From the NCBI GenBank assembly GCA_021324815.1, contig JAJPIJ010000030.1, forward strand, positions 1 through 64,000: a stretch of 64,000 nucleotides of DNA, in the 5' to 3' direction. Below the pieces are notes generated by a model. The model was given only the letters and a program-made list of their open reading frames with translations, was not told the origin of the DNA and did not search any database. Numbering within the stretch: the stretch's first letter is position 1; every line of letters starts with the position of its first letter. Positions 1 to 64,000 of the stretch are shown here, one piece after another. The stretch comes from Gammaproteobacteria bacterium (GTDB lineage Bacteria; Pseudomonadota; Gammaproteobacteria; JAJPIJ01). A program made the position numbers and the translations under genes.

Positions 1-176
1 ATGAAGTTGAAGTGCTTGAGGGTGGCGTAGCCCGCATCACCGCTCTTGCTAATAAAGAGGTCGGCGCCGGAGCGGGTGTAGGTGAAGACGCCATCGGCGC
101 TCTGCCATGCGGCGCCGTCGGCATTGGTGTCTCCGCTCTGCAGCAGAATCCAAAGGAACAAACCACTATTCTTCAT
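1..176 (-). CDS. N-terminal fragment of a probable type I secreted repeat protein
   Basis: The gene starts inside the window and runs off its left edge; 58 codons are visible. The ATG at 176 follows an AGGAG box at a spacing of about 8 bases. The fragment opens MKNSGLFLWILLQ and continues with a Gly/Asp/Ser-rich stretch (DGVFTYTRSGADLFISKSGDA) of the type seen in large RTX-like or haemolysin-type adhesins. There is no cleavable signal peptide, as expected of a type I substrate. It lies 81 bases downstream of an ABC exporter gene on the same strand, which supports a substrate/exporter pairing. The family assignment rests on composition only; the rest of the protein is outside the window. Confidence 0.5.
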   Translation of the reverse strand, partial: MKNSGLFLWILLQSGDTNADGAAWQSADGVFTYTRSGADLFISKSGDAGYATLKHFNF

Positions 177-257
177 GCGAATATCTCCTGCCATCGTTGC
201 TCATAGAAAGCCGTGAAACATGATTTCAGTTTCATGTCACGATCACTCAGCGGCGAA

Positions 258-2507
258 TCATGATGATTCTGCATCATCGTTGATCCTTGATCGTTGATCC
301 TTGGCGGAGTCGGCGTCGTCGACGACGCTCATGTTCTTGGGCGGCACCGGCGGTTGCTGGGGCTGGCGGCCGAAGCTGAAGACCTCGTCGATCTGAAGTC
401 CACGCGGCACCTGATGGGCGATGAACAGCATGGTGACCTTGCCCTTGAGCTGGTTGATGGTGTGGGCGAAGGCCTCGGCGGTGGGCGGGTCGAGCCCGCT
501 GGTGGCCTCATCGAAGATGAGCACGCGCGGCTTCTTGAGGAGCGCCCGGGCGATGGCGATGCGCTGGCGCTGACCGCCGGAGAGGCCGACGCCGTGCTCG
601 CCGAGCGGGGTCTGGTAGCCCTGCGGCAGTTGCTCGATGGTGTCGTGGATCTCGGCCATGCGCGCGGCCTCGACGATCTCGCTGAAGCCTGCCCGCGGGT
701 TGGCGAGCGCCAAGTTGTCGTAGACAGTGCCGGAGAACAGCACCGTCTCCTGCGGCACGACGCCGAAGGCGGCGCGCAATTCGTTGGCGCTCAAGGCGCG
801 GATGTCGCCGCCGTCGATCTTGATGGCGCCGTCGGAGGGCTGGTAGAAGGCCTGCATGAGCTTGGCAAGCGTGCTCTTGCCGCAACCGGAGGGACCCATG
901 AGCACGGTGAGATGGCCGGGCTTCAAGGTGAGGCTCAGGTTTTTGTAGAGGTAAGGATGCCGCTCGGAATAGCGGAAGCTCAAGTTCTGGAATTCGACCA
1001 TGGCGGGCTCTCTCCCGCTCATGCGTTGCGGGATGACGGCGTACGGCTCGGTCGGCATGTCCATGACGTCCGCCAGCCGGCGGATGCTGATGCCGGCCTG
1101 CTGGAAGTCCTGCCACAGGCCGACCAGCCGCAGCAGGGGCTGGCTCATGCGGCTGGCGAACATCTGGAAGGCCACCAGCTGGCCTACGGTGAAGCCGTCG
1201 TTGCGCATGACGAGCCGCGCGCCGGCCACCAGGATGGCGAGCGTCATGATTTGCTCCAGCGCGTTGGCGGCGACGTTGTAGCTGTTGGCCAGCCGCCGCG
1301 TCGTGAAGCCGGCGCCGAGATAGTCGGCCAGCAACCCGCCGTAGCGGTTCTCCAGGATGGGCTCCATTTGCAGCGATTTCACGGTGGCCATGCCGGAGAC
1401 GTATTCGGTCACGAAGGCCTGGTTGCGGGCGCCGATCAGAAACTGCTGGTTGAGCCGCGCGCGGAACAGCGGCGTCACCAACAGGCTTAAGATCACAATG
1501 AGCAACAGCAAACCCAACGCGATCAACGTCAACTGCCAGCTGTAGGCGAACATGACGGCGACGAAGATGAACAGGAACGGCACGTCGAGGAACAGGCTGA
1601 CCGCGGCGTTGGAGACGAATTGGCGGATATCCTCCACGCCGCGCAGCCGGGCGACCAACACGCCGGTCGGGCGGCGCTCGAAGTAGGCCATCGGCAGGCG
1701 CAGCAGATGGCGGAACACCTGCGCGCCCAGCACGGCGTCGATGCGGTTGCCGGTGTGGAGCACGAGGTACTGGCGCATCCAGGTCATGATGCTGCTGAAC
1801 AGCATGAACATGGCGAGCGCGACGCCCACGGCAACGAGCGTGCTCTGCGTCTGGTGCACGACCACCTTGTCGATGATGACCTGCGTGAACAGCGGCGTGG
1901 TCAGGCCGACCAACTGGATGGCGACGGAGGCCAGCAGCACGTCGCGCCAGATGGATTTGTATTTCAGCAATTGCGGAATGAACCAGCGGAAACCGAAGCC
2001 GGGGCGCTCCATGTTGCCGTCGGGGTCGGACGCGCCGGCGCCGGCGTTGGCGGCGCCGACCAGCAGGATTTCCTTTTCAAACACGCGCGGAAAATCGGCG
2101 ACTGCCATGTACCGCGGCTCCTTTTCGCCGGCACGCAGGTAAAGCAGGCGTTCGCCATCGGACTTGAGCAGCAGCGCGGCGTGTAAAGAAGGAGGGGTGG
2201 TCTGTGTCGGGCCAGCCGGGGCTTTGACAAACGCGATGCAGGGGAAGGTCCAGCGGCGCACGGCTCGCCGCGACCAGGCGCGTGACTCGATCTTGAGTCC
2301 CAGCGCCCCGCCGGCCTGGCGCAGCGTGGCGGAGGAATGCGGCGGCGGGAATTGCTGGGCCAGCAGCGCGGCGTCGAATGGCAGCCGGTAGTACGCGCAC
2401 AAGCCTCCCAGCGCCCACGCCAACTGATCGGCGGCGCCGCCGGCTGCATCATTCTTTGTGGCGCCGGCGCCTGGCCCCGCGCCGGATTGCCCCGTGACTG
2501 CGTCCAT
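258..2507 (-). CDS. Type I secretion ABC transporter (HlyB-like, Cys-less C39-like domain)
   Basis: This 749-residue protein has the three-part layout of HlyB-type exporters. Residues about 25-150 form a C39-like domain. The transmembrane domain spans about 170-470, opening FRWFIPQLLKYKSIWRDVLL. The nucleotide-binding domain spans about 500-710, with Walker A GPSGCGKST, signature LSGGQRQR and Walker B VLIFDEATSGLD. The peptidase-like domain has no DCGxxCL catalytic motif (it reads WALGGLCAYYRLPFD), so it probably docks unfolded substrate rather than cleaving a double-glycine leader. An AAGGAAGG box precedes the ATG at 2507. The downstream gene fragment is the likely substrate. No HlyD or TolC partner is adjacent inside the window; a TolC-like gene lies at 38149-39495. 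Confidence 0.9.
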   Translation of the reverse strand: MDAVTGQSGAGPGAGATKNDAAGGAADQLAWALGGLCAYYRLPFDAALLAQQFPPPHSSATLRQAGGALGLKIESRAWSRRAVRRWTFPCIAFVKAPAGPTQTTPPSLHAALLLKSDGERLLYLRAGEKEPRYMAVADFPRVFEKEILLVGAANAGAGASDPDGNMERPGFGFRWFIPQLLKYKSIWRDVLLASVAIQLVGLTTPLFTQVIIDKVVVHQTQSTLVAVGVALAMFMLFSSIMTWMRQYLVLHTGNRIDAVLGAQVFRHLLRLPMAYFERRPTGVLVARLRGVEDIRQFVSNAAVSLFLDVPFLFIFVAVMFAYSWQLTLIALGLLLLIVILSLLVTPLFRARLNQQFLIGARNQAFVTEYVSGMATVKSLQMEPILENRYGGLLADYLGAGFTTRRLANSYNVAANALEQIMTLAILVAGARLVMRNDGFTVGQLVAFQMFASRMSQPLLRLVGLWQDFQQAGISIRRLADVMDMPTEPYAVIPQRMSGREPAMVEFQNLSFRYSERHPYLYKNLSLTLKPGHLTVLMGPSGCGKSTLAKLMQAFYQPSDGAIKIDGGDIRALSANELRAAFGVVPQETVLFSGTVYDNLALANPRAGFSEIVEAARMAEIHDTIEQLPQGYQTPLGEHGVGLSGGQRQRIAIARALLKKPRVLIFDEATSGLDPPTAEAFAHTINQLKGKVTMLFIAHQVPRGLQIDEVFSFGRQPQQPPVPPKNMSVVDDADSAKDQRSRINDDAESS

Positions 2508-2849
2508 TCCCCACCCTTCCTTAAGGACGCCTCCCGCTCCCCCTCAAATCGGCGGGATTACGGCGTCTTCAACACGACAACGTCCCTTCCACGCGCGGCG
2601 TTGCATTCACGCCGCGGGCGTGTTGCTACTTCTGTCGTTGGGGAAGAAAAACTTGTTACGTCTTTTTGGTTATCGGCATTGTCACCGTTGGCATGTCACC
2701 GCCATTGGAACCTGCCGTATTTGTATCAAATTGTATCCAAATATTTTCCTTCAGGACAAGAGTAATCCGATGTGCACCTCCGCACCGATATGGCTCAGAA
2801 GTGGGCAGCAGGAAAATCAATATATTGAAAGAAAATACGCGTGTAATAC
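2508..2849. other. Intergenic region without a recognisable gene
   Basis: This stretch lies between the ABC exporter start and the cytochrome b561 stop. Its left part is GC-rich like the surrounding genes; the right part (from about 2640) is clearly richer in A and T. It should hold the exporter promoter, since the exporter is transcribed away from it. I found no GG-N10-GC sigma-54 element with conserved flanks, and no hairpin strong enough to call a terminator. The open frames here lack ribosome binding sites and any recognisable domain. Confidence 0.6.
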
Positions 2850-3395
2850 TTAAAACCAATCGCGGCGGAGGGGGAGCATGCGGTAGATGACGCCGTCGCG
2901 CTGAACCATGTGGCTGACGGCGCCGATGACGTGGATGATGATGTAGACGAGCAGCACTTCCGAGATGCCCGTATGAATGTCCGTGAACAGGAAGTTGAGC
3001 GGCTCGTTTTTCCAGCCCCACTGCGGCAGCGGGATGCCGAAGAAGCTGGTCTTGTGGCCGGTGAACGAGGAAGAGAGATAACCGGAGACGGGTTGCAGCA
3101 CGAGCAGAAGATAAATAGTGCGGTGCACCCAGCGGGAGAGCACGCGCTTCCACTCCTCCACCCCGGCCGGCAGGGGCGGCGGGGGATTCATGAGCCGCCA
3201 GAACAGCCGCACCCACAGCAGCGTAAACACGAGCAGGCCGACGGATTTGTGGATGGCGAAGGGTACGGCGCGCACGGAGGTTTCCGGCAGGTCGGACATC
3301 CACCAGCCCAGCCCGAATAAAAAGAATATGAGTAGGGCCATGACCCAATGCAATAGCATGGCGGTGCGGGTGTAACGCGCGGGAGAGACCTGCAT
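2850..3395 (-). CDS. Cytochrome b561 family membrane protein
   Basis: A 181-residue four-helix membrane protein of the bacterial cytochrome b561 (YodB/CybB) family, which carries two b haems and passes electrons from quinol in the inner membrane. Candidate haem-ligand histidines sit in conserved surroundings: LLHWVMALLIF in helix 1, IHKSVG before helix 2, and LFTDIHTGIS and IIIHVIGAVSH in helices 3-4. I chose the ATG at 3395 (MQVSPARYTRTAML), which gives the usual family length; a TTG at 3452 would add 19 residues without family similarity. It stands alone, divergent from the L,D-transpeptidase gene. Confidence 0.85.
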   Translation of the reverse strand: MQVSPARYTRTAMLLHWVMALLIFFLFGLGWWMSDLPETSVRAVPFAIHKSVGLLVFTLLWVRLFWRLMNPPPPLPAGVEEWKRVLSRWVHRTIYLLLVLQPVSGYLSSSFTGHKTSFFGIPLPQWGWKNEPLNFLFTDIHTGISEVLLVYIIIHVIGAVSHMVQRDGVIYRMLPLRRDWF

Positions 3396-3529
3396 GAAGT
3401 TCAGGGAGGGGGCGGCGGGGTTGAACGTTTGGATGGGGCTAGCATAACACAACCATTTATCACCTTAAGAATATTTGCTAATGTATTGCCAACCATGAAT
3501 TTCCACCATCCATAATTTCCCGTCCGGTC

Positions 3530-4108
3530 ATGACATTTTCCCATCGGACATGGAAACAATTCTGGCGGTTCACGGGAATCATCGCCGCGCTGTTGCTGCC
3601 GTTTGCGGCCTCCGCCGCCGATTATGAAATCGTCATCGTCAAGTCCAAGCGCCTGCTTTACTTGATGCGCGGCGACAGGGTGGAGAAGACTTTCCACGCC
3701 GCCTTCGGCTACGGCGGCAAGGGCGACAAGCGGCAGATTGGCGATCACAAGACGCCCGTCGGCGTCTATCGCATCATCAAGGTCAGGGACAGCGATCGCT
3801 TTCACCGGTTCATGCTGCTCAATTACCCCAATGTCAAGGACGCCTATTGGGGGCTCAAAGATGGCCTGCTGACGCGCGCGGATTTCGACGCCATCGTCGA
3901 GGCGGCCCGGGCCGGCCACCTGCCGCCGCAAAACACGCCGCTCGGCGGCGCGGTCGGCATCCACGGCATCGGCGAGATCACGCCCGACAAGCTGACCATC
4001 CACGAGAACATCAACTGGACCGAGGGCTGCATCGCGCTGACCAATGAGCAGATCGATGAATTGAGCCGCTACGTCGAGATCGGTACCAAAGTCGTCATCA
4101 ACGAATAA
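3530..4108 (+). CDS. L,D-transpeptidase (YkuD/ErfK family)
   Basis: A 192-residue protein with an N-terminal signal or anchor helix (about residues 12-29, ending PFAASAA), followed by a YkuD catalytic domain. Such enzymes make 3-3 peptidoglycan cross-links or attach lipoproteins in the periplasm. The signature is visible: IHGIGEI, with the conserved His, then a spacer and WTEGCIALTN with the catalytic Cys. The residue before EGC is Thr, where many family members have Ser. The domain starts with the typical IVIVKSKRLLYL strand. It is followed within 10 bases by a DUF302 lipoprotein gene, so the two are probably co-transcribed. Confidence 0.88.
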   Translation: MTFSHRTWKQFWRFTGIIAALLLPFAASAADYEIVIVKSKRLLYLMRGDRVEKTFHAAFGYGGKGDKRQIGDHKTPVGVYRIIKVRDSDRFHRFMLLNYPNVKDAYWGLKDGLLTRADFDAIVEAARAGHLPPQNTPLGGAVGIHGIGEITPDKLTIHENINWTEGCIALTNEQIDELSRYVEIGTKVVINE

Positions 4109-4118
4109 CCCGAGAACA

Positions 4119-4652
4119 ATGCGTTTCTGGCCGCTCCTGATCTGCCTCCCCCTTGCGGCCTGCTCCCCAAAATCAGCGCAGCCGCTGGCCGGCAATCCGG
4201 CGGGGACGGTCGAGACACACGCGTATCACATCGTGCGCGCCGCCACCGGCAAGTCCTTCGACGACGTCGTGCAGGAGCTGGAATTCGCCATCTCCGAGCA
4301 CAATTACCGCGTCACCGGCGCCAACAACCTGGGCAAGGCGCTGCGCGAGCGCGGCGACAAGAATTTCCCCGACACCGAGGTCATCCATTTCTGCAGCGTC
4401 GAAAACGCCGGCGAGGTCCTGCGGCTGGATCCCGGCTACGTGGCGATGATGCCCTGTCGCATCACCGTGCACGTGCAGGATGGGAAAACCATCATCAGCC
4501 TCATCCTGCTGCCGGAGGATCATCCGGATCCGCGTGTGAACGAATTCGCGCGGCGCACCAACGCGGAGTTGCGGCAGATCATGGATTTTGCGTTGCAGCA
4601 AAACGCCGTTGGCCATCCACTGCCATCGACAAAACCCGCCATCACGCCCTGA
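4119..4652 (+). CDS. DUF302-family lipoprotein
   Basis: A 177-residue protein starting MRFWPLLICLPLAACS. The LAAC lipobox with Cys15 predicts processing by signal peptidase II and lipid anchoring. The mature part matches the DUF302 pattern: SFDDVVQELEFAISEHNYRV, then a helix, then a conserved Cys region (IHFCSVENAGEVLRLDPGY), then PCRITVHVQDGKTIIS. The function of the family is unknown. It lies directly behind the L,D-transpeptidase gene, suggesting a shared transcript and perhaps an envelope role; the role is inference only. Confidence 0.8.
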   Translation: MRFWPLLICLPLAACSPKSAQPLAGNPAGTVETHAYHIVRAATGKSFDDVVQELEFAISEHNYRVTGANNLGKALRERGDKNFPDTEVIHFCSVENAGEVLRLDPGYVAMMPCRITVHVQDGKTIISLILLPEDHPDPRVNEFARRTNAELRQIMDFALQQNAVGHPLPSTKPAITP

Positions 4653-4746
4653 TCCGCGCGACGAACGCAAACGACGGTACTCAGCATCCACCGCCCTGTG
4701 TATACTGGGCCGCCATTGAAAAAACATTCGGTCTTGAGACTTCATC

Positions 4747-5493
4747 ATGATGAGAAAAACTGAACACCTGCTGCTGCTGGCCTGGATGATGACCACCGGG
4801 CTCGTCATCTACGGCTTCGTGGTGACGGCGGACACCGGCCTGCTTCAGGCCATGGTGGAGACCGACAGGAGCATGATCTCGGTGGTGGTCATCGCCATTT
4901 ACCTCTTCGGCCTGGGCCACTCGCTGCTGCGCACGCTCCATCTCTCGCACGAACTCAACGTCACCCGCCGCACGGAGTTGAACTTGATCAACGCCGACGA
5001 GCCGGTGGCCTGCGATGACGGCCGCCTGCGCCTGCTCGACAGCGGCCGCGTCCTGCCGGAGAGCTTCGTGTCGCGCTACGTCGCCGATCTGCTGTCCGCG
5101 AAGCAGACGGAGCGCGATCCGGCCTCCAAGTCCGTCACCAGCGCCGACATCCTCGAGGCCCACGCCTCGCGCCTGCGCGGCAAGAATGAGTTCGGCTGGT
5201 TTCTGATCGATTTTCTGCTCAAGGTCGGCTTCCTCGGCACGCTCATCGGCTTCATCCTCATGCTGGGATCGGTGTCGCAGAACGAAATCCTGGACGCGAG
5301 CGCGATGCAGCGCGTGCTGCGGCAGATGAGCTTCGGCATGAGCACCGCGCTCAACACCACACTGGTCAGCCTGGTGGGCGGCATTCTGCTGTCCATACCG
5401 TACTACCTGCTGGGCCGCGGCCTGGAGGAGTTGCTGGAGACCACGATCAATCTCACCGACGTGCACATCCTGCCCCGGCTGCACAAGTCCTGA
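4747..5493 (+). CDS. MotA/TolQ/ExbB-like proton channel protein
   Basis: A 248-residue inner-membrane protein with hydrophobic segments near residues 8-30, 42-62, 152-180 and 200-222. The C-terminal pair carries the family signature: GFLGTLIGFILMLGSV in the third segment and GMSTALNTTLVSLVGGILLSI in the fourth. In TolQ, ExbB and MotA these helices line an ion path and work with a single-pass partner carrying an Asp. The next gene, 20 bases downstream, encodes a single-pass protein with an Asp just before its helix and could be that partner. This gene opens the five-gene unit at 4747-8816. It is none of tolQ, exbB or motA by context. Confidence 0.8.
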   Translation: MMRKTEHLLLLAWMMTTGLVIYGFVVTADTGLLQAMVETDRSMISVVVIAIYLFGLGHSLLRTLHLSHELNVTRRTELNLINADEPVACDDGRLRLLDSGRVLPESFVSRYVADLLSAKQTERDPASKSVTSADILEAHASRLRGKNEFGWFLIDFLLKVGFLGTLIGFILMLGSVSQNEILDASAMQRVLRQMSFGMSTALNTTLVSLVGGILLSIPYYLLGRGLEELLETTINLTDVHILPRLHKS

Positions 5494-5513
5494 GATAGAC
5501 GGCAGGTTTCCTC

Positions 5514-6140
5514 ATGGCTCTCCGACTGGGCGGCAGGTCGAAGTTTTACCAGCCTTTCGACGTCACCACGGCGGTCCTCTTCAAGATCATCCAGGCGCTG
5601 ACCTATTTCTTCGTGCTTTCGATCATCTTCATGAACCCGGTGTCGAAGAAGGGCATCATCGATCCCAAGGCGGAGTACATCATCACCGTGCACTGGCCCG
5701 ACAACAACCCGAACGACATCGACACCTGGGTGGAGGAGCCCGACGGCAATTTGGTGTGGTTCCAGAACAAGGAGGCCGGGCTGGTCCACCTGGACCGCGA
5801 CGATCGCGGCGTGAACGATTCCATCGTCGTCAACGGACAGACCATCGAGGTGCCCCTGCGGCAGGAGGTCGTGACCATCCGCGGGACCATCACCGGCGAG
5901 TACGTGGTCAACATCCACTACTACGCCTCCCAGGATGACAAGCCGGTGGACGTCGACGTCACGGTGGACAAGGTCAACCCGCAGCTGGAGGTGGTGTATT
6001 ACGGCACCCTGACGTTGCGCAGGCCCGGCGACGAATTGACGGCGGTGCGCTTCACCATCGGCTCCGACGGCAAAATCATCAACATCAATCACATCCAGAA
6101 GTCTCTCACGGAACGCATCTTCGGAAAGGGCCAGTCATGA
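5514..6140 (+). CDS. Single-pass periplasmic protein, possible ExbD/TolR-like partner
   Basis: I do not recognise a family for this 208-residue protein. A short cytoplasmic tail (about 17 residues) leads into FDVTTAVLFKIIQALTYFF and one hydrophobic helix (about residues 22-44), then a beta-rich periplasmic domain rich in acidic residues and V/I/T strands (YIITVHWPDNNPNDIDTW, EYVVNIHYYASQ). The Asp just before the helix and the topology resemble ExbD/TolR, but overall sequence similarity is not obvious. Its stop overlaps the start of the next gene by 4 bases (ATGA), so translation is coupled. The role as channel partner is inferred from position next to the ExbB-like gene. Confidence 0.65.
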   Translation: MALRLGGRSKFYQPFDVTTAVLFKIIQALTYFFVLSIIFMNPVSKKGIIDPKAEYIITVHWPDNNPNDIDTWVEEPDGNLVWFQNKEAGLVHLDRDDRGVNDSIVVNGQTIEVPLRQEVVTIRGTITGEYVVNIHYYASQDDKPVDVDVTVDKVNPQLEVVYYGTLTLRRPGDELTAVRFTIGSDGKIININHIQKSLTERIFGKGQS

Positions 6141-6703
6141 TTCTGAGCAGTGGCGGATTGAATACGATGTACACCGTGCTGGCGGCCGTGCTGCTGGGAC
6201 TGAACCTGTTTTCGCGCTGGTCGTGGCGCACCAAGATGATGGCCGTCGTCACCGTCTCCATATCCTACATCGTGATGTACCTGTCGTTTCCGCCGCTGCT
6301 CGGGTGGCCGAGCAAGGACGCCATGCCCAAACGCTTCAGCATCATCGGCGTTTACATGCGCGAGCCGGACAAATTGAGCGGCGAGGAGGGCAACGTTTTT
6401 TTCTGGGTCGTGGATCGGGATCCGCACGCCGCGCAGCCGAACGTGCCGCGCGGGTACATCGTGCCGTTCACCCCCGAGTTGCACGCCCGCGCCAAGCAGG
6501 TGGGCGCCAAGCTCAAGAAGAACATCCCGCAGGTCGGCGAGCAGGAGGAGGCGGATCTGGGGACGCACAACGTGTCGAGGGAGCAGAAGGAAGGCGGGCA
6601 GAAAAGCATCAAGCCGAAAATTGATTACGTCTTCTCGGACGCCGCGCCCGAGGGGCTGCCGCCGAAGACGGGCGAGGAGCCGACGGCGGCCCCGAGCCGC
6701 TGA
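6137..6703 (+). CDS. Two-helix membrane protein, paralogue of the next gene
   Basis: No named family recognised. The 188-residue protein has two predicted helices (about residues 12-28 and 34-55), then a soluble domain. It shares with the next gene a clear pattern: GW....AMPKRFS, EPDK, WV.D, PR.Y..PFTPELHA and KLKKNIPQ.GE, so the two arose by duplication. It has a longer charged tail than its paralogue (QEEADLGTHNVSREQKEGG onwards). The ATG overlaps the preceding stop codon. It belongs to the ExbB-like/VWA-FHA unit. Confidence 0.7.
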   Translation: MILSSGGLNTMYTVLAAVLLGLNLFSRWSWRTKMMAVVTVSISYIVMYLSFPPLLGWPSKDAMPKRFSIIGVYMREPDKLSGEEGNVFFWVVDRDPHAAQPNVPRGYIVPFTPELHARAKQVGAKLKKNIPQVGEQEEADLGTHNVSREQKEGGQKSIKPKIDYVFSDAAPEGLPPKTGEEPTAAPSR

Positions 6704-6745
6704 CCGCAACCGCCAGCCCATATCAGGATACGGAAGGAGCACGAC

Positions 6746-7243
6746 ATGTTTTGGGGACTTGCCGGAATCGTTTTTGCCAGCCTGGTGCTGGCGGCCCTGG
6801 CGCTGAATCTGGCGCTGAACTCAAACTGGCCATGGCTGATCAGGCTGTCCGGCCTCGCGCTGGTCGGGGTCTTTTACTGGACCACCGCGCATTCCATCGG
6901 GCCGCTCATGGGCTGGGCCACCACCCATGCGATGCCGGAGCGTTTCAGCCTGCTGGCGGTGCATGTCATCGAACCGGACAAGGCCACCTCCAGCAAGGGC
7001 AGCATCTATCTCTGGGTCACCGATCTGCAGCACGGCCGCGGGCAGTACCTGCCGCGCGCCTACGTGCTGCCGTTCACCCCGGAACTGCACGCCAAGGTCA
7101 CGGACGCAGCCACCAAGCTGCGCAAGAACCTGCCGCAGCTGGGCGAGGTGGATCCCGCCCCCGCCGGGGGCACGGAATACGGCATCAAGGCGCCGAACAT
7201 CAATTTCTACGACATGCCGGAGCCGTTGTTCCCCGAGCGCTGA
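6746..7243 (+). CDS. Two-helix membrane protein, paralogue of the previous gene
   Basis: A 165-residue protein with helices near residues 4-24 and 32-50, then a soluble domain with the same motif string as its neighbour: MPERFSLLAVHVIEPDK, SIYLWVTDL, PRAYVLPFTPELHAK and KLRKNLPQLGE. A good AAGGAG box lies 8 bases before the ATG. I know of no characterised homologue. Two related subunits side by side suggest a hetero-oligomer in the membrane, but this is inference. Confidence 0.7.
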   Translation: MFWGLAGIVFASLVLAALALNLALNSNWPWLIRLSGLALVGVFYWTTAHSIGPLMGWATTHAMPERFSLLAVHVIEPDKATSSKGSIYLWVTDLQHGRGQYLPRAYVLPFTPELHAKVTDAATKLRKNLPQLGEVDPAPAGGTEYGIKAPNINFYDMPEPLFPER

Positions 7244-7298
7244 TCGGCGCGGTGCCGTTTATTTTCACCGCCGTTTTGCGGCACAATAGCCGGCAGGC

Positions 7299-8816
7299 AT
7301 GATTGGCTTGCGGCGCATATTGACGCTGATGCTCCTCACGGGCAGCGGCGCAATGCTGTCCGTGAGCGCCCAAACCGCGCCTCCCGGCGCCGTACTCACC
7401 GACACGCTCAGTTATCGATGCAGCGAAAGCCAGCTGCTGAAGGTGGACTGCAGCTATCGCTGGCTCCAGCCGGTCAGGGAGCAGACCACGGTCTCGGCGC
7501 GACTGGACGACGAGACGGTGGAGGCCACAAACGCCGCCTATCCCGGAACGGAGGACACCACCGCGATCCTGTTCCTGATCGACACCAGCGATCCACGCCG
7601 CGAGCCGGTCATTGACGCCATCAAGCCCCAGCTGCACGCCCTGCTGGCCGCCGGCTCCCCGCGCCATCGCTTCGGCCTGGCGGCGTTCGACACCAATCTG
7701 CGCATCCTCGCGCCGCTGGGCGCGCTGCCCTCCGAGATCCAGAAGGCCATCGCCGGACTCAAGGCCACCGGCAAAACCACGGAACTGTACCGCAACGCGC
7801 TGGAAGGACTGAAGCTGTTGCAGGCCTACCCGGCCAGCCGCCGGGCGCTGTATCTGTTTTCCGACGGCCTTGCCGAGGATTTTTCCTACCGCCACGAGGA
7901 CGTGATCAAGAAGGCCCTCGAATTCGACATCCCCATCGTCGGCATCGGCTATCCGCGCTCGGTGGCGCTGTCGGTGGGGCTGCAGACATTGCGCAAGCTG
8001 GCCGAGGATTCCGGCGGCTTTTACACCGGCGCCACCGCCGACACCTTCGCCCTGCCGCAGGATTTTCTCGCCGATCCCTACTGGATTGCGGACACCGGCG
8101 GCCGGATCCAGGTCGACCTGACATCGCTGGCCAAATCGAAATACGGCGCGCAGACTCTGACGCTGCAGTTGCAGGCCGGCGGCGCCCGGGGCGCCATCAC
8201 TCACAGTGTCGCCTTCCCCGCGCCGCCCCCCGCGGCCGCCGCCACCGCGGCGGCGCCGGCGACCTCACCGGTGACGTCACCACCGATAACGCCGCCGTTG
8301 CCGGCCGCCGTCACCCCCTCGCCGGCTGAACGGCAACGGTGGGAAATCTGGCTGTGGTACGGCATTCCCGCGTTGAGTTTTGTCGCCGTGTTGATCGCCC
8401 TCCTCGTCTATGGCCGTTACATCCGCAGAACCGCGGTGACGCCCGTCGTCGCCGCGCCGCCGCCCGCCGGAAAGCCCTACGCTTATCTGATCCAGCATGG
8501 CCCGACCGAGACGCGGCACGCCATCACGCAATCGCCCTGGCGCATCGGCCGCAGCCGCAACAACGAACTCACCATCGACGACGTCTCCATCTCGCGGCAG
8601 CACGCCGAGATTCACCGCCGCTACAACGGCAAGTTCGACATCACCGATCTGGAGTCGATGAACGGCATCTACGTCAACGACAAAAAGGTGAAGCAGGCGG
8701 AATTGAACGAGGGCGACACGGTGGAGATCGGCGACATCAGCTTTCGCTTCACGCGCTTTGACGACGACCCCGCCTCCATGCAGCAGACCGTCATGGTCCG
8801 CACCCGCATCCCCTAG
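7299..8816 (+). CDS. VWA - transmembrane - FHA signalling/adaptor protein
   Basis: A 505-residue protein with a signal peptide (to about residue 25, ending SVSAQ). A periplasmic von Willebrand A domain spans about 85-270. Next come an Ala/Pro/Thr-rich linker (about 290-335), one transmembrane helix (about 345-368, LWYGIPALSFVAVLIALLVYG) and a cytoplasmic FHA domain (about 385-490). The VWA metal site is imperfect: the first motif reads DTSDP instead of DxSxS, though later acidic residues (LFSDGLAED) remain. The FHA domain keeps its phosphothreonine-binding residues (IGRSRNN, SISRQHAEIH, SMNGIYVN). The C-terminal tail QQTVMVRTRIP holds Thr residues in a context often phosphorylated in FHA proteins. 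It closes the five-gene unit and may carry a signal between periplasm and cytoplasm. Confidence 0.8.
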   Translation: MIGLRRILTLMLLTGSGAMLSVSAQTAPPGAVLTDTLSYRCSESQLLKVDCSYRWLQPVREQTTVSARLDDETVEATNAAYPGTEDTTAILFLIDTSDPRREPVIDAIKPQLHALLAAGSPRHRFGLAAFDTNLRILAPLGALPSEIQKAIAGLKATGKTTELYRNALEGLKLLQAYPASRRALYLFSDGLAEDFSYRHEDVIKKALEFDIPIVGIGYPRSVALSVGLQTLRKLAEDSGGFYTGATADTFALPQDFLADPYWIADTGGRIQVDLTSLAKSKYGAQTLTLQLQAGGARGAITHSVAFPAPPPAAAATAAAPATSPVTSPPITPPLPAAVTPSPAERQRWEIWLWYGIPALSFVAVLIALLVYGRYIRRTAVTPVVAAPPPAGKPYAYLIQHGPTETRHAITQSPWRIGRSRNNELTIDDVSISRQHAEIHRRYNGKFDITDLESMNGIYVNDKKVKQAELNEGDTVEIGDISFRFTRFDDDPASMQQTVMVRTRIP

Positions 8817-10165
8817 TTTTTTTCAACTGGTTCCCAGTAAAACACCCAGCCCTCTTCGTCGGCGGCGGTTTGAAAGGGATGACACACCCACAGATCGGCC
8901 ACCGCCGCGAGCTCCTCACCGCAATAGATCAAGGGTAGATGCTCGCGCCGCCACGGCGGCACATCCGCCTCCTGCAATAATTTTTTGAGTGACTGGCGAT
9001 GCGCGCGCCATGCCGGCCGGCACACCTCCCCGCCCTGCCGCCGCCGCACGCGCAGACCGTGCCGTTGCACATGCCGCGCGGCCAGCCCCACGCCCTTGGT
9101 CTTGTACGCCGATAATCCGCCCCACGGCAATTGCAGAGGCTTGGAAGGATCCCACGGGCAGTCCACTAGCGTCTCTTCTTCCTCACCGTCGCCGGAATCC
9201 TGACGCGCGGCGTACAGCAAGTCGCGATGGCGGCGCGCCTCCGCGCCGGGCCAGCGCACGCGGGCCCGGCTGTCGCGGCGGGCGTGCAGCAGGTCCCGCT
9301 GAATCTGATCGAGGTGCGTGGCGTAAGGCGCGGGCAGACCGAGCGACTTGATCCACAGACGCAACACCTGCGCGCAGCGCGCCGGACTCAATTCGCACAG
9401 CGCCGGCACGGACAGGCATTCTTCGCGCGGTCCACGCGCGCGCGTCAGGTCCGCCGCCGCCAGCTCATCCAGCAGCGCCGCCGCCTCCGCCTGCCAGCGG
9501 GCGGCGCGGGCCATGACCTCGGCGGCCGCCGGCCAGCGTTGCCGCAGTCGCGGCATGATTTCATGCCGCAAATAATTGCGGTCATGGCTGGTGTCCACAT
9601 TGCTGGGGTCGTCCAGCCATCGCAAGCCGCGCGCCCGGGCATAGGCGATCACATCCGCGCGCGGGCAGGACAAGAGCGGCCGCACGTGCCATCCCGGACC
9701 GAAGGGCGTGCGCTGCGGCATCGCCGCCAGACCGTGCACACCGCTGCCGCGCATCAGTTGCAGCAGCAATGTCTCGGCCTGATCCTCCTGATGATGCGCC
9801 GTCAGAAAACAGTCGCCCGATCCCAGGAGCGCGCGGCAGGCGTCGTAGCGCAATTGCCGGGCATGCGCCTCCAGGCTGCGCCCGTGCAGCGGATGGACGT
9901 CCACTTCAATGATCCGCAGGGGAATTCCAAGTTGCGCGCATTGTCCGGCGCAGAACGCGGCCCACTCCGCGGCCTGCGGGTGCAGATGATGGTTGACGTG
10001 CGCCGCCTGCACACGCAGTCCGTGTTCCGCACCCCAGGCATGCAGGGCGTGCAGCAGCACCGTGGAATCGCGGCCGCCACTGTAGCCGGCCCACAAGACG
10101 GGCGGAGCGGCGGCGTCAAGCAGGAATTTCAGCGCTTCGTTGAGATTTTCGAGAACGGAATTCAC
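8813..10165 (-). CDS. tilS: tRNA(Ile)-lysidine synthase
   Basis: TilS attaches lysine to C34 of the CAU anticodon of tRNA-Ile2, so that it reads AUA. The 450-residue protein shows the PP-loop SGGRDST near residue 30 and the TilS pattern (AAHVNHHLHP, FLTAHHQEDQAETLLLQLMRGSG, WLDDPSNVDTSHDRNYLRHEI), then a substrate-binding and C-terminal domain. The start is GTG at 10165, 13 bases after the accA stop; no ATG lies early enough to keep the PP-loop. The 3' end overlaps the convergent VWA-FHA gene by 4 bases. The pairing with accA is common in proteobacteria. Confidence 0.95.
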   Translation of the reverse strand: MNSVLENLNEALKFLLDAAAPPVLWAGYSGGRDSTVLLHALHAWGAEHGLRVQAAHVNHHLHPQAAEWAAFCAGQCAQLGIPLRIIEVDVHPLHGRSLEAHARQLRYDACRALLGSGDCFLTAHHQEDQAETLLLQLMRGSGVHGLAAMPQRTPFGPGWHVRPLLSCPRADVIAYARARGLRWLDDPSNVDTSHDRNYLRHEIMPRLRQRWPAAAEVMARAARWQAEAAALLDELAAADLTRARGPREECLSVPALCELSPARCAQVLRLWIKSLGLPAPYATHLDQIQRDLLHARRDSRARVRWPGAEARRHRDLLYAARQDSGDGEEEETLVDCPWDPSKPLQLPWGGLSAYKTKGVGLAARHVQRHGLRVRRRQGGEVCRPAWRAHRQSLKKLLQEADVPPWRREHLPLIYCGEELAAVADLWVCHPFQTAADEEGWVFYWEPVEKN

Positions 10166-10178
10166 AACCCCGTGAAGA

Positions 10179-11138
<960 letters not shown>

Positions 11139-11231
11139 CGGGAGCGGGCTCGATTATCTGCGATGGTGGCGCAATTATACCTGCAAAATCGGCTGAAACA
11201 GTGCGGAGCCTGCCTCAAAAAAAGGTCGTGC

Positions 11232-11286
11232 TTCGACACGCGCAGCGTACCCTGGCCTGTGCTTGTCGAAGGCTCGACACGAACGG
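11232..11286 (-). repeat. Dispersed 55-base repeat, copy 1
   Basis: This 55-base element between accA and dnaE matches, in the opposite orientation, the element at 32976-33030. By hand alignment 46 of 55 positions agree without gaps. The shared core is CGTACCCTGGCCTG followed by GCTTGTCGAAGGCTC. The core contains short inverted segments (CCT..AGG), so it may fold. It resembles the short intergenic repeats that many proteobacterial genomes carry. No gene is interrupted. Confidence 0.75.
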
Positions 11287-11320
11287 TTTTCACGCGCCGA
11301 CGGATATTTCAAGACGAGTT

Positions 11321-14300
11321 CTAGTATTCGACGTGGACGCGGTCATTCCCCAGGCGCCGCCGCAGATTGTCCACCAGCGCACCGGTCGGCAGGATCAGCC
11401 AGTCGTTGCCGAGGCGCAGGCGCGCGCGCGCGTCGCCGCGCTGGTACTCGACGTACACCGGGCAGGCGCCGCGGCGTTGATCACTCAGCATCGTCTTGAA
11501 CTCCTCCAGCCACTCCGCGCCGCAGCGCTCGGCGTCGATGGTGACCACCAGCCGGCGGGCGAATTCCGCGCGCGCCTGGTCGAGGCTCCAGATCTTTTCC
11601 GCCGTGAGCGCCATCTCGCCCGTGAAGTTGTCCTGATCGTAGGTGCCCTCCAGCACCACGGCCCTGTTCACCTCCAGCAGCCCGGCGTGCGTTTGCAGCG
11701 TCTCGGGATACACCGTCACCTCGATGCTGGCGTCGCGATCGTCGAGCACCAGCACCGCCATCCGCCCGCGACGGCTGTTGCGGGTGCGCATTTCACCGAC
11801 GATGGCGGCGACCTTGCAGCGCAGCGGCACGTTCTTGATCTTCTGCAATCCGGCGATCCGCAGCAGCCTCATGTTTTCGATGTCGGCGAGGTGGCGGTCA
11901 ATCAGATGCCCGGTCATGGGCCGGCCGAGCACGGCCTGCTCGCCCAGCAGGCGTTCCTCCTCCGTCCATTCCGGGGCGTGGACGTATTCGGCGTGTGCGG
12001 GCGTTTGCGCCTGTGCGGCTGAATCCGGGCCGCTGGCGGCGAAGAGATCTTCCTGGCCGGCGGACTCGCGCCGCCCGCTTTGTTCCGCCTGTTGCATGGC
12101 CAGTCCGAGCGTGGCCATCAAACTCGCGCGATGCGGGCCGAGCGCATCCAGCGCCCCGGCGCGGATCAGGGCCTCGAGCACGCGGCGGTTCACCCGCTGC
12201 GAATCCAGCCGCCGGCACAGATCGAACAGATCACGGTAAGGTCCGCGCTGTTCGCGCTCCTGCACGATGGCCTCGGCCGCGGATCTGCCCACGCCCTTGA
12301 TCGCGCCCAGGCCGTAGCGGATGGTGGCGGCATCGACGGCGGTGAAGTGATGCAGCCCGCTGTTGACGTCGGGGCGCCGCACCTCGATGCCGCGGCGCCG
12401 GCAATCGCGGATCAACGAGACGATTTTGTCCGTGTCGTCCATCTCCGAGGACAGCACGGCGGCCATGAACACCGCGCCGTGATGCGCCTTGAGCCACGCC
12501 GTCTGATAGGCGACCAGCGCGTAGGCCGCCGAGTGCGACTTGTTGAAGCCGTACTCGGCGAATTTCTCCATGAGATCGAAGATGCTCGCCGCCACCGCCT
12601 CCTTGACGCCGTTCTTCACCGCGCCGGCGAGAAACACCGCGCGCTGCTTGGCCATCTCCTCGGGCTTTTTCTTGCCCATGGCCCGGCGCAGCAGGTCGGC
12701 GGCGCCCAGCGTGTAGCCGGCCAGCACCTGCGCGATCTGCATGACCTGCTCCTGGTAGACGATCACGCCCCAGGTGGGCTTCAGGATCGGCTCCAGCGCC
12801 GGGTGCGGATAGTGCACGCGCGCGCGGCCCTGCTTGCGGCTGATGAAGTCCTCGACCATGCCCGAGCCGAGCGGCCCGGGACGGAACATGGCCACCAGCG
12901 CCACCAGATCCTCGAAGGTGTCGGGCTGCCAGCGGCGGATGAGATCGCGCATGCCGCGTGATTCCAGCTGGAAGATCGCCGTGGTGTCGGCGCGGCGGAT
13001 CAGCTCGTAGGCGGCCTTGTCGTTTAACGGCAGCAGGTTGATGTCGATGGCCGGCTCCCCGCGCGCCGCGCGGGCGGCGTTGATGTCGCGCAGCGCCCAG
13101 TCGATGATGGTCAGCGTGCGCAGGCCGAGGAAGTCGAATTTCACCAGTCCCAGCGCTTCGACATCGAGCATGTCCAGCTGCGTGACGGGCGAGGTGCCGC
13201 CCGGCTCGCAATACAGCGGCATGAAATCGGTGAGCGGCGCGGGCGCGATGACGACGCCGCCCGCGTGCCGGCCGGCGTTGCGCGCCAGCCCCTCGAGTTT
13301 CCGCGCCAGATCGATCAGGGTGCGGACCTCCTCCTCCTGCTCGTAGCGCGCCTGGAGCGCCGGCTCCTCCGCCAGCGCGCGCTCCAGCGTCATGTCGAGG
13401 GCGAACGGCACGAGCTTGGCCACCTGGTCGACGAACTTGTACGGCAGGTCCAGCACCCGGCCGGCATCGCGCACCACCGCCTTGGCCGCCATGGTGCCGT
13501 GGGTGATGATCTGCGCCACGCGATCGCGGCCGTAGCGCTCCGTCACGTAGTGGATCACCTCGTCGCGGCGATCCATGCAGAAGTCCACGTCGAAGTCCGG
13601 CATCGACACGCGCTCGGGATTGAGGAAGCGCTCGAACAGCAGATCGTAGCGCAGCGGGTCAAGCTCGGTGATGCCGAGCGCATAGGCGGTGAGCGATCCG
13701 GCGCCGGAGCCGCGACCCGGCCCCACGGGAATGCCGCGCGACTTGGCCCAGCGGATGAAATCGGCCACGATCAGAAAATAGCCGGCGAATCCCATGCGCA
13801 CGATGACGTCGCATTCCTGCGCCAGGCGCTGCTGGTACGGCGGCGCGCGTCCCGCCGCCTGATCGCCGTGCAATTTTTGCAGGCGCGCCGCCAGTCCCGC
13901 GGCCGCCTCCGCCCTGAGCCACGAACCCGCATCATGGCCCTCGGGCACCGGAAACGCCGGCAGGTGGTATCTGCCCAGCTGCAATTCGAAGTTGCAGCGC
14001 TCGGCGACGTGCGCCGTATTGGCGATCGCCTCCGGCAGATCGGCGAACAGCGCCGCCATTTCGGCGGGCGGGCGGAGATACTGCTGCGATGAATACTGGC
14101 GCGGGCGCCGGGGATCGGCCAGCGTGCGGCCCTCATGGATGCAGACGCGGGCCTCGTGGGCCTCGAAGTCCGCGGCGCGCAGGAAACGGACGTCGTTGGT
14201 GGCCACCGCCGGCAGCCCGAGCCGCGCGGCGAGATCCACCGCCGCATGCAAATATTCCTCCTCCTGGGGACGCCCGGTGCGCTGCAATTCCAGATAGTAG

Positions 14301-14788
14301 GCGTCCGGGAAACTCCGCGCCCATTCCCCGGCCAGCAGCTCGGCGCCCGCCGTGTCGCCGGCCAGCAGCGCCTGGCCGACGTCGCCCCCGCGGCCGCCGG
14401 ACAGCGCAATCAGTCCCTCCGCCTGCTCCTTCAGCCACTCCCATTCGATGCAGGGCCTGCCCTCGCGCTGGTTTTCCACGTAGCCGCGCGTGATTAGTTG
14501 CGCCAGGCGGCGGTAGCCCCGCAGATCCCGGCACAGGAGCACGAAGCGCGACAGCGGCTGCGCGCGACCGCGCCGGTGCAGCCATAGATCGGCGCCGATG
14601 ATCGGCTTGATACCGGCGCGTTCCGCCGCCTGGTAGAACTTCATCATGGCGAACAGATTGCTCTGATCGGTCAGCGCCACCGCCGGCATGCCCGCGGCGG
14701 CCACCGCGGTCATCAACGGCTCGATGCGAATCAGGCCGTCGGCGAGCGAATACTCGGTATGCAACCGCAGGTGGACGAAGGCATTCAT
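11321..14788 (-). CDS. dnaE: DNA polymerase III subunit alpha
   Basis: The catalytic subunit of the replicative polymerase, 1155 residues. It begins with a PHP domain ([30 protein letters not shown]). The polymerase core carries [11 protein letters not shown] and the catalytic acidic cluster [16 protein letters not shown], with [12 protein letters not shown] in the fingers. A C-terminal OB-fold region follows ([21 protein letters not shown]). The frame is open upstream for another 81 codons, but [14 protein letters not shown] at 14788 is the canonical start. Its ATG overlaps the rnhB stop (ATGA), so the two are translationally coupled. Confidence 0.98.
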
Positions 14789-15372
14789 GACTGCATGCCC
14801 CGCCCTGCATCCCACTCCCGCACCGGCGCAAAAGTGCGCCGGTGGACGGGCGAGGGCCCTAGCCGCCGCAGGGCCCGCAGATGCTCCGGGGTCGGGTAGC
14901 CCTTGTGCCGCGCAAAGCCGTAACCGGGGTATCTTTGATCGAGGGCCAGCATCTCCAGATCGCGGCAGACCTTCGCCAGGATGGAGGCGGCGCTGACCGC
15001 GGGCAGGTCGCGATCCGCCGCCACCCGGCACTCCACCGGGCAGGCGAGCCGCGGGGCATGCAGCCCGTCCACCACCGCCGCGTCCGGCGGTTCGGGGAGC
15101 GCGGCGACCGCGCGCTCCATCGCCAGCAGACTCGCCCGCAGGATGTTGACGGCGTCAATTTCCTCCACCTCGGCGCGCCCCACCGCCCAGCACCAGGCCC
15201 ACGCGCGGATCTCCACGGCCAGGCGTCCGCGCTCCCGGGCGGTCAGCAATTTCGAATCGCGCAGCCCCTCGATGGGCCGGCCGGGATGCAAAACGACGGC
15301 CGCCGCCAGCACCGGCCCGGCCAGCGGACCGCGCCCCGCTTCATCGACGCCGGCGACCCGGAACGCGGACAT
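14785..15372 (-). CDS. rnhB: Ribonuclease HII
   Basis: RNase HII removes ribonucleotides and RNA from RNA-DNA hybrids. The 195-residue protein starts [21 protein letters not shown], containing the DEAGRG active-site motif. Later blocks are [35 protein letters not shown] and [32 protein letters not shown], all typical of the family. It lies between lpxB (2-base gap) and dnaE (4-base overlap), the conserved proteobacterial order. Confidence 0.97.
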
Positions 15373-15374
15373 GA

Positions 15375-16505
15375 TCACGGCAGCAGTTCGAGCACCGCGT
15401 CGGCGGCGCGCGCGCTGGCATTGGGCGGGAACCGGCGGGCCAGCATTGCGAATTTCTTGCGCTGCCGTTGCGCCGCCCCTGAACCCGGTTGCAGCAGCTC
15501 CAGCAGGCCCGCGGCCAGCGCCGCGGGCCGCGCCGCGCCCTGGATGTACTCCGGGACAACCGCCGAGCCGGCGATGATGTTGGGCAGCGAAAACCGCGGC
15601 AGGCGCAGCAGCGGCCGGATGAAAACGTAGCTCAGCCAGGAGGCCCGGTAGGCCACCACCATGGGACAACCCAGCAGCATGGCCTCCAGCGTGGCCGTGC
15701 CCGAGGCAACGAGGGCGGCGTCGGCGGCCGCCAGCGCCTCGCGCGCCATGCCGGGATGGAATTGCATCCCGATCGCCGGGGCGGACGACAGCCGCCGCCA
15801 CGCTTGCTCGTGGGATTCGTTCACCAGCGGCACCAGCACCTTCAAATCCGGATTTTTCCGCACGCACAAACCCGCCGCCTTCGAGAATATTTTCGCGTGA
15901 TGCCGGATTTCATTTTCGCGGCTGCCGGGCAGAACCGCCAGCACCCGGTCGCCGGGGGACAGGCCGAGGTTGCGGCGCACCTGTCCCCGATCAGGCGGGG
16001 CGCGCAATTCATCGGCCAGCGGATGCCCCACGTAACGAAACGGCACCTCCCGGCCGCGGTAGTAGGTTTCCTCGAACGGAAACAACACCAGCAGCCGGTC
16101 GACCGCGCGTCGCAGCTGCCGCAGCCGTTTCTCCCGCCAGGCCCAGACGCTGGGACTCACGTAGTGCACGCACCGCGTGCCCGCGGCACGCAGTTGTTCC
16201 TCGACAGCGAGGTTGAATTCCGGCGCATCCACGCCGATGAACACGTCCGGCTGCCAGCTGCGGATGGATTCGACAATCCGGCGCCGCAGCGCGCGCAATT
16301 CACGGTAACGCCGCAGGATCTCGCCGACGCCCATGACCGCCAGCCGGTCCATGGGCGCCCACGCGTCGCAGCCGGCGGCCCTCATGGCCGGCCCGGCGAC
16401 GCCGCGGAACACCAGATCGCCGCGGTGCGCGCGCATGGCCTGGATCAGGGCTGCGGCCAGGCGATCGCCGGAGGGCTCGCCGGCGATGATCGCGACCCGT
16501 GGCAT
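15375..16505 (-). CDS. lpxB: Lipid-A-disaccharide synthase
   Basis: LpxB joins UDP-2,3-diacylglucosamine and lipid X to form the lipid A disaccharide at the inner face of the cytoplasmic membrane. The 376-residue protein shows the GT19 pattern: [17 protein letters not shown] at the start, [65 protein letters not shown], and [22 protein letters not shown] for nucleotide-sugar binding. I chose the ATG at 16505 over a TTG four codons upstream. Confidence 0.97.
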
Positions 16506-16524
16506 GCCGATCCGCAACCGGCGC

Positions 16525-17298
16525 TCAGCGCACGATGCCGCGCGTGGATTGGCTGACGAAGTCCACCAGCCGGGCGACCTCGGCGCATCCGCCGTTCAGC
16601 GTCTTCAACTGCGCCACGGCCTCGCTCAGCGGCAGATGCTGCCGGTAGAGGATCTTGTAGGCCTGCCGCAGGGTCTGGATGGTCTCGGCCGAGAAACCGT
16701 GCCGTTTGAGTCCCTCGCGATTGAGGCCGCGGGTCTGCGCGGTGTTGCCGGCGACCATGAGATAAGGCGGCACGTCCTTGACGATGACGGAGGCAATCGC
16801 GGCAAAGCTGTAGGCGCCGACGCGACAGAATTGGTGCACGCCGGTGAAACCGCCGAGGATGACGTAATCCTCGATGGTGACGTGCCCGGCCAGCGCCGTG
16901 TTGTTGGCGAAGACGGCGTGGCTGCCGACCTGGCAGTCATGCGCGATGTGGACGTTGGCCATGATCCAGTTGTGATCGCCGATGCGCGTGACTCCGCCGC
17001 CCTGAACGGTGCCGCGATTGATGGTGCAATGTTCGCGGATGGTGTTGCCGTCGCCAATCTCCAGCCGCGTGTCGCGCTCGTCCCGGTATTTTTTGTCCTG
17101 AGGATCGCCGCCGATGACGCAGAAGGGATGGATGCGGTTGCCGCGCCCGATGCGGGTGGGACCCTGGACGACGACGCAGGGGCCGAGGCGCGTGCCGGCG
17201 CCGATTTCAACGCCGGCGCCGATGATGCATCCCGGCCCGACGTCCACGTCCGGGCCCAGGCGCGCGCGCGGATCGATGCGGGCGCTGGCATCGATCAT
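16525..17298 (-). CDS. lpxA: UDP-N-acetylglucosamine O-acyltransferase
   Basis: LpxA carries out the first step of lipid A synthesis, moving a 3-hydroxyacyl chain from ACP to UDP-GlcNAc. The 257-residue protein is a left-handed beta-helix built of hexapeptide repeats (IDPRARLGPDVDVGPGCIIG onwards). It has the catalytic His region MANVHIAHDCQVGSHAVFAN and the C-terminal helical part NREGLKRHGFSAETIQTLR. The start MIDASARIDPRA at 17298 matches the family; the open frame continues upstream into non-homologous sequence. Confidence 0.97.
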   Translation of the reverse strand: MIDASARIDPRARLGPDVDVGPGCIIGAGVEIGAGTRLGPCVVVQGPTRIGRGNRIHPFCVIGGDPQDKKYRDERDTRLEIGDGNTIREHCTINRGTVQGGGVTRIGDHNWIMANVHIAHDCQVGSHAVFANNTALAGHVTIEDYVILGGFTGVHQFCRVGAYSFAAIASVIVKDVPPYLMVAGNTAQTRGLNREGLKRHGFSAETIQTLRQAYKILYRQHLPLSEAVAQLKTLNGGCAEVARLVDFVSQSTRGIVR

Positions 17299-17323
17299 TT
17301 CCCGGCGCACTCCCTGGCCGGGC

Positions 17324-17812
17324 TCATCGCCTGAACTCCATCTTGGTGGTGAGAAATTCGGCAGTGCATACGACCTGTTCCCCGACCCTGCCCTCGCCAA
17401 TGAACCGGTAGATCTCCCGGATGCGGCGATCCAGGGCGATGTCCAGGATCAACTGATCCCCCGGCTCGACGGGCCTTTTGAAGCGCGCCTTGTCCACGCC
17501 CACCAGATAATACATGGTGCCGTCGTTCGGCGTTTCGCCGCGGGAGTAAAAGGCCAGCAGGCCGGTGGCCTGCGCCATCGCCTCGAGGATCAGCACGCCG
17601 GGCATGATGGGGCGGTTGGGGAAATGGCCGGGGAAAAACGGCTCGTTGTAGGTGACATTCTTGACCACGCGGATGGAGCGATCCGGCACGCACGCGAGCA
17701 CCTTGTCCACCAGGAGAAAGGGGTGGCGGTGCGGGAGCAGCCGCAGGATGTCGTGGACATTCATCGTGACGCCGCCGGCGGCGCCGGTTTCCTGTGCGTG
17801 TTCCTTATTCAT
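17324..17812 (-). CDS. fabZ: 3-hydroxyacyl-ACP dehydratase
   Basis: FabZ removes water from 3-hydroxyacyl-ACP in fatty acid elongation, and sits by its lipid A neighbours because both draw on the same acyl-ACP pool. The 162-residue hot-dog-fold protein has [14 protein letters not shown], the catalytic-His block [26 protein letters not shown] in pieces ([13 protein letters not shown]), and [14 protein letters not shown]. The ATG at 17812 has a GGAG box five bases upstream inside the end of lpxD; a second in-frame Met (MNVHDI) lies 15 codons later and is possible. The overlap with lpxD is 8 bases. Confidence 0.97.
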
Positions 17813-18827
17813 CGTCGCTCCGGTCGGATTGTCTCGGGCTGCGGGCCAGGCGGTTGATCTGGGCCAGATAGCGGTGCCAGGTTCTGTTGTCCTGCACCGG
17901 CCAGCCCGAGGAATACACCCCGGGCTTCAGGATCGACTTGTGCACGCCGCTCATGGCCGTCACGGTGACATCATCCGCGATTTCCAGGTGACCGGCGATC
18001 CCCACGGCGCCGCCGATGAGGCAACGCCGCCCGATGGTCACGCTGCCGGCGATGCCCACGCAGCCGGCGATGGCGGTGTGGGCGCCGATGCGGCAGTTGT
18101 GGCCGATCTGCACCAGATTGTCTATCTTGACGCCGTCCTCGATGCAGGTGTCCTTCAGGGCGCCGCGATCGATGGTGGTGTTGGAGCCGATTTCCACGTC
18201 GTCACCGATGTGCACGCCGCCCATTTGCGGGATCTTGACCCACCGGTGGCCGTCGCGCGCGAAACCAAAACCATCGGCGCCGATGACGGCGCCGGCGTGG
18301 ATGATGCAGCGCCGCCCGACCGTGACCCCGGGTCCCAGCACGGCATTGGCCTCGATTCGCGTATAGCCGCCGATGCGGCAGCCGCGCTGGACCACGCTGC
18401 CCGCTTCCAGCAACACATGCTCGCCCACTTCCGCGCCGGCCTCCACCACCGCGTGGGGGCCGACGCACGCGCTCTCGTCCACATGCGCCTCCGGATGCAC
18501 GGCCGCCGTCGCGTGCACGCCGGCCGGCGGCTGCGGCGCGGCGGCCAGCAGATTGGCGGCGCGCGCATAGCCCAGATAGGGATTGTCCATCACCAGGGCC
18601 GCCACCGCGCAATCGGCCGCGTCCGCGGGGGAGAGAATGACGGCCGAGGCTGCGGTCACCTTGAGAAACTTGCGGTAGCGGCGGTTGTACAGAAAGGACA
18701 GATCGCCGGCCCCGGCCTGATCCAGCGTGGCCAGCCGCCGCACGGTGATTGCCGGATCGCCGTGCAGCTCGGCGCCGACCTGCGCCGCCAGCTCGCCCAG
18801 GGTTTTTTGACCCGTCTTGGATCCCAT
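17805..18827 (-). CDS. lpxD: UDP-3-O-(3-hydroxyacyl)glucosamine N-acyltransferase
   Basis: LpxD adds the N-linked hydroxyacyl chain in the third step of lipid A synthesis. The 340-residue protein starts [21 protein letters not shown], then has the LpxD N-terminal uridine-binding domain ([25 protein letters not shown]). A long hexapeptide-repeat beta-helix follows, with catalytic-site [23 protein letters not shown] and [20 protein letters not shown]. The frame is open for 48 more codons upstream, but that part is low-complexity Pro/Thr/Arg and unlike the family. Confidence 0.97.
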
Positions 18828-18861
18828 GTCAAAGGGCCGACGTGGCGGGCTCGGACCGCCG

Positions 18862-19488
18862 TCAGGGAAGATCTCCAGCGGCCCCGGCCGGCTTCCTTGC
18901 CGTGCCTGCGGCGCTGTCGGCGTCGGCGGTCCCCTTTTTATCTGCGGGCGCGGCGCTGTCGGCGTCGGCACCGCCCACCTTCCTCAGCCGCTCCAAAACG
19001 GTGGCGGTGATGTCCGCCTTGCTGCTGGCATAGAGCGCGTCGCCCAGCACGAGATCGAAGCCCTGCTCCTTGGCGACGGCCTGGATGGTCTGGATGATCT
19101 CCTTCTGCATCTTGCCGAGCTCCTCGCTGCGGCGCAGGTTGAAGTCCTCGCGGTACTCATCCTGGGCGCGGCGCAGATCACGCTGCTTGGTGGTGATGTC
19201 GCGCTCCAGCCGCTGCGCCTCGCCTTCGCTCATCGTGGCGCCATCCTTGTTGAACTTGTCCTGCAGGTCCTTGAGCGACTTCTGCATGTTGGTGAGGTCC
19301 TTCTGCCGGGCGGAAAACTCCTTTTCAAGCGCCTTGCTCGCCTTCTGGGCTTGGGGTGAGCCATCGAGCACCTTGATGACGTTGACGACGCCAATCTTCA
19401 ACTCCTCGGCGCGGGCCTGGGGCGTCAGCGACAGGGCGGCGGAAATCATCAAGGCAGTACAGATCGGTTTCAGATTTTTCAAGGTCAT
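18862..19488 (-). CDS. skp: Periplasmic chaperone Skp/OmpH
   Basis: Skp holds unfolded outer-membrane proteins on the way to the BAM complex, whose main subunit is encoded next door. The 208-residue protein has a signal peptide (to about residue 27, PQARA), then [19 protein letters not shown] and a long charged coiled-coil arm (about 50-130). A C-terminal helix EEL...[17 protein letters not shown] closes the fold. The last 35 residues are an Ala/Asp/Gly-rich tail not usual for Skp. Confidence 0.93.
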
Positions 19489-19544
19489 GCTCCAAGGTTG
19501 AGGACAGCCATCGACGGCGCCATCTTACCGTCGGGCGGCCGGTT

Positions 19545-21848
19545 TTAGAAGGAAGTGCCAAACGTAAACTGGAACGCCTGCTTGCGATCGGTGGCCTGGG
19601 TGTTGAAGGGCTGGGCGATGCTGACGGTCAGGACGCCGAAGGGCGAGGCCCATATGCCGGCCAGGCCAGCGGAATAGCGCAACTGGCCGAGATCCACGCT
19701 TTCGTTGACGCCGTAGACATTGCCGGTGTCCACGAAACCGGAAATGCGCAGTGATTCGATGTCGGAGAAATAGGGCACGGGCAGAATCAGCTCGGCGTTG
19801 CCCACGATCTCCACGTTTCCACCCAGGGCCAGGTTGTTCACGTCCTTGGGACCCAGGGTGTCTTCCTCATAGCCGCGCACAGTCCGTGGTCCGCCGGCGT
19901 AGAAATTCTCGAAAAACGGCAATGTCTGTGTTTTTCCGTAACTGTCGCCATAGCCGAAACGGCCGTGCAGCGCGAGGGTGTAGTTGTCCGTCAACGGATA
20001 GAACCAGCGCGCGTCATAGAACAGCTTGTAGAATTCGAGATCCCCCCCCGGCGTGGCCAGTTCACCGGTTATCTGGTGCAGCGTGCCACGGTCGGGCAGA
20101 AAGGCCTTGTTGCGCGTATCGTAGGCGAAGCTGGTCGTCAATTTGATGTCGTCGAAGTTATGCCCCTCGCGCCGGAGGAAATCGAGCACCTGCTGAGTCG
20201 TCAGGCTGGTCGTGTTGGATATGTTCGTTTTTTCGTACTGCAGGCCGAAATTGATGCTGTTGAATTCGGTCAGGGGAATGCCGAATTGTGTTCCGACGGT
20301 GAAAACCGCGGAATCGTAGGGGATGATGTTGAGATCGGAGACATTGGTTTCCTGATAGCCGATGCTGTAACCCTGGCTCACGCCGTCCACCGTCCAGTAG
20401 GGGTCCAGATATCCCAGCCGGTAGGCGCGGTTGATGTCGCTGTTGTTGAAGGCGAAATCGACGCGCTTGCCGCTGCCGAGGAAATTATCCTGGGTGACGT
20501 TGGTGTTGAAAATCAGTCCCTGGGACTGCGAGAAGCCCAGTCCCAGCAGCAGGTTGCCGGAGGGTTGCTCCTCGACCGTGAAATTGACGTCCACCTGATC
20601 GGTGGTGCCGGGAACGGCGGGGGTTTCGACGTTGACTGATTTGAAATAATTCAACCGCTGCAGCCTCACCTTGGAACGCTCGACCTTGGTGGTGTCGAGA
20701 TAGGCGCCCTCCATCTGCCGCATCTCGCGTCGCAACACCTCGTCACGGGTCTTGGTGTTGCCGAAGAAATTGATGCGGCGGACGTAGACCCGCTTGCCGG
20801 GATCGATGAAGTAGGTGAGCGTGACGGTCTTCTTGTCGGCGTGAATGTCCGGAACGGCATTGACGTTGGCGAAGGCGTAACCGTCCTTGCCCAGCCGCTC
20901 GGTGATGCCCTTGGTGCTGTCGGTGGCGGCCTTGCGGGAGAAGATCATGCCCTTGCGGGTGCGGATCACCTTGAACAAATCCTCCTGCGGAACGATCAAC
21001 TGGCCGGCCAGCTTGACGTCATCCAAAGTGAACTGATCGCCCTCGCTAATGTTGACGGTCACATACACGTCATTCTTGTCGGGGGTGATGGACACCTGGG
21101 TGGATTCGACGTTGAAGTTGATGTAGCCGCGGTCGAGGTAATAGGATCGCAGCGATTCCAGGTCCGCCGCCAGCTTCTGCTTGGAGTACTGGTCGGCGCG
21201 GGTGAAAAACGAAAAGGCGGTCGGCGTCGACAATTTGAATTGCTTGAGCAGTTCCTTCTCGCCGAAGGCCTTGTTGCCGACGATGTTGATTTGCTTGATG
21301 CGCGCCACCCGCCCCTCGGAGATGTTGATGGCGATGGCGACGCGGTTGTTGTCGAGGTCCGTCACCTTGGTGTCGATCTTGACGCCATACTTTCCGAGCG
21401 CGAAATATTGCCGCTGCAATTCCAGCGCCACCCGATCCAGCTTGGATTTGTCGTAGACATCGCCCTCGGCGAAGCCGTTCTCCTTGAGTCCCTTCAGCAG
21501 GTCCTCGGTCTTGATGTCGGAGTTGCCGGTGATGGTGATCTGGGCGATGGCGCGGCGCTCCTTCACCTTCACCACCAGCACGTCGCCATCGCGTTCCAGC
21601 TTGACGTCGTCAAACAGCCCGGTCTTGAACAGGGCCTTGACCGCGTCGGCGGACTTGCCCTCGTCGAAGGTGTCGCCCACCTTGACCGGCAGGTAGTTGA
21701 ACACCGTGCCCGGCGAGATGCGGGACAGCCCCTCCAGCCGTATATCCCGGACCACGAAGGATTCCATGGCTTGCGAGGCCTGCGCGAGCAGCGCCGTCAC
21801 CAGCAGGCACACATGAAGCAGCCTGTTAACAAAATTGGCTAATCGCAT
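19545..21848 (-). CDS. bamA: Outer membrane assembly factor BamA
   Basis: BamA inserts beta-barrel proteins into the outer membrane. The 767-residue protein has a signal peptide (to about residue 27), five POTRA domains (about 30-425, starting [17 protein letters not shown]) and a C-terminal 16-strand barrel with the lid-lock motif RGYEED region ([18 protein letters not shown]). It ends with Phe (FQFTFGTSF), the usual barrel signature. It lies between rseP and skp, as in most proteobacteria. Confidence 0.97.
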
Positions 21849-21888
21849 CTTTTTTATGTAGTTATTGCATGGACCGCGACGATGGGCG

Positions 21889-23265
21889 TCATGACCACAG
21901 TCGCAGGATGTCGTTGTAAAACGCCAGTCCCATCAGCATCAGCAGAAGAATCAATCCCACTTGCTGCCCCGCCGCCTGCACGGATTCCGGCAGCGGCCTG
22001 CGTCCCACGAATTCAATAAGGTAATACATTAAATGCCCGCCATCCAGTAGCGGCACCGGCAACATGTTCAGCACAAACAGGCTGATGCTGACGAATCCCA
22101 TGAATTCCAGAAACCGGGCGGCGCCCAGGCTGAGCGAGCGGCCGGCGTACTGGGCGATGCTGATGGGTCCGCTGATGTTGTCGAGCGAGGCCTCGCGCTT
22201 GATCATGCTGGCCATCAATTTGAGCGTCAGCCAGGAAATCTGCCAGCTGCGATCCCAGGCCTTGCGGATGGCGCCGATCACGCCATAACGCTCCACCGCC
22301 AGCAGGCGCCGCATCTCGCCGCGCGCCTCCTCCGGCACGGCGATCACGGCGTTGATGCGGCCGACGTGTCCCTTGTCCCCGTCCGCCACGGATTGCGGCG
22401 TGACCGTGATCGTCATTTGCTTCCCTCCGCGCTCGATGCCGAGGGTGAGCGGCGTGTCGGGCCGCGCCGCCACGGCGTCAATGAATTGCGCGCTGTTATG
22501 CAGCGGCTGATCGTCGAGCTTGATCAGGCGGTCACCGGCGCGCAAACCGGCACGCTCCGCCGCCCCGCCGGCCAGGACCTTTTGAATCACCGGCGTGTAT
22601 GACGGCTGGAACTGATCGAAACCCAGCTTCCTGAACAGATCGCCGCGGGTGATGTCGTCGATGCGCAGGCCGTCCAGCGGCAGCACCCGCAGCTGTTCCC
22701 GGCCGGCGGCGTCGCGCACACGCATGTGGAGGGCGGAATGTTCGAGCACCCGCGGCAGCGCGATTTCGATGACGTTGCCCCAGGTCGGCGTGGCCTCGCC
22801 ATCGATGGCCGTGATCTCATCCTTGTTCTGCAGACCGGCCTGCGCCGCGGGGCTGCCGGGCCGCACCTCGCCGACCACCGGCTTGATGCCCTCCACGCCC
22901 AGCACGTAAACCACCGTGTAGGCCAGCAGCGCGAACGCGAAATTGGCCACGGGCCCGGCCAGCACGATCAGCGTGCGGTGAAGCAGCGGCTGCCGGTTGA
23001 AGGCCCGGTGCAGTTCCGCCGCCGGCACCTCGCCCTCGCGTTCGTCCAGCATCTTGACGTAGCCGCCGAGGGGCACGGCCGCCACCACCAGCTCCGTTTG
23101 ATCCCTGCCCAAACGTCGTTTCCACAGCGGCCGGCCGAAACCCACCGAAAAGCGCAGGATTTTGACGCCCATCTGCCGGGCCACCCAGAAGTGGCCGTAT
23201 TCATGGATGGTCACCAGCACGCAGATCGCGGTGATGAACGCGAGTGCCGCCGTCAGGATGTTCAC
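21889..23265 (-). CDS. rseP: Site-2 regulated intramembrane protease RseP
   Basis: RseP cuts anti-sigma factor RseA after DegS, releasing the envelope-stress sigma E, and also clears signal peptides. The 458-residue protein shows the zinc motif in [15 protein letters not shown], two PDZ domains (about 125-205 and 215-300), and the second conserved site [16 protein letters not shown] in a later helix. The Asp in that motif is the third ligand. Its stop overlaps nothing downstream; upstream it overlaps the dxr stop by 4 bases. Confidence 0.96.
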
Positions 23266-24446
23266 GCGGCGGCCTCGTGCAGACGGCGCTCAACGCAGTC
23301 GCGCGCCAGGGCGTCGTCGCGCAGGATCACGTCCAGCGAGGATGCCGGATGGGACGGCACCTCCTCCAGCGCCCGCTCTATCAACTCCGGGATCTGCAGA
23401 TAGCCGGCGCGGCGCTCCAGAAACGCCGCCACGGCCGCTTCATTGGCGGCGTTCAGGATGGCGGTGGCCGTGCCGCCCTGCGCCAGCGCCTGGCGGGCGA
23501 GGCGCAGACACGGGAAGCGCCGCTCGTCCGGCGGTTCGAAATCGAAATGCGCGCGCGCGAACAGATCGAGGCTGGCGACGCCGGACTCGACGCGCTCCGG
23601 CCAGGCCAGCGCATGGGCGATGGGCGTGCGCATGTCCGGGTTGCCGAGCTGCGCCAGCACCGAACCGTCGGCGTATTCCACCATGGAATGAATGATGCTC
23701 TGGGGATGGATGACCACCTGTATTCTGTCCGGCGTGGTGTTGAACAGCCAGCAGGCCTCGATGACCTCCAGCCCCTTGTTCATCATCGTCGCCGAATCCA
23801 CGGAAATCTTGCGGCCCATGACCCAGTTCGGGTGCGCGCAGGCCTGCTCGGGCGTGACGGCGCCGAGCTCCTGCGGCGGCGTGCGGCGGAAAGGGCCGCC
23901 GGAACCTGTCAATAAGATCCGCCGTACGCCCACCCGTTCCAGCCCCTGCTCGAATCCCGGCGGCATGCACTGGAACAGCGCGTTGTGCTCGCTGTCGATG
24001 GGCAGCAGCGTGGCGCCGTGCTGGCGCACCGCCTCCATGAACAGCCGCCCGGACATGACCAGCGCCTCCTTGTTGGCCAGCAGCACGCGCTTGCCGGCGC
24101 GCGCCGCCGCCAGCGTGGGCAGCAGGCCCGCCGCGCCGACGATGGCCGCCATGACGGACTGCGCCTCCGGCAGCGCGGCGACGGTCTCCAGCGCCCGCAC
24201 GCCGTCCAGCACCTCGGTGGCCAGCCCTTCGCATTTCAATTGCGCCCGCAGCGTCTCGGCGCTGCGTTCGTCCGCCAGCGCCGCATAGGCCGGCCGCCAG
24301 GTGCGGCATTGCGCCAGCAGCGTTTCGACATTGCGATGCGCGGCCAGGGCCACGACGCGATAGCGATCGCGATGGCGGGAAATCACGTCGAGCGTGTTCA
24401 CCCCGATCGTGCCGGTGGAACCCAGTATGGTGACGCCGTTTACCAT
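23262..24446 (-). CDS. dxr: 1-deoxy-D-xylulose 5-phosphate reductoisomerase
   Basis: Dxr makes 2-C-methyl-D-erythritol 4-phosphate from DXP with NADPH, the committed step of the MEP isoprenoid pathway; the undecaprenyl synthase gene lies two genes upstream. The 394-residue protein starts [20 protein letters not shown], the NADPH motif. It has the metal and substrate blocks [13 protein letters not shown] and [19 protein letters not shown], and [23 protein letters not shown] in short pieces. The frame is open far upstream inside cdsA in another reading frame; that part is a shadow. Confidence 0.97.
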
Positions 24447-25282
24447 TGCCACTCCCCGTGAGACCATCTCAAGCCCTGCAGGCCCAGCCAGTACACCGGC
24501 ACGGCCGCCGTCAGACTGTCTATCCGGTCCAGGATGCCGCCATGGCCGGGGAGGCAGCGGCCGCTGTCCTTCACCCCCGCCCGCCGCTTGGACAGGCTTT
24601 CCGTCAAATCGCCGACCATGGAGGCCGCCACCGTCACCAACACCACCGCCAGCCAGATCAGGGACTTCGACCCCGGCCAGCCGCGGACTATCCCGATCAC
24701 GACCGCCAGCAAGGCCGTGGCGACAAGGGCGCCGGCCGCGCCCTCCCAGCTTTTGGCCGGACTGATTTGATCCGCCAGGCGGCGCCTGCCGTAACGCCTG
24801 CCCACGACGTAGGCCGCGGTGTCCGCCAGCCAGACCACGGCCAAGAGCGCATAGACCCAGGGTTTGCCTTCGGCGCACAGCCACACCAGTCCCATCCACG
24901 CGGGGATCAGAATCAACCAGCCCTCCAGCGCCAGCATCGTGGCGCCCTCCGCCGGCCGCCGCCGGCGGGCCTGGCACAGCCAAATCCGCCCCAATGCGAC
25001 AAGCCACCACGCCATGGCCGGCAGCATGAGTGCCACCCGCCACAGCGGGTTGCCGGACACATGGTATATCCACGCCAGCAACAGCGCCGTGATCAGCACG
25101 TAACCACCCTGGCTGGCGCGGAAATTGAGCGACGCCCATTCCCAGGCCCCCATCAACGCCACGACGGCCAGCGCCGACGCGAGCAGGGGGGGCGGCAGCC
25201 AGGTGACGGCCGCCAGCGCGGTCAACGCCAGCGCCAGCGCGGTCAGCACGCGATCCCGCAATTCGCGGCCTTCGGGGGTCAT
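24440..25282 (-). CDS. cdsA: Phosphatidate cytidylyltransferase
   Basis: CdsA forms CDP-diacylglycerol, the precursor of all phospholipids, in the inner membrane. The 280-residue protein is built of about eight hydrophobic helices, and near the C-terminus carries the family signature [19 protein letters not shown] followed by ILDRIDSL. It overlaps dxr by 7 bases and follows uppS after 18 bases, consistent with one transcript. Confidence 0.96.
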
Positions 25283-25300
25283 CCGTGACTCTTCGTCCCG

Positions 25301-26056
25301 TCAGCCCCCGGCGCGCTGCGGCCGCAACATGGCGCCCACCTGCTCGCCGGTGCGGCCGAAGCGGCGCTGACGCCGGGCATAACTGGCCAGCGCCAGCTCA
25401 AGCTGCCGCTCGTCGAAATCAGGCCACAGGCAATCCGTGAAATACAGCTCGGTGTAGGCCAGTTGCCAGAGCAGATAGTTGCTCACGCGCTGCTCGCCGC
25501 CGGAACGGATGAACAAATCCGGCTCCGGCAGATCATGGAGGCAGAGCTCGTCAGCCACCATCCGTTCGCTGATGTCGGCGGGGGACAGCGCCCCGCTGGC
25601 CGCCTTCTCCGCCAGACGGCGCACGGCACGGGTGATGTCCCAGCGGCCGCCGTAGCTCGCAGCGATAACCAGGGTAAGCCCGGAATTATTACGGGTCAGC
25701 GCCTCGGCCTCGGCGATGGCGGCGGCGAGGGAGGCCGGAAACTGGCCGCGTTCACCGATGATCCGCAGACGCACGTTGTTTTCATGCAGTTTCCTGACCT
25801 CCTGCCGCAGCGCCGAAATGAACAACTCCATCAGCAGGCGCACCTCGGTCTTGGGACGGCGCCAGTTTTCGCTGCTGAAGGCGAACAACGTCAGCACCTC
25901 GATGCCCCTGGCGGCGCAGGCCTTGACCAGGCCGCGCACCGCCTCGACGCCGGCGCGGTGGCCGGCGATGCGGGGCAGACCGCGCTGCTGCGCCCAGCGG
26001 CCGTTGCCATCCATGATGATGGCGACGTGTCGTGGCAGTGAGAGGTTCGCGTCCAC
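25301..26056 (-). CDS. uppS: Undecaprenyl diphosphate synthase
   Basis: UppS adds isoprene units to farnesyl diphosphate to make the C55 lipid carrier for peptidoglycan and O-antigen. The 251-residue protein has [17 protein letters not shown] with the catalytic Asp, [11 protein letters not shown], and the C-terminal [21 protein letters not shown] and [12 protein letters not shown]. The domain layout and length are those of cis-prenyltransferases. Confidence 0.97.
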
Positions 26057-26144
26057 GGAATTGGATTAATAATAAACGCGGGGGCGGCTGATAACGACAG
26101 CTTGCCCAAAAACGAACCGGACGTGGCCGTCTTCCATCAACCTG

Positions 26145-26702
26145 TCAGACTTCCAGCAATTCCTTTTCCTTCCTGGCCATGCTCTCCTCGACCCGGGCGA
26201 TGTAGTCGTCGGTCAGTTTCTGCACACGTTCGTGCGCCCGGCGCTCGTCATCCTCGCTGATCTCCTTCTCCCTGACCAGGTCCTTCAGCATCTGCATGGC
26301 GTCGCGGCGCACGTTGCGGATCGCCACCCGGGCGTTCTCGGCCTCGTGCCGCACCACCTTGGTCAGATCGCGCCGGCGCTCCTCGGTGAGCGGCGGCAAC
26401 GGTATGCGGATGACCGTCCCCGCCGTGGTTGGCGTCAATCCCAGATCGGAGGCCAGGATGGCCTTCTCGATGGGCCCCACCATGTTCTTGTCCCATGGCG
26501 AGATCATGAGCGTGCGGGCGTCCTGCACGGTGACGTTGGACACCTGGTTCAATGGCATCTGCGAGCCGTAATATTCCACGGTGATGTGATCAAGCAGCGC
26601 GGTGTTGGCCCGGCCGGTGCGCAGTCTGGTCAGGGTCTGCTTCAGCGCCTCGACCGCCTTCTGCATGCGTTTGTCCGCGTCACGGGTGACATCCTCGATC
26701 AT
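26145..26702 (-). CDS. frr: Ribosome recycling factor
   Basis: RRF splits the post-termination ribosome together with EF-G. The 185-residue protein starts [20 protein letters not shown] and contains [23 protein letters not shown] in pieces ([11 protein letters not shown]), INPWD-type loop ([11 protein letters not shown]), and [16 protein letters not shown]. Length and motifs are canonical. Its ATG overlaps the pyrH stop (ATGA), so frr is translationally coupled to pyrH. Confidence 0.98.
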
Positions 26703-27442
26703 CGCCGGCCTCCACCCCCGTCCACCAATGTGCCCACGTCCTCGCCCATGACCGCGCGCAGCATGGCCCCCTCCCGGCTCATGTCGATCACCCGCAGCGG
26801 CATGTGATTGTCCCGGCATAATACCACGGCGGTGGCATCCATCACGTTGAGCTTGCGCGCCAGCACCTCATCGTAATGGAGGTGGGCGTATCGCTCGGCG
26901 CCGGGGTTCCGCAGCGGGTCCGCGGCATAGACGCCATCCACCTTGGTGGCCTTGATCATCAGGTTGGCGTTGATCTCCACCGCCCGCAGGCTGGCGGCGG
27001 TGTCGGTGGTGAAAAAGGGGTTGCCGGTGCCGGCGGCGAACACCACCACCCGCCCCTTCTCCAGATGACGGACGGCGCGGCGGCGGATGTAATCCTCGCA
27101 GATCTGATTGATCTTGATTGCCGACATGACCCGGCAATACATGCCGGCGTGCTCCAGCGCGTCCTGCAGTGCCAGGGCGTTGATGACGGTCGCCAGCATC
27201 CCCATGTGATCGGCGGTCACGCGATCCATGCCGGCGGCGGCCAGGCCCGCGCCACGCAGCATGTTGCCGCCGCCGATGACCATGGAGACCTGTACGGAGA
27301 CCGCCGTCATCTGACGGACCTCCGCGGCGAGTCGCTTGAGAACCTCTGCATCGATGCCGAATCCGGCATCCCCCATCAACGCCTCGCCGCTGAGCTTGAT
27401 CAGCACTCGCGGGTAGCGTGGCGTTTCGGGCTTGGTCACCAC
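26699..27442 (-). CDS. pyrH: UMP kinase
   Basis: PyrH phosphorylates UMP to UDP. The 247-residue protein shows [47 protein letters not shown] and [20 protein letters not shown], all typical of bacterial UMP kinases in the amino acid kinase fold. The start is a GTG (27442, with another GTG directly after it) behind an AAGGAG box. It lies in the universal rpsB-tsf-pyrH-frr order. Confidence 0.98.
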
Positions 27443-27469
27443 CGCTCTCCTTTTATGAATTCCCCCTGC

Positions 27470-28351
27470 TCAAGCCTTGCGCACCTGGGCCATGACCTCG
27501 GCGGCGAAATCCCCGGCTTTCTTTTCGATGCCTTCACCGACCTCCATGCGCAGGAACGATCTCACGCTGGCGCCGGACCTGGCCAGCAGCTTGCCGACGG
27601 TGGTGTCGGGGTCCCTGACGAAGGGCTGGCCCACAAGACTCACCTCGCTCATGAATTTCCTGAGCTTGCCCTCGACCATTTTCTCGATGATGTTGGGCGG
27701 TTTGCCGCTGTCGGCCGCCTGCGCCAGGTAGATTTCCCTCTCCTTGGCCACCAGATCGGCGGGCACCTGGTTCTCCGACACGCACACCGGCCGGCTGGCC
27801 GCGATGTGCATGGCGAGATCCCTGGCCAGCGCCTCGTCGCCGCCGTCCACGTCCACCAGCACGCCGATCCGCGCGCCGTGCAGATAGGCGCCGATGCGGC
27901 CGCCCTGCGTCGCCAATTCCGCGAACCGGCGCACCGAGATATTCTCGCCCAGTTTGGCGACCAGCGCCGTGCGCGCGGCCTCCACCGTCTCGCCGGCGCC
28001 GCCTTCCAGGGGCAGGGACATGAGTTTTTCGACGTCGACCGGCCGGTGCTTGAGCACGGTGTCGCCCACCGCCCCGGCGAATTTCCGGAAATTCTCGTCC
28101 TTGGCGACGAAATCGGTCTCGCTGTTCACCTCGACGAGCACGGCGCGCGGGCCCGCCTGTTTCAAAACCAGCGTGCCCTCGGCCGCCACCCGCGCCGCTT
28201 TCTTCACCGCCTTGGCGATGCCGCTCTTGCGCAGCCATTCGGCCGCCGCCTCGAGGTCGCCGCCCGACTCCACCAGCGCCTTCTTGCACTCCATCATGCC
28301 GGCGCCGGAGCGCTCGCGCAGTTCCTTGACCAGGGATGCGGTGACTTCCAT
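27470..28351 (-). CDS. tsf: Elongation factor Ts
   Basis: EF-Ts exchanges GDP for GTP on EF-Tu. The 293-residue protein begins [20 protein letters not shown] with the core motif TGAGMMDCKKAL-like block ([13 protein letters not shown]), and then [17 protein letters not shown] and two coiled dimerisation regions. Two ATGs compete: 28357 touches the GAGGA box, while 28351 sits 6 bases from it, so I chose 28351. The rpsB stop is only 2 bases upstream of this start, unusually tight for this pair. Confidence 0.97.
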
Positions 28352-28353
28352 GG

Positions 28354-29238
28354 TCATTCCTCACCCGCCGCGGCGTGGGCGCGCGGCGCCTTCTTCTTCA
28401 CCGTGGCCTTCTTTTTGGGTGCCGGCGCGCGGCGCGCGGCCTTCTTGCGCGCACTCCTGGGGGCCCCCTCCTCGGGCGCGGCCACGTCCACCACCGGCTC
28501 GCCCCGCTCGTTCAGTTCGACGAACTCATCGCCCCTGGCGGTCGCCGCCTCCACGGCCGCCAGCCGCGACTCCAGGATGGCGTCGGCCATCGCCCGCGCG
28601 TACAGCTGTATGGACCGGATGGCGTCGTCGTTGCCCGGTATGGGGTAGTCGATGCCGTCGGGATTGTTGTTGGTGTCGACGATGCCGACCACCGGGATGT
28701 TGAGTTTGCGCGCCTCGGCCACGGCAATGCGCTCATGGCCGATGTCGATGACAAACAGCGCGTCCGGCAGCCCGTTCATGTTCTTGATGCCCGCCAGGCT
28801 TTTATTGAGCTTCTCCAGATCGCGGGTCATGGTCAGCGCCTCGCGCTTGGTCAGCCGCTCGAAGCCGCCCTCCTGTTGCAGGGCCTCCAGCTCGCGCAGG
28901 CGCTTGATGGATTGCCTGACTGTCTTGAAATTGGTGAGCATGCCGCCGGTCCAGCGACGGTCCACCCACGGCATGCCGCAGCGCATGGCCTCCGCGCGGA
29001 TGGTCTCCTGCGCGGCCTTCTTGGTGCCGACGAAAAGTATGATGCCCTTGCGGGCGGCCAGCCTGCCGATGAAATTGACCGCGTCGTTGAACAACGGCAG
29101 GGTCTTCTCCAGATTGATGATGTGAACCTTGTTGCGCTCCCCGAAGATGAAGGGGGCCATTTTGGGATGCCAGAAACGGGTCTGGTGGCCGAAATGAACG
29201 CCGGCCTCCAGCATCTGGCGCATGCTGACTTCCGCCAT
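28354..29238 (-). CDS. rpsB: 30S ribosomal protein S2
   Basis: S2 binds the head-body junction of the small subunit. The 294-residue protein has [19 protein letters not shown], then [34 protein letters not shown] and [18 protein letters not shown]. It carries a long Ala/Lys/Arg-rich C-terminal extension of about 50 residues ([19 protein letters not shown]), longer than in E. coli S2. A good GAGCA/GGAG-type box precedes 29238. Gene order and length support the call fully. Confidence 0.98.
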
Positions 29239-29436
29239 GAAATGCTCCTCAAATTGTTGGGTTTTGGGGTCTTGCCGACCCGGCCTCCACGCAATTCCGC
29301 GGCTGACCCCTGGGGGCACCCGGCAGCGGATGGAACTTGCCTTACCGTTCCGCGTCTCTTAGGAACCGTGATTCAAGCACTTATTGCGTGTGTGTATTGG
29401 GCTTTTGAGGCGATGGTTTGCGTCAAAAGCGGGCGC

Positions 29437-29465
29437 TTTATACCATAGAAGAAGCGAGGCAACAA
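29437..29465 (-). promoter_or_regulatory. Candidate sigma-70 promoter for rpsB operon
   Basis: On the minus strand a TTGTTG box (29465-29460) and a TATAAA box (29442-29437) are separated by 17 bases, in the 296-base gap between the divergent rpsB and map genes. The TATAAA box matches five of six consensus bases; the upstream box only three. The resulting leader would be about 190 bases long, usual for rpsB. The map promoter must overlap this region; I could not choose a clear one. Confidence 0.4.
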
Positions 29466-29534
29466 ACCGCGCCTCCGGGATCGTCCGGCGGCTCACCGGG
29501 TCCCATGGGAAATGCCGCACAGACAGCCAGGATC

Positions 29535-30305
29535 ATGCCAGTGAGCATCAAGACGCCGCAGGAAATCGAGGCCATGCGCACCGCGGGCCGGCTGGCCGCC
29601 GAGGTGCTGGAAATGGTGGCCCCGCACGTGCGCGCGGGCGTCACCACCAACGAACTCGACCGGATTTGCCACGAATACATCACGACGACGCAGCGCGCGG
29701 TGCCGGCGCCGCTCAATTACCGCGGCTTTCCCAAGTCGATCTGCACCTCCATCAACCACGTCGTCTGCCACGGCATCCCCAGCGACCGGGCGCTGAAGGA
29801 GGGGGACATCATCAACATCGACGTGACCGTCATCAAGGACGGCTACCATGGCGACACCAGCAAGATGTTCGTGGTCGGCGAACCCTCGATCCGCGCCCGC
29901 CGGCTCATCGACGTCACCTACGAATGCATGCGCATCGGCATCGCGATGGTGCGCCCCGGCGCGCGGCTGGGCGACATCGGCGCCGCCATCCAGCGCCACG
30001 CGGAGGCGCACCACTTCTCGGTGGTGCGCGAATATTGCGGCCACGGCATCGGCCGCCAGTTTCACGAGGAGCCCCAGGTGCTGCATTACGGCACGCCGGG
30101 CACCGGCCTGCGGCTCGAGGAGGGCATGACCTTCACCATCGAACTGATGATCAACGCCGGCAAGCGCCACGTCACGCTGCTGCCGGACGGCTGGACGGTG
30201 GTGACCCGTGATCGCAGCCTGTCGGCGCAGTGGGAGCACACCGTGCTGGTCACGCGCGGCGGCTACGAGGTGCTGACGCGGCGCCCGGACGAACAATTTC
30301 ATTGA
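29535..30305 (+). CDS. map: Methionine aminopeptidase, type I
   Basis: Map removes the initiator Met from new proteins. The 256-residue protein has the metal-binding residues in the usual blocks: INIDVTVIKDGYHGDTSKMF (two Asp), REYCGHGIGRQFHEEP (His), GMTFTIELMI (Glu) and SAQWEHTVLVT (Glu). MPVSIKTPQEIEAMRTAG at 29535 is the canonical start; the frame is open 39 codons further upstream. It is divergent from rpsB and followed by glnD, the classical order. Confidence 0.98.
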   Translation: MPVSIKTPQEIEAMRTAGRLAAEVLEMVAPHVRAGVTTNELDRICHEYITTTQRAVPAPLNYRGFPKSICTSINHVVCHGIPSDRALKEGDIINIDVTVIKDGYHGDTSKMFVVGEPSIRARRLIDVTYECMRIGIAMVRPGARLGDIGAAIQRHAEAHHFSVVREYCGHGIGRQFHEEPQVLHYGTPGTGLRLEEGMTFTIELMINAGKRHVTLLPDGWTVVTRDRSLSAQWEHTVLVTRGGYEVLTRRPDEQFH

Positions 30306-30319
30306 CGACCCCCGCCTCC

Positions 30320-32959
30320 ATGCCGGAGTTGGCGGGGACTGCCGCGACTCCCGCGCTTGCCGCCGGCGCCACCCTGGCGGATTGCAGGACCTATCTGGCG
30401 GCGGTGCGCGAGGAGATGCGCCAGCGCTACCTCGCGGCCGCGCCCATCGGTGAACTGGTGCATGGTCTCTCGAACGCCGTCGATCAAATCCTCTCGCACG
30501 CCTGGCGTGAGAATTCGCTGCCGCGCGAAGGCGTCGCGCTGGTGGCCGTGGGCGGCTACGGCCGCGGCGAATTGCATCCCCATTCCGACATCGACATCGC
30601 CATCCTCCTCGGCGCCCCGGCCGGCGAGGAGCTGCGCCGGAAACTGGAGCGGTTCATCGCCTTTCTCTGGGACATCGGCCTCGACATCGGCCACAGCACG
30701 CGGACGCTGGAGGAATGCCGGCGCGAGGCGGCGGCCGACATCACGGTGGCCACCAATCTCATGGAGGCGCGCCTGCTGGACGGCGACCGGGATCTGTATG
30801 CGCGCATGCGCGAGCTCACCGGACCGGCGCAGATCTGGCCGACGCCGGCCTTTTTCGCGGCCAAGCGCGACGAGCAGGCCGCGCGCCACCGCCGTTTCCA
30901 CGACACCGCGCAAAATCTGGAGCCCAACGTCAAGGAGGGTCCCGGCGGCCTGCGCGACATCCAGGTCATCGGCTGGGTGGCCAAACGCCACTTCGGCGCC
31001 GACACCCTGCACGATCTGGTGGATCACGGCTTCCTGACCGAGGAGGAATTCCAGACGCTCAACGCCGGCCAGGAATTTCTCTGGCGCATCCGCTACGGCC
31101 TGCACCTGCACACCGGCCGGCGCGAGGATCGGCTGCTGTTCGATCACCAGCGCCTGATCGCCGGACAATTCGGCTTTCGCGACCCCGCGGGCGGCTATCG
31201 CGGCATCGAGCAATTCATGAAGCTGTTCTACCGCACCCTGCTGGAACTGCGGCGGCTCAATGAAATGCTGCTGGAATTGTTCGAGGAGGCCATCCTGCAC
31301 GCCGATCATCCCGTGGACATCGTCCCCATAAACAACCGCTTCCAGATCCGCAACGGTTTCATCGAGGCATGCCACGATCGCGTCTTCCAGCGCTACCCTT
31401 TCGCCCTGCTGGAAATCTTCCTGTTGCTGCAGCAGCGGCCCGAGATCCAGGGCGTGCGCGCCAGCACCATCCGGCTGATCCGCAACCATCGCCACTTGAT
31501 CGACGAGTCCTTCCGCAACGACCTGCGCAATCGCAGCCTGTTCATGGAAATCATCCGCCAGCCGCGGCGGCTGGGACACGAATTGCAGCGCATGCACCGC
31601 TATGGCGTGCTGGAGGCATATCTCCCCGTATTCGGCGCCGTGGTCGGTCTCATGCAATTCGATCTGTTCCACGTGTACACGGTGGACGAGCACACGCTGT
31701 TCGTGGTGCGCAACCTGCGCCGGCTCGCCTTCCCCGGCGAAGACGACGACCTGCCGCCGTTGTGCCAGGAGGTCATGGCGCACCTGCCCAAGCCCGAGCT
31801 GCTCTACCTCGCGGGGCTCTTCCATGACATTTGCAAGGGCCGCGGCGGCGATCATTCGGAGCTTGGCGAGCAGGAGGCGCTCGCCTTCTGCCGGCATCAT
31901 GGCCTGGGCGAATTCGACGGCAAGCTGGTGGCCTGGCTGGTGCGCCATCATCTGCTGATGTCCAAGACCGCCCAGCGCATGGACATCTCCGATCCCGAGG
32001 TCATCCACAATTTCGCCGGCACGCTGGGCGACAAGATGCATCTCGATTACCTGTATCTGCTGACCGTGGCGGACATCCGCAGCACCAACCCGACGCTGTG
32101 GACGAGTTGGAAGGATTCCCTGTTGCGCGAGCTGTACCGCAAGACGTTGCATGCGCTGCGGCGCGGCCTGGAAAATCCCATCCAGCGCAGGGAGCGCATC
32201 GCCGAGACGCAGGCCGAGGCAGCGGCGATATTGCGCGGTCAGGGTGTCGAACCGGCGGCGGTTCAGAATTTGTGGAGGAACCTGGGGGAGGATTACTTCC
32301 TGCGCCACCTGCCCGAGGAGATCGCCTGGCATGCGCAGGTGATCCTGCCGCACGGCGACTCCGCCGAGCCGCTCATCCGCATCCGCCCGGAGACGCGGCG
32401 TGGCGGCAGCGAAATCTTCATCTACACCCGCGATCAGGACGGCCTGTTCAGCATCTCGACCCACACCCTGGGCGCGCTCGGTCTCAACATCCAGGAGGCG
32501 CGCATCCTCACCTCCACGAACGGCTACACGCTCGACACCTACACCGTGCTGGAGGCCGACAGCGGCGAGATCATCCAGGGCGAGCAGCGCGGCGAGGAAA
32601 TCATCACCGCGCTCAGGCACAACATCAAGGAGCACATTGAAACACCGATGCCCGCGCGCCGTTTGAGCCGCAAGCTGCGGCACTTCACCATTCCCACGGA
32701 GGTGCTGTTCTCGGACGACCCGCTGAACGCGCGCACGATGATGGAGGTCATCACCACCGATCGGCCCGGCGTGCTCGCGCGCATCGCGCAGGCCATGCGC
32801 TTCTGCGGCGTGCGCCTGCAAAACGCGCGCATCGCCACCTTCGGCGAGCGCGTGGAGGACATCTTCTATCTCACCGGCGTGGACAACCTGCCCTTGAAAG
32901 ACGAGGTCAAGCTGGAGTGCCTGCGCCACTCCATCACCACGGCCCTGGCCAATGATTAG
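30320..32959 (+). CDS. glnD: PII uridylyltransferase / uridylyl-removing enzyme
   Basis: GlnD senses glutamine and adds or removes UMP on PII proteins, controlling nitrogen assimilation. The 879-residue protein shows the nucleotidyltransferase motif GGYGRGELHPHSDIDIAIL (about residue 80), the GlnD-specific KEGPGGLRDIQ, an HD domain (LFHDICKGRGGDHSELG) for UMP removal, and two C-terminal ACT domains (SEIFIYTRDQDGLFSIS and VITTDRPGVLARIAQAM). The exact start is uncertain: ATG 30320 is preferred, with a TTG at 30302 as the alternative. It lies 14 bases after map. Confidence 0.96.
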   Translation: MPELAGTAATPALAAGATLADCRTYLAAVREEMRQRYLAAAPIGELVHGLSNAVDQILSHAWRENSLPREGVALVAVGGYGRGELHPHSDIDIAILLGAPAGEELRRKLERFIAFLWDIGLDIGHSTRTLEECRREAAADITVATNLMEARLLDGDRDLYARMRELTGPAQIWPTPAFFAAKRDEQAARHRRFHDTAQNLEPNVKEGPGGLRDIQVIGWVAKRHFGADTLHDLVDHGFLTEEEFQTLNAGQEFLWRIRYGLHLHTGRREDRLLFDHQRLIAGQFGFRDPAGGYRGIEQFMKLFYRTLLELRRLNEMLLELFEEAILHADHPVDIVPINNRFQIRNGFIEACHDRVFQRYPFALLEIFLLLQQRPEIQGVRASTIRLIRNHRHLIDESFRNDLRNRSLFMEIIRQPRRLGHELQRMHRYGVLEAYLPVFGAVVGLMQFDLFHVYTVDEHTLFVVRNLRRLAFPGEDDDLPPLCQEVMAHLPKPELLYLAGLFHDICKGRGGDHSELGEQEALAFCRHHGLGEFDGKLVAWLVRHHLLMSKTAQRMDISDPEVIHNFAGTLGDKMHLDYLYLLTVADIRSTNPTLWTSWKDSLLRELYRKTLHALRRGLENPIQRRERIAETQAEAAAILRGQGVEPAAVQNLWRNLGEDYFLRHLPEEIAWHAQVILPHGDSAEPLIRIRPETRRGGSEIFIYTRDQDGLFSISTHTLGALGLNIQEARILTSTNGYTLDTYTVLEADSGEIIQGEQRGEEIITALRHNIKEHIETPMPARRLSRKLRHFTIPTEVLFSDDPLNARTMMEVITTDRPGVLARIAQAMRFCGVRLQNARIATFGERVEDIFYLTGVDNLPLKDEVKLECLRHSITTALAND

Positions 32960-32975
32960 AACTTATTTCGAAATT

Positions 32976-33030
32976 CCGTTCGCGCTGAGCCTTCGACAAG
33001 CTCAGGCCAGGGTACGTCAAGCGTATCGAA
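32976..33030 (+). repeat. Dispersed 55-base repeat, copy 2
   Basis: The element lies between glnD and mutH and is the reverse complement of the copy at 11232-11286, 46 of 55 positions agreeing by hand alignment. Its core reads GAGCCTTCGACAAGCTC followed by AGGCCAGGGTACG on the plus strand. Both copies sit in short intergenic gaps just upstream or downstream of housekeeping genes. Confidence 0.75.
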
Positions 33031-33053
33031 TGGGCGAACGTCGGCTATGACCA

Positions 33054-33758
33054 ATGACTGAACGCCGGGCAGCGACACCGGCCAGCGAAGCGGAACTGCT
33101 ATTACGCGCGCGTTCGCTGGCCGGCCGCACATTGGGCGAAATCGCCGCACAAATGCACATCAGTCTGCCGGCCAATCTTCAGCGGCGCAAAGGCGTCATC
33201 GGCGAATTAATCGAGCAGGCGCTGGGCGCCAGCGGCGGCTCGCGACCGGAGCCGGATTTGCCCGCGATCGGCATCGAGATCAAAACGATTCCCGTTGATG
33301 CGGAGGGAAAGCCGCGCGAATCGACTTATCTCTGCGTTGTCCCGCAGAGCGATCAGCATTCCTTGACCTGGCGTGATTCATTGGTATACAGAAAACTCGC
33401 GCGCGTGTTGTGGGTGCCCATCGAATCCGCGCCCGGAGTTGCGCTGAAAGATCGGCGCGTCGGCCAGGCCACGTTGTGGAGCCCCACGCCGGAGGAAGAG
33501 CAACAACTGCGCACCGACTGGGAGGAACTCATGGAGCAACTGGCGATGGGACAGGCGGACAGCGTGCGCGGCGTGCAGGGCGCCTGGCTGCAAATCCGTC
33601 CCAAGGCCGCCCACGGCCGCGCCCGAACTGCGGGCCATGATGTCGAGGGCGCACCCACCACCACCCTCCCCCGCGGCTTCTATCTCCGCGCCGTCTTCAC
33701 CGCTTGCATTCTTAACAACATCTATCTTTTGGCTCACAATCCAGCCGGAACGTTATAA
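33054..33758 (+). CDS. mutH: DNA mismatch repair endonuclease MutH
   Basis: MutH nicks the unmethylated strand at hemimethylated GATC sites after MutS/MutL activation. The 234-residue protein has LAGRTLGEIAAQ, RRKGVIGELIEQALGASGGS and the active-site string DLPAIGIEIKTIPVD, in which Asp, Glu and Lys keep the D-x6-E-x-K spacing of E. coli MutH (D70, E77, K79). WSPTPEEEQQLRTDWEELME follows. MutH is essentially restricted to Gammaproteobacteria with Dam methylation, so it is a useful lineage clue. It stands alone between glnD and dusA. Confidence 0.93.
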   Translation: MTERRAATPASEAELLLRARSLAGRTLGEIAAQMHISLPANLQRRKGVIGELIEQALGASGGSRPEPDLPAIGIEIKTIPVDAEGKPRESTYLCVVPQSDQHSLTWRDSLVYRKLARVLWVPIESAPGVALKDRRVGQATLWSPTPEEEQQLRTDWEELMEQLAMGQADSVRGVQGAWLQIRPKAAHGRARTAGHDVEGAPTTTLPRGFYLRAVFTACILNNIYLLAHNPAGTL

Positions 33759-33797
33759 TTTCTGGAGCCAACCCGTCCCACAACGCAATTATCTCCC

Positions 33798-34775
33798 ATG
33801 TTTGGAAAGCAACTTGACCGGCGGTTGTGCATTGCGCCGATGATGGATCACACGGATCGGCATTTGCGTTATCTGCTGCGGCTGCTGTCGCCGCACGCGC
33901 TGCTGTACACGGAGATGGTGACAACCGGCGCGCTGCTGCATGGCGATCGCGAGCGGCATCTGGCCTTCAACGCCGAGGAGCATCCCGTTGCCCTGCAACT
34001 GGGCGGCAGTGATCCGGCAGAACTGGCCCAGTGCGCGCGTTACGGCGCCGGGCACGGCTACGACGAGATCAACCTCAACGTCGGCTGCCCCAGCGACCGC
34101 GTGCAGAACGGCCGCTTCGGCGCCTGCCTGATGGCGGAGCCGGAACTGGTCGCCGACGCCGTGCGCGCCATGATCGAAGCTGTGAGTGTTCCCGTCACGG
34201 TCAAAACGCGGCTGGGAATTGATGAGCGCGATTCCTACGAGGAATTGTGCCATTTTGTCCGCACGGTCGCGGCGGCCGGCTGCCGTGTATTCATCCTGCA
34301 CGCGCGCAAGGCGCTGCTGAAAGGATTAAGCCCGAAGGAGAATCGTCAAGTCCCGCCGCTGCAATACGATCGCGTGTATCAGATCAAGCGCGACTTCCCC
34401 GAACTCACGATTATCCTGAACGGCGGCGTCAAGACCGTCGCCGACATGCGCGCGCATTTGCAACACGTGGATGGCGTGATGATCGGCCGCGCGGCTTGTG
34501 ACGACACCTACCTGCTGGCGCGGATCGAGGAGGAAGTTTTCGGCGGCCTGCCCGTGCTGGCGCGCGAGGAGATCGCCCGCCGCTACGCCGAATACGCCGA
34601 TGCGCAGGTCGCGCGCGGAGAAAGCGAGCACCACGTGCTGCGGCACCTGCTGGGGTTGTACCAGGGCGTCACAGGGGCGCGGCACTGGCGGCGCCACCTG
34701 AGTACGCGCGACCGGCAATGGCCGAACTGCGTGGCGGCGGTGGAGGCCGCGCTGTCTCAACTGCGAACCGCCTAA
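33798..34775 (+). CDS. dusA: tRNA-dihydrouridine(20/20a) synthase
   Basis: DusA reduces uridines 20 and 20a in the tRNA D-loop using FMN and NADPH. The 325-residue protein has the FMN-binding start RRLCIAPMMDHTDRHLRYLL, the catalytic Cys in NLNVGCPSDRVQNGRFGACLM, HARKALLKGLSPKENR (a DusA-type insertion) and the phosphate site IILNGGVKTVADM and GVMIGRAAC. The last 4 bases overlap the convergent ABM-like gene. Confidence 0.96.
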   Translation: MFGKQLDRRLCIAPMMDHTDRHLRYLLRLLSPHALLYTEMVTTGALLHGDRERHLAFNAEEHPVALQLGGSDPAELAQCARYGAGHGYDEINLNVGCPSDRVQNGRFGACLMAEPELVADAVRAMIEAVSVPVTVKTRLGIDERDSYEELCHFVRTVAAAGCRVFILHARKALLKGLSPKENRQVPPLQYDRVYQIKRDFPELTIILNGGVKTVADMRAHLQHVDGVMIGRAACDDTYLLARIEEEVFGGLPVLAREEIARRYAEYADAQVARGESEHHVLRHLLGLYQGVTGARHWRRHLSTRDRQWPNCVAAVEAALSQLRTA

Positions 34776-35041
34776 ACCTGCTTCCAGAGGGAGATGGACG
34801 TCGCGCAATCCACCAGTGAAGTAATCTTGTCAGTCACCTCCACCTGCGCGGCGGATTTGGCGAACTTGCGCGCCGCCTCCTCGCTTGCAAACTGGGCGAA
34901 CACGCCGAAGTCATTGGGATCCGCCATGCTTTGATAAACAAAGACACCGGGAATATTCTCCGTGGCCTGTTTCAGCAGCTGCTGCACTTCCTGGCTTTTC
35001 CCCTTTTTCGACCGGCAGGCACGAACAACGTAGATAGACAT
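34772..35041 (-). CDS. Small ABM-like (dimeric ferredoxin-fold) protein
   Basis: An 89-residue protein, MSIYVVRACRSKKGKSQEVQQLLK, with the strand-helix-strand pattern of antibiotic-biosynthesis-monooxygenase-like (ABM) proteins: YVVR strand, a helix, GVFVYQSMADPNDFGVFAQFAS, and a second helix EEAARKFAKSAAQVEV. A strong GGGAGGGGG box precedes the ATG. Members include monooxygenases and proteins of unknown role; nothing here identifies a substrate. It is a monocistronic gene, convergent with dusA. Confidence 0.65.
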   Translation of the reverse strand: MSIYVVRACRSKKGKSQEVQQLLKQATENIPGVFVYQSMADPNDFGVFAQFASEEAARKFAKSAAQVEVTDKITSLVDCATSISLWKQV

Positions 35042-35276
35042 AGCCCCCTCCCTCTGGCCGCGGCTGGTTATGGTTTGCGACTGCCGCGCCGCCTTGGTGG
35101 GTAAAATCTAGCCTTCCGGCGGTACGCTGGCAAGTCCTGACGCCTGGCGCGCCCGCCGCGCCGCTGCCTCAGGCCGCATGCCCTGACTGTCCAGATGACG
35201 CCGGAATCCGACAAGTCCCGCGTTGGAGCGCCGCCAGCGGCGCCCGTGATCAAGGCCGCCCTGCCGCGGAGATCCC

Positions 35277-37328
<2,052 letters not shown>

Positions 37329-37370
37329 CTATAATATAATGTCCCGCGACGAGGCCAGCCGGCGGAATCC

Positions 37371-38021
37371 ATGAACTTCGAACAAGCCCGCTTCAACATG
37401 GTCGAGCAGCAGATCCGCCCCTGGGAGGTGCTGGACGAGCGCGTGCTCGAACTGTTCATGGCCGTGCATCGCGAGGATTTCGTGCCGCCGGAGTGCCGGC
37501 AACTCGCCTTCTCCGACATTTGCCTGCCGATCGGCCACGGGCAGACCATGATGCCGCCGAAGGTCGAGGGCCGCATGTTGCAGGCCTTGCAGATCCGTCC
37601 CACCGATCATGTTCTCGAAATCGGCACCGGCAGCGGCCACCTGACGGCCCTGCTGGCCCGCTCCGGAGCGCATGTGGTAAGCGTCGACATCTTCGCCGAT
37701 TTCACCCGCGCGGCCGGCGCCAAGCTTGAAAACTGCGGAATCAGGAACGTGCGGCTGGAAACCGGCGACGCCGTCTCGGGATGGGGCAATGATCAGTATG
37801 ACGTCATCGCGGTCACCGGCTCGCTGCCGGCGCTTCAAGGCCGGTTTCAGCGGCAATTGCACGCCGGCGGGCGGCTGTTTGTCATCCTCGGCACCGAGCC
37901 GATCATGGAGGCCTGCCTCATCACGCGCCGGGGCGGCGACGCGTGGTCAACGGAGTCATTGTTTGAAACATCCATTGCGCCGCTCATCGGCGCCGAACCC
38001 AGTCCCCGCTTTGTGTTCTAA
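37371..38021 (+). CDS. Protein-L-isoaspartate O-methyltransferase-like protein
   Basis: A 216-residue SAM-dependent methyltransferase of the Pcm-like group: MNFEQARFNMVEQQIRPWEVLD at the N-terminus, then MMPPKVEGRMLQAL, and the SAM-binding VLEIGTGSGHLTALLA. It resembles Pcm but has the start typical of the Pcm-like proteins encoded beside tolC in gammaproteobacteria. Actual repair of isoaspartate is not certain. It precedes a tolC-like gene by 127 bases. Confidence 0.88.
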   Translation: MNFEQARFNMVEQQIRPWEVLDERVLELFMAVHREDFVPPECRQLAFSDICLPIGHGQTMMPPKVEGRMLQALQIRPTDHVLEIGTGSGHLTALLARSGAHVVSVDIFADFTRAAGAKLENCGIRNVRLETGDAVSGWGNDQYDVIAVTGSLPALQGRFQRQLHAGGRLFVILGTEPIMEACLITRRGGDAWSTESLFETSIAPLIGAEPSPRFVF

Positions 38022-38148
38022 GGGAGAAAGTGACAAGCCGGCCTCCCTGCTTTTCAAACGGCGGCCCCTTTGGGGCGTACAAGGTCGACCAAAGCAAATC
38101 GCGGGATTAGAATCGTCTCAATAACACTACCAACAGGTGCCCTCGCTC

Positions 38149-39495
38149 ATGGACTGTCGGACGCGACTGCGGTGGTTTTCGCTTGTTTTTTGCCTGGCCG
38201 GATCGCCGGCGATACTCGCCGAGGATCTGCGGCAGGTATATCAACGCTCGGAGGAGCAGGATCCGCAATTCCGCGGCGTGCAGGCTACCTATCAGGCCGT
38301 TCTGGAGAGCCGCCCCCAGGCCCGTGCGCAGTTCCTGCTGCCCAATCTGAGCGTCAGCTCGGACTTCGCCCGGCATGATCAAACGATACGCGTGGGCGCC
38401 AATTCCATCATCGGCACCAGCGCCTTGAGCTCCAGTTTCTCCTTTGTGGGCCGGGAGTACAGTGTCAACCTGACGCAGCCGGTCTATCACTACGACAGGT
38501 ACCTGCAATTCAAGCAGACCGACGATCGCATCCGGCAGGCCCAGCTGAACGTGGATGCCGCCCGGCAGGATCTCATCGTCCGCGTCTCCGAGCGTTACTT
38601 CAACGTGCTGGCCGCGCAGGACAACCTCGAGTTCACCGGCGCGGAAAAAAACGCCCTGGCCCGGCAACTGGAGCAGGCCCAGCAGCGCTTCAACGTGGGC
38701 TTGATCGCCATCACCGACGTGCAGGAGGCGAAGGCGGGGTACGATCAATCCGTCGCCGACGAGATCGACGCCCAGAAGCAGCTGGACGACGCACGGCAGG
38801 CGCTGCGCGAATTCGCCGGCGAGATCAGCGATCATCTGTCGCCGCTCACCGACAAACTGCCGTTGATCACCCCCGAACCTGCGGACGTCGAACAATGGAC
38901 GGCCACCGCGCTCAAGCAGAATTTCCAACTGGCCGCGGCCGAGGCCGCCACGCGCATCGCCCTCCAGGAGATCGAAGTGCAGCGCGCGGGCCACCTGCCG
39001 ACATTTGACGTGGTCGGCAGCCACAGCGACAGCATATCGAGGGGGCTGTTCGGGGATTCCGAGACGCAGGACAGCGCCATCGGCATGCAGATGAATCTCC
39101 CCATTTATGAGGGCGGTTTCGTCCAATCTCGCACCCGCGAGGCCCAGCACCGCCATGAAGCCGCGCTTGACCAGGAGGAACAGCAGCGCCGATCGGTGGT
39201 ACGCACCTGCCGCGACGCCTATCGCGGCGTGCTGTCGGGCATCAGCCGCATTCAGGCGCTGCAACAGGCCGTGGTCTCCCAGCAAACGGCGCTGGATGCG
39301 ACCGAGGCCGGTTTTGAAGTCGGCACGCGCACCAGCGTGGACGTGGTGACGCAGGAGCGTCAGTTGTTCGCCGCCAAGCGCGACTATGCCCGGGCGCGCT
39401 ATGATTACATCCTCAACACTCTTCGCCTCAAGCAGGCCGCCGGCACGCTGTCGCCGGTCGATTTGGACACCATCAACCAGTGGCTGGCGCGTTGA
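38149..39495 (+). CDS. tolC: TolC-family outer membrane channel protein
   Basis: A 448-residue TolC-family protein. A signal peptide (about residues 1-24, LAGSPAILAE) is followed by the twofold outer-membrane-efflux repeat: DLRQVYQRSEEQDPQFRG starts the first and AAEAATRIALQEIEVQRAGH the second. The GIISRIQALQQAVVSQQTALDA-type coiled-coil helix is present near the end (ALQQAVVSQQTALDATEAG). This is the classical-length, single TolC of the cell and could serve the ABC exporter at 258-2507. An in-frame GTG lies 12 bases earlier. Next to the Pcm-like gene, the usual gammaproteobacterial arrangement. Confidence 0.92.
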   Translation: MDCRTRLRWFSLVFCLAGSPAILAEDLRQVYQRSEEQDPQFRGVQATYQAVLESRPQARAQFLLPNLSVSSDFARHDQTIRVGANSIIGTSALSSSFSFVGREYSVNLTQPVYHYDRYLQFKQTDDRIRQAQLNVDAARQDLIVRVSERYFNVLAAQDNLEFTGAEKNALARQLEQAQQRFNVGLIAITDVQEAKAGYDQSVADEIDAQKQLDDARQALREFAGEISDHLSPLTDKLPLITPEPADVEQWTATALKQNFQLAAAEAATRIALQEIEVQRAGHLPTFDVVGSHSDSISRGLFGDSETQDSAIGMQMNLPIYEGGFVQSRTREAQHRHEAALDQEEQQRRSVVRTCRDAYRGVLSGISRIQALQQAVVSQQTALDATEAGFEVGTRTSVDVVTQERQLFAAKRDYARARYDYILNTLRLKQAAGTLSPVDLDTINQWLAR

Positions 39496-39499
39496 ACTC

Positions 39500-40084
39500 A
39501 TGACGAAAACACCCCCCGCGCAATCCAACGACCTCCTCTGTCGCGCCGAGGCGGGCCAGCTGCTGGTCATCGACCTGCAGGAAAAACTGGGAGCCGCGAT
39601 GCCTGAAAAGGTCATCAACCGGGTCATCAAAAACACCATCCTGCTGCTCAACGCCGCCGCGCGACTCGGCGTCCCCGTGACCCTCACGGCGCAGTATCCC
39701 AGGGGCCTCGGCACATTGCTGCCCGCCATCAGCGCGGCGGTGCCGCCGCAAAGCCGTCACCTGGAAAAGACCTGCTTTTCGTGCCTCGGCGCGGCGGGAT
39801 TCGAAGCAGTCGTCCATGATGATGACCGGCCGCAGATCATCGTGGCCGGCATGGAGGCCCATGTATGCGTGTTGCAGACGGCCCTTGATCTGCACAAGAT
39901 GGGCAGGCAGGTGTTCGTGGTGGAGGACGCCATCTGTTCGCGGCGGCTGGAAAATTACGAAAGTGCCGTCAACCGCCTGCGTCACGCCGGCGTCACCGTC
40001 ACCAATTCCGAGTCCGTGGTGTTTGAATGGCTGCGCGACGCGCAGCACGTGGAGTTCAAAACCCTCTCCGCGCTTTTGCGCTGA
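39500..40084 (+). CDS. Isochorismatase-family hydrolase
   Basis: A 194-residue cysteine hydrolase of the isochorismatase/nicotinamidase fold. The likely triad is Asp in LLVIDLQEKLG, Lys in LEKTCFSCLG and Cys in MEAHVCVLQTALDL. It belongs to the YcaC-like group; the substrate is unknown. It starts 4 bases after the tolC stop and is followed at 2 bases by the FAD oxidase gene, so the three are probably co-transcribed. Confidence 0.88.
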   Translation: MTKTPPAQSNDLLCRAEAGQLLVIDLQEKLGAAMPEKVINRVIKNTILLLNAAARLGVPVTLTAQYPRGLGTLLPAISAAVPPQSRHLEKTCFSCLGAAGFEAVVHDDDRPQIIVAGMEAHVCVLQTALDLHKMGRQVFVVEDAICSRRLENYESAVNRLRHAGVTVTNSESVVFEWLRDAQHVEFKTLSALLR

Positions 40085-40085
40085 T

Positions 40086-41468
40086 TTGCCCATCGCCCCT
40101 CCCTTTTCCACCGCCGTGCTGAATCAGCTTGCCGCCGGCCTGCGCGGCGGATTGCTCACGCCCGGATCGGCCGTATATGAACGCAAACGCCGCGGCTGGA
40201 ATGCCGCCATCGATCAACGGCCGCGCGTGATCGTGGAATGCGCGGATGCCGGCGACGTGCGACACGCCGTGCGACTCGCGGCGGCACAAGGCGCAGGCGT
40301 TGCAGTGCGCGGCGGCGGCCACAGCATCGCCGGCCACGGCAGCGCGGACCATTCGGTGCTTCTCGATTTGTCGCGTTTCAAGAAAATACTAATCACCCCG
40401 GACGAACAGGCCGTCGTCGCCGGCGGCGGGGTGACGTGGGGTGAAATGGTGGCCGCCACCGCGCCGCATCGACTGGCCGCGCCGGGGGGCTTCAACCCGG
40501 ATGTCGGCATCGGCGGACTGACACTGGGCGGCGGCTACGGGGCGCTCACCCGGCTGCATGGGCTGGCCTGCGACAATCTGATCGCGGTCGAACTGGTGAA
40601 TGCGCAGGGTGAACTCGTGACGGTGGACGAACAGCATGATCCGGATCTGTTCTGGGCCTTGCGTGGCGCCGGGGCCAATTTCGGCGTGGTGCTGTCATTG
40701 CGCTTCAAGCTTCATTCCATACCGGCGCTGTACGCCGGCCACGTGGCGCACTCCCTGCGTCGCTGTCGCGATTTATTGCACCTCCACCGCGACTTCACGG
40801 CGGGCCTGTCCGACGCCACGACCGCGTATTTCGGCATTCGTCATCAGCGCCGCGGGCCGGCCTATGTATTCATCGCCGCCCTCCATGCCGGACCGGCGCA
40901 TGAGGCGGAACGCATATTTGCACCCTTGCGCAGATATGCCACGCCGGCGATCGACGACTTCGCGCCGTGCTCCTACACCGCCATTCATCAGGCCAACATC
41001 GGCGCGTTCCCCACGGGACTCGGCAACTATTGGCGCGCCCACTTTTTGCGCAGACTGTCGGATGCCGCGCTTGACGTCATTGCCGAGCACGCCTTGCGCG
41101 TACAGGACACGGATTTTTACGCGGTCATCGAGCATCTGGGCGGCGCGATGGCGCGGGTCGCCCCGTCCGCCACCGCCTTCGCGCACCGCGACGCGGCGTT
41201 CGGCATCGCCATCACCGCCAGGTGGCGGCTGGAGGAAGATCCGGCCGCGGCCATCCGCCAGGTACAGGCCATGCATCAGGATCTGATCCCGGAAGCGAGT
41301 GGCGGCGTCTACGTGAATTACGTCGGCGCCGACGCCACGCTGGCGACGGTGCGCGCCGCCTATGGCGCAAACTACGGGCGGCTGCTCGCGCTCAAGCGCC
41401 GCCACGATCCCGCCAATCTGTTCCGGCACAACGTCAACATCGACCCGCTTCAGTCCGGCAGTCCGTAA
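40086..41468 (+). CDS. FAD-dependent oxidoreductase (BBE-type, PCMH fold)
   Basis: A 460-residue flavoprotein of the berberine-bridge-enzyme-like family. The FAD domain shows RPRVIVECADAGDVRHAVRLA, VRGGGHSIAGHG (the His that often binds FAD covalently), VVAGGGVTWGEM and GGLTLGGGYGALTRLHGL. The BBE C-terminal part has YVGADATLATVRAAYGANY and LKRRHDPANLFRHNVNI. The start is a TTG at 40086, directly after the isochorismatase stop; no ATG is in place. The substrate is unknown. The 3' end overlaps the convergent SDR gene by 19 bases. Confidence 0.88.
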   Translation: MPIAPPFSTAVLNQLAAGLRGGLLTPGSAVYERKRRGWNAAIDQRPRVIVECADAGDVRHAVRLAAAQGAGVAVRGGGHSIAGHGSADHSVLLDLSRFKKILITPDEQAVVAGGGVTWGEMVAATAPHRLAAPGGFNPDVGIGGLTLGGGYGALTRLHGLACDNLIAVELVNAQGELVTVDEQHDPDLFWALRGAGANFGVVLSLRFKLHSIPALYAGHVAHSLRRCRDLLHLHRDFTAGLSDATTAYFGIRHQRRGPAYVFIAALHAGPAHEAERIFAPLRRYATPAIDDFAPCSYTAIHQANIGAFPTGLGNYWRAHFLRRLSDAALDVIAEHALRVQDTDFYAVIEHLGGAMARVAPSATAFAHRDAAFGIAITARWRLEEDPAAAIRQVQAMHQDLIPEASGGVYVNYVGADATLATVRAAYGANYGRLLALKRRHDPANLFRHNVNIDPLQSGSP

Positions 41469-42304
41469 TGCCTGAGCAGGCCGCGGTCGCGCCAGCGATC
41501 GGGAAACAGCCGGCTCAGCCACATGGCGAGCCGCATGCCCGGACCCGGCAGATAGCGCGTGCGCGGCCGCAGCGAAAGCAGGGCGTGTTCGACCGCCGCC
41601 ACCACCTGATCCGCGGGCGCCGCGCGACGGGCTGCGTCCTCCATCACCCGCGCCACCTGTTGCATCGGCTGCTGGTACAGGGCGCGGCATGCGGCGGGCA
41701 GTTCCGCCATCAGCCCGGCGGCGGCGGCGTGGGACTTCCGCCAGATCGGCGTGGCCACCGGTCCCGGCTCGATGACGGCGACGGCAATGCGCCACGGCTT
41801 GAGTTCCAGCCGCAGGGCGTCAGACAGCGCCTCCAGGGCGAATTTAGACGCCGCGTAGGGTCCCAGGAATGGCGGCGCGACGAGGCCGGACACCGAGCTC
41901 ATGTTCACAATCCGGCCCCGGCCGCGGCGCAGAAGCGGCAGGCAGCGCTGTGTCACCGCCAGCGCGCCGGTGACGTTGACCTCCAGTTGTTGCCGGAATT
42001 TCGCCAGCGGCACGCATTCGAGCGGCGCGGCGACGGCGACGCCCGCGTTGTTCACCAGCCCCCGCAGCCCCGCGTCGCCGGCCTGCGCGGTGAGGTATGC
42101 GACCGCGGCCGCAATCGATGATTCATCGGTCACATCAAGCAACAGGGGGACGAGATTCGGGCCCCTCCCGCCCAGCCGGGCGGCGTCATTGTCATTGCGC
42201 ACGCCGGCGTACACCGTGAAGCCGGCGCGCGCGAAATGACTGGCGCAGGCCGCGCCGATGCCGGTCGAGGCGCCGGTGATGACGAGATGGCCGCGTTTGC
42301 TCAT
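41450..42304 (-). CDS. Short-chain dehydrogenase/reductase, last gene of the peptide operon
   Basis: A 284-residue classical SDR. It has the NAD(P) motif ITGASTGIGAACA at the N-terminus, LVNNAGVAVAAPLE, the catalytic Ser in MSSVSG and the Tyr-Lys pair in GPYAASKFALEAL. The ATG overlaps the stop of the M55 gene by 4 bases (ATGA), so its product should be made along with the upstream M55, ATP-grasp and GNAT proteins. Function in the pathway is unknown; oxidation or reduction of a modified residue or a metabolite is conceivable. It could also be an unrelated passenger gene. Confidence 0.88.
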   Translation of the reverse strand: MSKRGHLVITGASTGIGAACASHFARAGFTVYAGVRNDNDAARLGGRGPNLVPLLLDVTDESSIAAAVAYLTAQAGDAGLRGLVNNAGVAVAAPLECVPLAKFRQQLEVNVTGALAVTQRCLPLLRRGRGRIVNMSSVSGLVAPPFLGPYAASKFALEALSDALRLELKPWRIAVAVIEPGPVATPIWRKSHAAAAGLMAELPAACRALYQQPMQQVARVMEDAARRAAPADQVVAAVEHALLSLRPRTRYLPGPGMRLAMWLSRLFPDRWRDRGLLRHYGLPD

Positions 42305-43998
42305 GGCGCGACGCTCCGGCGACGATTCCATTCCTCCGCCCCCGCGAGCGCCAGGAGCAGCACGCCGGTGGCGTGGTCGGCCAGCAATTCCGGTGGGTCG
42401 CCAAGGGAGCCGTCGAACAGGGCGCCGTCCGGGCGCTGCGCGCCGAGCAGGAAGTCCAGCAGCTGCCGGTGACGCGGCGAGGCGTGTTCGCCCACGAGTT
42501 GCAGGCACAGCGCCGCCTCGGCGGCCAGATCGGCATGTCCCTCCCGCATCACCCACGGCACCGCCATCAGCAACTCCTCCGTGCGCGTCTCCCAGCCCGC
42601 GGCAGTCATGGGCCGGCGCAGATAATGGCTGGTGAAAAAAAATTCATGCGCCAGCCAGTACAGGTCATAAACCCGTGAATGTCCGCGCCAGGGACGATCC
42701 GGGAAATGCACCCCCGTGTCCACGCCGAGGCTTTGCAGCATGCCGGCGATGATGAAGGCGTACACGGATGCCTCCCGGTCGCACAAATGCCGCAGATAAT
42801 CACGCAGCGCACCGGCTTCCAGATCGCCGGCGGGCAGACCGCGCTCTTTCAGGATGTACCAGGCGTCCACCCGCGCCATTCCCTCATGAGGCTTGAGTGT
42901 CGGGGGAAATGCCAGCGGTATCCTCCGCAACTCCCGCAGCGCCTCGCCCAGCACGGGTGGCAAATCAAGCCCGGCGTGCACGTGAGGCGCCCACGTCTCC
43001 AGCATGTGCAGGATCAGCGCCCGCAGCACCACGCTGAACTCGTCCCCGGACGCCGTGCAATGCAGGAAGGCCCGCGCTGTTTTGCGCAGATCGCCGGTGG
43101 GCAGCGCCCGATTTTCATCCTCCCTCGTCACCACCGGCCGCGTAATCAGTTCCGCGATGTCCTCCGCCAGCTCCCCGCTGCCGGGCTGGCCGCGCACCGC
43201 CGGAATGACGGCGGCGATGCTGTCGAGCACCAGCCGGTGGCCGCGCTCGTAGCGCTCGCGGAAACTGCCACCCTCCACGATCACCCGGTAGGGGGAACAG
43301 CGCCGCGCGCCGCGTTGCGCGGCCCATTCCACCTGCCAGCGGCTCTTGAACGCGATCTCCAGCGGCCGCGCGGCCGGCGGTTGCGCCGGCACGGGCACCG
43401 CAGCGGACGCCGCCGCGCGCAACGCCTCGCACGCCGCCTTTTCGTCCATGGACACCGCCCCTTCGGCGTCGCGGCTGGTCTTGACGCACAGGCGCGGCAC
43501 CGCCGGCGGCAGGGCCGCGCACAACACGTCGTCGCCTGCAATCAACGCCACCGGCAATCCTTGTTCCGCCGCCAGCGCGAGCACGATGTCGGCCTCGCTC
43601 AGACGGCGGCCGTCCAGCCACCAGTCGCATTGCACGCTGACCGTATGCGCGGCGAAGCCCGCGGTGCCGGCGGGCGCGTGCATGCCGACGCAGGCCACCG
43701 CATCCACGTCCTGGAAATAATGCGCCGCGTAAGCGTCCTCATCCAGCACCAGTTTTGCCAGCGGATGCAACGATTGCTGCCGCACATTGGCGCCCCTGGC
43801 GCCGCCGCGATGACTGTCGCTGACGACGATCTCTCCGTACCCCGCCGTGGCCAGTCCCTCGATCATTGCATTCACCTGTGCGGTCATGCGCGCGCAGGCG
43901 GCGTCATATTCCGCTGTTCCGGCGACAAGCGGCGGCAGCGTGTCGATGCCGGCGATGCCTTCCATGTCGGCAATCAGCAATATTTTTTTCACGTTCAT
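42301..43998 (-). CDS. M55 D-aminopeptidase fused to a helical C-terminal domain
   Basis: The first 270 residues of this 565-residue protein belong to the M55 (DppA) family of zinc D-aminopeptidases. The metal and catalytic residues of DppA (D8, E10, H60, H104, H115, E133) are matched by D11, E13, H63, H107, H118 and E135 by motif (IADMEGIAG, DSHRGGARG, VGMHAPAG, AAHTVSV). Residues from about 300 to 565 are helical and Trp/Tyr/Leu-rich with repeats such as LLMAVPWVMREGHADLA and LLDFLLGAQRPDGALFDG, recalling an alpha/alpha-toroid fold; this second part is not in DppA. MNVKKILLIADMEG at 43998 is the start: its ATG overlaps the ATP-grasp stop by 4 bases. A D-aminopeptidase here hints at D-residue chemistry, but this is inference. 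Confidence 0.85.
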   Translation of the reverse strand: MNVKKILLIADMEGIAGIDTLPPLVAGTAEYDAACARMTAQVNAMIEGLATAGYGEIVVSDSHRGGARGANVRQQSLHPLAKLVLDEDAYAAHYFQDVDAVACVGMHAPAGTAGFAAHTVSVQCDWWLDGRRLSEADIVLALAAEQGLPVALIAGDDVLCAALPPAVPRLCVKTSRDAEGAVSMDEKAACEALRAAASAAVPVPAQPPAARPLEIAFKSRWQVEWAAQRGARRCSPYRVIVEGGSFRERYERGHRLVLDSIAAVIPAVRGQPGSGELAEDIAELITRPVVTREDENRALPTGDLRKTARAFLHCTASGDEFSVVLRALILHMLETWAPHVHAGLDLPPVLGEALRELRRIPLAFPPTLKPHEGMARVDAWYILKERGLPAGDLEAGALRDYLRHLCDREASVYAFIIAGMLQSLGVDTGVHFPDRPWRGHSRVYDLYWLAHEFFFTSHYLRRPMTAAGWETRTEELLMAVPWVMREGHADLAAEAALCLQLVGEHASPRHRQLLDFLLGAQRPDGALFDGSLGDPPELLADHATGVLLLALAGAEEWNRRRSVAP

Positions 43999-44990
43999 TG
44001 CCCCGCGACGGGCGGCATGGGTTCCACGGCGGCGGCGGCGGCGGACAGTGATTCCGTGCGCGCGAAGGTCACCAGGTAGCGCGCCAGTTGCGTCAGCACG
44101 GCGGCCACGAACTCCGGACCAATCCACAGCAGATAGGGGCCCGGATTGCAGTCGAGATAAACGTGCCTGCCCTCCTCCGTGACGATGAGGTCCCAGGCCG
44201 CGAAATGCAGCCCCAGCCGTCGCGTAGCCGCCACGATGCGTTGCTGTTCCATCGCCGGCATGGCGTAATGGTCAAATCCCGCCGTGCCCGTGCGTGAATC
44301 GACATACTCGGCGCGGATGCGCAGGGCCAGCACCATCGCATCCGCCACCACGTGCACGCGTGCGACGCGGCCGCGCACGCGCTCCTGCATCAGCACCGGA
44401 CAGCAGCGGAATTCCTCGAGCCGCCGCCGATCCGCCGGCGTGACGAGACGGGTCGAACCGATGCCCATGGCGGGTTTCACCACCACCTCGCCAATCCGCT
44501 CGATGAATGACGCCGCGACCGTGGGATCATTGGTGGTCAGGGTGCGGGGGACATCGAAGCCCCAGGATTGAAGCTTGGCGTAGAACTGTGACTTGGTGTT
44601 GTGATCGGCGTAACCCGCGGTCAGGGGATTGACCACCAGCTTGCCGCGCGCCGCCAGTTCTTCGAAAAACCCATAGGCCGCCGCCTGATATTCCTGCTCG
44701 CGCAGAAACCGGCCGCGCCATTCGTTGTAAGAGACCATGTTCAACATGGGCGGCGGCGTGGGCGGCGTATTGGGCGAGGTGCAGCGGATGTGCACGGCGT
44801 GGATGCCGGCGAAGTCCAGGCCATCCCAGGCCAGCTCCCGCGTTCCATAGGACACCCGCGAACGGCTGGCGCCGCCCAGCTGAATGTCGAACATGCGCGG
44901 CTCCCCGCCCTCCCGTTTCACGGCTTCCGCGACGTACGACAGCTGCTCGCTGCCGCGGTCGGCAAAAAGCGCGATAACCGGCTTCTCCAT
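43995..44990 (-). CDS. ATP-grasp ligase (RimK-like), intact active site
   Basis: A 331-residue ATP-grasp protein. The Rossmann-like N-terminal domain is followed by the ATP-grasp part with candidate ATP-binding Lys133 (NTKSQFYAKL) and Lys172 (VVVKPAMGIGST). The metal site consists of Asp267, Asp280 and Asn282 (YLDCNPGP). ATP-grasp enzymes form amide, ester or thioester bonds through an acyl-phosphate. The closest type by pattern is RimK/amidoligase. It shows clear pattern similarity to the degenerate protein at 46276-47418. It lies in the peptide operon between the GNAT gene (32-base gap) and M55 (4-base overlap). It may add amino acids to, or cross-link, the Gly-rich peptide. Confidence 0.82.
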   Translation of the reverse strand: MEKPVIALFADRGSEQLSYVAEAVKREGGEPRMFDIQLGGASRSRVSYGTRELAWDGLDFAGIHAVHIRCTSPNTPPTPPPMLNMVSYNEWRGRFLREQEYQAAAYGFFEELAARGKLVVNPLTAGYADHNTKSQFYAKLQSWGFDVPRTLTTNDPTVAASFIERIGEVVVKPAMGIGSTRLVTPADRRRLEEFRCCPVLMQERVRGRVARVHVVADAMVLALRIRAEYVDSRTGTAGFDHYAMPAMEQQRIVAATRRLGLHFAAWDLIVTEEGRHVYLDCNPGPYLLWIGPEFVAAVLTQLARYLVTFARTESLSAAAAAVEPMPPVAGQ

Positions 44991-45022
44991 CCGGCTAGCC
45001 TAACCGATCTAGGGACAGGCTT

Positions 45023-45730
45023 CTAAACCACGGGGTCGTAGGGCGCCGGCAGCGTATGGAACAGCGGACGGCCGGATTTCTCCCGTTCCTCGCCGCGCGC
45101 CAGCTTTTCCTTGCGCTTCCTCCATCCCTCCTGGTTCATCGCAAAAAAGGCGTATTTATGCCCCCCCAATTCCCGCGTTTCGACCGGCGTGTAACCCAGC
45201 CGCTTGATCACGGCGTTGGCGGCGTGGTTGTCGTCACGCGATCGCGACCCGCACAGCGGCACGTTCAGATGCTCGAACATGTAATGGCCGACGGCGTCGT
45301 GCGTATTGAGCGCGTGGAAGGCGTTACGGTCGGCGGGATCCGGGATTGCGTAACCAAATTCCCAGAAAAAATTATCGATGACGGGCGGATACATCACCAG
45401 AAAACCGATGCGCTTGCGCGTCGCCACCGCCTTGATGATGGCCAGCACCAGGACGCCCGCACGGTAGCGGATCAACATCGACGGCGCGCCCAGCTCGCCA
45501 TAGCCGAACATCTCGGTAATTTCCGGGGAATGGAATTGTTCGATCATCCAGGACAGATCCGCCGGCGTCGGCGGCACCAGATACACCGTGCGCCGCTGGA
45601 TGCCGTACACCCAGCGCGACCAGTACGGACTCCGCGCGCCCATCCAGCAGCGATAGGCCAGAGAAGTCGCGGGCCGGCGGAGCCGGGGATGCTTGCATAC
45701 GCGCAGGAGCCAGTGCAATTTGTTGCCCAT
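45023..45730 (-). CDS. GNAT-fold N-acyltransferase
   Basis: A 235-residue protein with a GNAT core. Residues 50-70 hold VYLVPPTPADLSWMIEQF. The acetyl-CoA region is not canonical, but the C-terminal GNAT helix is clear: SRDDNHAANAVIKRLGYTPVETRELGGHKYAFF. The first 45 residues are basic and aromatic, and not part of the fold. A related GNAT may transfer acetyl or, in aminoacyl-transferase relatives, an amino acid. It lies just behind a terminator hairpin in the peptide operon. Which group is moved cannot be told. Confidence 0.65.
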   Translation of the reverse strand: MGNKLHWLLRVCKHPRLRRPATSLAYRCWMGARSPYWSRWVYGIQRRTVYLVPPTPADLSWMIEQFHSPEITEMFGYGELGAPSMLIRYRAGVLVLAIIKAVATRKRIGFLVMYPPVIDNFFWEFGYAIPDPADRNAFHALNTHDAVGHYMFEHLNVPLCGSRSRDDNHAANAVIKRLGYTPVETRELGGHKYAFFAMNQEGWRKRKEKLARGEEREKSGRPLFHTLPAPYDPVV

Positions 45731-45756
45731 GCCGGTAATCCAGTGTCAGCGGCTGC

Positions 45757-45797
45757 CTAAAAACAACGGGGGCATCCCATCCAGGATGCCCCCGCTT
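45757..45797 (-). terminator. Rho-independent-type terminator after the Gly-rich peptide gene
   Basis: A perfect 11-base inverted repeat (CGGGGGCATCC / GGATGCCCCCG, 45767-45777 and 45784-45794) with a 6-base loop is followed, read on the minus strand, by TTGTTTTTAGG. It lies 25 bases after the peptide stop and 36 bases before the GNAT start. An attenuating terminator between a precursor gene and its modification genes is a common way to give much more precursor than enzyme; read-through level is unknown. Confidence 0.85.
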
Positions 45798-45819
45798 TTA
45801 TCAACGCTGGTAATGAAGC

Positions 45820-46068
45820 TTACGAGCTGACGTTGATGCTGCCGATGGAGGTGTTGTCAGACGCGCTGGCATTGCCACCCTTGCCACCGCCGGCATCACC
45901 GCTGCCGGAACCCGAGCCGCTGCCTTTCGCAGTGCCCACGCCGGTGCCGATGCCCGCGCCCACGCCACCGTGGCTGCTGGCGTCGCCACCCATCTTCATG
46001 TTGCCGCTCTGCTGGACGCCGCCCATGCTGCTGGAACTGCCACCACCGCCTTTGCCCATCAAACCCAT
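45820..46068 (-). CDS. Gly/Ser-rich 82-residue peptide, candidate precursor of the system
   Basis: This 82-residue peptide has 29 Gly and 17 Ser, no Cys, Pro, Glu, Tyr, Trp or Phe, and only three Asp. It begins MGLMGKGGGGSSSSMGG, has a mid part GAGIGTGVGTAKGSGSGSG, and ends KGGNASASDNTSIGSINVSS. The gene has an excellent AGGAG box 7 bases before its ATG and lies between a sigma-54-type promoter and a terminator, so I am confident that it is translated. The KGG before NASASD could be a double-glycine junction, but the exporter's C39-like domain lacks the catalytic Cys. Neighbours on the same strand are a GNAT, two ATP-grasp proteins, M55 and export genes. No homologue is recognised; the role as substrate is inference. 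Confidence 0.8.
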   Translation of the reverse strand: MGLMGKGGGGSSSSMGGVQQSGNMKMGGDASSHGGVGAGIGTGVGTAKGSGSGSGSGDAGGGKGGNASASDNTSIGSINVSS

Positions 46069-46142
46069 TTGAGTTCTCCTCTTAAAATGAAGTTGAAATA
46101 CTGACCCCTACTTGCCACCGGAATGATGGCTGCGTAGGGAAT

Positions 46143-46158
46143 AGCAGGTGTCATGCCA
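46143..46158 (-). promoter_or_regulatory. Sigma-54 (-24/-12) promoter of the Gly-rich peptide gene
   Basis: On the minus strand the sequence TGGCATGACACCTGCT matches the sigma-54 consensus TGGCAC-N5-TTGCT well: GG and GC are exactly 10 bases apart (GG at 46157-46156, GC at 46145-46144). Expected transcription start is near 46132, giving a leader of about 64 bases. The cluster encodes a GAFTGA-type sigma-54 activator at 60710-62071. An IHF site and a palindrome lie upstream at the distances normally seen for such promoters. Confidence 0.8.
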
Positions 46159-46175
46159 TTATGAATCAATATATT

Positions 46176-46188
46176 CAACAAATTGATA
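46176..46188 (-). promoter_or_regulatory. IHF consensus site
   Basis: Read on the minus strand TATCAATTTGTTG fits the IHF consensus WATCAANNNNTTR at every fixed position. It lies about 18 bases upstream of the -24 element in a strongly AT-rich block (46160-46260). At many sigma-54 promoters IHF bends DNA to bring the activator to the polymerase, and this spacing is typical. Confidence 0.65.
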
Positions 46189-46233
46189 TATAAGAATTAT
46201 TAAATTATGTATTGTTACGATATAGTTGAAATC

Positions 46234-46245
46234 ACAAAGATTTGT
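46234..46245. promoter_or_regulatory. Palindrome ACAAA-GA-TTTGT, candidate activator site
   Basis: A perfect 5-base inverted repeat with a 2-base spacer, about 105 bases upstream of the predicted transcription start and within 31 bases of the preceding gene's stop. Sigma-54 activators bind enhancer palindromes 80-200 bases upstream. The binding sequence of the local activator is unknown, so this is a guess from position and symmetry. Confidence 0.35.
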
Positions 46246-46275
46246 CTAGTATTATTTTCTGCTCATCTATGATAA

Positions 46276-47418
46276 CTATACACCTGGTTTTACCGCCTGG
46301 TCCGCGACATCTTGGTCATCCTTGGTTTTATCCTGATTCGCATCCGCGCCGGCGTACTTGCTGTGCTCCATCTCAAATTGAATCTGGAGCATGCGGCGTA
46401 AAAACAGGGTGGGGCGCTCGAGGCGCGGCGGTAAAGCATGCGGTTCGACGGTGTCCCGCGCGGTACGGGCGGAGAACTGCCGTTCCAGCGCCTCCAGGAG
46501 GCGTTCCGCAACCGGTGGCGGCAATGCATCGAGGGATGGATCGAAATCCACGTCGAAGATCACCGTCTCCCCGCCGGCGTGGACATCGAAACTCACCTCG
46601 ATCCACCAGGCGCTCCCGGCGCCGGCCAGCCGCCCGAGTTCGGCCATCACCCTTTCCCCGGGCGTGAATGGCAGCCATGTTTCCAGCGATTCCATGCGGG
46701 CGAGCTCGCCGTGATCCCCGCCCGCTTCCAGTTCCTCGACCGGCCGCAATGAGGCCGGCTCCACGCTCAAACACAACAGACATTCCCCGCCAAACAGCCA
46801 GGCCCGCAGTTGTCGCCGGCCATCGTGGCCGGCCAGCATCACGGGCGGCTTGTCGGGGGCAATCAGGAACAATCGCTGCTTGTCGGTGAACCTCTGCCAG
46901 GCGGCGCGCCCGCTGGCCGGCCGCCACCAGACCATGGGATGGCGCTCCATGAAGGCCTCCACCTCCGCCATGTCGTTGCTGCACAGTAACTCAGGGACAC
47001 GAAAGCCCTGGCGCTGAAGCAGAAGCAGATGTTCCACAAGCATGAACTGCCGGGCGATCAACCTGCGTGAATTGATGACTTTCGCGCCGCGCCGCTCGAG
47101 CTCGGCAAACAGGCTCTCCCATGCGCTGTAGCGCTGCTGTTCCAGCAGATGATCATGGCGCCAGAGACTCCAGTCCGCAGTCCGCAACGCCGGCGGCAGG
47201 ACCGGATCCATGTACGGCAGCCCGCGCACCCACAGCCAGTCCAGCCTGCTCAGGTCCATGCCGCGGCACGCGACGGTTTCATCGTCCAGCACAAACTGCG
47301 GATCCTCCCGCCACGACAGATCGAAAACCATGCAGGATCCCGGGGCGGCGGAGTTCAGCCGCCCCGCCAGTTGCAACGCGAAGCTATCTTCGGGATGGCA
47401 GAAGATTCCTACGGCCAT
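46276..47418 (-). CDS. ATP-grasp-like protein with degenerate active site
   Basis: This 380-residue protein aligns by pattern with the intact ATP-grasp protein at 43995-44990: both have an N-terminal domain, a WR....LLEQQ/LREQE block, EL.RRGAKVINS / ELAARGKLVVN, and GF.VPELLCSND / GFDVPRTLTTND. The key residues differ: the first ATP Lys is absent (QFMLVEHL), the second is Arg166 (WWRPASGR), and the metal motif is FDVDFDPS in place of LDCNPGP. It probably does not hydrolyse ATP, and may bind the peptide or regulate its partner. A TTG six bases before the ATG at 47418 is an alternative start. A Lys/Asp/Gln-rich tail of about 25 residues follows the fold. It follows the three TolC-like genes by 49 bases. 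Confidence 0.65.
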   Translation of the reverse strand: MAVGIFCHPEDSFALQLAGRLNSAAPGSCMVFDLSWREDPQFVLDDETVACRGMDLSRLDWLWVRGLPYMDPVLPPALRTADWSLWRHDHLLEQQRYSAWESLFAELERRGAKVINSRRLIARQFMLVEHLLLLQRQGFRVPELLCSNDMAEVEAFMERHPMVWWRPASGRAAWQRFTDKQRLFLIAPDKPPVMLAGHDGRRQLRAWLFGGECLLCLSVEPASLRPVEELEAGGDHGELARMESLETWLPFTPGERVMAELGRLAGAGSAWWIEVSFDVHAGGETVIFDVDFDPSLDALPPPVAERLLEALERQFSARTARDTVEPHALPPRLERPTLFLRRMLQIQFEMEHSKYAGADANQDKTKDDQDVADQAVKPGV

Positions 47419-47467
47419 GGGCAAGGATCACGATGAGTCACTCCCGGCATGGCGTGGCGGAAGTTCC

Positions 47468-49549
47468 CTATTTCCCATCAGCGATGGCCGGTTTGCGCGA
47501 GGTGATGTAACCGAAAACCTGGGTGAAATACTTGAAGATGCCGTATCCCGCCAGCGAGTGCAGGCGCTGGAGGTCCACGCCGCTCGGCGCGGTGGCCTCA
47601 CCGTAGGCCGCGGCGATGATGCCCTCGGCCGCCAGGAGATTCGACTCGGCGATCTTGTTGTTGATCAGCGCGTTGATGTGGTCCTGTTTGGCCTGCAGCA
47701 ACTCCTGCGATTTGAGCACGAGCTCCAGTTCGCGCACATCGCCGCCTTTTTCACGCCGTTCCACCAGCTTGTCGTAGGCCGCCTGCGCAAACCCCACATT
47801 TTTCTCGGTGATGTCGATCTGGGCGCGCGCGGCGAACACGCCGGCCAGGGCGTCGTTCACCTGCTGGCCCACGTTGTTCTCGACATCCCGCACCGTGAGC
47901 GCCTCCGCTTCGTTGCCCAATTCGGCCTGCGTGAACAGCGCCTTGAAGGCGCGATTGCCCCACGGATAGCGGTAATTCAGATTGTAATTTTTCGACAACG
48001 TGTCGGGGTCGCCCACGGCGCCGATGCTCTGCCAGTAGGTCCGGTAACCGAGCACCGACGAGTCCTGGGACGAGGTGATGTTGGCGGTGAGCAGCAGGTC
48101 CGGCCGCAACTGGTGGCGCTGGAATTCCAGCGCGATCTCGCTCTGCTCCTTCGACACCTTCTCGGCGGCGATCTCCGGCCGGTGGTCCAGCGCCAGCTGC
48201 ATCGCCTGCCCCGCATCGACCACCAGCAGTTTGTCCAGCAGCGGCCGATAGTCGCGCGGCAGCAACAAGTAAGGATCGGTGGACTCCCCCGAGCTTTCCA
48301 GCAAGGCGGCCAGATTATTGGAGGCCGTCACGACATTGACCCTGGCGGCCTCTTCCAGCGTCCGCACCCGCGCCAGCTCGGCGTCGGTCTGTACCTTGCC
48401 GTAGGCGGTCGTCAATCCCTGCTCGAACAGGTGGTTGGTATGTTCGGCGATCTTCTCGACATGCTGGCGGTTGTCCATGACGACGGCAAGGTTTTCGATG
48501 CTGCGCACCAGCTCCCAGTATTGGGTGTCCACGGTCAGCAGGGTGGAATTGATGATGGTGCGCAAATCCCACACCGAGCGTTCGGCGCTCTTTTCCGCCT
48601 GCCGCAGATTCACATCGTTGGGCGCCTGCGGGCCGAAATCCTTGCCGCCCGGCACCGGCACGCTCAGGTTGAACACCATGCTGGTGGCGTAAGGCCGGTT
48701 GTTCGACAGGCGCAAATCATTGTTGTAGTAAACCTTGTGGTCGGTGGTGAAGAGGCCGACGCTGAACGCCGGCCCCCAGGGCAATTGCTGATCCACCTCC
48801 ACGCTGTAGTTCATGGTCTTGGTCGGGCCGGTGGCCGAGCCCTTGCTGGCGTGCACTTCCTTCATGCAAGCGCCGCTGGACAGTTTGGCGTCATCCTCAC
48901 AGAAATGGCCGGGCGGGAGCGGGCTGGCGGTCACTTGCAGAAACCCGAGCAAATTCACTTGTGGTCCAGTGACGAAAGGACTCGTGGGAATGGTGATGAC
49001 ACCAGGTTGCAGCAGCTTCGACTCGACAAGCGGTTGCAGTTTCAGACTGACATCCCCCTCACAACCAAAGGAACAGGGGTTGAAGGTCTTGATGGTCACC
49101 GTGCCAAAGTGACTGCGTTCGTAGGTGCTGCTCTGATCGAAACCGACGGAAAACTTGAACACCGGATTGAAAACGGCGTCGGCCTCCTTGATGGCCTCTT
49201 CGATGATTCCCGCGTTCTCGTGCCCCACCTTGATGCTCAAATTCTTCAACAGCGCCTCCATGGCGGCGGCGCGCAACGGCAGCAAGCGCACCTTCCTCGG
49301 CGCCACGTATTGCTGCGTGCCGCCCTGCCCCTCCAGCAACTGCCTGGCGACGGACTGCAGGACTTCATCGGAGGCCACCGGCGCATCCACCCCCAGCAGG
49401 TCGGTCAGGCGGGCATATTCCCGTCCCCCCTCGCCGCCGGCGGTTCCCGCCGCGGTCGCCTCCGCGGCGGCGGCACCGGCGCACAAGCCCGGGCCGCAGC
49501 CCGCCAGCAGCAGCGCCAGCAACCGGAGTCGGGAAGGCTTACCGCTCAT
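47468..49549 (-). CDS. TolC-like outer membrane protein 1 of 3, possible lipoprotein
   Basis: A 693-residue TolC-family protein, much longer than E. coli TolC. Its start MSGKPSRLRLLALLLAGCGPG carries an LAGC lipobox (Cys18), so it may be lipid-anchored as OprM is. An N-terminal extension of about 200 residues contains the shared block KNLSIKVGHENAGIIEEAIKEADAVFNPVF, then two efflux repeats, the second with ALDHRPEIAAEKVSKEQSEIAL and LEFQRHQLRPDLLL. Its ATG lies within the last 11 bases of the preceding gene; GGAG lies 10 bases upstream of the ATG. It is one of three TolC-like genes in tandem. Confidence 0.85.
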   Translation of the reverse strand: MSGKPSRLRLLALLLAGCGPGLCAGAAAAEATAAGTAGGEGGREYARLTDLLGVDAPVASDEVLQSVARQLLEGQGGTQQYVAPRKVRLLPLRAAAMEALLKNLSIKVGHENAGIIEEAIKEADAVFNPVFKFSVGFDQSSTYERSHFGTVTIKTFNPCSFGCEGDVSLKLQPLVESKLLQPGVITIPTSPFVTGPQVNLLGFLQVTASPLPPGHFCEDDAKLSSGACMKEVHASKGSATGPTKTMNYSVEVDQQLPWGPAFSVGLFTTDHKVYYNNDLRLSNNRPYATSMVFNLSVPVPGGKDFGPQAPNDVNLRQAEKSAERSVWDLRTIINSTLLTVDTQYWELVRSIENLAVVMDNRQHVEKIAEHTNHLFEQGLTTAYGKVQTDAELARVRTLEEAARVNVVTASNNLAALLESSGESTDPYLLLPRDYRPLLDKLLVVDAGQAMQLALDHRPEIAAEKVSKEQSEIALEFQRHQLRPDLLLTANITSSQDSSVLGYRTYWQSIGAVGDPDTLSKNYNLNYRYPWGNRAFKALFTQAELGNEAEALTVRDVENNVGQQVNDALAGVFAARAQIDITEKNVGFAQAAYDKLVERREKGGDVRELELVLKSQELLQAKQDHINALINNKIAESNLLAAEGIIAAAYGEATAPSGVDLQRLHSLAGYGIFKYFTQVFGYITSRKPAIADGK

Positions 49550-51572
49550 GGCGTTTTTCTCCGGCAAAGACCGGGACGATGTTTTGCGTCAGCAATGCCT
49601 TGACGCGGCCCTCCTCGGCGCTGGTCTGCGCCGTGCGATCGGCGTATTTTGACGGCAGTTCGCCCACGGCCGCCAGCCAGTTGGCCTCCGCCTGTTTGGC
49701 GCTGATGACGGCATTGACCCAGTCGTTGGTGGCCTGCAACAGTTGCTGGCTCTGCTGGATGATTTCGTACTCGGTCACGGTGCGCGAGCGCTGCTGATCG
49801 ACGGCCTTTTGATAAGCGGTCTGCACCAGCTGCCAGTTGCGGCGGGCGATGTCCGTGCGCGCACGCGCGCTCACCAGGTTCACCGCGGCGTCGCTCAAGG
49901 CGTGCGTGAGGGTGTTCTCGGTGCTTCGCAGCGTGAGTTCGCTGATGTCACGATTGTATCCGGCCTGCGCATAGCCCGCCTCGGCGGCCACGTTGCCCCA
50001 CTGGCGCGTCAGCTGCAGCGAGTAGTTCTGCGAGATGATGTCCGGCTTGAAAACGCGGGCCATGGCGGAATTCCACTCGTGGTAGCCAAAGACGCTGTTG
50101 GACTGGAGGAAATTGGCGCCGGCGTTGAAGGTCAGATTGGGCTGGCGGTTGATGTCGCTTTGCCTCAGCAGGACATCCGCGGTCTCGACATTGTAACGCT
50201 GCGATTGCAGCAGCGGGTTCATGGCCACCTGCTCCCTCTTCAACTGGGCGGGATTCACGTCCAGCGGCGCGGCCAGGCTGACGCTGTACTGGATGGGCAG
50301 ATACACGGCGTCTGCGCCGCCGTCCAGCAGAGGCTGGAGTGCGTTGGAGGCGGTGATGTAGGCGTTCTTGGCCTGCTCAACCTGGTTTCTCACCCGCTCC
50401 AGCTCGGCCTGCACCTGGGCGCGGCTGTAGTCGGTAATCTCGCGCAGTTGATACATTTCCTCGGTTTTCTTCAACAACTGCTCGACGCTCTGCTGGTTCT
50501 GCAACGCGGCGTAAAAGTTGTTGGCGGCGCCGACCAGATTCCAATAGCTCAGATCCACCGCCAGCAGGGTGGCGTTGATGACATTCTTGACGTCCCAGAC
50601 CGCGCGCTCATCGTTTAGTCTCGCCAGGTGGTTCTGCACGTCGGCGGAGGCCGCGTCGGGGCCGTAGTGGGCGCTGCCCGGGACGGGTATGCTGTACGAC
50701 AGCGACGTATTCACCGTCCACGGCCGGTGATAGCTGCCCGCCGTCGGATGCAGGCTGCCGGCGTTGTTGACGAAATCCGCCACCTTGTAGACGGTCTCGT
50801 AGTTGAGATTGATGCTGGCCCCCCACGGCAGCTGCTGGGTGACGGTAAAGTCAGCGTTGTACTTCTCGTTGTCGCCGGTCACGCCATCCGGATGGGCCGT
50901 TATCACGTCGCCCGGCCTGTACCCCGCCGCCCTGGGCTGGTCAAAGCCAAGGAATTGCACCGGCGAATTGTCAAAGAATATGAAATCGTTGTGCTTGCCA
51001 TCCGCCGTCAATATGGGCGCCGGAATAAGGGAGCATTCCGGCGGATTGTTGGGCGCCGGGGGCGGATCACAATGGGTGGTCGCCTTGTGGAAGCGGCTCA
51101 CCGTGACCTTGCGCTCGAAGTCCCGGCTGTCGCTGTAATTGAACGACAGGTTCAGCACCGGGTCGAACAGGGCCCTGGCCTCCTCCAGTGCCGCAGCCAC
51201 GATGCCCTGATTCAAATGCGATCGCTGGATGGTCAGGTTCTTGGTCAATGCGGAAAGCGCGACCGCGTGCGGATCGATTTCCACCAGCTTCTTGCCGGCG
51301 AGCGTCTGCCAGACGCCTGCCGTGCTTTTGGCGTTGAAGGCGTCGCGGATGACGTCGTTGATGGCCTTCTCCCGTTCCGCAACCCCCTCGGCGGTCTGCA
51401 GATCGGCGATCTTCATCGAGGCCGTGTTGACCTCCCTGCCGGCGGGGGCCGGGGATTCCTGGCCGGGTTCCTGGGCCCGGGAGCCGCCGGCAATCAAGGT
51501 GAGCATGGCCGCGAGCCAGGCGGCGCGGCAGCGGCCGGCGGGAGGATTCGTCATGCTCATGGGCGTGTTCAT
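49539..51572 (-). CDS. TolC-like outer membrane protein 2 of 3
   Basis: A 677-residue TolC-family protein with a signal peptide (about residues 1-33, ending GGSRAQ). It shares with its neighbours the N-terminal block ALTKNLTIQRSHLNQGIVAAALEEARALFDPVLNLS in pieces (LEEARALFDPVLNLS) and has the channel repeats (DVQNHLARLNDERAVWDVKN, MNPLLQSQRYNVETADVLL). The ATG overlaps the stop of the preceding gene by 4 bases, so coupling is tight. Export channel role by family. Confidence 0.87.
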   Translation of the reverse strand: MNTPMSMTNPPAGRCRAAWLAAMLTLIAGGSRAQEPGQESPAPAGREVNTASMKIADLQTAEGVAEREKAINDVIRDAFNAKSTAGVWQTLAGKKLVEIDPHAVALSALTKNLTIQRSHLNQGIVAAALEEARALFDPVLNLSFNYSDSRDFERKVTVSRFHKATTHCDPPPAPNNPPECSLIPAPILTADGKHNDFIFFDNSPVQFLGFDQPRAAGYRPGDVITAHPDGVTGDNEKYNADFTVTQQLPWGASINLNYETVYKVADFVNNAGSLHPTAGSYHRPWTVNTSLSYSIPVPGSAHYGPDAASADVQNHLARLNDERAVWDVKNVINATLLAVDLSYWNLVGAANNFYAALQNQQSVEQLLKKTEEMYQLREITDYSRAQVQAELERVRNQVEQAKNAYITASNALQPLLDGGADAVYLPIQYSVSLAAPLDVNPAQLKREQVAMNPLLQSQRYNVETADVLLRQSDINRQPNLTFNAGANFLQSNSVFGYHEWNSAMARVFKPDIISQNYSLQLTRQWGNVAAEAGYAQAGYNRDISELTLRSTENTLTHALSDAAVNLVSARARTDIARRNWQLVQTAYQKAVDQQRSRTVTEYEIIQQSQQLLQATNDWVNAVISAKQAEANWLAAVGELPSKYADRTAQTSAEEGRVKALLTQNIVPVFAGEKRHER

Positions 51573-53527
51573 TCGTACAACCCCTGGCTGGCCTGCAACT
51601 GGACGTAGGCCTGATGATAACTCACCGTGGCGTCGATGTACCGCGAGCGGGCATCCAGCATGTCGCTCAACGTGCGCAGCAACTCAAACTGGCTCGCCAG
51701 CCCCAGGTTCTTCAGGCGCTCCACCTTGGCGTAGGCCAGTTCCGCGAGTTCCATGTTCTGTTGCGCCAGTTGCCGCTGGGTACGGGCGCTTAAAAACTGG
51801 GCCAATGCATTATTGACCTGCTGGGTGATGCCCAGTTCGGTCTGCGACTGATTGTCGACACTGGTATTCACGGCCAGACGGGCCTTCTGCAACTGCGCCT
51901 TTTCCGCCTGCAGGCCAAAAGGCAGGCGGTAGCTGACGCCCACGAAAAAATCGCTGGCGTCGGGCTCGACCAGGTTCATCAGCGAACTTTCCACGTTGCG
52001 GTAGCCGAAGGCGGTGTCGAATTGATTCAACGCCGCCGAGGCGGAAAAGGAAAGCTCGGGACGCACCTGGTTCTCGGCAAATTTGAGATTGATCTGCGCC
52101 TTCTCCACCTCCCCCTGGCTGATCTTGAGTTCGCGGCGGTTATCGAGCGCGGTCCGCCGGACGGCGGTCGCATCCACCGCGTAATCCTGGCCGAAGGCCT
52201 GCGTGTAGCCCGAGGGCACGACGATGGTGTCCGGCGGGTAATCCAGGAGCTCGGCCACGGCATTGGAGGCCAGCACATAGTTGTTCCATGCGATTTGTTC
52301 GCGATCGCGGAGATTTTCCATTTGCGCCTCGGCCTGGGCCATGTCGTAGGCGGTGACCAGCTGCTGGTCGAATTGCCGCCGCGTGCTGGCCACGATCTGC
52401 TCCAGGATTTGCCGCTGGGCGGCGATCACCTCGATTTGCTTGAGCGCGCCAACCAGCGACCAGTACTGCACCCACATGCCCGGAACCCCGCCCACCACGC
52501 CGCCGAGGACCTGGTTGCTGACGGCTTCGATCCGCCATTCGGCCTCCTGCAGGCTGATGACCGCCTGCTTGATGCCGATGGATTGGGTGTTGCCGTATTC
52601 GCCGAAGTTGCGGGCATACGGCAGCGGCGTGGAAAACGACAGGCTCAGATTGGAAGTCCACGGCAGGCGGCTGCCGATGTTCAGGGGCGGCGTGGTCAGG
52701 CCGGCGATATTGGGGACGGGGCCTTCCAGAAAATCGGGGAAGGTCCAAAAATCCTTCTTGCGCCGGTTGACGGTGAGATCCGCCTGTACGTTGCCGCCCC
52801 ACTGGAAATTCTTGAGCAGGCCGAATTCCGCACCCCACAGAAACTGGTCATAGAAGCTGCCGCTGGCGTGCTCGGTCTGCTTGTTGAGTATCACGTCGTT
52901 GGTGCAGGAGCCCTGGCCGCTGTTCGGGTCGGTGTTGCCATTGACCAGCTGCCCGTCGACGATGACGCAGACAAAATTGGAATTGACCGCGGGCTGTCCA
53001 TTGGCGGTGCTGAAGAAATCCTTCTGGAATTGGTCGGGGTCAAACTGGGAGAATTTTTCACGCAGGCGCAGTATTTCATCCGTGCGCCCGCCGGCATCGA
53101 GGCGCTGATGGTTCAAGGTCACTGAAAAAAATGGATCGAAGGCCGCCGCAGCCCCGGTCAGGGCGGCATCGGCAACGTCACGGGCGCGTTGCTGGATGAT
53201 GACGGCGAGGTTGCGGCCGCGAGCGAGATCGGCGATGTCGCTCTGACGCAGTTCGGAGATGTTCTTGTGACTGAAGAACCCCTCCGCGCCCGGCCGCAGT
53301 CCGGCGACCGCCTGGTTGATCAAATCGCGCCCCGTCTCCTCGCTGGTGATGGATTCGAAGCGCTGGACGATTGACGCGGCGGACTCATCCGGCGCCGGAA
53401 GATTGGTGTCGATATTGGCGGGGGCGGGTTCCGGCGCTGCGAGCGGGCGGGAAAAACCCGCCCAGAAAAGAAGGAGCCCGCCGAGGCAGGTGACGGACGG
53501 GCGTAATAAATACACGCGCATCCTCAA
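51569..53527 (-). CDS. TolC-like outer membrane protein 3 of 3
   Basis: A 652-residue TolC-family protein with a signal peptide (to about residue 31, SRPLAAP). The block ARGRNLAVIIQQRARDVADAA and AAAAFDPFFSVTLNH correspond to the shared N-terminal block, and the channel repeats follow (IGIKQAVISLQEAEWRIEA, LDNRRELKISQGEVEKAQI). It is the first transcribed of the three, 153 bases after the FHA gene, and overlaps the next by 4 bases. The gap holds only a weak AT-rich inverted repeat. Confidence 0.87.
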   Translation of the reverse strand: MRMRVYLLRPSVTCLGGLLLFWAGFSRPLAAPEPAPANIDTNLPAPDESAASIVQRFESITSEETGRDLINQAVAGLRPGAEGFFSHKNISELRQSDIADLARGRNLAVIIQQRARDVADAALTGAAAAFDPFFSVTLNHQRLDAGGRTDEILRLREKFSQFDPDQFQKDFFSTANGQPAVNSNFVCVIVDGQLVNGNTDPNSGQGSCTNDVILNKQTEHASGSFYDQFLWGAEFGLLKNFQWGGNVQADLTVNRRKKDFWTFPDFLEGPVPNIAGLTTPPLNIGSRLPWTSNLSLSFSTPLPYARNFGEYGNTQSIGIKQAVISLQEAEWRIEAVSNQVLGGVVGGVPGMWVQYWSLVGALKQIEVIAAQRQILEQIVASTRRQFDQQLVTAYDMAQAEAQMENLRDREQIAWNNYVLASNAVAELLDYPPDTIVVPSGYTQAFGQDYAVDATAVRRTALDNRRELKISQGEVEKAQINLKFAENQVRPELSFSASAALNQFDTAFGYRNVESSLMNLVEPDASDFFVGVSYRLPFGLQAEKAQLQKARLAVNTSVDNQSQTELGITQQVNNALAQFLSARTQRQLAQQNMELAELAYAKVERLKNLGLASQFELLRTLSDMLDARSRYIDATVSYHQAYVQLQASQGLYE

Positions 53528-53680
53528 CTCATCCTCGCCGCCTGCTGCTGTCCATCCCCACCCCCCGTGCCGGCTGGAAACCTAAAACAAGCCTTGCGAC
53601 GCTGTGCTAATTTATTATTTCTGCTGAAAAATAATACCCCAAGCCACGGGTTGAAAACAACTTCCTGGCGACCGATGGAA

Positions 53681-55018
53681 TCAATTGGCGCGGGTCACCG
53701 CCCCCCATTTATCCACCACCAGCACGTCCTTGTCATCCACATCGCCCACGATGCCGTTGAAGAGCAGGTAGTTCACCGACAGCGCCAGGTTGTTTTTCTT
53801 GCGCAGCTCGGCGAATTGATCGCGTAATTTCCTGATCTGCTCCATTTCCCCCTTCGAGGGGGCGGATTTGGCGTCCTTGGCTGGATTTGGATACCGCTGG
53901 GCAAACGCCTTGATCCGGATGACCGGCCCGGCCAGCTCCAGCAGGCTGGCGACATCCGAATAAATCTTCTTGCTGTCGTCGTCCTTGGTCTCCGCACCGC
54001 CGGCGCTCAGCTTGTCGAATTCCGACTGCGCCTGCGCCAGCAGGGGAATGGCCTGATCGGGCTTGCCCTGCTGGATGAGGTTCATCAGATTGCGTTCGAA
54101 CTGCAGAAACAGCACCTGGGCCATCACCGCCTTCAATTCCGTCGAATTCGGGTATTGGGAGGTGGCCTCGCTCAGTTCCGCCATCATGTTGCCAAGCTGG
54201 GTGGCCTGCTTTTGATGCTCGGCGGCGGAATAGTGCCCGGCGCTGTCCTCGTTGTCGCGCATGAAGGCCTTGACCTCGGCGCGGGAGTTCTTCAGCGCGG
54301 CCTCCGCGCCGGAACCGCCGCGGCCGAAATACCAGTAGCCGCCGCCGGCGATGGCCGCCAGCAACACGGCCAGCGCCGCCCATTTAAGTCCTGCGCCCTT
54401 CTTCCGCACAGCAGCCGGCGTCATCGCCGCCGCGTGCGCCGCGCCGCGGCGCGCCGGCGTGGCCGCCGCCCGCTTTTCAGCCTCCTGCTGCCTGTTTTTG
54501 GCGTCCAGCAACATCGCCGCCGCCATGAGATTGGAGCCGACGAACATGGTGCGCTCGGAAACCGTCTTGTCCGGATCGAAATCCGCCTCGTGTTTCCTGC
54601 CGTCCTTGGTCACGGTACCCTTGATGTCCGGACGCACCATGACAAACTGAAACGGTATCTTGCCAATCTTGATGGTGTCGCCCGGCTTCAACGGCGCGTC
54701 CTCCACCTTGGCGTCATTCACGTGCACGCCGTTGGTGCTGCCCATGTCCTGCACCCGCCAGCCGCCGTTGCTGAAATAAAAACGCGCGTGCCTCTTGGAA
54801 ATGCCGGTGGCGTTCAACGGCACGGTGTTCTCCTCGCCACGACCCACCGTTTGTTCCTTGCCGCTCAGATCGATTTCCAGCCCGCGGGTGGGATCGGGCA
54901 GCCGGCTTTGATCCAGGCAGATGAGCTTGCAGGGCAGCGGGCCTGCGGCCGCGCCCGCCGGCCGGGCGGGAACTTCCACGGTACCCGTGAACATCACGGT
55001 CTTGTCATCACTGCTCAT
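53681..55018 (-). CDS. FHA-domain membrane protein of the export cluster
   Basis: A 445-residue protein with no signal peptide. An FHA domain spans about residues 45-125, with VGRGEENTV, GISKRHARFYFSN and GSTNGVHVN as phosphothreonine-binding motifs. One transmembrane helix lies at about 212-231 (LKWAALAVLLAAIAGGGYW). A helical C-terminal domain that should be periplasmic follows (about 235-445). Two short stretches, DDKTVMFTG near the N-terminus and DPDKTVSERTMFVG after the FHA domain, are Thr-rich and may be phosphorylation sites. No Ser/Thr kinase gene is in the window. It sits between the ABC exporter and the TolC-like genes and may assemble or gate the exporter. Confidence 0.82.
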   Translation of the reverse strand: MSSDDKTVMFTGTVEVPARPAGAAAGPLPCKLICLDQSRLPDPTRGLEIDLSGKEQTVGRGEENTVPLNATGISKRHARFYFSNGGWRVQDMGSTNGVHVNDAKVEDAPLKPGDTIKIGKIPFQFVMVRPDIKGTVTKDGRKHEADFDPDKTVSERTMFVGSNLMAAAMLLDAKNRQQEAEKRAAATPARRGAAHAAAMTPAAVRKKGAGLKWAALAVLLAAIAGGGYWYFGRGGSGAEAALKNSRAEVKAFMRDNEDSAGHYSAAEHQKQATQLGNMMAELSEATSQYPNSTELKAVMAQVLFLQFERNLMNLIQQGKPDQAIPLLAQAQSEFDKLSAGGAETKDDDSKKIYSDVASLLELAGPVIRIKAFAQRYPNPAKDAKSAPSKGEMEQIRKLRDQFAELRKKNNLALSVNYLLFNGIVGDVDDKDVLVVDKWGAVTRAN

Positions 55019-55042
55019 GTACGGACCTCGGGTTTTGGGCGT

Positions 55043-58000
55043 TCAATTGACTCGTTGCAGCACGGGCGCTTCTTCCGGCGAAGGCGAGGGCGCCACCAAA
55101 TCCAGCGGCGGCAAATCGAACTGGGTTTGCGCCATGGCGTAATACAGTCCCTTGTATCCCATGGATTTGAGATATTCCCTGTCCAAAAGTTGCCTGTGGG
55201 TGCCCTTTTCCTGCACCTGACCGTCCTTGATGAAGCAGATCATGTCCGAATCCATCACCGTCGTCAGGCGGTGCGCGATTGAAATTGAGGTGCGCCCCGC
55301 CAGTATGCCCTGCATATTTTCCATGATGCGCGCCTCGGACTCGTTGTCGAGGGCGCTGGTGGCCTCGTCGAAAATGAGGATCTTGGGCTGGCGGTACAGC
55401 GCGCGGGCGATGCAGATGCGCTGCCGCTGGCCGCCGGAGACCCCGATGCCCTTTTCCCCCACCAGCGTGTTGTAGCCCAGCGGGTAGCGGATGATGAACT
55501 CATCGGCGCCCGCGAGCCTCGCGGCCTCCTTCACCGCCTGCATGTCCGGCTCCGGATCGCCGAGCGCGATGTTCTGCGCCACCGTGCCGCCGAACAGAAA
55601 GCTGTCCTGCAACACCACGCCGATGTTGGAGCGCAGCGAGGACAGCTCCAGCGTGCGGATGTCGCGGCCGTCGATCTTGCAGAAGCCGCTCTGTGGAATG
55701 TTGAAGCCCAGGATCATCTTGGCGATGGTGCTCTTGCCGCAGCCGGAGGGCCCGACGAAGGCCACGCGCATACCCGGCTCTATCTCCAGGTTGAAATTGC
55801 GCATGATGTTGTTTTCCTTGCCGTTGGCCACGTAGCTGAAATTGACGTCCTCGAAGGTGATCTCGCCGCGGCAATGCGCCAGGGTGGCGGGCATGCTGTC
55901 CGGCTGGAGCATGGTTTGTTCCGGCTTGACGGAGAGCACGTCGCCGACGCGGTCAATGGCGATGCGCACCTCCTGGAACTGGTTGATCAGATCGAGCATG
56001 CTCAGAATCGGCCCCATCACCGCCCCCATCAGCATCTGGAAACCCATCAATTCACCGATGGTCATCTGCCCCGCCATGACCGAACTGGCGCCGACGAACA
56101 GAATGGCGATGGTGGTGCCCGACTGCACCGTCTCGTACAGGCCCTTGGAAATCAGTTCCAGCTTCTGGCTCTGGAATTGCAGGTTGATGGTCTCGGTCAT
56201 CTGGTTTTCCCAGCGCGAGCGGGCGAAATATTCATTCGACGTCGCCTTCACCGCCTCGATGCCGTTCAACGACTCGATCAGATAGCTCTGCGACTGGGAA
56301 TTGGTGACGAAGGTCTTCTGCGCCAGCATCTTGATGCGCGGCACGAAGAACCACAGCAGCAGAAAATACAGGGGGATGGAACACAGCGTGATGATGGTGA
56401 GGGTGCCGTTGTAGGAAACCATCATGAACAGGTAGATCACCACCATCACCAGGCTCATGATGGTGGAGATGGTCGAGCCGGCGATGATGTGCCGGATTTT
56501 CTGATTCTCACCGAAGCGGGCCAGGATTTCGCCCTTGTTGCGGCTCAGGAAGAAATTCATCGGCAGGCTCAGCACGTGCCGGTAAAACTCGGCCACGAGT
56601 TTCAAATCGATCCGGGCAGTGGTGTAGGCCAGCAGCAGGGCCTGCGCCGACTTCGACAGCACGGTAAACAAGGTCACCAGCGCCATGCCCACCAGCATGA
56701 TCTTGAGCAGGTCGGCGTCCTTGTGGACCACCACGGTGTCGACGATGCTCTGCACGAACAGCGGCGTGGCCAGCCCCAGGAAATTGATGGTCAATGCCGC
56801 GAGCAGCCCCTCGGCGAAATACTTCCAATGCGGCAGGATGTAGTCGAGGAAGTGCCGCAGGGGGCTCTTGGGCGGCTCCAGGCGGGTGAATTCCACCGTC
56901 GGCTCCAGGCCGATGACCACCCCCCGGCTCGGGTCCTCCCGCTCCACACCGCTGACCTGCGCACGGGTCCAGCTGGTGATGAATTGCTGTCGCGGCAGCC
57001 GGCCCTGCCCGTAGAGGGAATCCGAGAAGTACACCTCCTTGTCCGTAATCTTGTAGATCACGGAATAGCGGTATCCCTCCCAGCCGACGATCACGGGCAG
57101 TTGCATGCGCTCCAACTGCTCGAACGTCACGGCATAGGCGCGCGCGGAAATGCCGAGGATCTCGGCCGCGGTGATGATGGCGTTGGGCGTCGGGTTGGCG
57201 ATGGAGAGATTGGCGATCTCGCGCACCTGGCCGAGCGAAAAGGGCTTGCCGTAATGCTGCACCACCATCGTCAGGCAGGCGGCGGCGTTGTCCTGCTCGC
57301 TGAACTGGCGGACGTTCGGGAAAGTATCAATGGCCTTGGCATGCTTGGCGAGGAATTCCTCCTCGGTCACCGCGTCGGCGAGCTTGATGCGCTGGTCCGC
57401 GCCCTCGGCGCGGCTCTTGATGTCCTTCTCCTCCTTCTCGCGGATGCGCATGGAATTAAACCGCACCCGCAGCTTTTCGTGCAGCGCCGGGTTGATGGCG
57501 AGGATCTTCTGGACCTCGGGCTCGTTGATGACCAGCACCGTGGTGTCCACCACGCACAGTGCCGAATGCGGCTGGATGCCGTTGGTGCCGACATCCGGCA
57601 GCGCTCCGCCCTCGCCGATGAGCTCGCGCGCGCCGACGCGATCCAGTATCACCTTCTCACCGGAAAGCAGGGTGCGTTCGAGATCCACCGAACCGGTCTC
57701 GATGTAGTACAGCCGGCGGTCTTCCATGTCCTGCTTGAAAAGATACTTGCCCTTCTTGCCCTTCTTGATGCCGATGCGGCTTAAGATGGCGGTGAATTGC
57801 TCCGGCGTGTACTTGGCCGCCCCCAGCATGCCGCGCAGGCGCTGCCCCAGCTCGACGAGCCCCACCTGCGTCTTGAAGGTGGCCGACATGGCGGGGCGGC
57901 CGGCCAGCAGCGGCCGCACCTTGTCGGCCGGCAGGAACAGCAGGCTTGAATCCTCCGAGGCGGTGATTTGGTAATCCCAGGGCTTGGGCTGGATCAGCGA

Positions 58001-58258
58001 AAATTCGCCGAAGGTGCTGTCGGTGCCGAACTCACCGAGACTGACGCGCCTGCCGGCCTTGGTCTCCTTGAGCCGGAGCTTGCCGGAGTACACCACGTAC
58101 ATGCCGGCCATGTTCTGGCCCTGCTCGGCGATCACCTGGCCCGCGCTGTAGGTCCTCACCTCGAAGAGCGGCGCAAGTTGTTGCTTGTCATCGTTGTTCA
58201 GACCGCTGAACATCAGGTGGCTGTTCAATACAAACCGGACTGCCTCTTCTTTACTCAT
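55043..58258 (-). CDS. ABC exporter with two cNMP-like domains and a C39-like domain
   Basis: A 1071-residue protein. Residues about 10-130 and 150-270 are two cyclic-nucleotide-binding-like domains (FGEFSLIQ; IGEGGALPD), both without the usual PRAAT Arg. A C39-like domain (about 310-450) follows, reading RQFSEQDNAAACLTMVVQHYG: the catalytic Cys expected at 324 is Asn and the next Cys is at 328, so it is not a competent leader peptidase. Then come six transmembrane helices (about 480-780) and the nucleotide-binding domain with GPSGCGKSTIAK, VSGGQRQRICIARAL and KILIFDEATSALD. The layout is like the HetC-type exporters of cyanobacteria. It lies between the FHA and HlyD-like genes. Confidence 0.92.
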   Translation of the reverse strand: MSKEEAVRFVLNSHLMFSGLNNDDKQQLAPLFEVRTYSAGQVIAEQGQNMAGMYVVYSGKLRLKETKAGRRVSLGEFGTDSTFGEFSLIQPKPWDYQITASEDSSLLFLPADKVRPLLAGRPAMSATFKTQVGLVELGQRLRGMLGAAKYTPEQFTAILSRIGIKKGKKGKYLFKQDMEDRRLYYIETGSVDLERTLLSGEKVILDRVGARELIGEGGALPDVGTNGIQPHSALCVVDTTVLVINEPEVQKILAINPALHEKLRVRFNSMRIREKEEKDIKSRAEGADQRIKLADAVTEEEFLAKHAKAIDTFPNVRQFSEQDNAAACLTMVVQHYGKPFSLGQVREIANLSIANPTPNAIITAAEILGISARAYAVTFEQLERMQLPVIVGWEGYRYSVIYKITDKEVYFSDSLYGQGRLPRQQFITSWTRAQVSGVEREDPSRGVVIGLEPTVEFTRLEPPKSPLRHFLDYILPHWKYFAEGLLAALTINFLGLATPLFVQSIVDTVVVHKDADLLKIMLVGMALVTLFTVLSKSAQALLLAYTTARIDLKLVAEFYRHVLSLPMNFFLSRNKGEILARFGENQKIRHIIAGSTISTIMSLVMVVIYLFMMVSYNGTLTIITLCSIPLYFLLLWFFVPRIKMLAQKTFVTNSQSQSYLIESLNGIEAVKATSNEYFARSRWENQMTETINLQFQSQKLELISKGLYETVQSGTTIAILFVGASSVMAGQMTIGELMGFQMLMGAVMGPILSMLDLINQFQEVRIAIDRVGDVLSVKPEQTMLQPDSMPATLAHCRGEITFEDVNFSYVANGKENNIMRNFNLEIEPGMRVAFVGPSGCGKSTIAKMILGFNIPQSGFCKIDGRDIRTLELSSLRSNIGVVLQDSFLFGGTVAQNIALGDPEPDMQAVKEAARLAGADEFIIRYPLGYNTLVGEKGIGVSGGQRQRICIARALYRQPKILIFDEATSALDNESEARIMENMQGILAGRTSISIAHRLTTVMDSDMICFIKDGQVQEKGTHRQLLDREYLKSMGYKGLYYAMAQTQFDLPPLDLVAPSPSPEEAPVLQRVN

Positions 58259-58312
58259 GATCCGCTCCTGATGCCCCTCGTACTCTAAAAAATAGCCCTA
58301 GCCGTCTTGAAC

Positions 58313-59713
58313 CTAGCTCTTGGCCACGGGTGCCGTTGGCGCCGGCGCCGCCTTTTCTTCCTGGCTGGATTCCTTGAAATATTTCGACAAGGGACGGAAA
58401 ACCAGTTCGATCAGGCGTTTTCCCCCGATCTTGATCTCGGCGGATCCCTCCAGGCCGATTTCCAGCTTTTTGGGTTTCTCGCCATTCTTGCTGATTTCCT
58501 CCGACATCAGCGCCACCCGAACCGGATATTTGTTGCCCAGTTGCTCGGAGGGCTTGGTGGCAATGTCGGTGATGCGTCCCTCCGGAATGCCGTAATCCTG
58601 ATAGGGATACGCAAAATACTTGAACATCACGCGCTGCCCCTTCTTCAGATGACCGATGTCCTTGTTTTCGACCAGCACGACAGCCTCCAGCGGCGCCGAT
58701 TCCTTGACCATGGTCACCAGCGGCTGGCCCGCCCCGATGACCTGGCCCTTGGTCACCAGCACGTCGGTGATGAGGCCGTTGAAAGTGCTGGTGTAGTCGG
58801 TCTTGCTTTCACCGAACTTGACGCCCTCGACCAGTTCCTTGCCGGCCTCGAGCTTGGTGCCGACCGCGGCGATGCGCTCCTGCAGCGCCTTGACGTCGCG
58901 TTCCTTGCGCTGCACGGTCATGTCCAGTTCGGCCTGCAATTCCTCCTTGGATTTCAATTGTCCGGACTTGGTCAGTTCATCCTGGGCGGTCGCCAGCTCG
59001 ACGTTGATGGAGGCGATTTGCGAACGGGTGTCATCGATGGCCTTCTGCTGCGCGGAGACCTGTGCCTGGGCGGCCTCGTACTCGGTCACCGTGATGTCGT
59101 GGCTGTCATACAGCGCCTTTTTGCGCTCGAATTGCTTGGTGAGCGTGGCCATGAGCTCCTCGTTGTGCGCCAGTGCGCGCTGGGCGGTGGCCAGCTGCTC
59201 CTGAATCTGCTTGATGCGTCCCTCCGCCGAACTCTTGCGCACCGCCGCGTTGGTATCGTAATCCTGAATTTGCAATTTGAGCTTGTTGATGGTGTTGTCA
59301 TACTCATCCTGCGTCTTGGAGAGTTCCTTCTCCAGCTCGCCGCGTTTCTGCTCCATGGCCTCCTTCTCGCTCTGGCCCGCCAGCCGGGTCTGCTCCTGGA
59401 TCGACACCAGCAAATCGCCAAAATGCACGTAACTGTTGGGGGTGGCGGGGAGATCGACCACGATGCCGCCGCCGACGGATTGAATCGTGGTGGATTCCCG
59501 CTGCAGGCGCAGCGGCGCCGTCACCAGTTCGTCCTTGCGGCCCCAGAAGGAGTAACCAATGGCCGAGAAGGTGATGATACCGATGAGCCAGATCGGTCCC
59601 CGCAGGATGACTGACGGCGGCGTGTACAGCAGGCGGGCGGCGGCAATGGTATGCCGCACGGGCTGGGATATTAATTGTTCCACCCGCACCTTGGTGTTGG
59701 CACCTACCGCCAT
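58313..59713 (-). CDS. HlyD-family membrane fusion protein
   Basis: A 466-residue adaptor with a cytoplasmic N-terminus, one transmembrane helix (about residues 40-60, IWLIGIITFSAIGYSFWG), a long coiled-coil hairpin (about 110-290, EKELSKTQDEYDNTINKLKL) and a beta-barrel/lipoyl end part. Such proteins join an ABC exporter to a TolC channel. GGGGAG lies 5 bases before the ATG. A C-terminal Lys/Ala/Pro tail of about 25 residues extends beyond the usual domain. It is adjacent to the ABC gene. Confidence 0.9.
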   Translation of the reverse strand: MAVGANTKVRVEQLISQPVRHTIAAARLLYTPPSVILRGPIWLIGIITFSAIGYSFWGRKDELVTAPLRLQRESTTIQSVGGGIVVDLPATPNSYVHFGDLLVSIQEQTRLAGQSEKEAMEQKRGELEKELSKTQDEYDNTINKLKLQIQDYDTNAAVRKSSAEGRIKQIQEQLATAQRALAHNEELMATLTKQFERKKALYDSHDITVTEYEAAQAQVSAQQKAIDDTRSQIASINVELATAQDELTKSGQLKSKEELQAELDMTVQRKERDVKALQERIAAVGTKLEAGKELVEGVKFGESKTDYTSTFNGLITDVLVTKGQVIGAGQPLVTMVKESAPLEAVVLVENKDIGHLKKGQRVMFKYFAYPYQDYGIPEGRITDIATKPSEQLGNKYPVRVALMSEEISKNGEKPKKLEIGLEGSAEIKIGGKRLIELVFRPLSKYFKESSQEEKAAPAPTAPVAKS

Positions 59714-59792
59714 AACATCTCCCCCTCCTGCCTTCTTTCAGATTCCATGACCGGCCGCACTCCCGGCGGTCTGCACGTCAATTAAATTAATC

Positions 59793-60680
59793 TCAGGCTG
59801 GCGCGATGCGCACCTCGTGTTCCAGCCATTCCGCGAACAGGCGCTCGCTGATTTGCTCCTTCAATTCATCGCTGTATTCGGCGTCCTGCACGTCATCCAC
59901 GCGGTACAACACCCAATAGCCATCCTGCGCCACGGGGCCCACCAGCGCGCCGGCCGTCGAGGCAAACAGCGCCTTTTCGACGTCGGCGGGCAGCATACCC
60001 CAGCGGATGCGGCCGAGATAGCCCCCGGCCACCCTGGTATTCTGCTCCAAGGAATGCTCCCTCGCCAGCACGGAAAAATCCCGCTTTCCGGCGCGGATTT
60101 GAGCGGCAAACTCCTCCAGCGGCGGCGCCTCCCGCAGCACCATGCGCGAGACGGAAAGGGTCTTCAATTCCCGCCGGTGCGCGTCGAAGTATTCGCGTAT
60201 CCGGGCCTCCGGAAACAGCGTTTTTTTCAGGCGCTGTCGCAGCAGTTCGATTTCGATTTGCTTCTGCCAGTGATCGAAGGTGATCCCCAGCCATTTGCAG
60301 TACTCGTTCATCGCCGTGGCCTCAAGCAGCCCCATGCTCTCCCGTCGGGCCTTGCTGTAGGCATGCAGCTCCTCTTCGCTGACGGACAGTCTCAGTTCAC
60401 GCGCCTTGAGCATGACAACCTCGATCGAGATGATCTGATAGATGGCATTGCGAAAGACGCCGGTGGTCTTGAGATAGAGCAGCACGTCATCGACGGTGAT
60501 GGGCTTGCCTCTGACCGTGGTCAGCGCCCGGGGTTGCGACACGGCTTCCGCGTGCGGCGCCGCCGGCATCCTGCTGCGAGCCCGCGAGCGGGTGCTGCGC
60601 TCCAGGCTCAGGAAATCCAGCAACGTCATGTCGTGGACGCCGCCCTGCTGATTCAAGGTTTGCTCTCCCCCCGTGACCAT
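59793..60680 (-). CDS. Parvulin-type peptidyl-prolyl isomerase (PpiC/SurA-like) in the export cluster
   Basis: A 295-residue protein, part of it with a SurA-type N-terminal helical domain (VDDVLLYLKTTGVFRNAI, EELHAYSKARRESMGL) and a parvulin domain (about 165-260: SVSRMVLREAPPLEEFAAQI, FSVLAREHSLEQNTRVAGGYLG). No signal peptide is visible, so it may act in the cytoplasm on exported substrate, as such proteins next to HetC-type exporters probably do. Start is uncertain: ATG 60680 gives MVTGGEQTL; a TTG at about 60659, or the ATG of MTLLDFLSLERST (about 60629), are possible. Confidence 0.8.
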   Translation of the reverse strand: MVTGGEQTLNQQGGVHDMTLLDFLSLERSTRSRARSRMPAAPHAEAVSQPRALTTVRGKPITVDDVLLYLKTTGVFRNAIYQIISIEVVMLKARELRLSVSEEELHAYSKARRESMGLLEATAMNEYCKWLGITFDHWQKQIEIELLRQRLKKTLFPEARIREYFDAHRRELKTLSVSRMVLREAPPLEEFAAQIRAGKRDFSVLAREHSLEQNTRVAGGYLGRIRWGMLPADVEKALFASTAGALVGPVAQDGYWVLYRVDDVQDAEYSDELKEQISERLFAEWLEHEVRIAPA

Positions 60681-60709
60681 TTTCTATCCTACATTCCCCG
60701 GTATCCGCC

Positions 60710-62071
60710 TTATTCCACGCGCGAATCCACCCGCCGGCGACCACGGACGCGAAAATCCGCTGGTTTGAGGTCATGTTTCTTCAACAATTGATAGAGCCGG
60801 GCGCGGGAAATTCCCAGATCGGCGCATACGGCCTGCACCCTTCCGCCCAGACGAGTAAGCACGGCCGTGAGTGTCTGTCGCTCGGCCTGATCCTTGGCAT
60901 ACAGGAGCGGCGAATCCACATCCCCGTGGCCGGCCACGGCGGCCGTCGCCGTCTGATAACGCTCCGGCAGATCCCCCACACCCAGCGGCGCGTCCGTGGA
61001 GACGTTCACCAGGAACTGCGCCAGGTTTTTCAGTTCACGGATATTGCCCGGAAAATCGTAATGCTCATAGAGAAACTTCTGCAACCGGCGATCCAGCACC
61101 GGCTCGCGAACGCCACGGCGGGCGGCCTCGGCCTGGAAAAAATATTCAAACAGGATGCGGATCTCGTCGCGCCGCTCCCGCAGCGGCGGGATGAACAGCG
61201 GGCACAAGTTGATGCGGTAAAACAAATCCTCGCGGAATGTGCCCTGTTCCACCATCGTCGCCAGATCGCGATTGGTGGCGGCGATCACCCGCACGTTGGT
61301 CTTGACCGCCGCATCCGAACCGACGCGCTGCAATTCCCCCTCCTGCAGCACCCGCAACAACTTCACCTGCGCCGGCATCTCCAGCTCGCCGATCTCGTCG
61401 AGGAAAATCGTGCCGCCGTTGGCCTCCTCGAATTTGCCCTTGCGATCATGAGTGGCGCCGGTGAACGCCCCCTTGACATGGCCGAACAGCTCCGACTCGA
61501 TGAGCCCGCTTGGAAACGCGCCGCAATTCACCGCCACGAAATGCGTGCGCCCGCTGTTGTTGTGGATAAGCCTGGCAAACAACTCCTTCCCCGCCCCGGT
61601 CTCCCCCTCCATCAGCACCGTGAGATCAGTGGGCGCAATTCTGGAAATGATGCGCAGCAATTTCTGGATGCGCGGACTCTGTCCGATGATGCCCTCCATC
61701 TTGAGTTCCACGGCGCCGGCGCGGCGGCGCGAGGAGGATTCGACGCCAGGTGCGGCATCCTGATTGACCTGGATGCCCCCGCGGCTTTGCAACAGGGCAC
61801 TGCGCAGGATATCCAAATCATTGAAGAGATCATTGCGATCCAGTTCCGTCAGGCCCGGCAATCGCAACAATTTGATTTTCAAGGATTCTATCCGTGCGAT
61901 GTGTTCCATCAACACATCGCCCGTCTCCACCGCGGGCAGTGTCACGGGCCGCAGGATGGGGCGGGGCTCGGGAGGCTTGACCCGGTAGTCGTCGTTCAAC
62001 TCGATCATGGCATTATTGAGACCACTGCCTGAGGAGCGATGAGTTGAGAATACACGAACTCGCCCTCCCAT
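60710..62071 (-). CDS. Sigma-54-dependent transcriptional activator
   Basis: A 453-residue activator without a receiver domain. Its N-terminal part (about 1-170) is unassigned. The AAA+ core has GETGAGKELFARLI (Walker A), HVKGAFTGATHDRKGKF with the GAFTGA loop that contacts sigma-54, and GGTIFLDEIGELEMPAQVK. A Fis-type helix-turn-helix ends the protein (LGISRARLYQLLKKHDL). I chose the ATG at 62071 because it has AGGAGG 9 bases upstream; the ATG at 62008 (MIELNDDYRV) has no good box and would shorten the protein by 21 residues. It heads the export operon, and the peptide gene has a matching -24/-12 promoter. Confidence 0.9.
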   Translation of the reverse strand: MGGRVRVFSTHRSSGSGLNNAMIELNDDYRVKPPEPRPILRPVTLPAVETGDVLMEHIARIESLKIKLLRLPGLTELDRNDLFNDLDILRSALLQSRGGIQVNQDAAPGVESSSRRRAGAVELKMEGIIGQSPRIQKLLRIISRIAPTDLTVLMEGETGAGKELFARLIHNNSGRTHFVAVNCGAFPSGLIESELFGHVKGAFTGATHDRKGKFEEANGGTIFLDEIGELEMPAQVKLLRVLQEGELQRVGSDAAVKTNVRVIAATNRDLATMVEQGTFREDLFYRINLCPLFIPPLRERRDEIRILFEYFFQAEAARRGVREPVLDRRLQKFLYEHYDFPGNIRELKNLAQFLVNVSTDAPLGVGDLPERYQTATAAVAGHGDVDSPLLYAKDQAERQTLTAVLTRLGGRVQAVCADLGISRARLYQLLKKHDLKPADFRVRGRRRVDSRVE

Positions 62072-62162
62072 GGATACGAGCCTCCTCCGGCTTGGGAAAG
62101 CCGGGCGACGGCCGCACGCGGTCGGTCCTGAAGTCCTGGCGGGGACTGAATTCAGCGCCGCT

Positions 62163-63893
62163 TTAAAAGTACTTCGCCACCCCCAGCCAGAAGCGGACAT
62201 CGTCATGCGTGCCATCGTTGTCGTTGCCGTTCACGTCGCGGCCGGGGTTGTCGCCGATGCGCGTTGCCAGGCTCGAACGCACGGTGAAATCATCGGGCAG
62301 CCGCCAGTTTAACGCGATGCCCGCGCCGGTCAGGGAATAGCGATTGGGCGGGCCATTTGTGCCCGCCAGGACGGCGAACCTGTTCTTGCGCAATTCAATC
62401 TCACCATGGTCGAGAAAAGCCGCAAGCTGGGCATCGAGCGGCAGGTCCCAGCGCAGTTCAAGGTTCGCCAGCAAGCCTTCATCTCCGGGCGCCTCGCCCT
62501 GGGGGTAGGCGCGCACGCCGTTGGGCCCGCCCAGAATGAACTGCTCGGAGGAATCCAGGTTCCTGGTGGCGAATTGGCCGGAGAGCGAAACAAACATGCT
62601 CAGGGGCCCGTGGATGGCCTGCAACCGTGACAATTGAAAATTGAATCTCCCGTAAACACCCTCGGTGCGCGGCCCGGCCGCATCGACGGCGCGGTTGGGG
62701 GAACCACTGAGATCAAGATCACCCGCCGCCGCCGCCAGACTGAAGCCATTGACGCCGCCGCCGCCGAACGTGTCATGCCAGTCGCCCATGAGCGTGGCCG
62801 TGCCCACCGTGAGATGGTAATCGCTCACCGTCCCGGGCACCGTGGTGTTGAAAAAATGCTTGCGATCCAGCGCCAGGCCGTCATAGAGGTTGAAATTCAG
62901 CGTACGCACGATGGGGTAACGAGCGAAGAGGGTAACGTCCTGTGCAACACCCCTTGCATCCAGCGGCTTGAATTCGCAGCACAAGTGATAGCGCAAAATG
63001 GAATAGCCTAATCCTGTCAACAATCCCGATGCGCCGATCGGCACTTGGTAGCTGGCCCGCCCATAATCGGTATCGGAAGCATGCAGAACGCGCACGCTGG
63101 CAAGATCGCCGAGGCGCAAGGGGCTGTTCAGGTTCATCGTTCCGCTCAGCCGCTTGTCGCCGGTAAACCGGTTGCCGTAATTGTCAAAATCAACGTCGCC
63201 CGAGACAAACGGTCCCTGCATGGTCTCCACCGCGACATCGGACGTGCCCGTGGCCTCGCCGGGTTTCAACACGGCGTGGGCCGCCGAAACACCGGCCAAA
63301 TCGTCCATGAGCAGCAGCGAGCGTTCCAGGGGTTCCCCATTGATCACCGTGCCTTCCGGCACGTTGGCCTGCAAAATCCGGCGCAACCGCCTGTCCGGCA
63401 CCCGCACTTGGCTTTGTGAACGCATCGACAACGAACCCACGCGCCCCTCCAGCACGGCGATCTCGACGGTTTCATCCTGGATGTCCTGCGCGGGGATGTA
63501 GGCGCGCGCCACGAGGTAGCCGTGTTTATGGTAATACTCGGTGATGCGGGCGGCGGCCTCTTGCAAGTCATTGAGGGACAACTCACGCCCGGTAAATTCG
63601 TTCAGCAGCGGCAACAGCGTTTCCGCGGGGAAAACGGAGTTGCCGCTGATGCGGAAGTGCAAAACCTTGAAACGGATTTCAGCGGTCGAGGTGAGCGCCG
63701 GACGGGCGGGCTGTTGCACATTGATGGTGGGAGCGCCTTGCGGCGCACGCTCCGTACTCGGCCGGCTGGTTTCCTGGAATATGCGGCCGGCGTCCTGCGG
63801 CGTTTGGGCAAGCACCACGGTGGCGGTCGCAAGCACGGTAACCACGCCAGAACCGAACCCTCCGAATTGAGCAAGAACCCGTCTTAATCCCAT
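62163..63893 (-). CDS. FhaC/ShlB-type two-partner secretion outer membrane transporter
   Basis: A 576-residue TpsB protein: signal peptide (to about residue 30), POTRA domains (about 75-230, containing FRISGNSVFPAETLLPLLNE and EIAVLEGRVGSLSMRS), and a barrel with the family block QFATRNLDSSEQFILGGPNGVRAYPQGEAPGDEG in pieces (FILGGPNGVRAYPQGEA), ending in Phe (VAKYF). It exports one large exoprotein; no TpsA gene is in the window, and it may lie upstream of 64000. The start at 63893 lacks a clear ribosome binding site. The region 63894-64000 is AT-rich and may hold the promoter. Confidence 0.9.
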   Translation of the reverse strand: MGLRRVLAQFGGFGSGVVTVLATATVVLAQTPQDAGRIFQETSRPSTERAPQGAPTINVQQPARPALTSTAEIRFKVLHFRISGNSVFPAETLLPLLNEFTGRELSLNDLQEAAARITEYYHKHGYLVARAYIPAQDIQDETVEIAVLEGRVGSLSMRSQSQVRVPDRRLRRILQANVPEGTVINGEPLERSLLLMDDLAGVSAAHAVLKPGEATGTSDVAVETMQGPFVSGDVDFDNYGNRFTGDKRLSGTMNLNSPLRLGDLASVRVLHASDTDYGRASYQVPIGASGLLTGLGYSILRYHLCCEFKPLDARGVAQDVTLFARYPIVRTLNFNLYDGLALDRKHFFNTTVPGTVSDYHLTVGTATLMGDWHDTFGGGGVNGFSLAAAAGDLDLSGSPNRAVDAAGPRTEGVYGRFNFQLSRLQAIHGPLSMFVSLSGQFATRNLDSSEQFILGGPNGVRAYPQGEAPGDEGLLANLELRWDLPLDAQLAAFLDHGEIELRKNRFAVLAGTNGPPNRYSLTGAGIALNWRLPDDFTVRSSLATRIGDNPGRDVNGNDNDGTHDDVRFWLGVAKYF

Positions 63894-64000
63894 TTTTTCA
63901 TTATACTTAACCTATTAATATATCGCTATAATTCATTATTTTAACTGGTAATTTAGTCACAGCAGACGTTCGGGCCTGCCTGCCGCATAACCCTGATAAC

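Follow-up and report, generated by a model that had tools for sequence, protein, structure and literature searches.

The window, meaning the whole 64-kb stretch of DNA that was analysed, was found to carry a gene cluster whose core genes (EBP, PPI, HLYD, ABC, FHA, three OEP genes, GRASP1, a peptide gene and GRASP2) form one system that recurs in diverse Proteobacteria of different classes. This system is likely (probability about 0.72) to be an undescribed branch of the graspetides with an exported product. Gene content, co-occurrence, residue conservation, folds and promoter enrichment were computed. The branch may overlap published graspetide groups (24 + 19, PMC13097080; 174 families, PMC8939145); a search of article full texts, which covered main texts only, did not contain the peptide motifs.

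Every gene named in an earlier note on this DNA was found on the minus strand, in the order stated there, and none has internal stops. The first is EBP (60710..62071), a sigma-54-dependent activator with AAA+, GAFTGA and Fis-type HTH features (Pfam Sigma54_activat 5e-69), for which the open frame reaches 62215, the probable start is 62071 or 62008, and GAFTGA is at residue 249 of the open frame. It is followed by PPI (59793..60680), a PpiC-type PPIase (Rotamase 1e-10), the membrane-fusion adaptor HLYD (58313..59713; HlyD_3 6e-15, type_I_hlyD 2e-28), ABC (55043..58258), in which domain models identify two cNMP domains, a C39 domain and an ABC exporter, and FHA (53681..55018; FHA 4e-17), an FHA-domain protein with a membrane-spanning stretch. 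Three TolC-like channel paralogues, OEP1 (51569..53527; OEP 4e-26), OEP2 (49539..51572; OEP 4e-22) and OEP3 (47468..49567; OEP 2e-24), precede GRASP1. The 4-base overlaps reported earlier were seen at OEP1/OEP2 and GRASP2/M55, and also at M55/SDR if SDR starts at the ATG at 42304.

By sequence and fold comparison, GRASP2 (43995..44990), an intact ATP-grasp ligase, belongs with the graspetide synthetases and is closest to PsnB. When a profile of 11 GRASP2 sequences was compared with solved structures, the top matches were all graspetide ligases, PsnB (PDB 7DRM) at 6e-34 and then MdnC, MdnB, CdnC, PruB and AMdnB. PsnB also led the fold search, the predicted model matching PsnB with precursor at 4e-23, while RimK and LysX/ArgX ranked second (1e-5 by sequence and 4e-15 by fold). 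The best family model was TIGR04187 (2e-23; 83 bits, below the curated cut-off of 350), and scores for the MvdC and MvdD family models were likewise below their cut-offs (57 vs 425 and 48 vs 475 bits). K133 and K172 are kept in 16/16 sequences, and R233, D267, D280 and N282 in all 15 sequences covering them; this alignment leaves out G498, which has one in-frame TGA, and the rows for G331 and G541 are partial. The VDSRT segment aligns with the DFR segment of PsnB, D and R being conserved in 15/15 and S replacing F, and the DFR motif has been called critical (PMC13097080). The earlier note had recognised no known RiPP class, a view overturned by this grouping, and the predicted activity of GRASP2 is probably cross-linking of the peptide.

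Both ATP-grasp proteins claimed in the earlier note were recognised, GRASP1 (46276..47418) by profile and fold only, as it matches no Pfam ATP-grasp model. Its profile matched PDB 7DRM at 1.3e-15 and its predicted fold matched PsnB at 1e-18. At the aligned positions K172 is replaced by R and R181 by Q in 14/14 sequences, and the Arg of the DSR segment (R233) by L or M, also in 14/14. Some nucleotide binding may remain, since the K133 position is Lys in 6/14 and the D280 position Asp in 13/14. GRASP1 thus appears, from its residue losses, to be a degenerate sister of GRASP2 that is predicted to be catalytically dead. For PPI the nearest family was TIGR04500 (5e-21; 75 bits, below the cut-off of 180), the family of MirC, which is described as an essential rosaritide partner (PMC13097080).

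The peptide gene PEP (45820..46068) encodes a predicted 82-aa Gly/Ser-rich precursor and is preceded by an AGGAGA ribosome site. The peptide carries K-x-G-G-D and a C-terminal DNTSIGSINV, its acidic residues are three Asp and zero Glu, and it matched no Pfam or NCBIfam model. A family of 57 peptides from 17 genomes shares K-x-G-G-[DE], a Gly/Ala/Ser-rich middle (mean 53 residues; 40.6% G, 21.5% A, 10.8% S) and a C-terminal D-N-[TP]...G, both motifs being required by the selection pattern itself. Donor and acceptor residues are scarce across the family; the few candidate cross-link residues include the invariant K and D/E of K-x-G-G-[DE] and, in DNTS, D (57/57) and T (56/57), all in peptides selected on these motifs. 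Four motif-bearing frames were left out of the set, one cut at a contig start and three degenerate or frame-shifted; five of the seven pattern matches in G104 were used, and one of the eight in G235, unlike the motif, was not. With up to 3 mismatches the strict pattern matched in 18 of the 369 class genomes, the matches in G000, G001, G331 and G235 being peptides and the other 14 genomes having a single match each with 2-3 mismatches. The pattern applied to the phylum-level genomes also matched 2 of 14 control genomes, neither match being a peptide, and gave one additional match in G471 that is not a peptide; the backward control pattern matched once each in G365, G471 and G498.

A promoter before the peptide gene and a terminator after it, both reported in the earlier note, were found. 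The promoter is a sigma-54-type (-24/-12) site, TGGCATGACACCTGCT (46143..46158, minus strand; 10/12), 90 bp 5' of the peptide ATG, and the intrinsic terminator (45765..45796, minus strand) has a 14-bp stem and a T tail (z = -4.0). Taken alone the window site is weak evidence, there being ten sites of equal score in the 64-kb window. Across the family, strong sites precede 13 of 30 leading peptide genes vs 0 of 27 following copies (null 1.1%); among the 17 leading copies without one, that of G498 had only 25 bases upstream. No sigma-70-type site was found on the minus strand between 45000 and 48000. Orthologues of EBP head the operon in G001, G331, G235, G372 and G525.

Orthologues of GRASP2 and of the exporter occurred in an identical set of seven of the 369 class genomes (hypergeometric 6e-15, ignoring relatedness), the exporter matching at E below 1e-250; the genome-wide exporter search covered these 369 genomes, and 10 GRASP2 genomes lie outside that sample. 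Peptides were found in 16 of 17 GRASP2 genomes, six of which had been picked by GRASP2 alone. From peptides, six of seven genomes had GRASP2, and G002 and G003 of the same family had none; from GRASP2, eight of nine genomes had peptides, those of G104 and G319 being missed by the strict pattern and found by later scans. In the phylum-level GRASP2 genomes peptides were present in 6/6, five by pattern and G412 by a Gly-rich frame scan, with the arrays directly next to GRASP2 in every case. Precursor genes often adjoin GRASP2; in G331 and G235 they sit on other contigs. The exceptions are G147, a GRASP2 genome where no peptide was found (a looser pattern gave 15 matches, none in a KxGG[DE] frame), and G370, a peptide genome with no GRASP2 match. 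The earlier note had named homologues lacking the peptide or the exporter as the observation that would count against it, and this search, run in part, gave the occurrences described here.

In G525 the whole core is on one contig in window order, EBP being cut by the contig end. Exporter genes are on both strands in G147 and G369, and in G319 a peptide gene is located 5' of HlyD on a contig that gave no match to PPI or EBP. The stretches examined in G369, G371, G373, G412, G498 and G541 showed no exporter. Relatives outside the window genus with assigned names were all MAGs.

The proposal of one pathway is supported for the core genes and not supported for GNAT (45023..45730; Acetyltransf_3 1e-6), M55 (42301..43998; Peptidase_M55 5e-43) and SDR (41450..42304; adh_short 3e-44). 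The second domain claimed for M55 was borne out by a C-terminal DUF6895 match (5e-9; 36.5 bits, cut-off 23.8); the fusion and GNAT were each found in only 2 of 20 genomes tested, both of the window genus, and were rejected as core parts. A close SDR homologue is next to the cluster only in G001; SDR had no match at 1e-6 in the other cluster neighbourhoods compared, and distant SDR-superfamily proteins occur in those of G235, G369 and G373. Because of this restricted occurrence the three genes look like add-ons, the system role of SDR being unproven.

Next door in the window genome is a TPS channel with LapD-like and LapG-like genes and an MBG-domain protein, and a TPS channel is also near GRASP1 in G331. 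The channel was grouped with those neighbours and left out of the system. A phage or plasmid origin was rejected: GRASP1 and the G235 peptide had no match in plasmids, GRASP2 had only distant plasmid matches (all <36% identity), and one viral-contig scan gave no GRASP2 match.

The type I secretion set of ABC transporter, HlyD adaptor and TolC channel is present. The best NCBIfam model for ABC is HlyB-type TIGR01846 (576 bits vs a cut-off of 726) and the second-best is TIGR03796 (PCAT; 490 vs 853). The C39-like domain of the earlier note is there, with its Cys and His lost in the window copy: nine of the 11 genomes compared keep the Cys-His-Asp triad intact, and only the window genus has lost it (window and G001; C to N, H to R). 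In a tree the OEP paralogues group by operon position, the sole row outside its clade being the long-branch G147_pos2; G525_pos1 (322 aa) was left out, and the loci of G235, G373 and G525 are partial. FHA homologues adjoin exporter genes in relatives.

From these features we infer the chemistry, the partner role, the export of the peptide and the C39 cut site. The linked sigma-54 activator would switch on the peptide gene or genes. GRASP2 would phosphorylate a peptide Asp/Glu side chain and join it to Ser/Thr/Lys as a lactone or lactam; candidate residues are D in DNTS, which is invariant, D/E in K-x-G-G-[DE], and T/S/K close by. GRASP1, in which one of the ATP-binding lysines and the catalytic Arg are gone, and the MirC-like PPIase may hold or present the peptide. 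Secretion would run through the ABC exporter, HlyD and a TolC-type channel in which the three paralogues are perhaps combined, with the cNMP and FHA domains gating export. Cleavage after the conserved GG is probably the work of an active C39 domain in most relatives; in the window genus the protease is predicted to be dead, and the added GNAT and M55-DUF6895 may cap, epimerise or trim the peptide. An unlikely extension is that of a two-subunit graspetide synthetase, in which the dead ATP-grasp subunit, whose gene closes the export operon, would couple cross-linking to secretion via a hetero-trimeric TolC channel and the invariant peptide ends would be joined. The Gly-rich middle would then form a single giant loop or, if the links ran between molecules, a cross-linked polymer outside the cell.

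Other readings were weighed against the graspetide one. It is possible, although unlikely, that the peptides are structural, Gly-rich secreted subunits of a matrix or surface fibre made in many copies, which GRASP2 would stiffen or polymerise through isopeptide or ester bonds within or between molecules; the composition of the middle, the seven pattern matches in G104 and the TPS channels, with LapD/LapG-like genes in the window genome, are in keeping with it. However, TPS is near the cluster in only 3 genomes, the LapD/LapG search covered the window genome only, and known graspetide synthetases act intramolecularly, within one peptide. That GRASP2 instead attaches an amino acid or a different nucleophile to the peptide, such as at its conserved C-terminal part, in the manner of RimK, LysX/ArgX or further ATP-grasp amide ligases, is held to be improbable: RimK and LysX/ArgX are its second-rank neighbours, the C-terminus is strongly conserved and donor/acceptor pairs are few, but graspetide ligases match far better by sequence (6e-34 vs 1e-5) and fold (4e-23 vs 4e-15), D and R of the DFR equivalent are conserved, and a TIGR04500-like partner and C39 exporter fit graspetide clusters as described in PMC13097080.

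Even less probable is an unmodified type I secretion substrate with its conserved C-terminus as secretion signal, the ATP-grasps acting on something else. The HlyB-type best model, the predicted loss of C39 activity in the window genus and the C-terminal conservation would agree with this, whereas the arrays adjoining GRASP2 in 6/6 phylum-level genomes, as GRASP2 predicted, and the intact triad in 9/11 genomes argue against it. A chance neighbourhood of unrelated genes, suggested by the narrow distribution of GNAT, M55 and SDR, is negligible and is refuted for the core by its conservation across classes and the identical GRASP2/exporter occurrence.

On the graspetide reading, the class would gain a form that is Gly-rich, often multi-copy, under sigma-54 control and apparently exported across a diderm envelope, and that has a conserved but degenerate ATP-grasp as its partner. 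The first report of graspetide biosynthesis that depends on a partner dates from 2026 (PMC13097080), and a further partner of another kind would be instructive. The peptide, GRASP2, GRASP1 and PPI make a small defined gene set suited to E. coli, with which cross-linking of the peptide, the role of the predicted dead copy and the assembly of three TolC paralogues into one channel could be addressed. The conserved ends of the peptides can serve as a search motif where current family models find nothing.

A synthetase-family ligase with its catalytic residues, metal/ATP ligands included, and a linked short precursor, as in graspetide systems, are all present here; graspetide side-chain ester or amide cross-links each give -18 Da. 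The plesiocin pathway uses a single enzyme and a precursor that differs from the one here; among solved structures PsnB, from group 2 of the graspetides, comes nearest to GRASP1 and GRASP2 alike, and D and R of DFR are kept in GRASP2, but the motif is DSR and there are two ATP-grasps. In microviridin clusters MdnB and MdnC are ATP-grasps, MdnD a GNAT and MdnE an ABC transporter, and here too two ATP-grasp genes, a GNAT and an ABC exporter lie beside a small precursor. Unlike microviridin clusters, with two active ligases, only one ATP-grasp looks active here (GRASP1 inactivity being predicted from sequence), GNAT was found in one genus only, and outer-membrane export parts and regulators are extra. 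HlyD, ABC, TolC and the C39 domain recall type I secretion with HlyB-type and PCAT exporters; what sets this operon apart is that it has three TolC paralogues, all conserved, an FHA protein and an exporter with two cNMP domains at its N-terminus; the C39 triad of PCATs is lost in the window and G001 and kept in nine other genomes. The rosaritide cluster, graspetide group 21, comprises MirA, MirB (TIGR04187), MirC (TIGR04500) and the PCAT MirD (TIGR03796) (PMC13097080), and shares with the system a synthetase nearest TIGR04187, a PPIase nearest TIGR04500, a C39-ABC exporter with TIGR03796 second-best and a small precursor nearby, all three models scoring below cut-off (83 vs 350, 75 vs 180 and 490 vs 853 bits). 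In contrast to rosaritide, the system described here is proteobacterial, has in addition HlyD, three TolC paralogues, FHA/cNMP modules, a sigma-54 activator and a degenerate second ATP-grasp, and its precursor is long, Gly-rich and often present in tandem copies.

In the genome under study (2.37 Mb; the window lies on its contig C29), domain scans and a frame check of the window placed the whole gene set listed in the earlier note on the minus strand, without internal stops. The set comprises a sigma-54 activator, a PpiC-type PPIase, an HlyD adaptor, a cNMP/C39/ABC exporter, an FHA protein, three TolC-like channels, a first ATP-grasp protein (GRASP1), an 82-aa Gly-rich peptide, a GNAT, a second ATP-grasp protein (GRASP2), an M55 D-aminopeptidase fused to a DUF6895-like domain (42301-43998) and an SDR. 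A good ribosome site precedes the peptide gene, and the promoter and terminator noticed around it were recovered as a sigma-54-type site 90 bp upstream and a terminator with a 14-bp stem. Taken alone, this sigma-54-type site is little proof, ten of equal score being present within the window; in G001, a genome of the same genus, the top-scoring site in 38 kb is the one preceding the first peptide gene.

The block is found in identical order in G001, with protein identities of 65–94%. Its cluster there includes three tandem peptide genes surrounded by three GNATs, out of four GNAT homologues in that genome (C13 18764-22412; C11:4339-5019), and the genome under study has one of each. A FAD-dependent berberine-bridge-type oxidoreductase gene (39816-41468, plus strand), convergent with the SDR gene, is also retained in G001. 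GRASP1, GRASP2 and the peptide pattern were all missing from the two genomes of the same family that were searched, G002 and G003.

Of 369 class genomes, 18 were matched by DNTSIGSINVS, a pattern built on the end of the peptide, at up to three mismatches; these include G331 and G235, each with several copies clearly of the same peptide family. Outside the genus, GRASP2 orthologues (346–379 bits) were found in six of seven peptide genomes, and none was found in the seventh, G370. In the reverse direction, GRASP2 matched 13/369 class genomes at E < 1e-8; orthologues scoring at least 342 bits were present in seven, the next match being at 78 bits, and the exporter was found at E < 1e-250 in exactly those seven. 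Six further GRASP2 genomes were detected among 398 phylum genomes. When the peptide pattern was then run on these six and on 14 controls, it matched five of the six, where arrays of 2–4 copies adjoin GRASP2 (in G541 a fifth lies on a separate contig), and two controls, neither match being a Gly-rich peptide. In the sixth genome, G412, a scan for Gly-rich frames disclosed three peptides ending in SIGTISISS directly before GRASP2.

Thus, the conserved co-occurrence proposed in the earlier note holds for the peptides, found in 16 of 17 GRASP2 genomes, and for GRASP1, seen in 15, but not for the M55-DUF6895 fusion, which, like the GNAT, occurred in 2/20 genomes, both of this genus, so that neither looks like a shared part. 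Homologues lacking the peptide gene or exporter had been named as evidence against a single pathway; GRASP2 and the exporter share the same seven class genomes, but pattern searches of G147, including a looser one, found no peptide in that GRASP2 genome.

An exact scan of a species-genome collection returned 17 stretches, with MAG titles of Rhodospirillales (two), Methylococcales, Thiotrichales, Betaproteobacteria, Gammaproteobacteria, Bordetella parapertussis and one Neomarinimicrobiota. The last (L044) was discarded as a chance match inside a 450-codon frame. The MAG titled Bordetella parapertussis carries peptides and GRASP2 (L046/L048; CAMDSO010000128.1, CAMDSO010000015.1), and its species label looks doubtful.

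The core is in window order on one contig in G525, where the sigma-54 activator is cut by the contig end. The order from activator to GRASP1 is also kept in G331 and G372, with peptides and GRASP2 located elsewhere in the former and on the other side of the activator in the latter. Departures are exporter genes on both strands (G147, G369) and, in G319, a peptide gene upstream of HlyD in place of the PPIase or activator gene. The exporter was not seen within the stretches fetched for G369, G371, G373, G412, G498 and G541. In G331, an FGE-sulfatase-like protein (L077:5889-6782) is encoded between GRASP1 and a two-partner secretion channel. In the genome under study, the gene for such a channel (62163-63893, minus) has upstream of it, past the window end (C29 63957-67457; L148 3957-7457), genes for a LapD-like GGDEF/EAL protein, a LapG-like C93 protease and the end of an MBG-domain protein, probably forming with it a c-di-GMP-controlled two-partner adhesin set.

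The peptide family amounts to 57 members of 77–106 aa from 17 genomes. Since both end motifs were used in choosing them, the conservation of K-x-G-G-[DE] near the N-terminus (K 57/57; D 50, E 7) and of the C-terminal D-N-T-S-I-G-x-I-N-[IV] (D, N and G 57/57; T 56, S 53, I 54) is that of a motif-selected set. The middle averages 53 residues and is rich in G (40.6%), A (21.5%) and S (10.8%). Sigma-54 sites (at least 10/12, within 200 bp) precede 13 of 30 leading array copies vs 0 of 27 followers, and 1.1% of random windows; all arrays of G373, G104, G319 and G370 are among those without such a site.

The exporter's best NCBIfam models are of HlyB type (576 bits) and NHLP/PCAT type (490 bits), both under cut-off. 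Of 11 genomes compared, 9 retain an intact C39 triad, and its loss, with Asn in place of Cys and Arg in place of His, is confined to this genus; therefore the conserved GG of the N-terminal motif is probably an ancestral cut site. According to the title of an ACS Catal. 2026 paper in the reference list of PMC13352647, DUF6895 is a lasso-peptide epimerase family; the coincidence, in one genus, of an epimerase-like domain fused to a D-aminopeptidase with the C39 loss is a pattern that merits testing. In a tree, the three TolC-like channels fall into three position clades, a single long-branch sequence aside, a pattern suggestive of either a hetero-trimer or channels that are each specialised. 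A protein family adjoins GRASP2 in five genomes: the three members scanned are PP2C-type phosphatases (L070:8494-9336, L065:15328-16197, L100:466-1293), with homologues in G319 and G369 and none among window frames 36000-64000. Such phosphatases would fit Ser/Thr-phosphorylation control via the FHA protein.

A GRASP2 profile (11 sequences) matched the plesiocin synthetase PsnB at 6e-34, followed by MdnC, MdnB, CdnC, PruB and AMdnB, with RimK at 1e-5. The top fold match of its model (16 sequences, pLDDT 84) is PsnB bound to precursor, and its VDSRT segment falls opposite the DFR segment of PsnB in the alignment, a motif named critical in PMC13097080. GRASP1 is PsnB-like by profile (10 sequences, 1.3e-15) and by model fold (14 sequences, pLDDT 78), and close to GRASP2 (99.7% probability). 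In GRASP2 numbering, K172 is Arg in 14/14 GRASP1 sequences, the motif Arg is Leu/Met in 14/14 and Asp replaces the metal-site Asn in 13/14, changes from which a catalytically dead partner is predicted; it may retain some nucleotide binding, because K133 aligns with Lys in 6/14. The PPIase is nearest to TIGR04500 (5e-21), the best match in four of five PPIases scanned and second in the fifth; PMC13097080 describes MirC, of this family, as needed by the rosaritide synthetase.

As for the earlier remark that the combination was not recognised as a named RiPP class, neither the gene combination nor the peptide motifs were found in the literature searched, which comprised neither published supplements nor one key survey. 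The model cut-offs of both the rosaritide and microviridin subgroups are missed by the window system. The sequence features expected of graspetides are largely present, and the system is best described as graspetide-like, with a predicted cross-link.

Follow-up and report, generated by a model that had tools for sequence, protein, structure and literature searches.

The window analysed here, a stretch of DNA of 64,000 nucleotides, carries on its minus strand a short gene (45820..46068; ATG at 46068, stop codon ending at 45820) that encodes a Gly/Ser-rich peptide of 82 residues, proposed here to be a precursor. A previous sequence-only reading had placed the gene correctly, leaving out the strand, and its account of the composition is borne out by recomputation: the peptide consists of 29 Gly, 17 Ser, 6 Ala, 5 Met, 4 Lys, 4 Val, 4 Asn, 3 Asp, 3 Ile, 3 Thr, 2 Gln, 1 Leu and 1 His, lacks Cys, Pro, Glu, Arg and the aromatic residues Phe, Trp and Tyr, and ends in NTSIGSINVSS. 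The sequence KMGGD occupies residues 25-29 and the tail, DNTSIGSINVSS, residues 71-82. The start codon is preceded by a ribosome binding site (AAGAGGAGAACTCAA-ATG, with AGGAG 5' of the ATG), a sigma-54-type -24/-12 site, TGGCATGACACCTGCT, lies about 76 bases before the ATG on the same strand (46143..46158), and an intrinsic terminator with a 14-pair stem and a T-run follows directly 3' of the gene (45765..45796, minus strand). TGGCATGACACCTGCT is the sole match to the degenerate pattern TGGCAYNNNNNYTGCW in the 64 kb, where shuffled sequences lead one to expect 0.39. The ribosome binding site, promoter and terminator of the earlier reading hold up, the first being good and the last strong, and together they make the gene look like its own transcription unit. 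The promoter is probably switched on by the sigma-54 activator encoded in the same cluster.

The neighbours of the peptide gene in the cluster all share its orientation. In order of transcription the cluster begins with a ShlB/FhaC-like two-partner secretion transporter (62163-63893), conserved in a genome of the same genus (G001) and located upstream of the sigma-54-dependent activator with its AAA+ domain (60710..62215, minus strand as are all following features), the candidate regulator of the sigma-54 site. Then come a PpiC-type peptidyl-prolyl isomerase (59793..60680), conserved across clusters, an HlyD-type adaptor (58313..59713), an ABC exporter with cyclic-nucleotide-binding, C39-like, ABC membrane and ATPase domains (55043..58258), an FHA-domain protein, likewise conserved across clusters (53681..55018), and three TolC-like channel proteins at positions 1 (51569..53527), 2 (49539..51572) and 3 (47468..49567) of a conserved triplet. 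ATP-grasp 1, a divergent PsnB/CdnC homologue (46276..47424), precedes the peptide gene, which is followed by a GNAT acetyltransferase recognized by its Acetyltransf_3 domain match (45023..45730), ATP-grasp 2, a graspetide-synthetase-like protein (43995..44990), an M55 D-aminopeptidase (DppA-like) with a DUF6895 domain (42301..43998, likely ATG at 43998) and a short-chain dehydrogenase. Among the clusters read, the aminopeptidase occurs only in the window genus. One GNAT gene lies beside the one peptide gene in the window and three lie beside three tandem peptide genes in G001 (L031:3026-6413), so that a one-to-one relation is possible; no GNAT was found in the other clusters read. In three genomes a PP2C phosphatase gene adjoins ATP-grasp 2 or the peptide genes, and a fourth encodes a protein kinase nearby (L032, L053, L055 and L060), which, together with the FHA protein, suggests that phospho-signalling may control the system.

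The peptide family and its genomic neighbourhood

Is the short gene conserved? The G001 genome carries three tandem copies at the same position, ending in SDNTSIGSINVSG, and a family profile built from 24 short Gly-rich genes read around ATP-grasp 2 relatives revealed convincing members in 11 further genomes. The family thus comprises 61 distinct peptides in 13 genomes, the window's and 60 relatives in 12 other genomes, and is spread over two phyla, Pseudomonadota and Nitrospirota (Ca. Magnetocorallium). The profile gives 16 hits in Ca. Magnetocorallium (G747), 9 in G235, 7 in G104 and 6 in G331, and some of the copies it detects are far removed from the cluster. The window peptide is a diverged member, since it matches the profile with E = 3.5e-5 only. 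Close to the N-terminus all 60 peptides with a complete N-terminus (L114 lacks this part) contain the motif K-x-G-G-(D/E), and in 45 of them its Lys is the sole one. At the C-terminus, the most constant portion of the peptides, stands the tail DNTxIxxIN(I/V)xx, in which D and N are found in 61 of 61 members, T in 60, I in 58 and the second N in 58, the tail being extended in one member (L107, 5953). The final two residues differ (SS, SG, SA, NA, NT, NS, TS, AG and others), and between the two motifs all members have a variable Gly/Ala/Ser middle, the distance from the Lys to the tail Asp being 41-78 residues and most commonly 62. The earlier reading had proposed to look next to the same two ATP-grasps for homologous short genes with a constant C-terminus and a variable middle, and such genes are found across two phyla. 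Low-complexity composition could also arise from a chance open frame in GC-rich DNA; with fixed-motif relatives in 12 other genomes and a gene that has its own ribosome binding site, promoter and terminator, this has practically no probability left, and the comparative data led to its rejection. Searches of Pfam, NCBIfam and PDB sequences yielded no match for the peptide or its family, and the motif strings appeared in no relevant paper in a literature search; judged by its sequences, the family is hitherto undescribed.

Some further features were seen at the level of DNA and of gene order. A 34-base match elsewhere in the window genome (L002) falls within the Gly/Ser-coding part of the peptide gene. 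The last 14 codons (45823-45864) are near-identical in DNA to those of the G001 copies (L031), 12 being the same, one synonymous and one not, and show fewer synonymous changes than the remainder of the gene, for which gene conversion or a constraint at the DNA or RNA level are candidate readings. Copies of an NxDPxG type stand first in all seven arrays that contain one (L057, L058, L060, L092, L096, L097 and L098); what comes after them is of another type, in most cases one with AEGTG.

Other genomes of the class and of the phylum also encode relatives of ATP-grasp 2, and further ones come from named records, namely Ca. Magnetocorallium (Nitrospirota), an uncultured Thiotrichales bacterium and a Magnetococcales MAG. 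Peptide genes adjoin ATP-grasp 2 in 10 of the 14 genomes that encode it. In six of these (window, G001, G466, G520, G497, G536) they lie in between the two ATP-grasp genes; in G493 and G407 they are next to ATP-grasp 2 at the end of a contig, and in G104 and G319 just past ATP-grasp 2. In three genomes they are located away from it (G235, G331, G747), and in G147, which has both ATP-grasps and the exporter, the profile search found no peptide gene. The C39-type ABC exporter is present in all 14 (54-94% identity) and ATP-grasp 1 in 13, the exception, G493, being 80% complete. Conversely, strong hits of the peptide profile occur in only two of 303 genomes of the class, both with ATP-grasp 2, at a cut-off so strict that the window genus itself was missed and weak relatives elsewhere may escape. 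Because the peptide family, ATP-grasp 2 and the exporter co-occur across genomes, the earlier proposal that the neighbouring enzymes and exporter have the peptide as their substrate is well supported and, on these comparative grounds, very likely correct. Dispersed copies sit between unrelated genes. Sites of the same sigma-54 type (TGGCAY-N6-TGCW) were found within 250 bases upstream of 8 of 33 copies that are first in an array and of none of 28 inner copies, with 0.06 expected. In Ca. Magnetocorallium (L092-L098) most first copies carry YGGCAYRNTNTTTGAT about 50-80 bases before the ATG, which resembles a sigma-54 site with GA replacing GC at -12. Moreover, ATP-grasp 2 was absent from 99 sampled relatives of Ca. 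Magnetocorallium, suggesting that this copy may have been acquired horizontally; a plasmid collection contained no relative of ATP-grasp 2.

The ATP-grasp enzymes and the candidate chemistry

What could these enzymes do to such a peptide? In profile comparisons ATP-grasp 2 is closest to PsnB (7drm, 1.5e-33), followed by MdnC (7e-17), MdnB (9e-16), CdnC (6e-11) and RimK (4e-6). PsnB is also the best match to its predicted fold (model pLDDT 77, Foldseek 2e-21), ahead of MdnC and, further down, RimK. Aligned with PsnB, it has kept the Lys and the Arg residues as well as Asp and Asn of the metal site, the ExN motif reading DxN. Scores against the curated graspetide maturase models of NCBIfam, TIGR04187, TIGR04185 and TIGR04184, are 83, 57 and 48 bits and do not reach the cut-offs of 350, 425 and 475 bits. 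ATP-grasp 1, which reaches PsnB at 8e-8, differs in its catalytic positions: across nine homologues Arg stands in place of the catalytic Lys, conservation of the metal Asp is lost and ExN has become D/N/E-x-D. A model with both ATP-grasps active was rejected for these losses, and ATP-grasp 1 is a probable pseudo-enzyme partner, so that of the ATP-grasp pair of the earlier reading only ATP-grasp 2 has kept its catalytic residues.

An inactive-looking ATP-grasp 1 would also suit a different scenario, in which the peptides leave the cell without modification and build an extracellular fibre or matrix. The constant tail would then direct export or assembly, and the ATP-grasps would have some other substrate or serve as chaperones. 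The multi-copy dispersed genes and the Gly/Ser/Ala-rich composition would agree with such a role, and the alternating Ile/Asn tail could form a strand. However, the catalytic positions of ATP-grasp 2 are kept and its gene adjoins the peptides, making this scenario unlikely. The AlphaFold prediction for the window peptide, computed from a three-row alignment, contains no structural elements (pLDDT 53, pTM 0.12), and this absence of a confident fold says little either way.

The earlier reading had argued that so acid-poor a peptide must carry a bond different from that of graspetides, for example through C-terminal elongation. In that case ATP-grasp 2 would add amino acids to the C-terminal carboxylate of the peptide in the manner of RimK, or the peptide would act as a scaffold. 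RimK-type alpha-L-glutamate ligases do share the ATP-grasp fold with ATP-grasp 2, and the C-terminus is the most constant portion of the peptides; yet neither by sequence nor by fold is RimK the nearest relative of ATP-grasp 2, being clearly further away than PsnB and MdnC, and the final two residues, to which the additions would be made, vary. Elongation was therefore rejected as leading chemistry, and elongation or a scaffold role appears very unlikely. In view of the invariant Lys, Asp and Thr of the family a lactam or lactone is the better bet, and side-chain chemistry of this kind is given an even chance on the strength of enzyme homology and peptide conservation. Briefly, conversion of an Asp or Glu side chain to an acyl phosphate would be followed by attack of the invariant Lys, giving a lactam, or of a Thr or Ser, giving a lactone, with one water lost per bond. 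Candidate donors are the invariant Lys or the Thr of DNT, candidate acceptors the Asp/Glu at Lys+4 and the Asp of DNT, and the single exchange at Lys+4, from Asp to Glu, is compatible with a carboxylate being needed there. Alternatively, the constant residues may serve for recognition and not be modified themselves.

Predicted export and processing

The export machinery is similar to type I secretion by HlyB/HlyD/TolC in combining an ABC exporter that has a C39-like domain with an HlyD adaptor and a TolC channel. It differs in the N-terminal cyclic-nucleotide-binding domains of the exporter, in the three different TolC paralogues and in substrates of about 80 residues, and the exporter scores below the NCBIfam cut-offs for HlyB and NHLP. 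The C39 domain of HlyB is devoid of catalytic residues, and the same holds for the window genus, where in the window and G001 the catalytic Cys is replaced by Asn and the His by Arg (GWEGYHY reads GWEGYRY), so that the residues of an active C39 peptidase are missing in both. Cys and His are intact in seven relatives (G104, G235, G319, G466, G497, G536 and G147, the His of the last being read by eye in GWEDYHY). As the loss concerns the window genus only, cleavage by C39 would be expected in the seven relatives and not here. The family peptides contain two conserved Gly-Gly sites, neither of which lies in a classical C39 leader with its hydrophobic positions. Furthermore, the three TolC paralogues stand in fixed order in all complete clusters, and a tree of 27 TolC proteins shows position 1 and position 3 as one group each, both with good support (100/99), and position 2 as one or two groups. 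Such an old triplet kept in order suggests an outer-membrane channel that may be built from three different subunits.

A C39-type exporter would equally serve a peptide produced in the same way for a bacteriocin-like or signalling function, which would differ from the explanation favoured below in purpose and not in chemistry, and the seven arrays headed by an NxDPxG copy recall two-peptide systems. Nevertheless, no gene resembling an immunity gene was seen and the dispersed copies lie between unrelated genes, which leaves this purpose somewhat unlikely.

Proposed pathway and relation to known systems

Taken as a whole, the peptide is reasonably likely to be the precursor of a new family of ribosomally made, modified and exported peptides. 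The sigma-54 activator would turn on the peptide promoter, the peptide would be recognized via its two constant ends, and ATP-grasp 2, partnered by the pseudo-ATP-grasp 1 and perhaps by the PpiC isomerase, would modify its side chains. The product would exit through the C39-like ABC, HlyD and triple-TolC machine, in most species after C39 cleavage at a Gly-Gly; in the window genus, because the catalytic residues of C39 are lost, it would be exported uncut or trimmed by another enzyme. Counting against this explanation, no graspetide-type core with repeated donor/acceptor pairs is legible in the sequence, the window peptide contains no more than three Asp, and a constant C-terminus is the opposite of the usual arrangement of constant leader and variable core. 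A more elaborate version appears decidedly unlikely as a package: an obligate pseudo-ATP-grasp partner, ATP-grasp 2 acting in trans on many scattered precursors under sigma-54 control, the invariant Lys tied to a carboxylate, possibly the tail Asp in a ring of about 40-60 residues, and export through a three-subunit TolC channel.

In gene layout and enzyme type the pathway, by analogy, works like the graspetide route of microviridin (mdnA-E) and plesiocin (PsnA/PsnB), with which the cluster has ATP-grasp synthetase homology and predicted fold in common. In mdnA-E a short precursor is surrounded by a pair of ATP-grasps, a GNAT and an ABC transporter of C39 type, as it is in the window. As in graspetide systems, there is a synthetase homologue with catalytic residues kept and a short precursor beside and conserved with it. 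Unlike in these systems, the precursor fits no described family, lacks an acid-rich repeated core and has a variable middle ahead of a constant tail; one of the ATP-grasps is degenerate, the precursor genes are scattered in trans, and a TolC triplet and a cyclic-nucleotide-binding exporter are present. Sets of possible core residues exist in the invariant Lys, the Asp/Glu and the Asp-Asn-Thr, without any known core pattern or repeat. With such a core, and with scores below the curated maturase cut-offs, the system can be regarded as a candidate graspetide pathway only. A further parallel is offered by rosaritide, a graspetide that requires for activity a PpiC-type partner encoded with its synthetase (PMC13097080). 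The window cluster likewise encodes a PpiC-type isomerase with the synthetase, to which it adds the sigma-54 activator, the pseudo-ATP-grasp and all three parts of an exporter. In its main text, a published graspetide survey (PMC8939145) uses no TolC, FHA or Magneto- terms. No system found in the literature searched combines precursors that have constant ends and a variable middle with as many as 16 dispersed genes for them, a pseudo-ATP-grasp that is conserved and a retained set of three old TolC paralogues. The cluster supplies a concrete, testable pairing of enzymes and substrate that lies outside the graspetide groups described so far and occurs in uncultured and magnetotactic lineages, and acid-poor peptides should stay in searches for ATP-grasp substrates.

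Follow-up and report, generated by a model that had tools for sequence, protein, structure and literature searches.

Three Co-conserved TolC-like Paralogues Encoded with One Type I Exporter: A Possible Heterotrimeric Channel Associated with Glycine-Rich Peptides

Introduction

Why would one exporter be accompanied by three different outer-membrane channel proteins? TolC channels are textbook homotrimers, and a single gene suffices to provide all of their subunits. The locus described here lies in a 64,000-nucleotide stretch of gammaproteobacterial DNA (the window). According to the original prediction, it encodes three related TolC-like proteins of 693, 677, and 652 residues side by side, with reading frames that overlap by 11 and 4 bases, behind a single ABC exporter and a single adaptor; these three proteins were proposed to form a heterotrimeric channel. 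We examined the genes, their relatives in other genomes, and the fold of their products.

Results and Discussion

The triad and its exporter

The open reading frames and their matches to the Pfam OEP family confirm three adjacent TolC-like genes of the predicted lengths:

51569..53527, minus strand: TolC-like paralogue A, 652 residues from a TTG start, the exact start being uncertain (Pfam OEP, E = 4.1e-26)
49539..51572, minus strand: TolC-like paralogue B, 677 residues, with an ATGA overlap with A (Pfam OEP, 3.9e-22)
47468..49549, minus strand: TolC-like paralogue C, 693 residues from an ATG, or 699 residues from a TTG at 49567 (Pfam OEP, 2e-24)

The PF02321 bit scores of A, B, and C are 92.4, 79.4, and 86.9, against a Pfam gathering cut-off of 22. 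The overlaps are 4 bases between A and B and 11 bases between B and C, and a Shine-Dalgarno-like stretch precedes the start of C. B shares 33% identity with C and 25% with A; orthologues in relatives find the A protein of the window as their best match. One of the three had also been taken for a lipoprotein. We rejected this assignment for C, since the lipobox (LAGC) occurs in only 2 of 15 C proteins (the window and G101) and is missing even from the same-genus genome G133.

The triad comes after a set of exporter genes in the same orientation:

53681..55018, minus strand: FHA-domain protein, conserved beside the ABC gene in relatives (Pfam FHA, 3.7e-17)
55043..58258, minus strand: ABC exporter with two cNMP-binding domains, a C39-like domain, a TMD, and an NBD (Pfam)
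58313..59713, minus strand: HlyD-family periplasmic adaptor (Pfam HlyD_3, 5.9e-15; TIGR01843, 1.8e-28, under cut-off)
59793..60680, minus strand: PpiC-like protein (Rotamase, 1.2e-10; nearest peptide-maturation family TIGR04500, 5.1e-21, 75 bits against a cut-off of 180)
60710..62215, minus strand: sigma-54-type activator, a possible regulator of the operon, start uncertain, in the same position in G133 (Pfam Sigma54_activat, 5.1e-69)

An ABC transporter, a HlyD-type adaptor, and an outer-membrane factor (OMF) are thus encoded together, which is the layout of a type I secretion system or tripartite exporter. Each cluster contains one ABC and one HlyD gene, and in this respect the predicted organization was correct. 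The ABC exporter matches TIGR01846 (1.2e-172) and TIGR03796 (8.7e-147), in both cases under the cut-off. The catalytic Cys, His, and Asp of its C39-like domain are replaced by Asn, Arg, and Ser in the window and in G133; the catalytic triad is intact in most relatives. Since the gene arrangement is repeated with unchanged order in distant genomes, a chance association can be excluded.

Fold of the paralogues

AlphaFold2 models were obtained for A (pLDDT 80.4, pTM 0.69) and B (pLDDT 82.2, pTM 0.67). Both match TolC as well as other OMFs, which gives both proteins a predicted TolC fold. The best PDB match of the A model is TolC (1ek9). The B model aligns to TolC over residues 99–648, with a Z score of 27.3 against 1ek9, 395 aligned residues, and an rmsd of 6.2. 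The helices of TolC and a common set of conserved positions, including the tip threonine (T392/T380/T387) and a PD motif, are retained in all three paralogues.

These alignments do not bear out the proposed extra N-terminal part of about 200 residues, said to be absent from classical TolC and marked by a shared KNL..A..EA...FDPVF block. The first residue of mature TolC is matched to residue 99 in the B model, and HMM alignments equate TolC residues 4–55 with profile positions 85–135 of B and 88–139 of A. The block therefore corresponds to the TolC N-terminus, and we rejected the idea of an extra N-terminal domain. The true additions relative to TolC are a short N-terminal extension (approximately residues 35–98) and a long insertion of about 120 residues that separates the two strands of repeat 1 in the first beta hairpin. 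In the models, repeat 1 has four extra strands in B and two in A, inserted between the pair of strands expected there, which gives 8 predicted strands per B subunit and 6 per A subunit, against 4 in TolC. In A, this insertion is modelled with low confidence and contains two cysteines that are invariant in the family. A is without a C-terminal extension.

We also looked for gate residues that might complement each other across the paralogues. In the HMM alignments, the Asp at position 153 of the TolC bridge R367–D153 is kept in A, and a conserved Arg at position 367 is found in neither A nor B; C aligned too weakly for this comparison. No obvious pair of this type was found, which leaves the idea of a bridge split between paralogues without support.

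One of each in every complete cluster

We searched overlapping samples, two from the class (274 and 369 genomes), one from the phylum (398 genomes), and one from the Magnetococcales class (48 genomes), and scanned about 85,000 species genomes with the N-terminal half of the ABC transporter as query. The triad family was found in 17 genomes, including that of the window. They belong to the Gammaproteobacteria and the Magnetococcales, with one Rhodospirillaceae and, from a second phylum, one Nitrospirota genome. One carrier of the cluster is a named isolate, Granulosicoccaceae sp. strain I2M11 (L057), the only such isolate seen, and no member of the peptide family described below was detected in it. 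Fifteen of the 17 encode a single copy each of A, B, and C, some in clusters cut by contig ends. In the remaining two (G233 and G550), the contig stops where A is expected, so that the third paralogue is not visible. Apart from these two cases, none of the 17 genomes holds an orthologous cluster with just one or two copies, a pattern which had been named as evidence against a heterotrimer. G171 contains a candidate single-copy relative (109 bits) that adjoins an adaptor-like gene of the efflux type; it looks like a generic OMF and was set aside.

In a phylogenetic tree, each of the families A, B, and C is separated from the remaining sequences by a branch of its own (ultrafast bootstrap/SH-aLRT support of 83/89, 91/97, and 69/87). 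The labels change three times on this tree, which is the minimum possible, compared with an average of 26.1 for shuffled labels. Three of the five outgroup sequences (OG_L001, OG_L002, and OG_L006) are probably antisense reading frames, which affects the rooting alone. Because the tree separates the paralogues with the fewest possible changes, we conclude that the families split before the sampled lineages diverged. A, B, and C are three orthologous families, each present as a single copy per genome. Candidatus Magnetocorallium paracelense (Nitrospirota) has also kept all three, although they lie apart from one another on contigs C77, C24, and C102, surrounded by unrelated genes.

Overlapping reading frames

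In 12 clusters, we measured how far each stop codon lies from the start of the following gene, using predicted start sites. At the A>B junction, every one of the 12 has a start codon at −4 or −1. The B>C junction has an overlapping start in all 12, at −4 or −1 in 9 of these. Overlaps at the other junctions were counted as follows: PPI>HlyD 0/4, HlyD>ABC 0/6, ABC>FHA 0/9, FHA>A 1/10, and C>DS1 5/11 (DS1 is described below). The 12 clusters share descent, and their overlaps are therefore not 12 independent events. Overlaps at −4 and −1 couple translation, and the genes that they join are reported to code, in many cases, for subunits of heteromeric complexes (PMC10666635).

ATP-grasp proteins and a glycine-rich peptide

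Beyond C, the window encodes four further proteins:

46276..47424, minus strand: DS1, a degenerate ATP-grasp-like protein and the next gene after C; DS1 and GRASP profiles cross-match
45823..46068, minus strand: Gly-rich peptide of 82 residues, the probable cargo, with the C-terminus DNTSIGSINVSS; a conserved family in triad genomes
45023..45730, minus strand: GNAT acetyltransferase-like protein, seen only here and in the same-genus genome (Pfam Acetyltransf_3, 1.1e-6)
43995..44990, minus strand: GRASP, an ATP-grasp ligase (nearest graspetide synthetase family TIGR04187, 2.2e-23, 83 bits against a cut-off of 350)

The ATP-binding motifs of GRASP are intact; in DS1, an Arg replaces the ATP-binding Lys of GRASP in 10 of 10 proteins. 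GRASP was found in 15 of the 17 triad genomes; it was not detected in G550, and G664 gave a DS1-like match only. The GNAT gene is present in two copies in L024.

Members of the peptide family have about 77–98 residues, 22–40% of them Gly. They carry the motif KSGGDA in the N-terminal part and a second motif, resembling GGDVxDNTSIGDINI, at the C-terminus. The members tested gave no match to any Pfam or NCBIfam model. Their genes adjoin ATP-grasp genes in many clusters and are dispersed across some genomes. The family was detected in 15 of the 17 triad genomes, the exceptions being G145 and G661, and in 0 of 7 other genomes tested. The genome of the window contains one match, compared with 16 in the Nitrospirota genome, 9 in G233, and 7 in G101.

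Related pump genes also occur without the triad. A sister system (G581 and G515) combines sigma-54-type, PPI, ABC, HlyD, and FHA genes with a single ordinary OEP gene, and contains neither GRASP nor the peptide. G317 (97% complete) and G665 encode a close ABC transporter, and triad, GRASP, and peptide are all missing. These patterns indicate that the triad is distributed with the peptide/ATP-grasp module and not with the pump alone. Triad and pump genes lie on separate contigs in G446 and G709; tight linkage between triad and pump is therefore not universal.

How the three paralogues may work together

With these observations in hand, we turned to the question as to what such a gene set may build. 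The machine that we propose would be one type I exporter, consisting of the ABC transporter with its C39-like domain, the HlyD adaptor, and the FHA and PpiC-like proteins as helpers. This exporter would be dedicated to small Gly-rich peptides handled by the pair of ATP-grasp proteins, and three diverged TolC paralogues, all of them obligate, would make up its outer-membrane channel. Overlapping reading frames may ensure that A, B, and C are made in coupled amounts, and the three proteins would most likely join as one mixed trimer on the single adaptor. Three parts of this model are inferences, namely a shared pump for A, B, and C, the peptide as its cargo, and a mixed trimer, and our confidence differs between them: use of all three paralogues by the single exporter is likely, the Gly-rich peptide is, with slightly less confidence, the probable cargo, and assembly of A, B, and C as a 1:1:1 heterotrimer is the leading reading, to which we give an even chance.

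The presence of one A, one B, and one C per cluster, the frame overlaps, the tree, and the sister system with its single TolC-like protein all fit the heterotrimeric channel that was originally predicted. They stop short of demonstrating physical assembly. Frame overlap in an operon and 1:1:1 retention are also compatible with three homotrimers and with a division of labour. The differing strand numbers predicted for A and B make the geometry of a mixed barrel less clear, and the aligned sequences suggest no obvious complementary R367–D153 pair among the paralogues. The contig separation in G446 and G709 also counts against the mixed trimer, as do the genomes in which the peptide (G145 and G661) or GRASP (G550 and G664) was not detected.

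Three separate homotrimers might instead share one pump and differ by cargo, condition of use, or surface loops. Characterized relatives of TolC are indeed homotrimers, and several genomes encode many peptide paralogues (16, 9, and 7 matches in the Nitrospirota genome, G233, and G101). Alternative channels on one pump also have a precedent in RsaFa and RsaFb (PMC3034196). We nevertheless consider this arrangement unlikely, although less so than the two that follow: there is always precisely one member of each family, with overlapping frames; peptide matches range from 1 to 16 while the channel count stays at three; and the independent loss or duplication expected of alternative channels was not seen. 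Alternatively, one or two paralogues may form the conduit, and another, most likely A, may be an accessory protein of the same system with a TolC fold, for example a surface anchor, a plug, or an assembly factor. A is the most diverged of the three (25% identity to B), with invariant cysteines, fewer predicted strands, and no C-terminal extension. Yet all three proteins have kept the TolC helices, the tip Thr, the PD motif, and the conserved positions, and the A model equals the B model in its match to TolC, which makes an accessory role the least likely of these alternatives.

A further possibility concerns the cargo, which might be some other product, such as a large surface protein, with the peptide and ATP-grasp genes doing a separate job. 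A TpsB gene adjoins the operon, LapD/LapG-like genes and MBG-repeat adhesin fragments lie next to it beyond the window, the C39 catalytic residues are lost in this genome, and two triad genomes are without a detected peptide. This proposal is nonetheless improbable, since most relatives are without an adhesin neighbourhood, whereas ATP-grasp genes and peptides are common to them. Moreover, TpsB systems rely on their own outer-membrane transporter.

The mixed A+B+C trimer, if correct, would have an asymmetric gate and meet the adaptor with three distinct docking faces; it would also offer a test of how trimers assemble in the outer membrane. Full-text literature searches that covered few subscription papers returned no report of a hetero-oligomeric TolC. 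Whether the locus encodes the first natural example, an asymmetric channel with a possibly enlarged barrel that exports new ATP-grasp-associated Gly-rich peptides, is in our judgment evenly balanced. The peptide family itself suggests that Magnetococcales and other environmental bacteria export a class of peptides, possibly modified, that is still unexplored.

Comparison with known systems

Among known clusters, the rosaritide graspetide system comes closest. MirABCD combines an ATP-grasp protein (TIGR04187), a PpiC-like partner (TIGR04500), and a peptidase-containing ABC transporter (TIGR03796), and MirC is an essential partner of the rosaritide synthetase (PMC13097080). The ATP-grasp, PpiC-like, and C39-type ABC proteins of the window resemble MirB, MirC, and MirD, and match the same TIGR families. 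TIGR04500 proteins have also been found among the genes near ATP-grasp loci, in a paper whose text does not mention TolC or Magnetococcales (PMC8939145). In contrast to rosaritide, all matches in the window fall below the curated cut-offs. No TIGR04187-, MvdC-, or MvdD-type synthetase is found over its cut-off (the best is TIGR04187, 83 versus 350 bits). TIGR04500 stays under its threshold (75 versus 180 bits), though it is still the best family match of the PpiC-like protein, and the ABC transporter of the window lacks the catalytic Cys, His, and Asp of C39 peptidases. The Asp of the DFR motif appears to be replaced: at the position which we take to be the DFR site from the family motif, placed by eye, 10 of 10 homologues read T-[ILV]-R or V-[AI]-R. 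This motif is described as critical for the activity of graspetide synthetases (PMC13097080). The locus also adds a second, degenerate ATP-grasp protein, HlyD, FHA, and three OMFs, and its cargo would be Gly-rich. Given the sub-cut-off matches, the apparent replacement of the DFR Asp, and the Arg for Lys exchange in DS1, the system is graspetide-like rather than a graspetide system, and we withheld that label.

The probable cargo is reminiscent of CdzC and CdzD from Caulobacter, small Gly-rich proteins that are exported by a type I system and retained on the cell surface (PMC5380434). The Cdz system differs in that it uses a genome-wide TolC homologue and operates without ATP-grasp proteins; the KSGGDA and DNTSIGDINI motifs are not described there (PMC5380434).

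Caulobacter also provides a case of a type I pump that is served by more than one OMF: RsaFa and RsaFb, called the only known example, are alternative channels for it (PMC3034196). We found no further published case. RsaFa and RsaFb are unlinked and interchangeable, whereas the three families of the window are strictly co-conserved and encoded in a coupled operon. With TolC and the HlyB-HlyD-TolC exporter, finally, the locus shares the ABC-adaptor-OMF layout and, in the A and B models, a structure that aligns to TolC (1ek9) and to other OMFs. It differs from them in the long insertion in the first hairpin, with two to four extra predicted strands, and in its three obligate OMF paralogues in place of the one gene that provides the TolC homotrimer.

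Features in and around the exporter operon

Around the triad of TolC-like paralogues, and elsewhere in the window, we located the following features.
37215–37320 (−), TPP riboswitch (60.5 bits)
38137–39495 (+), classical single TolC gene, apart from the triad (OEP, 6.2e-33)
42301–44127 (−), M55 D-aminopeptidase domain fused to a DUF6895-like region, adjoining the ATP-grasp ligase gene
45823–46068 (−), small Gly-rich peptide with the conserved C-terminus DNTSIGDINI
46276–47424 (−), ATP-grasp-like protein with Arg replacing the ATP-binding Lys
55043–58258 (−), exporter's ABC transporter, with a C39 peptidase domain (residues 312–436) whose active site is replaced
62163–63893 (−), TpsB (FhaC-like) gene, upstream of the exporter operon

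The ATP-grasp-like gene immediately follows gene C, the third paralogue of the triad, in most clusters, and the encoded protein is likely a pseudo-enzyme partner. The small peptides ending in DNTSIGDINI form a previously undescribed family, which is also present at loci L024, L025, L042, L044, L045, L047, L053 and L153–L182, with up to 16 matches per genome (the maximum occurring in the Nitrospirota genome).

Replacement of the C39 active site is shared by the window and the congeneric genome G133, and is partial at L046, L060 and L063; the other relatives retain intact sites. Leader cleavage would thus appear to have been lost more than once.

Exporters in relatives without the triad

At L120 and L121 (genomes G581 and G515), a sister exporter has a single ordinary TolC and no ATP-grasp. 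Its accessory genes match those of the triad exporter (sigma-54-type, PpiC and FHA, with a PP2C-like gene nearby). A close ABC transporter occurs without triad, ATP-grasp ligase or peptide at L122/L060 (G317) and L063 (G665). The HlyD reading frame of G317 is short (297 residues), and the G317/G665 system is perhaps decaying or repurposed.

A possible adhesin system upstream of the operon

Outward from the TpsB gene, locus L009 contains:
3960–7457 (−), genes resembling LapD and LapG (the latter a C93 peptidase), along with adhesin fragments carrying MBG repeats

Together with TpsB, these genes and fragments may represent a CdrAB-like adhesin system under c-di-GMP control.
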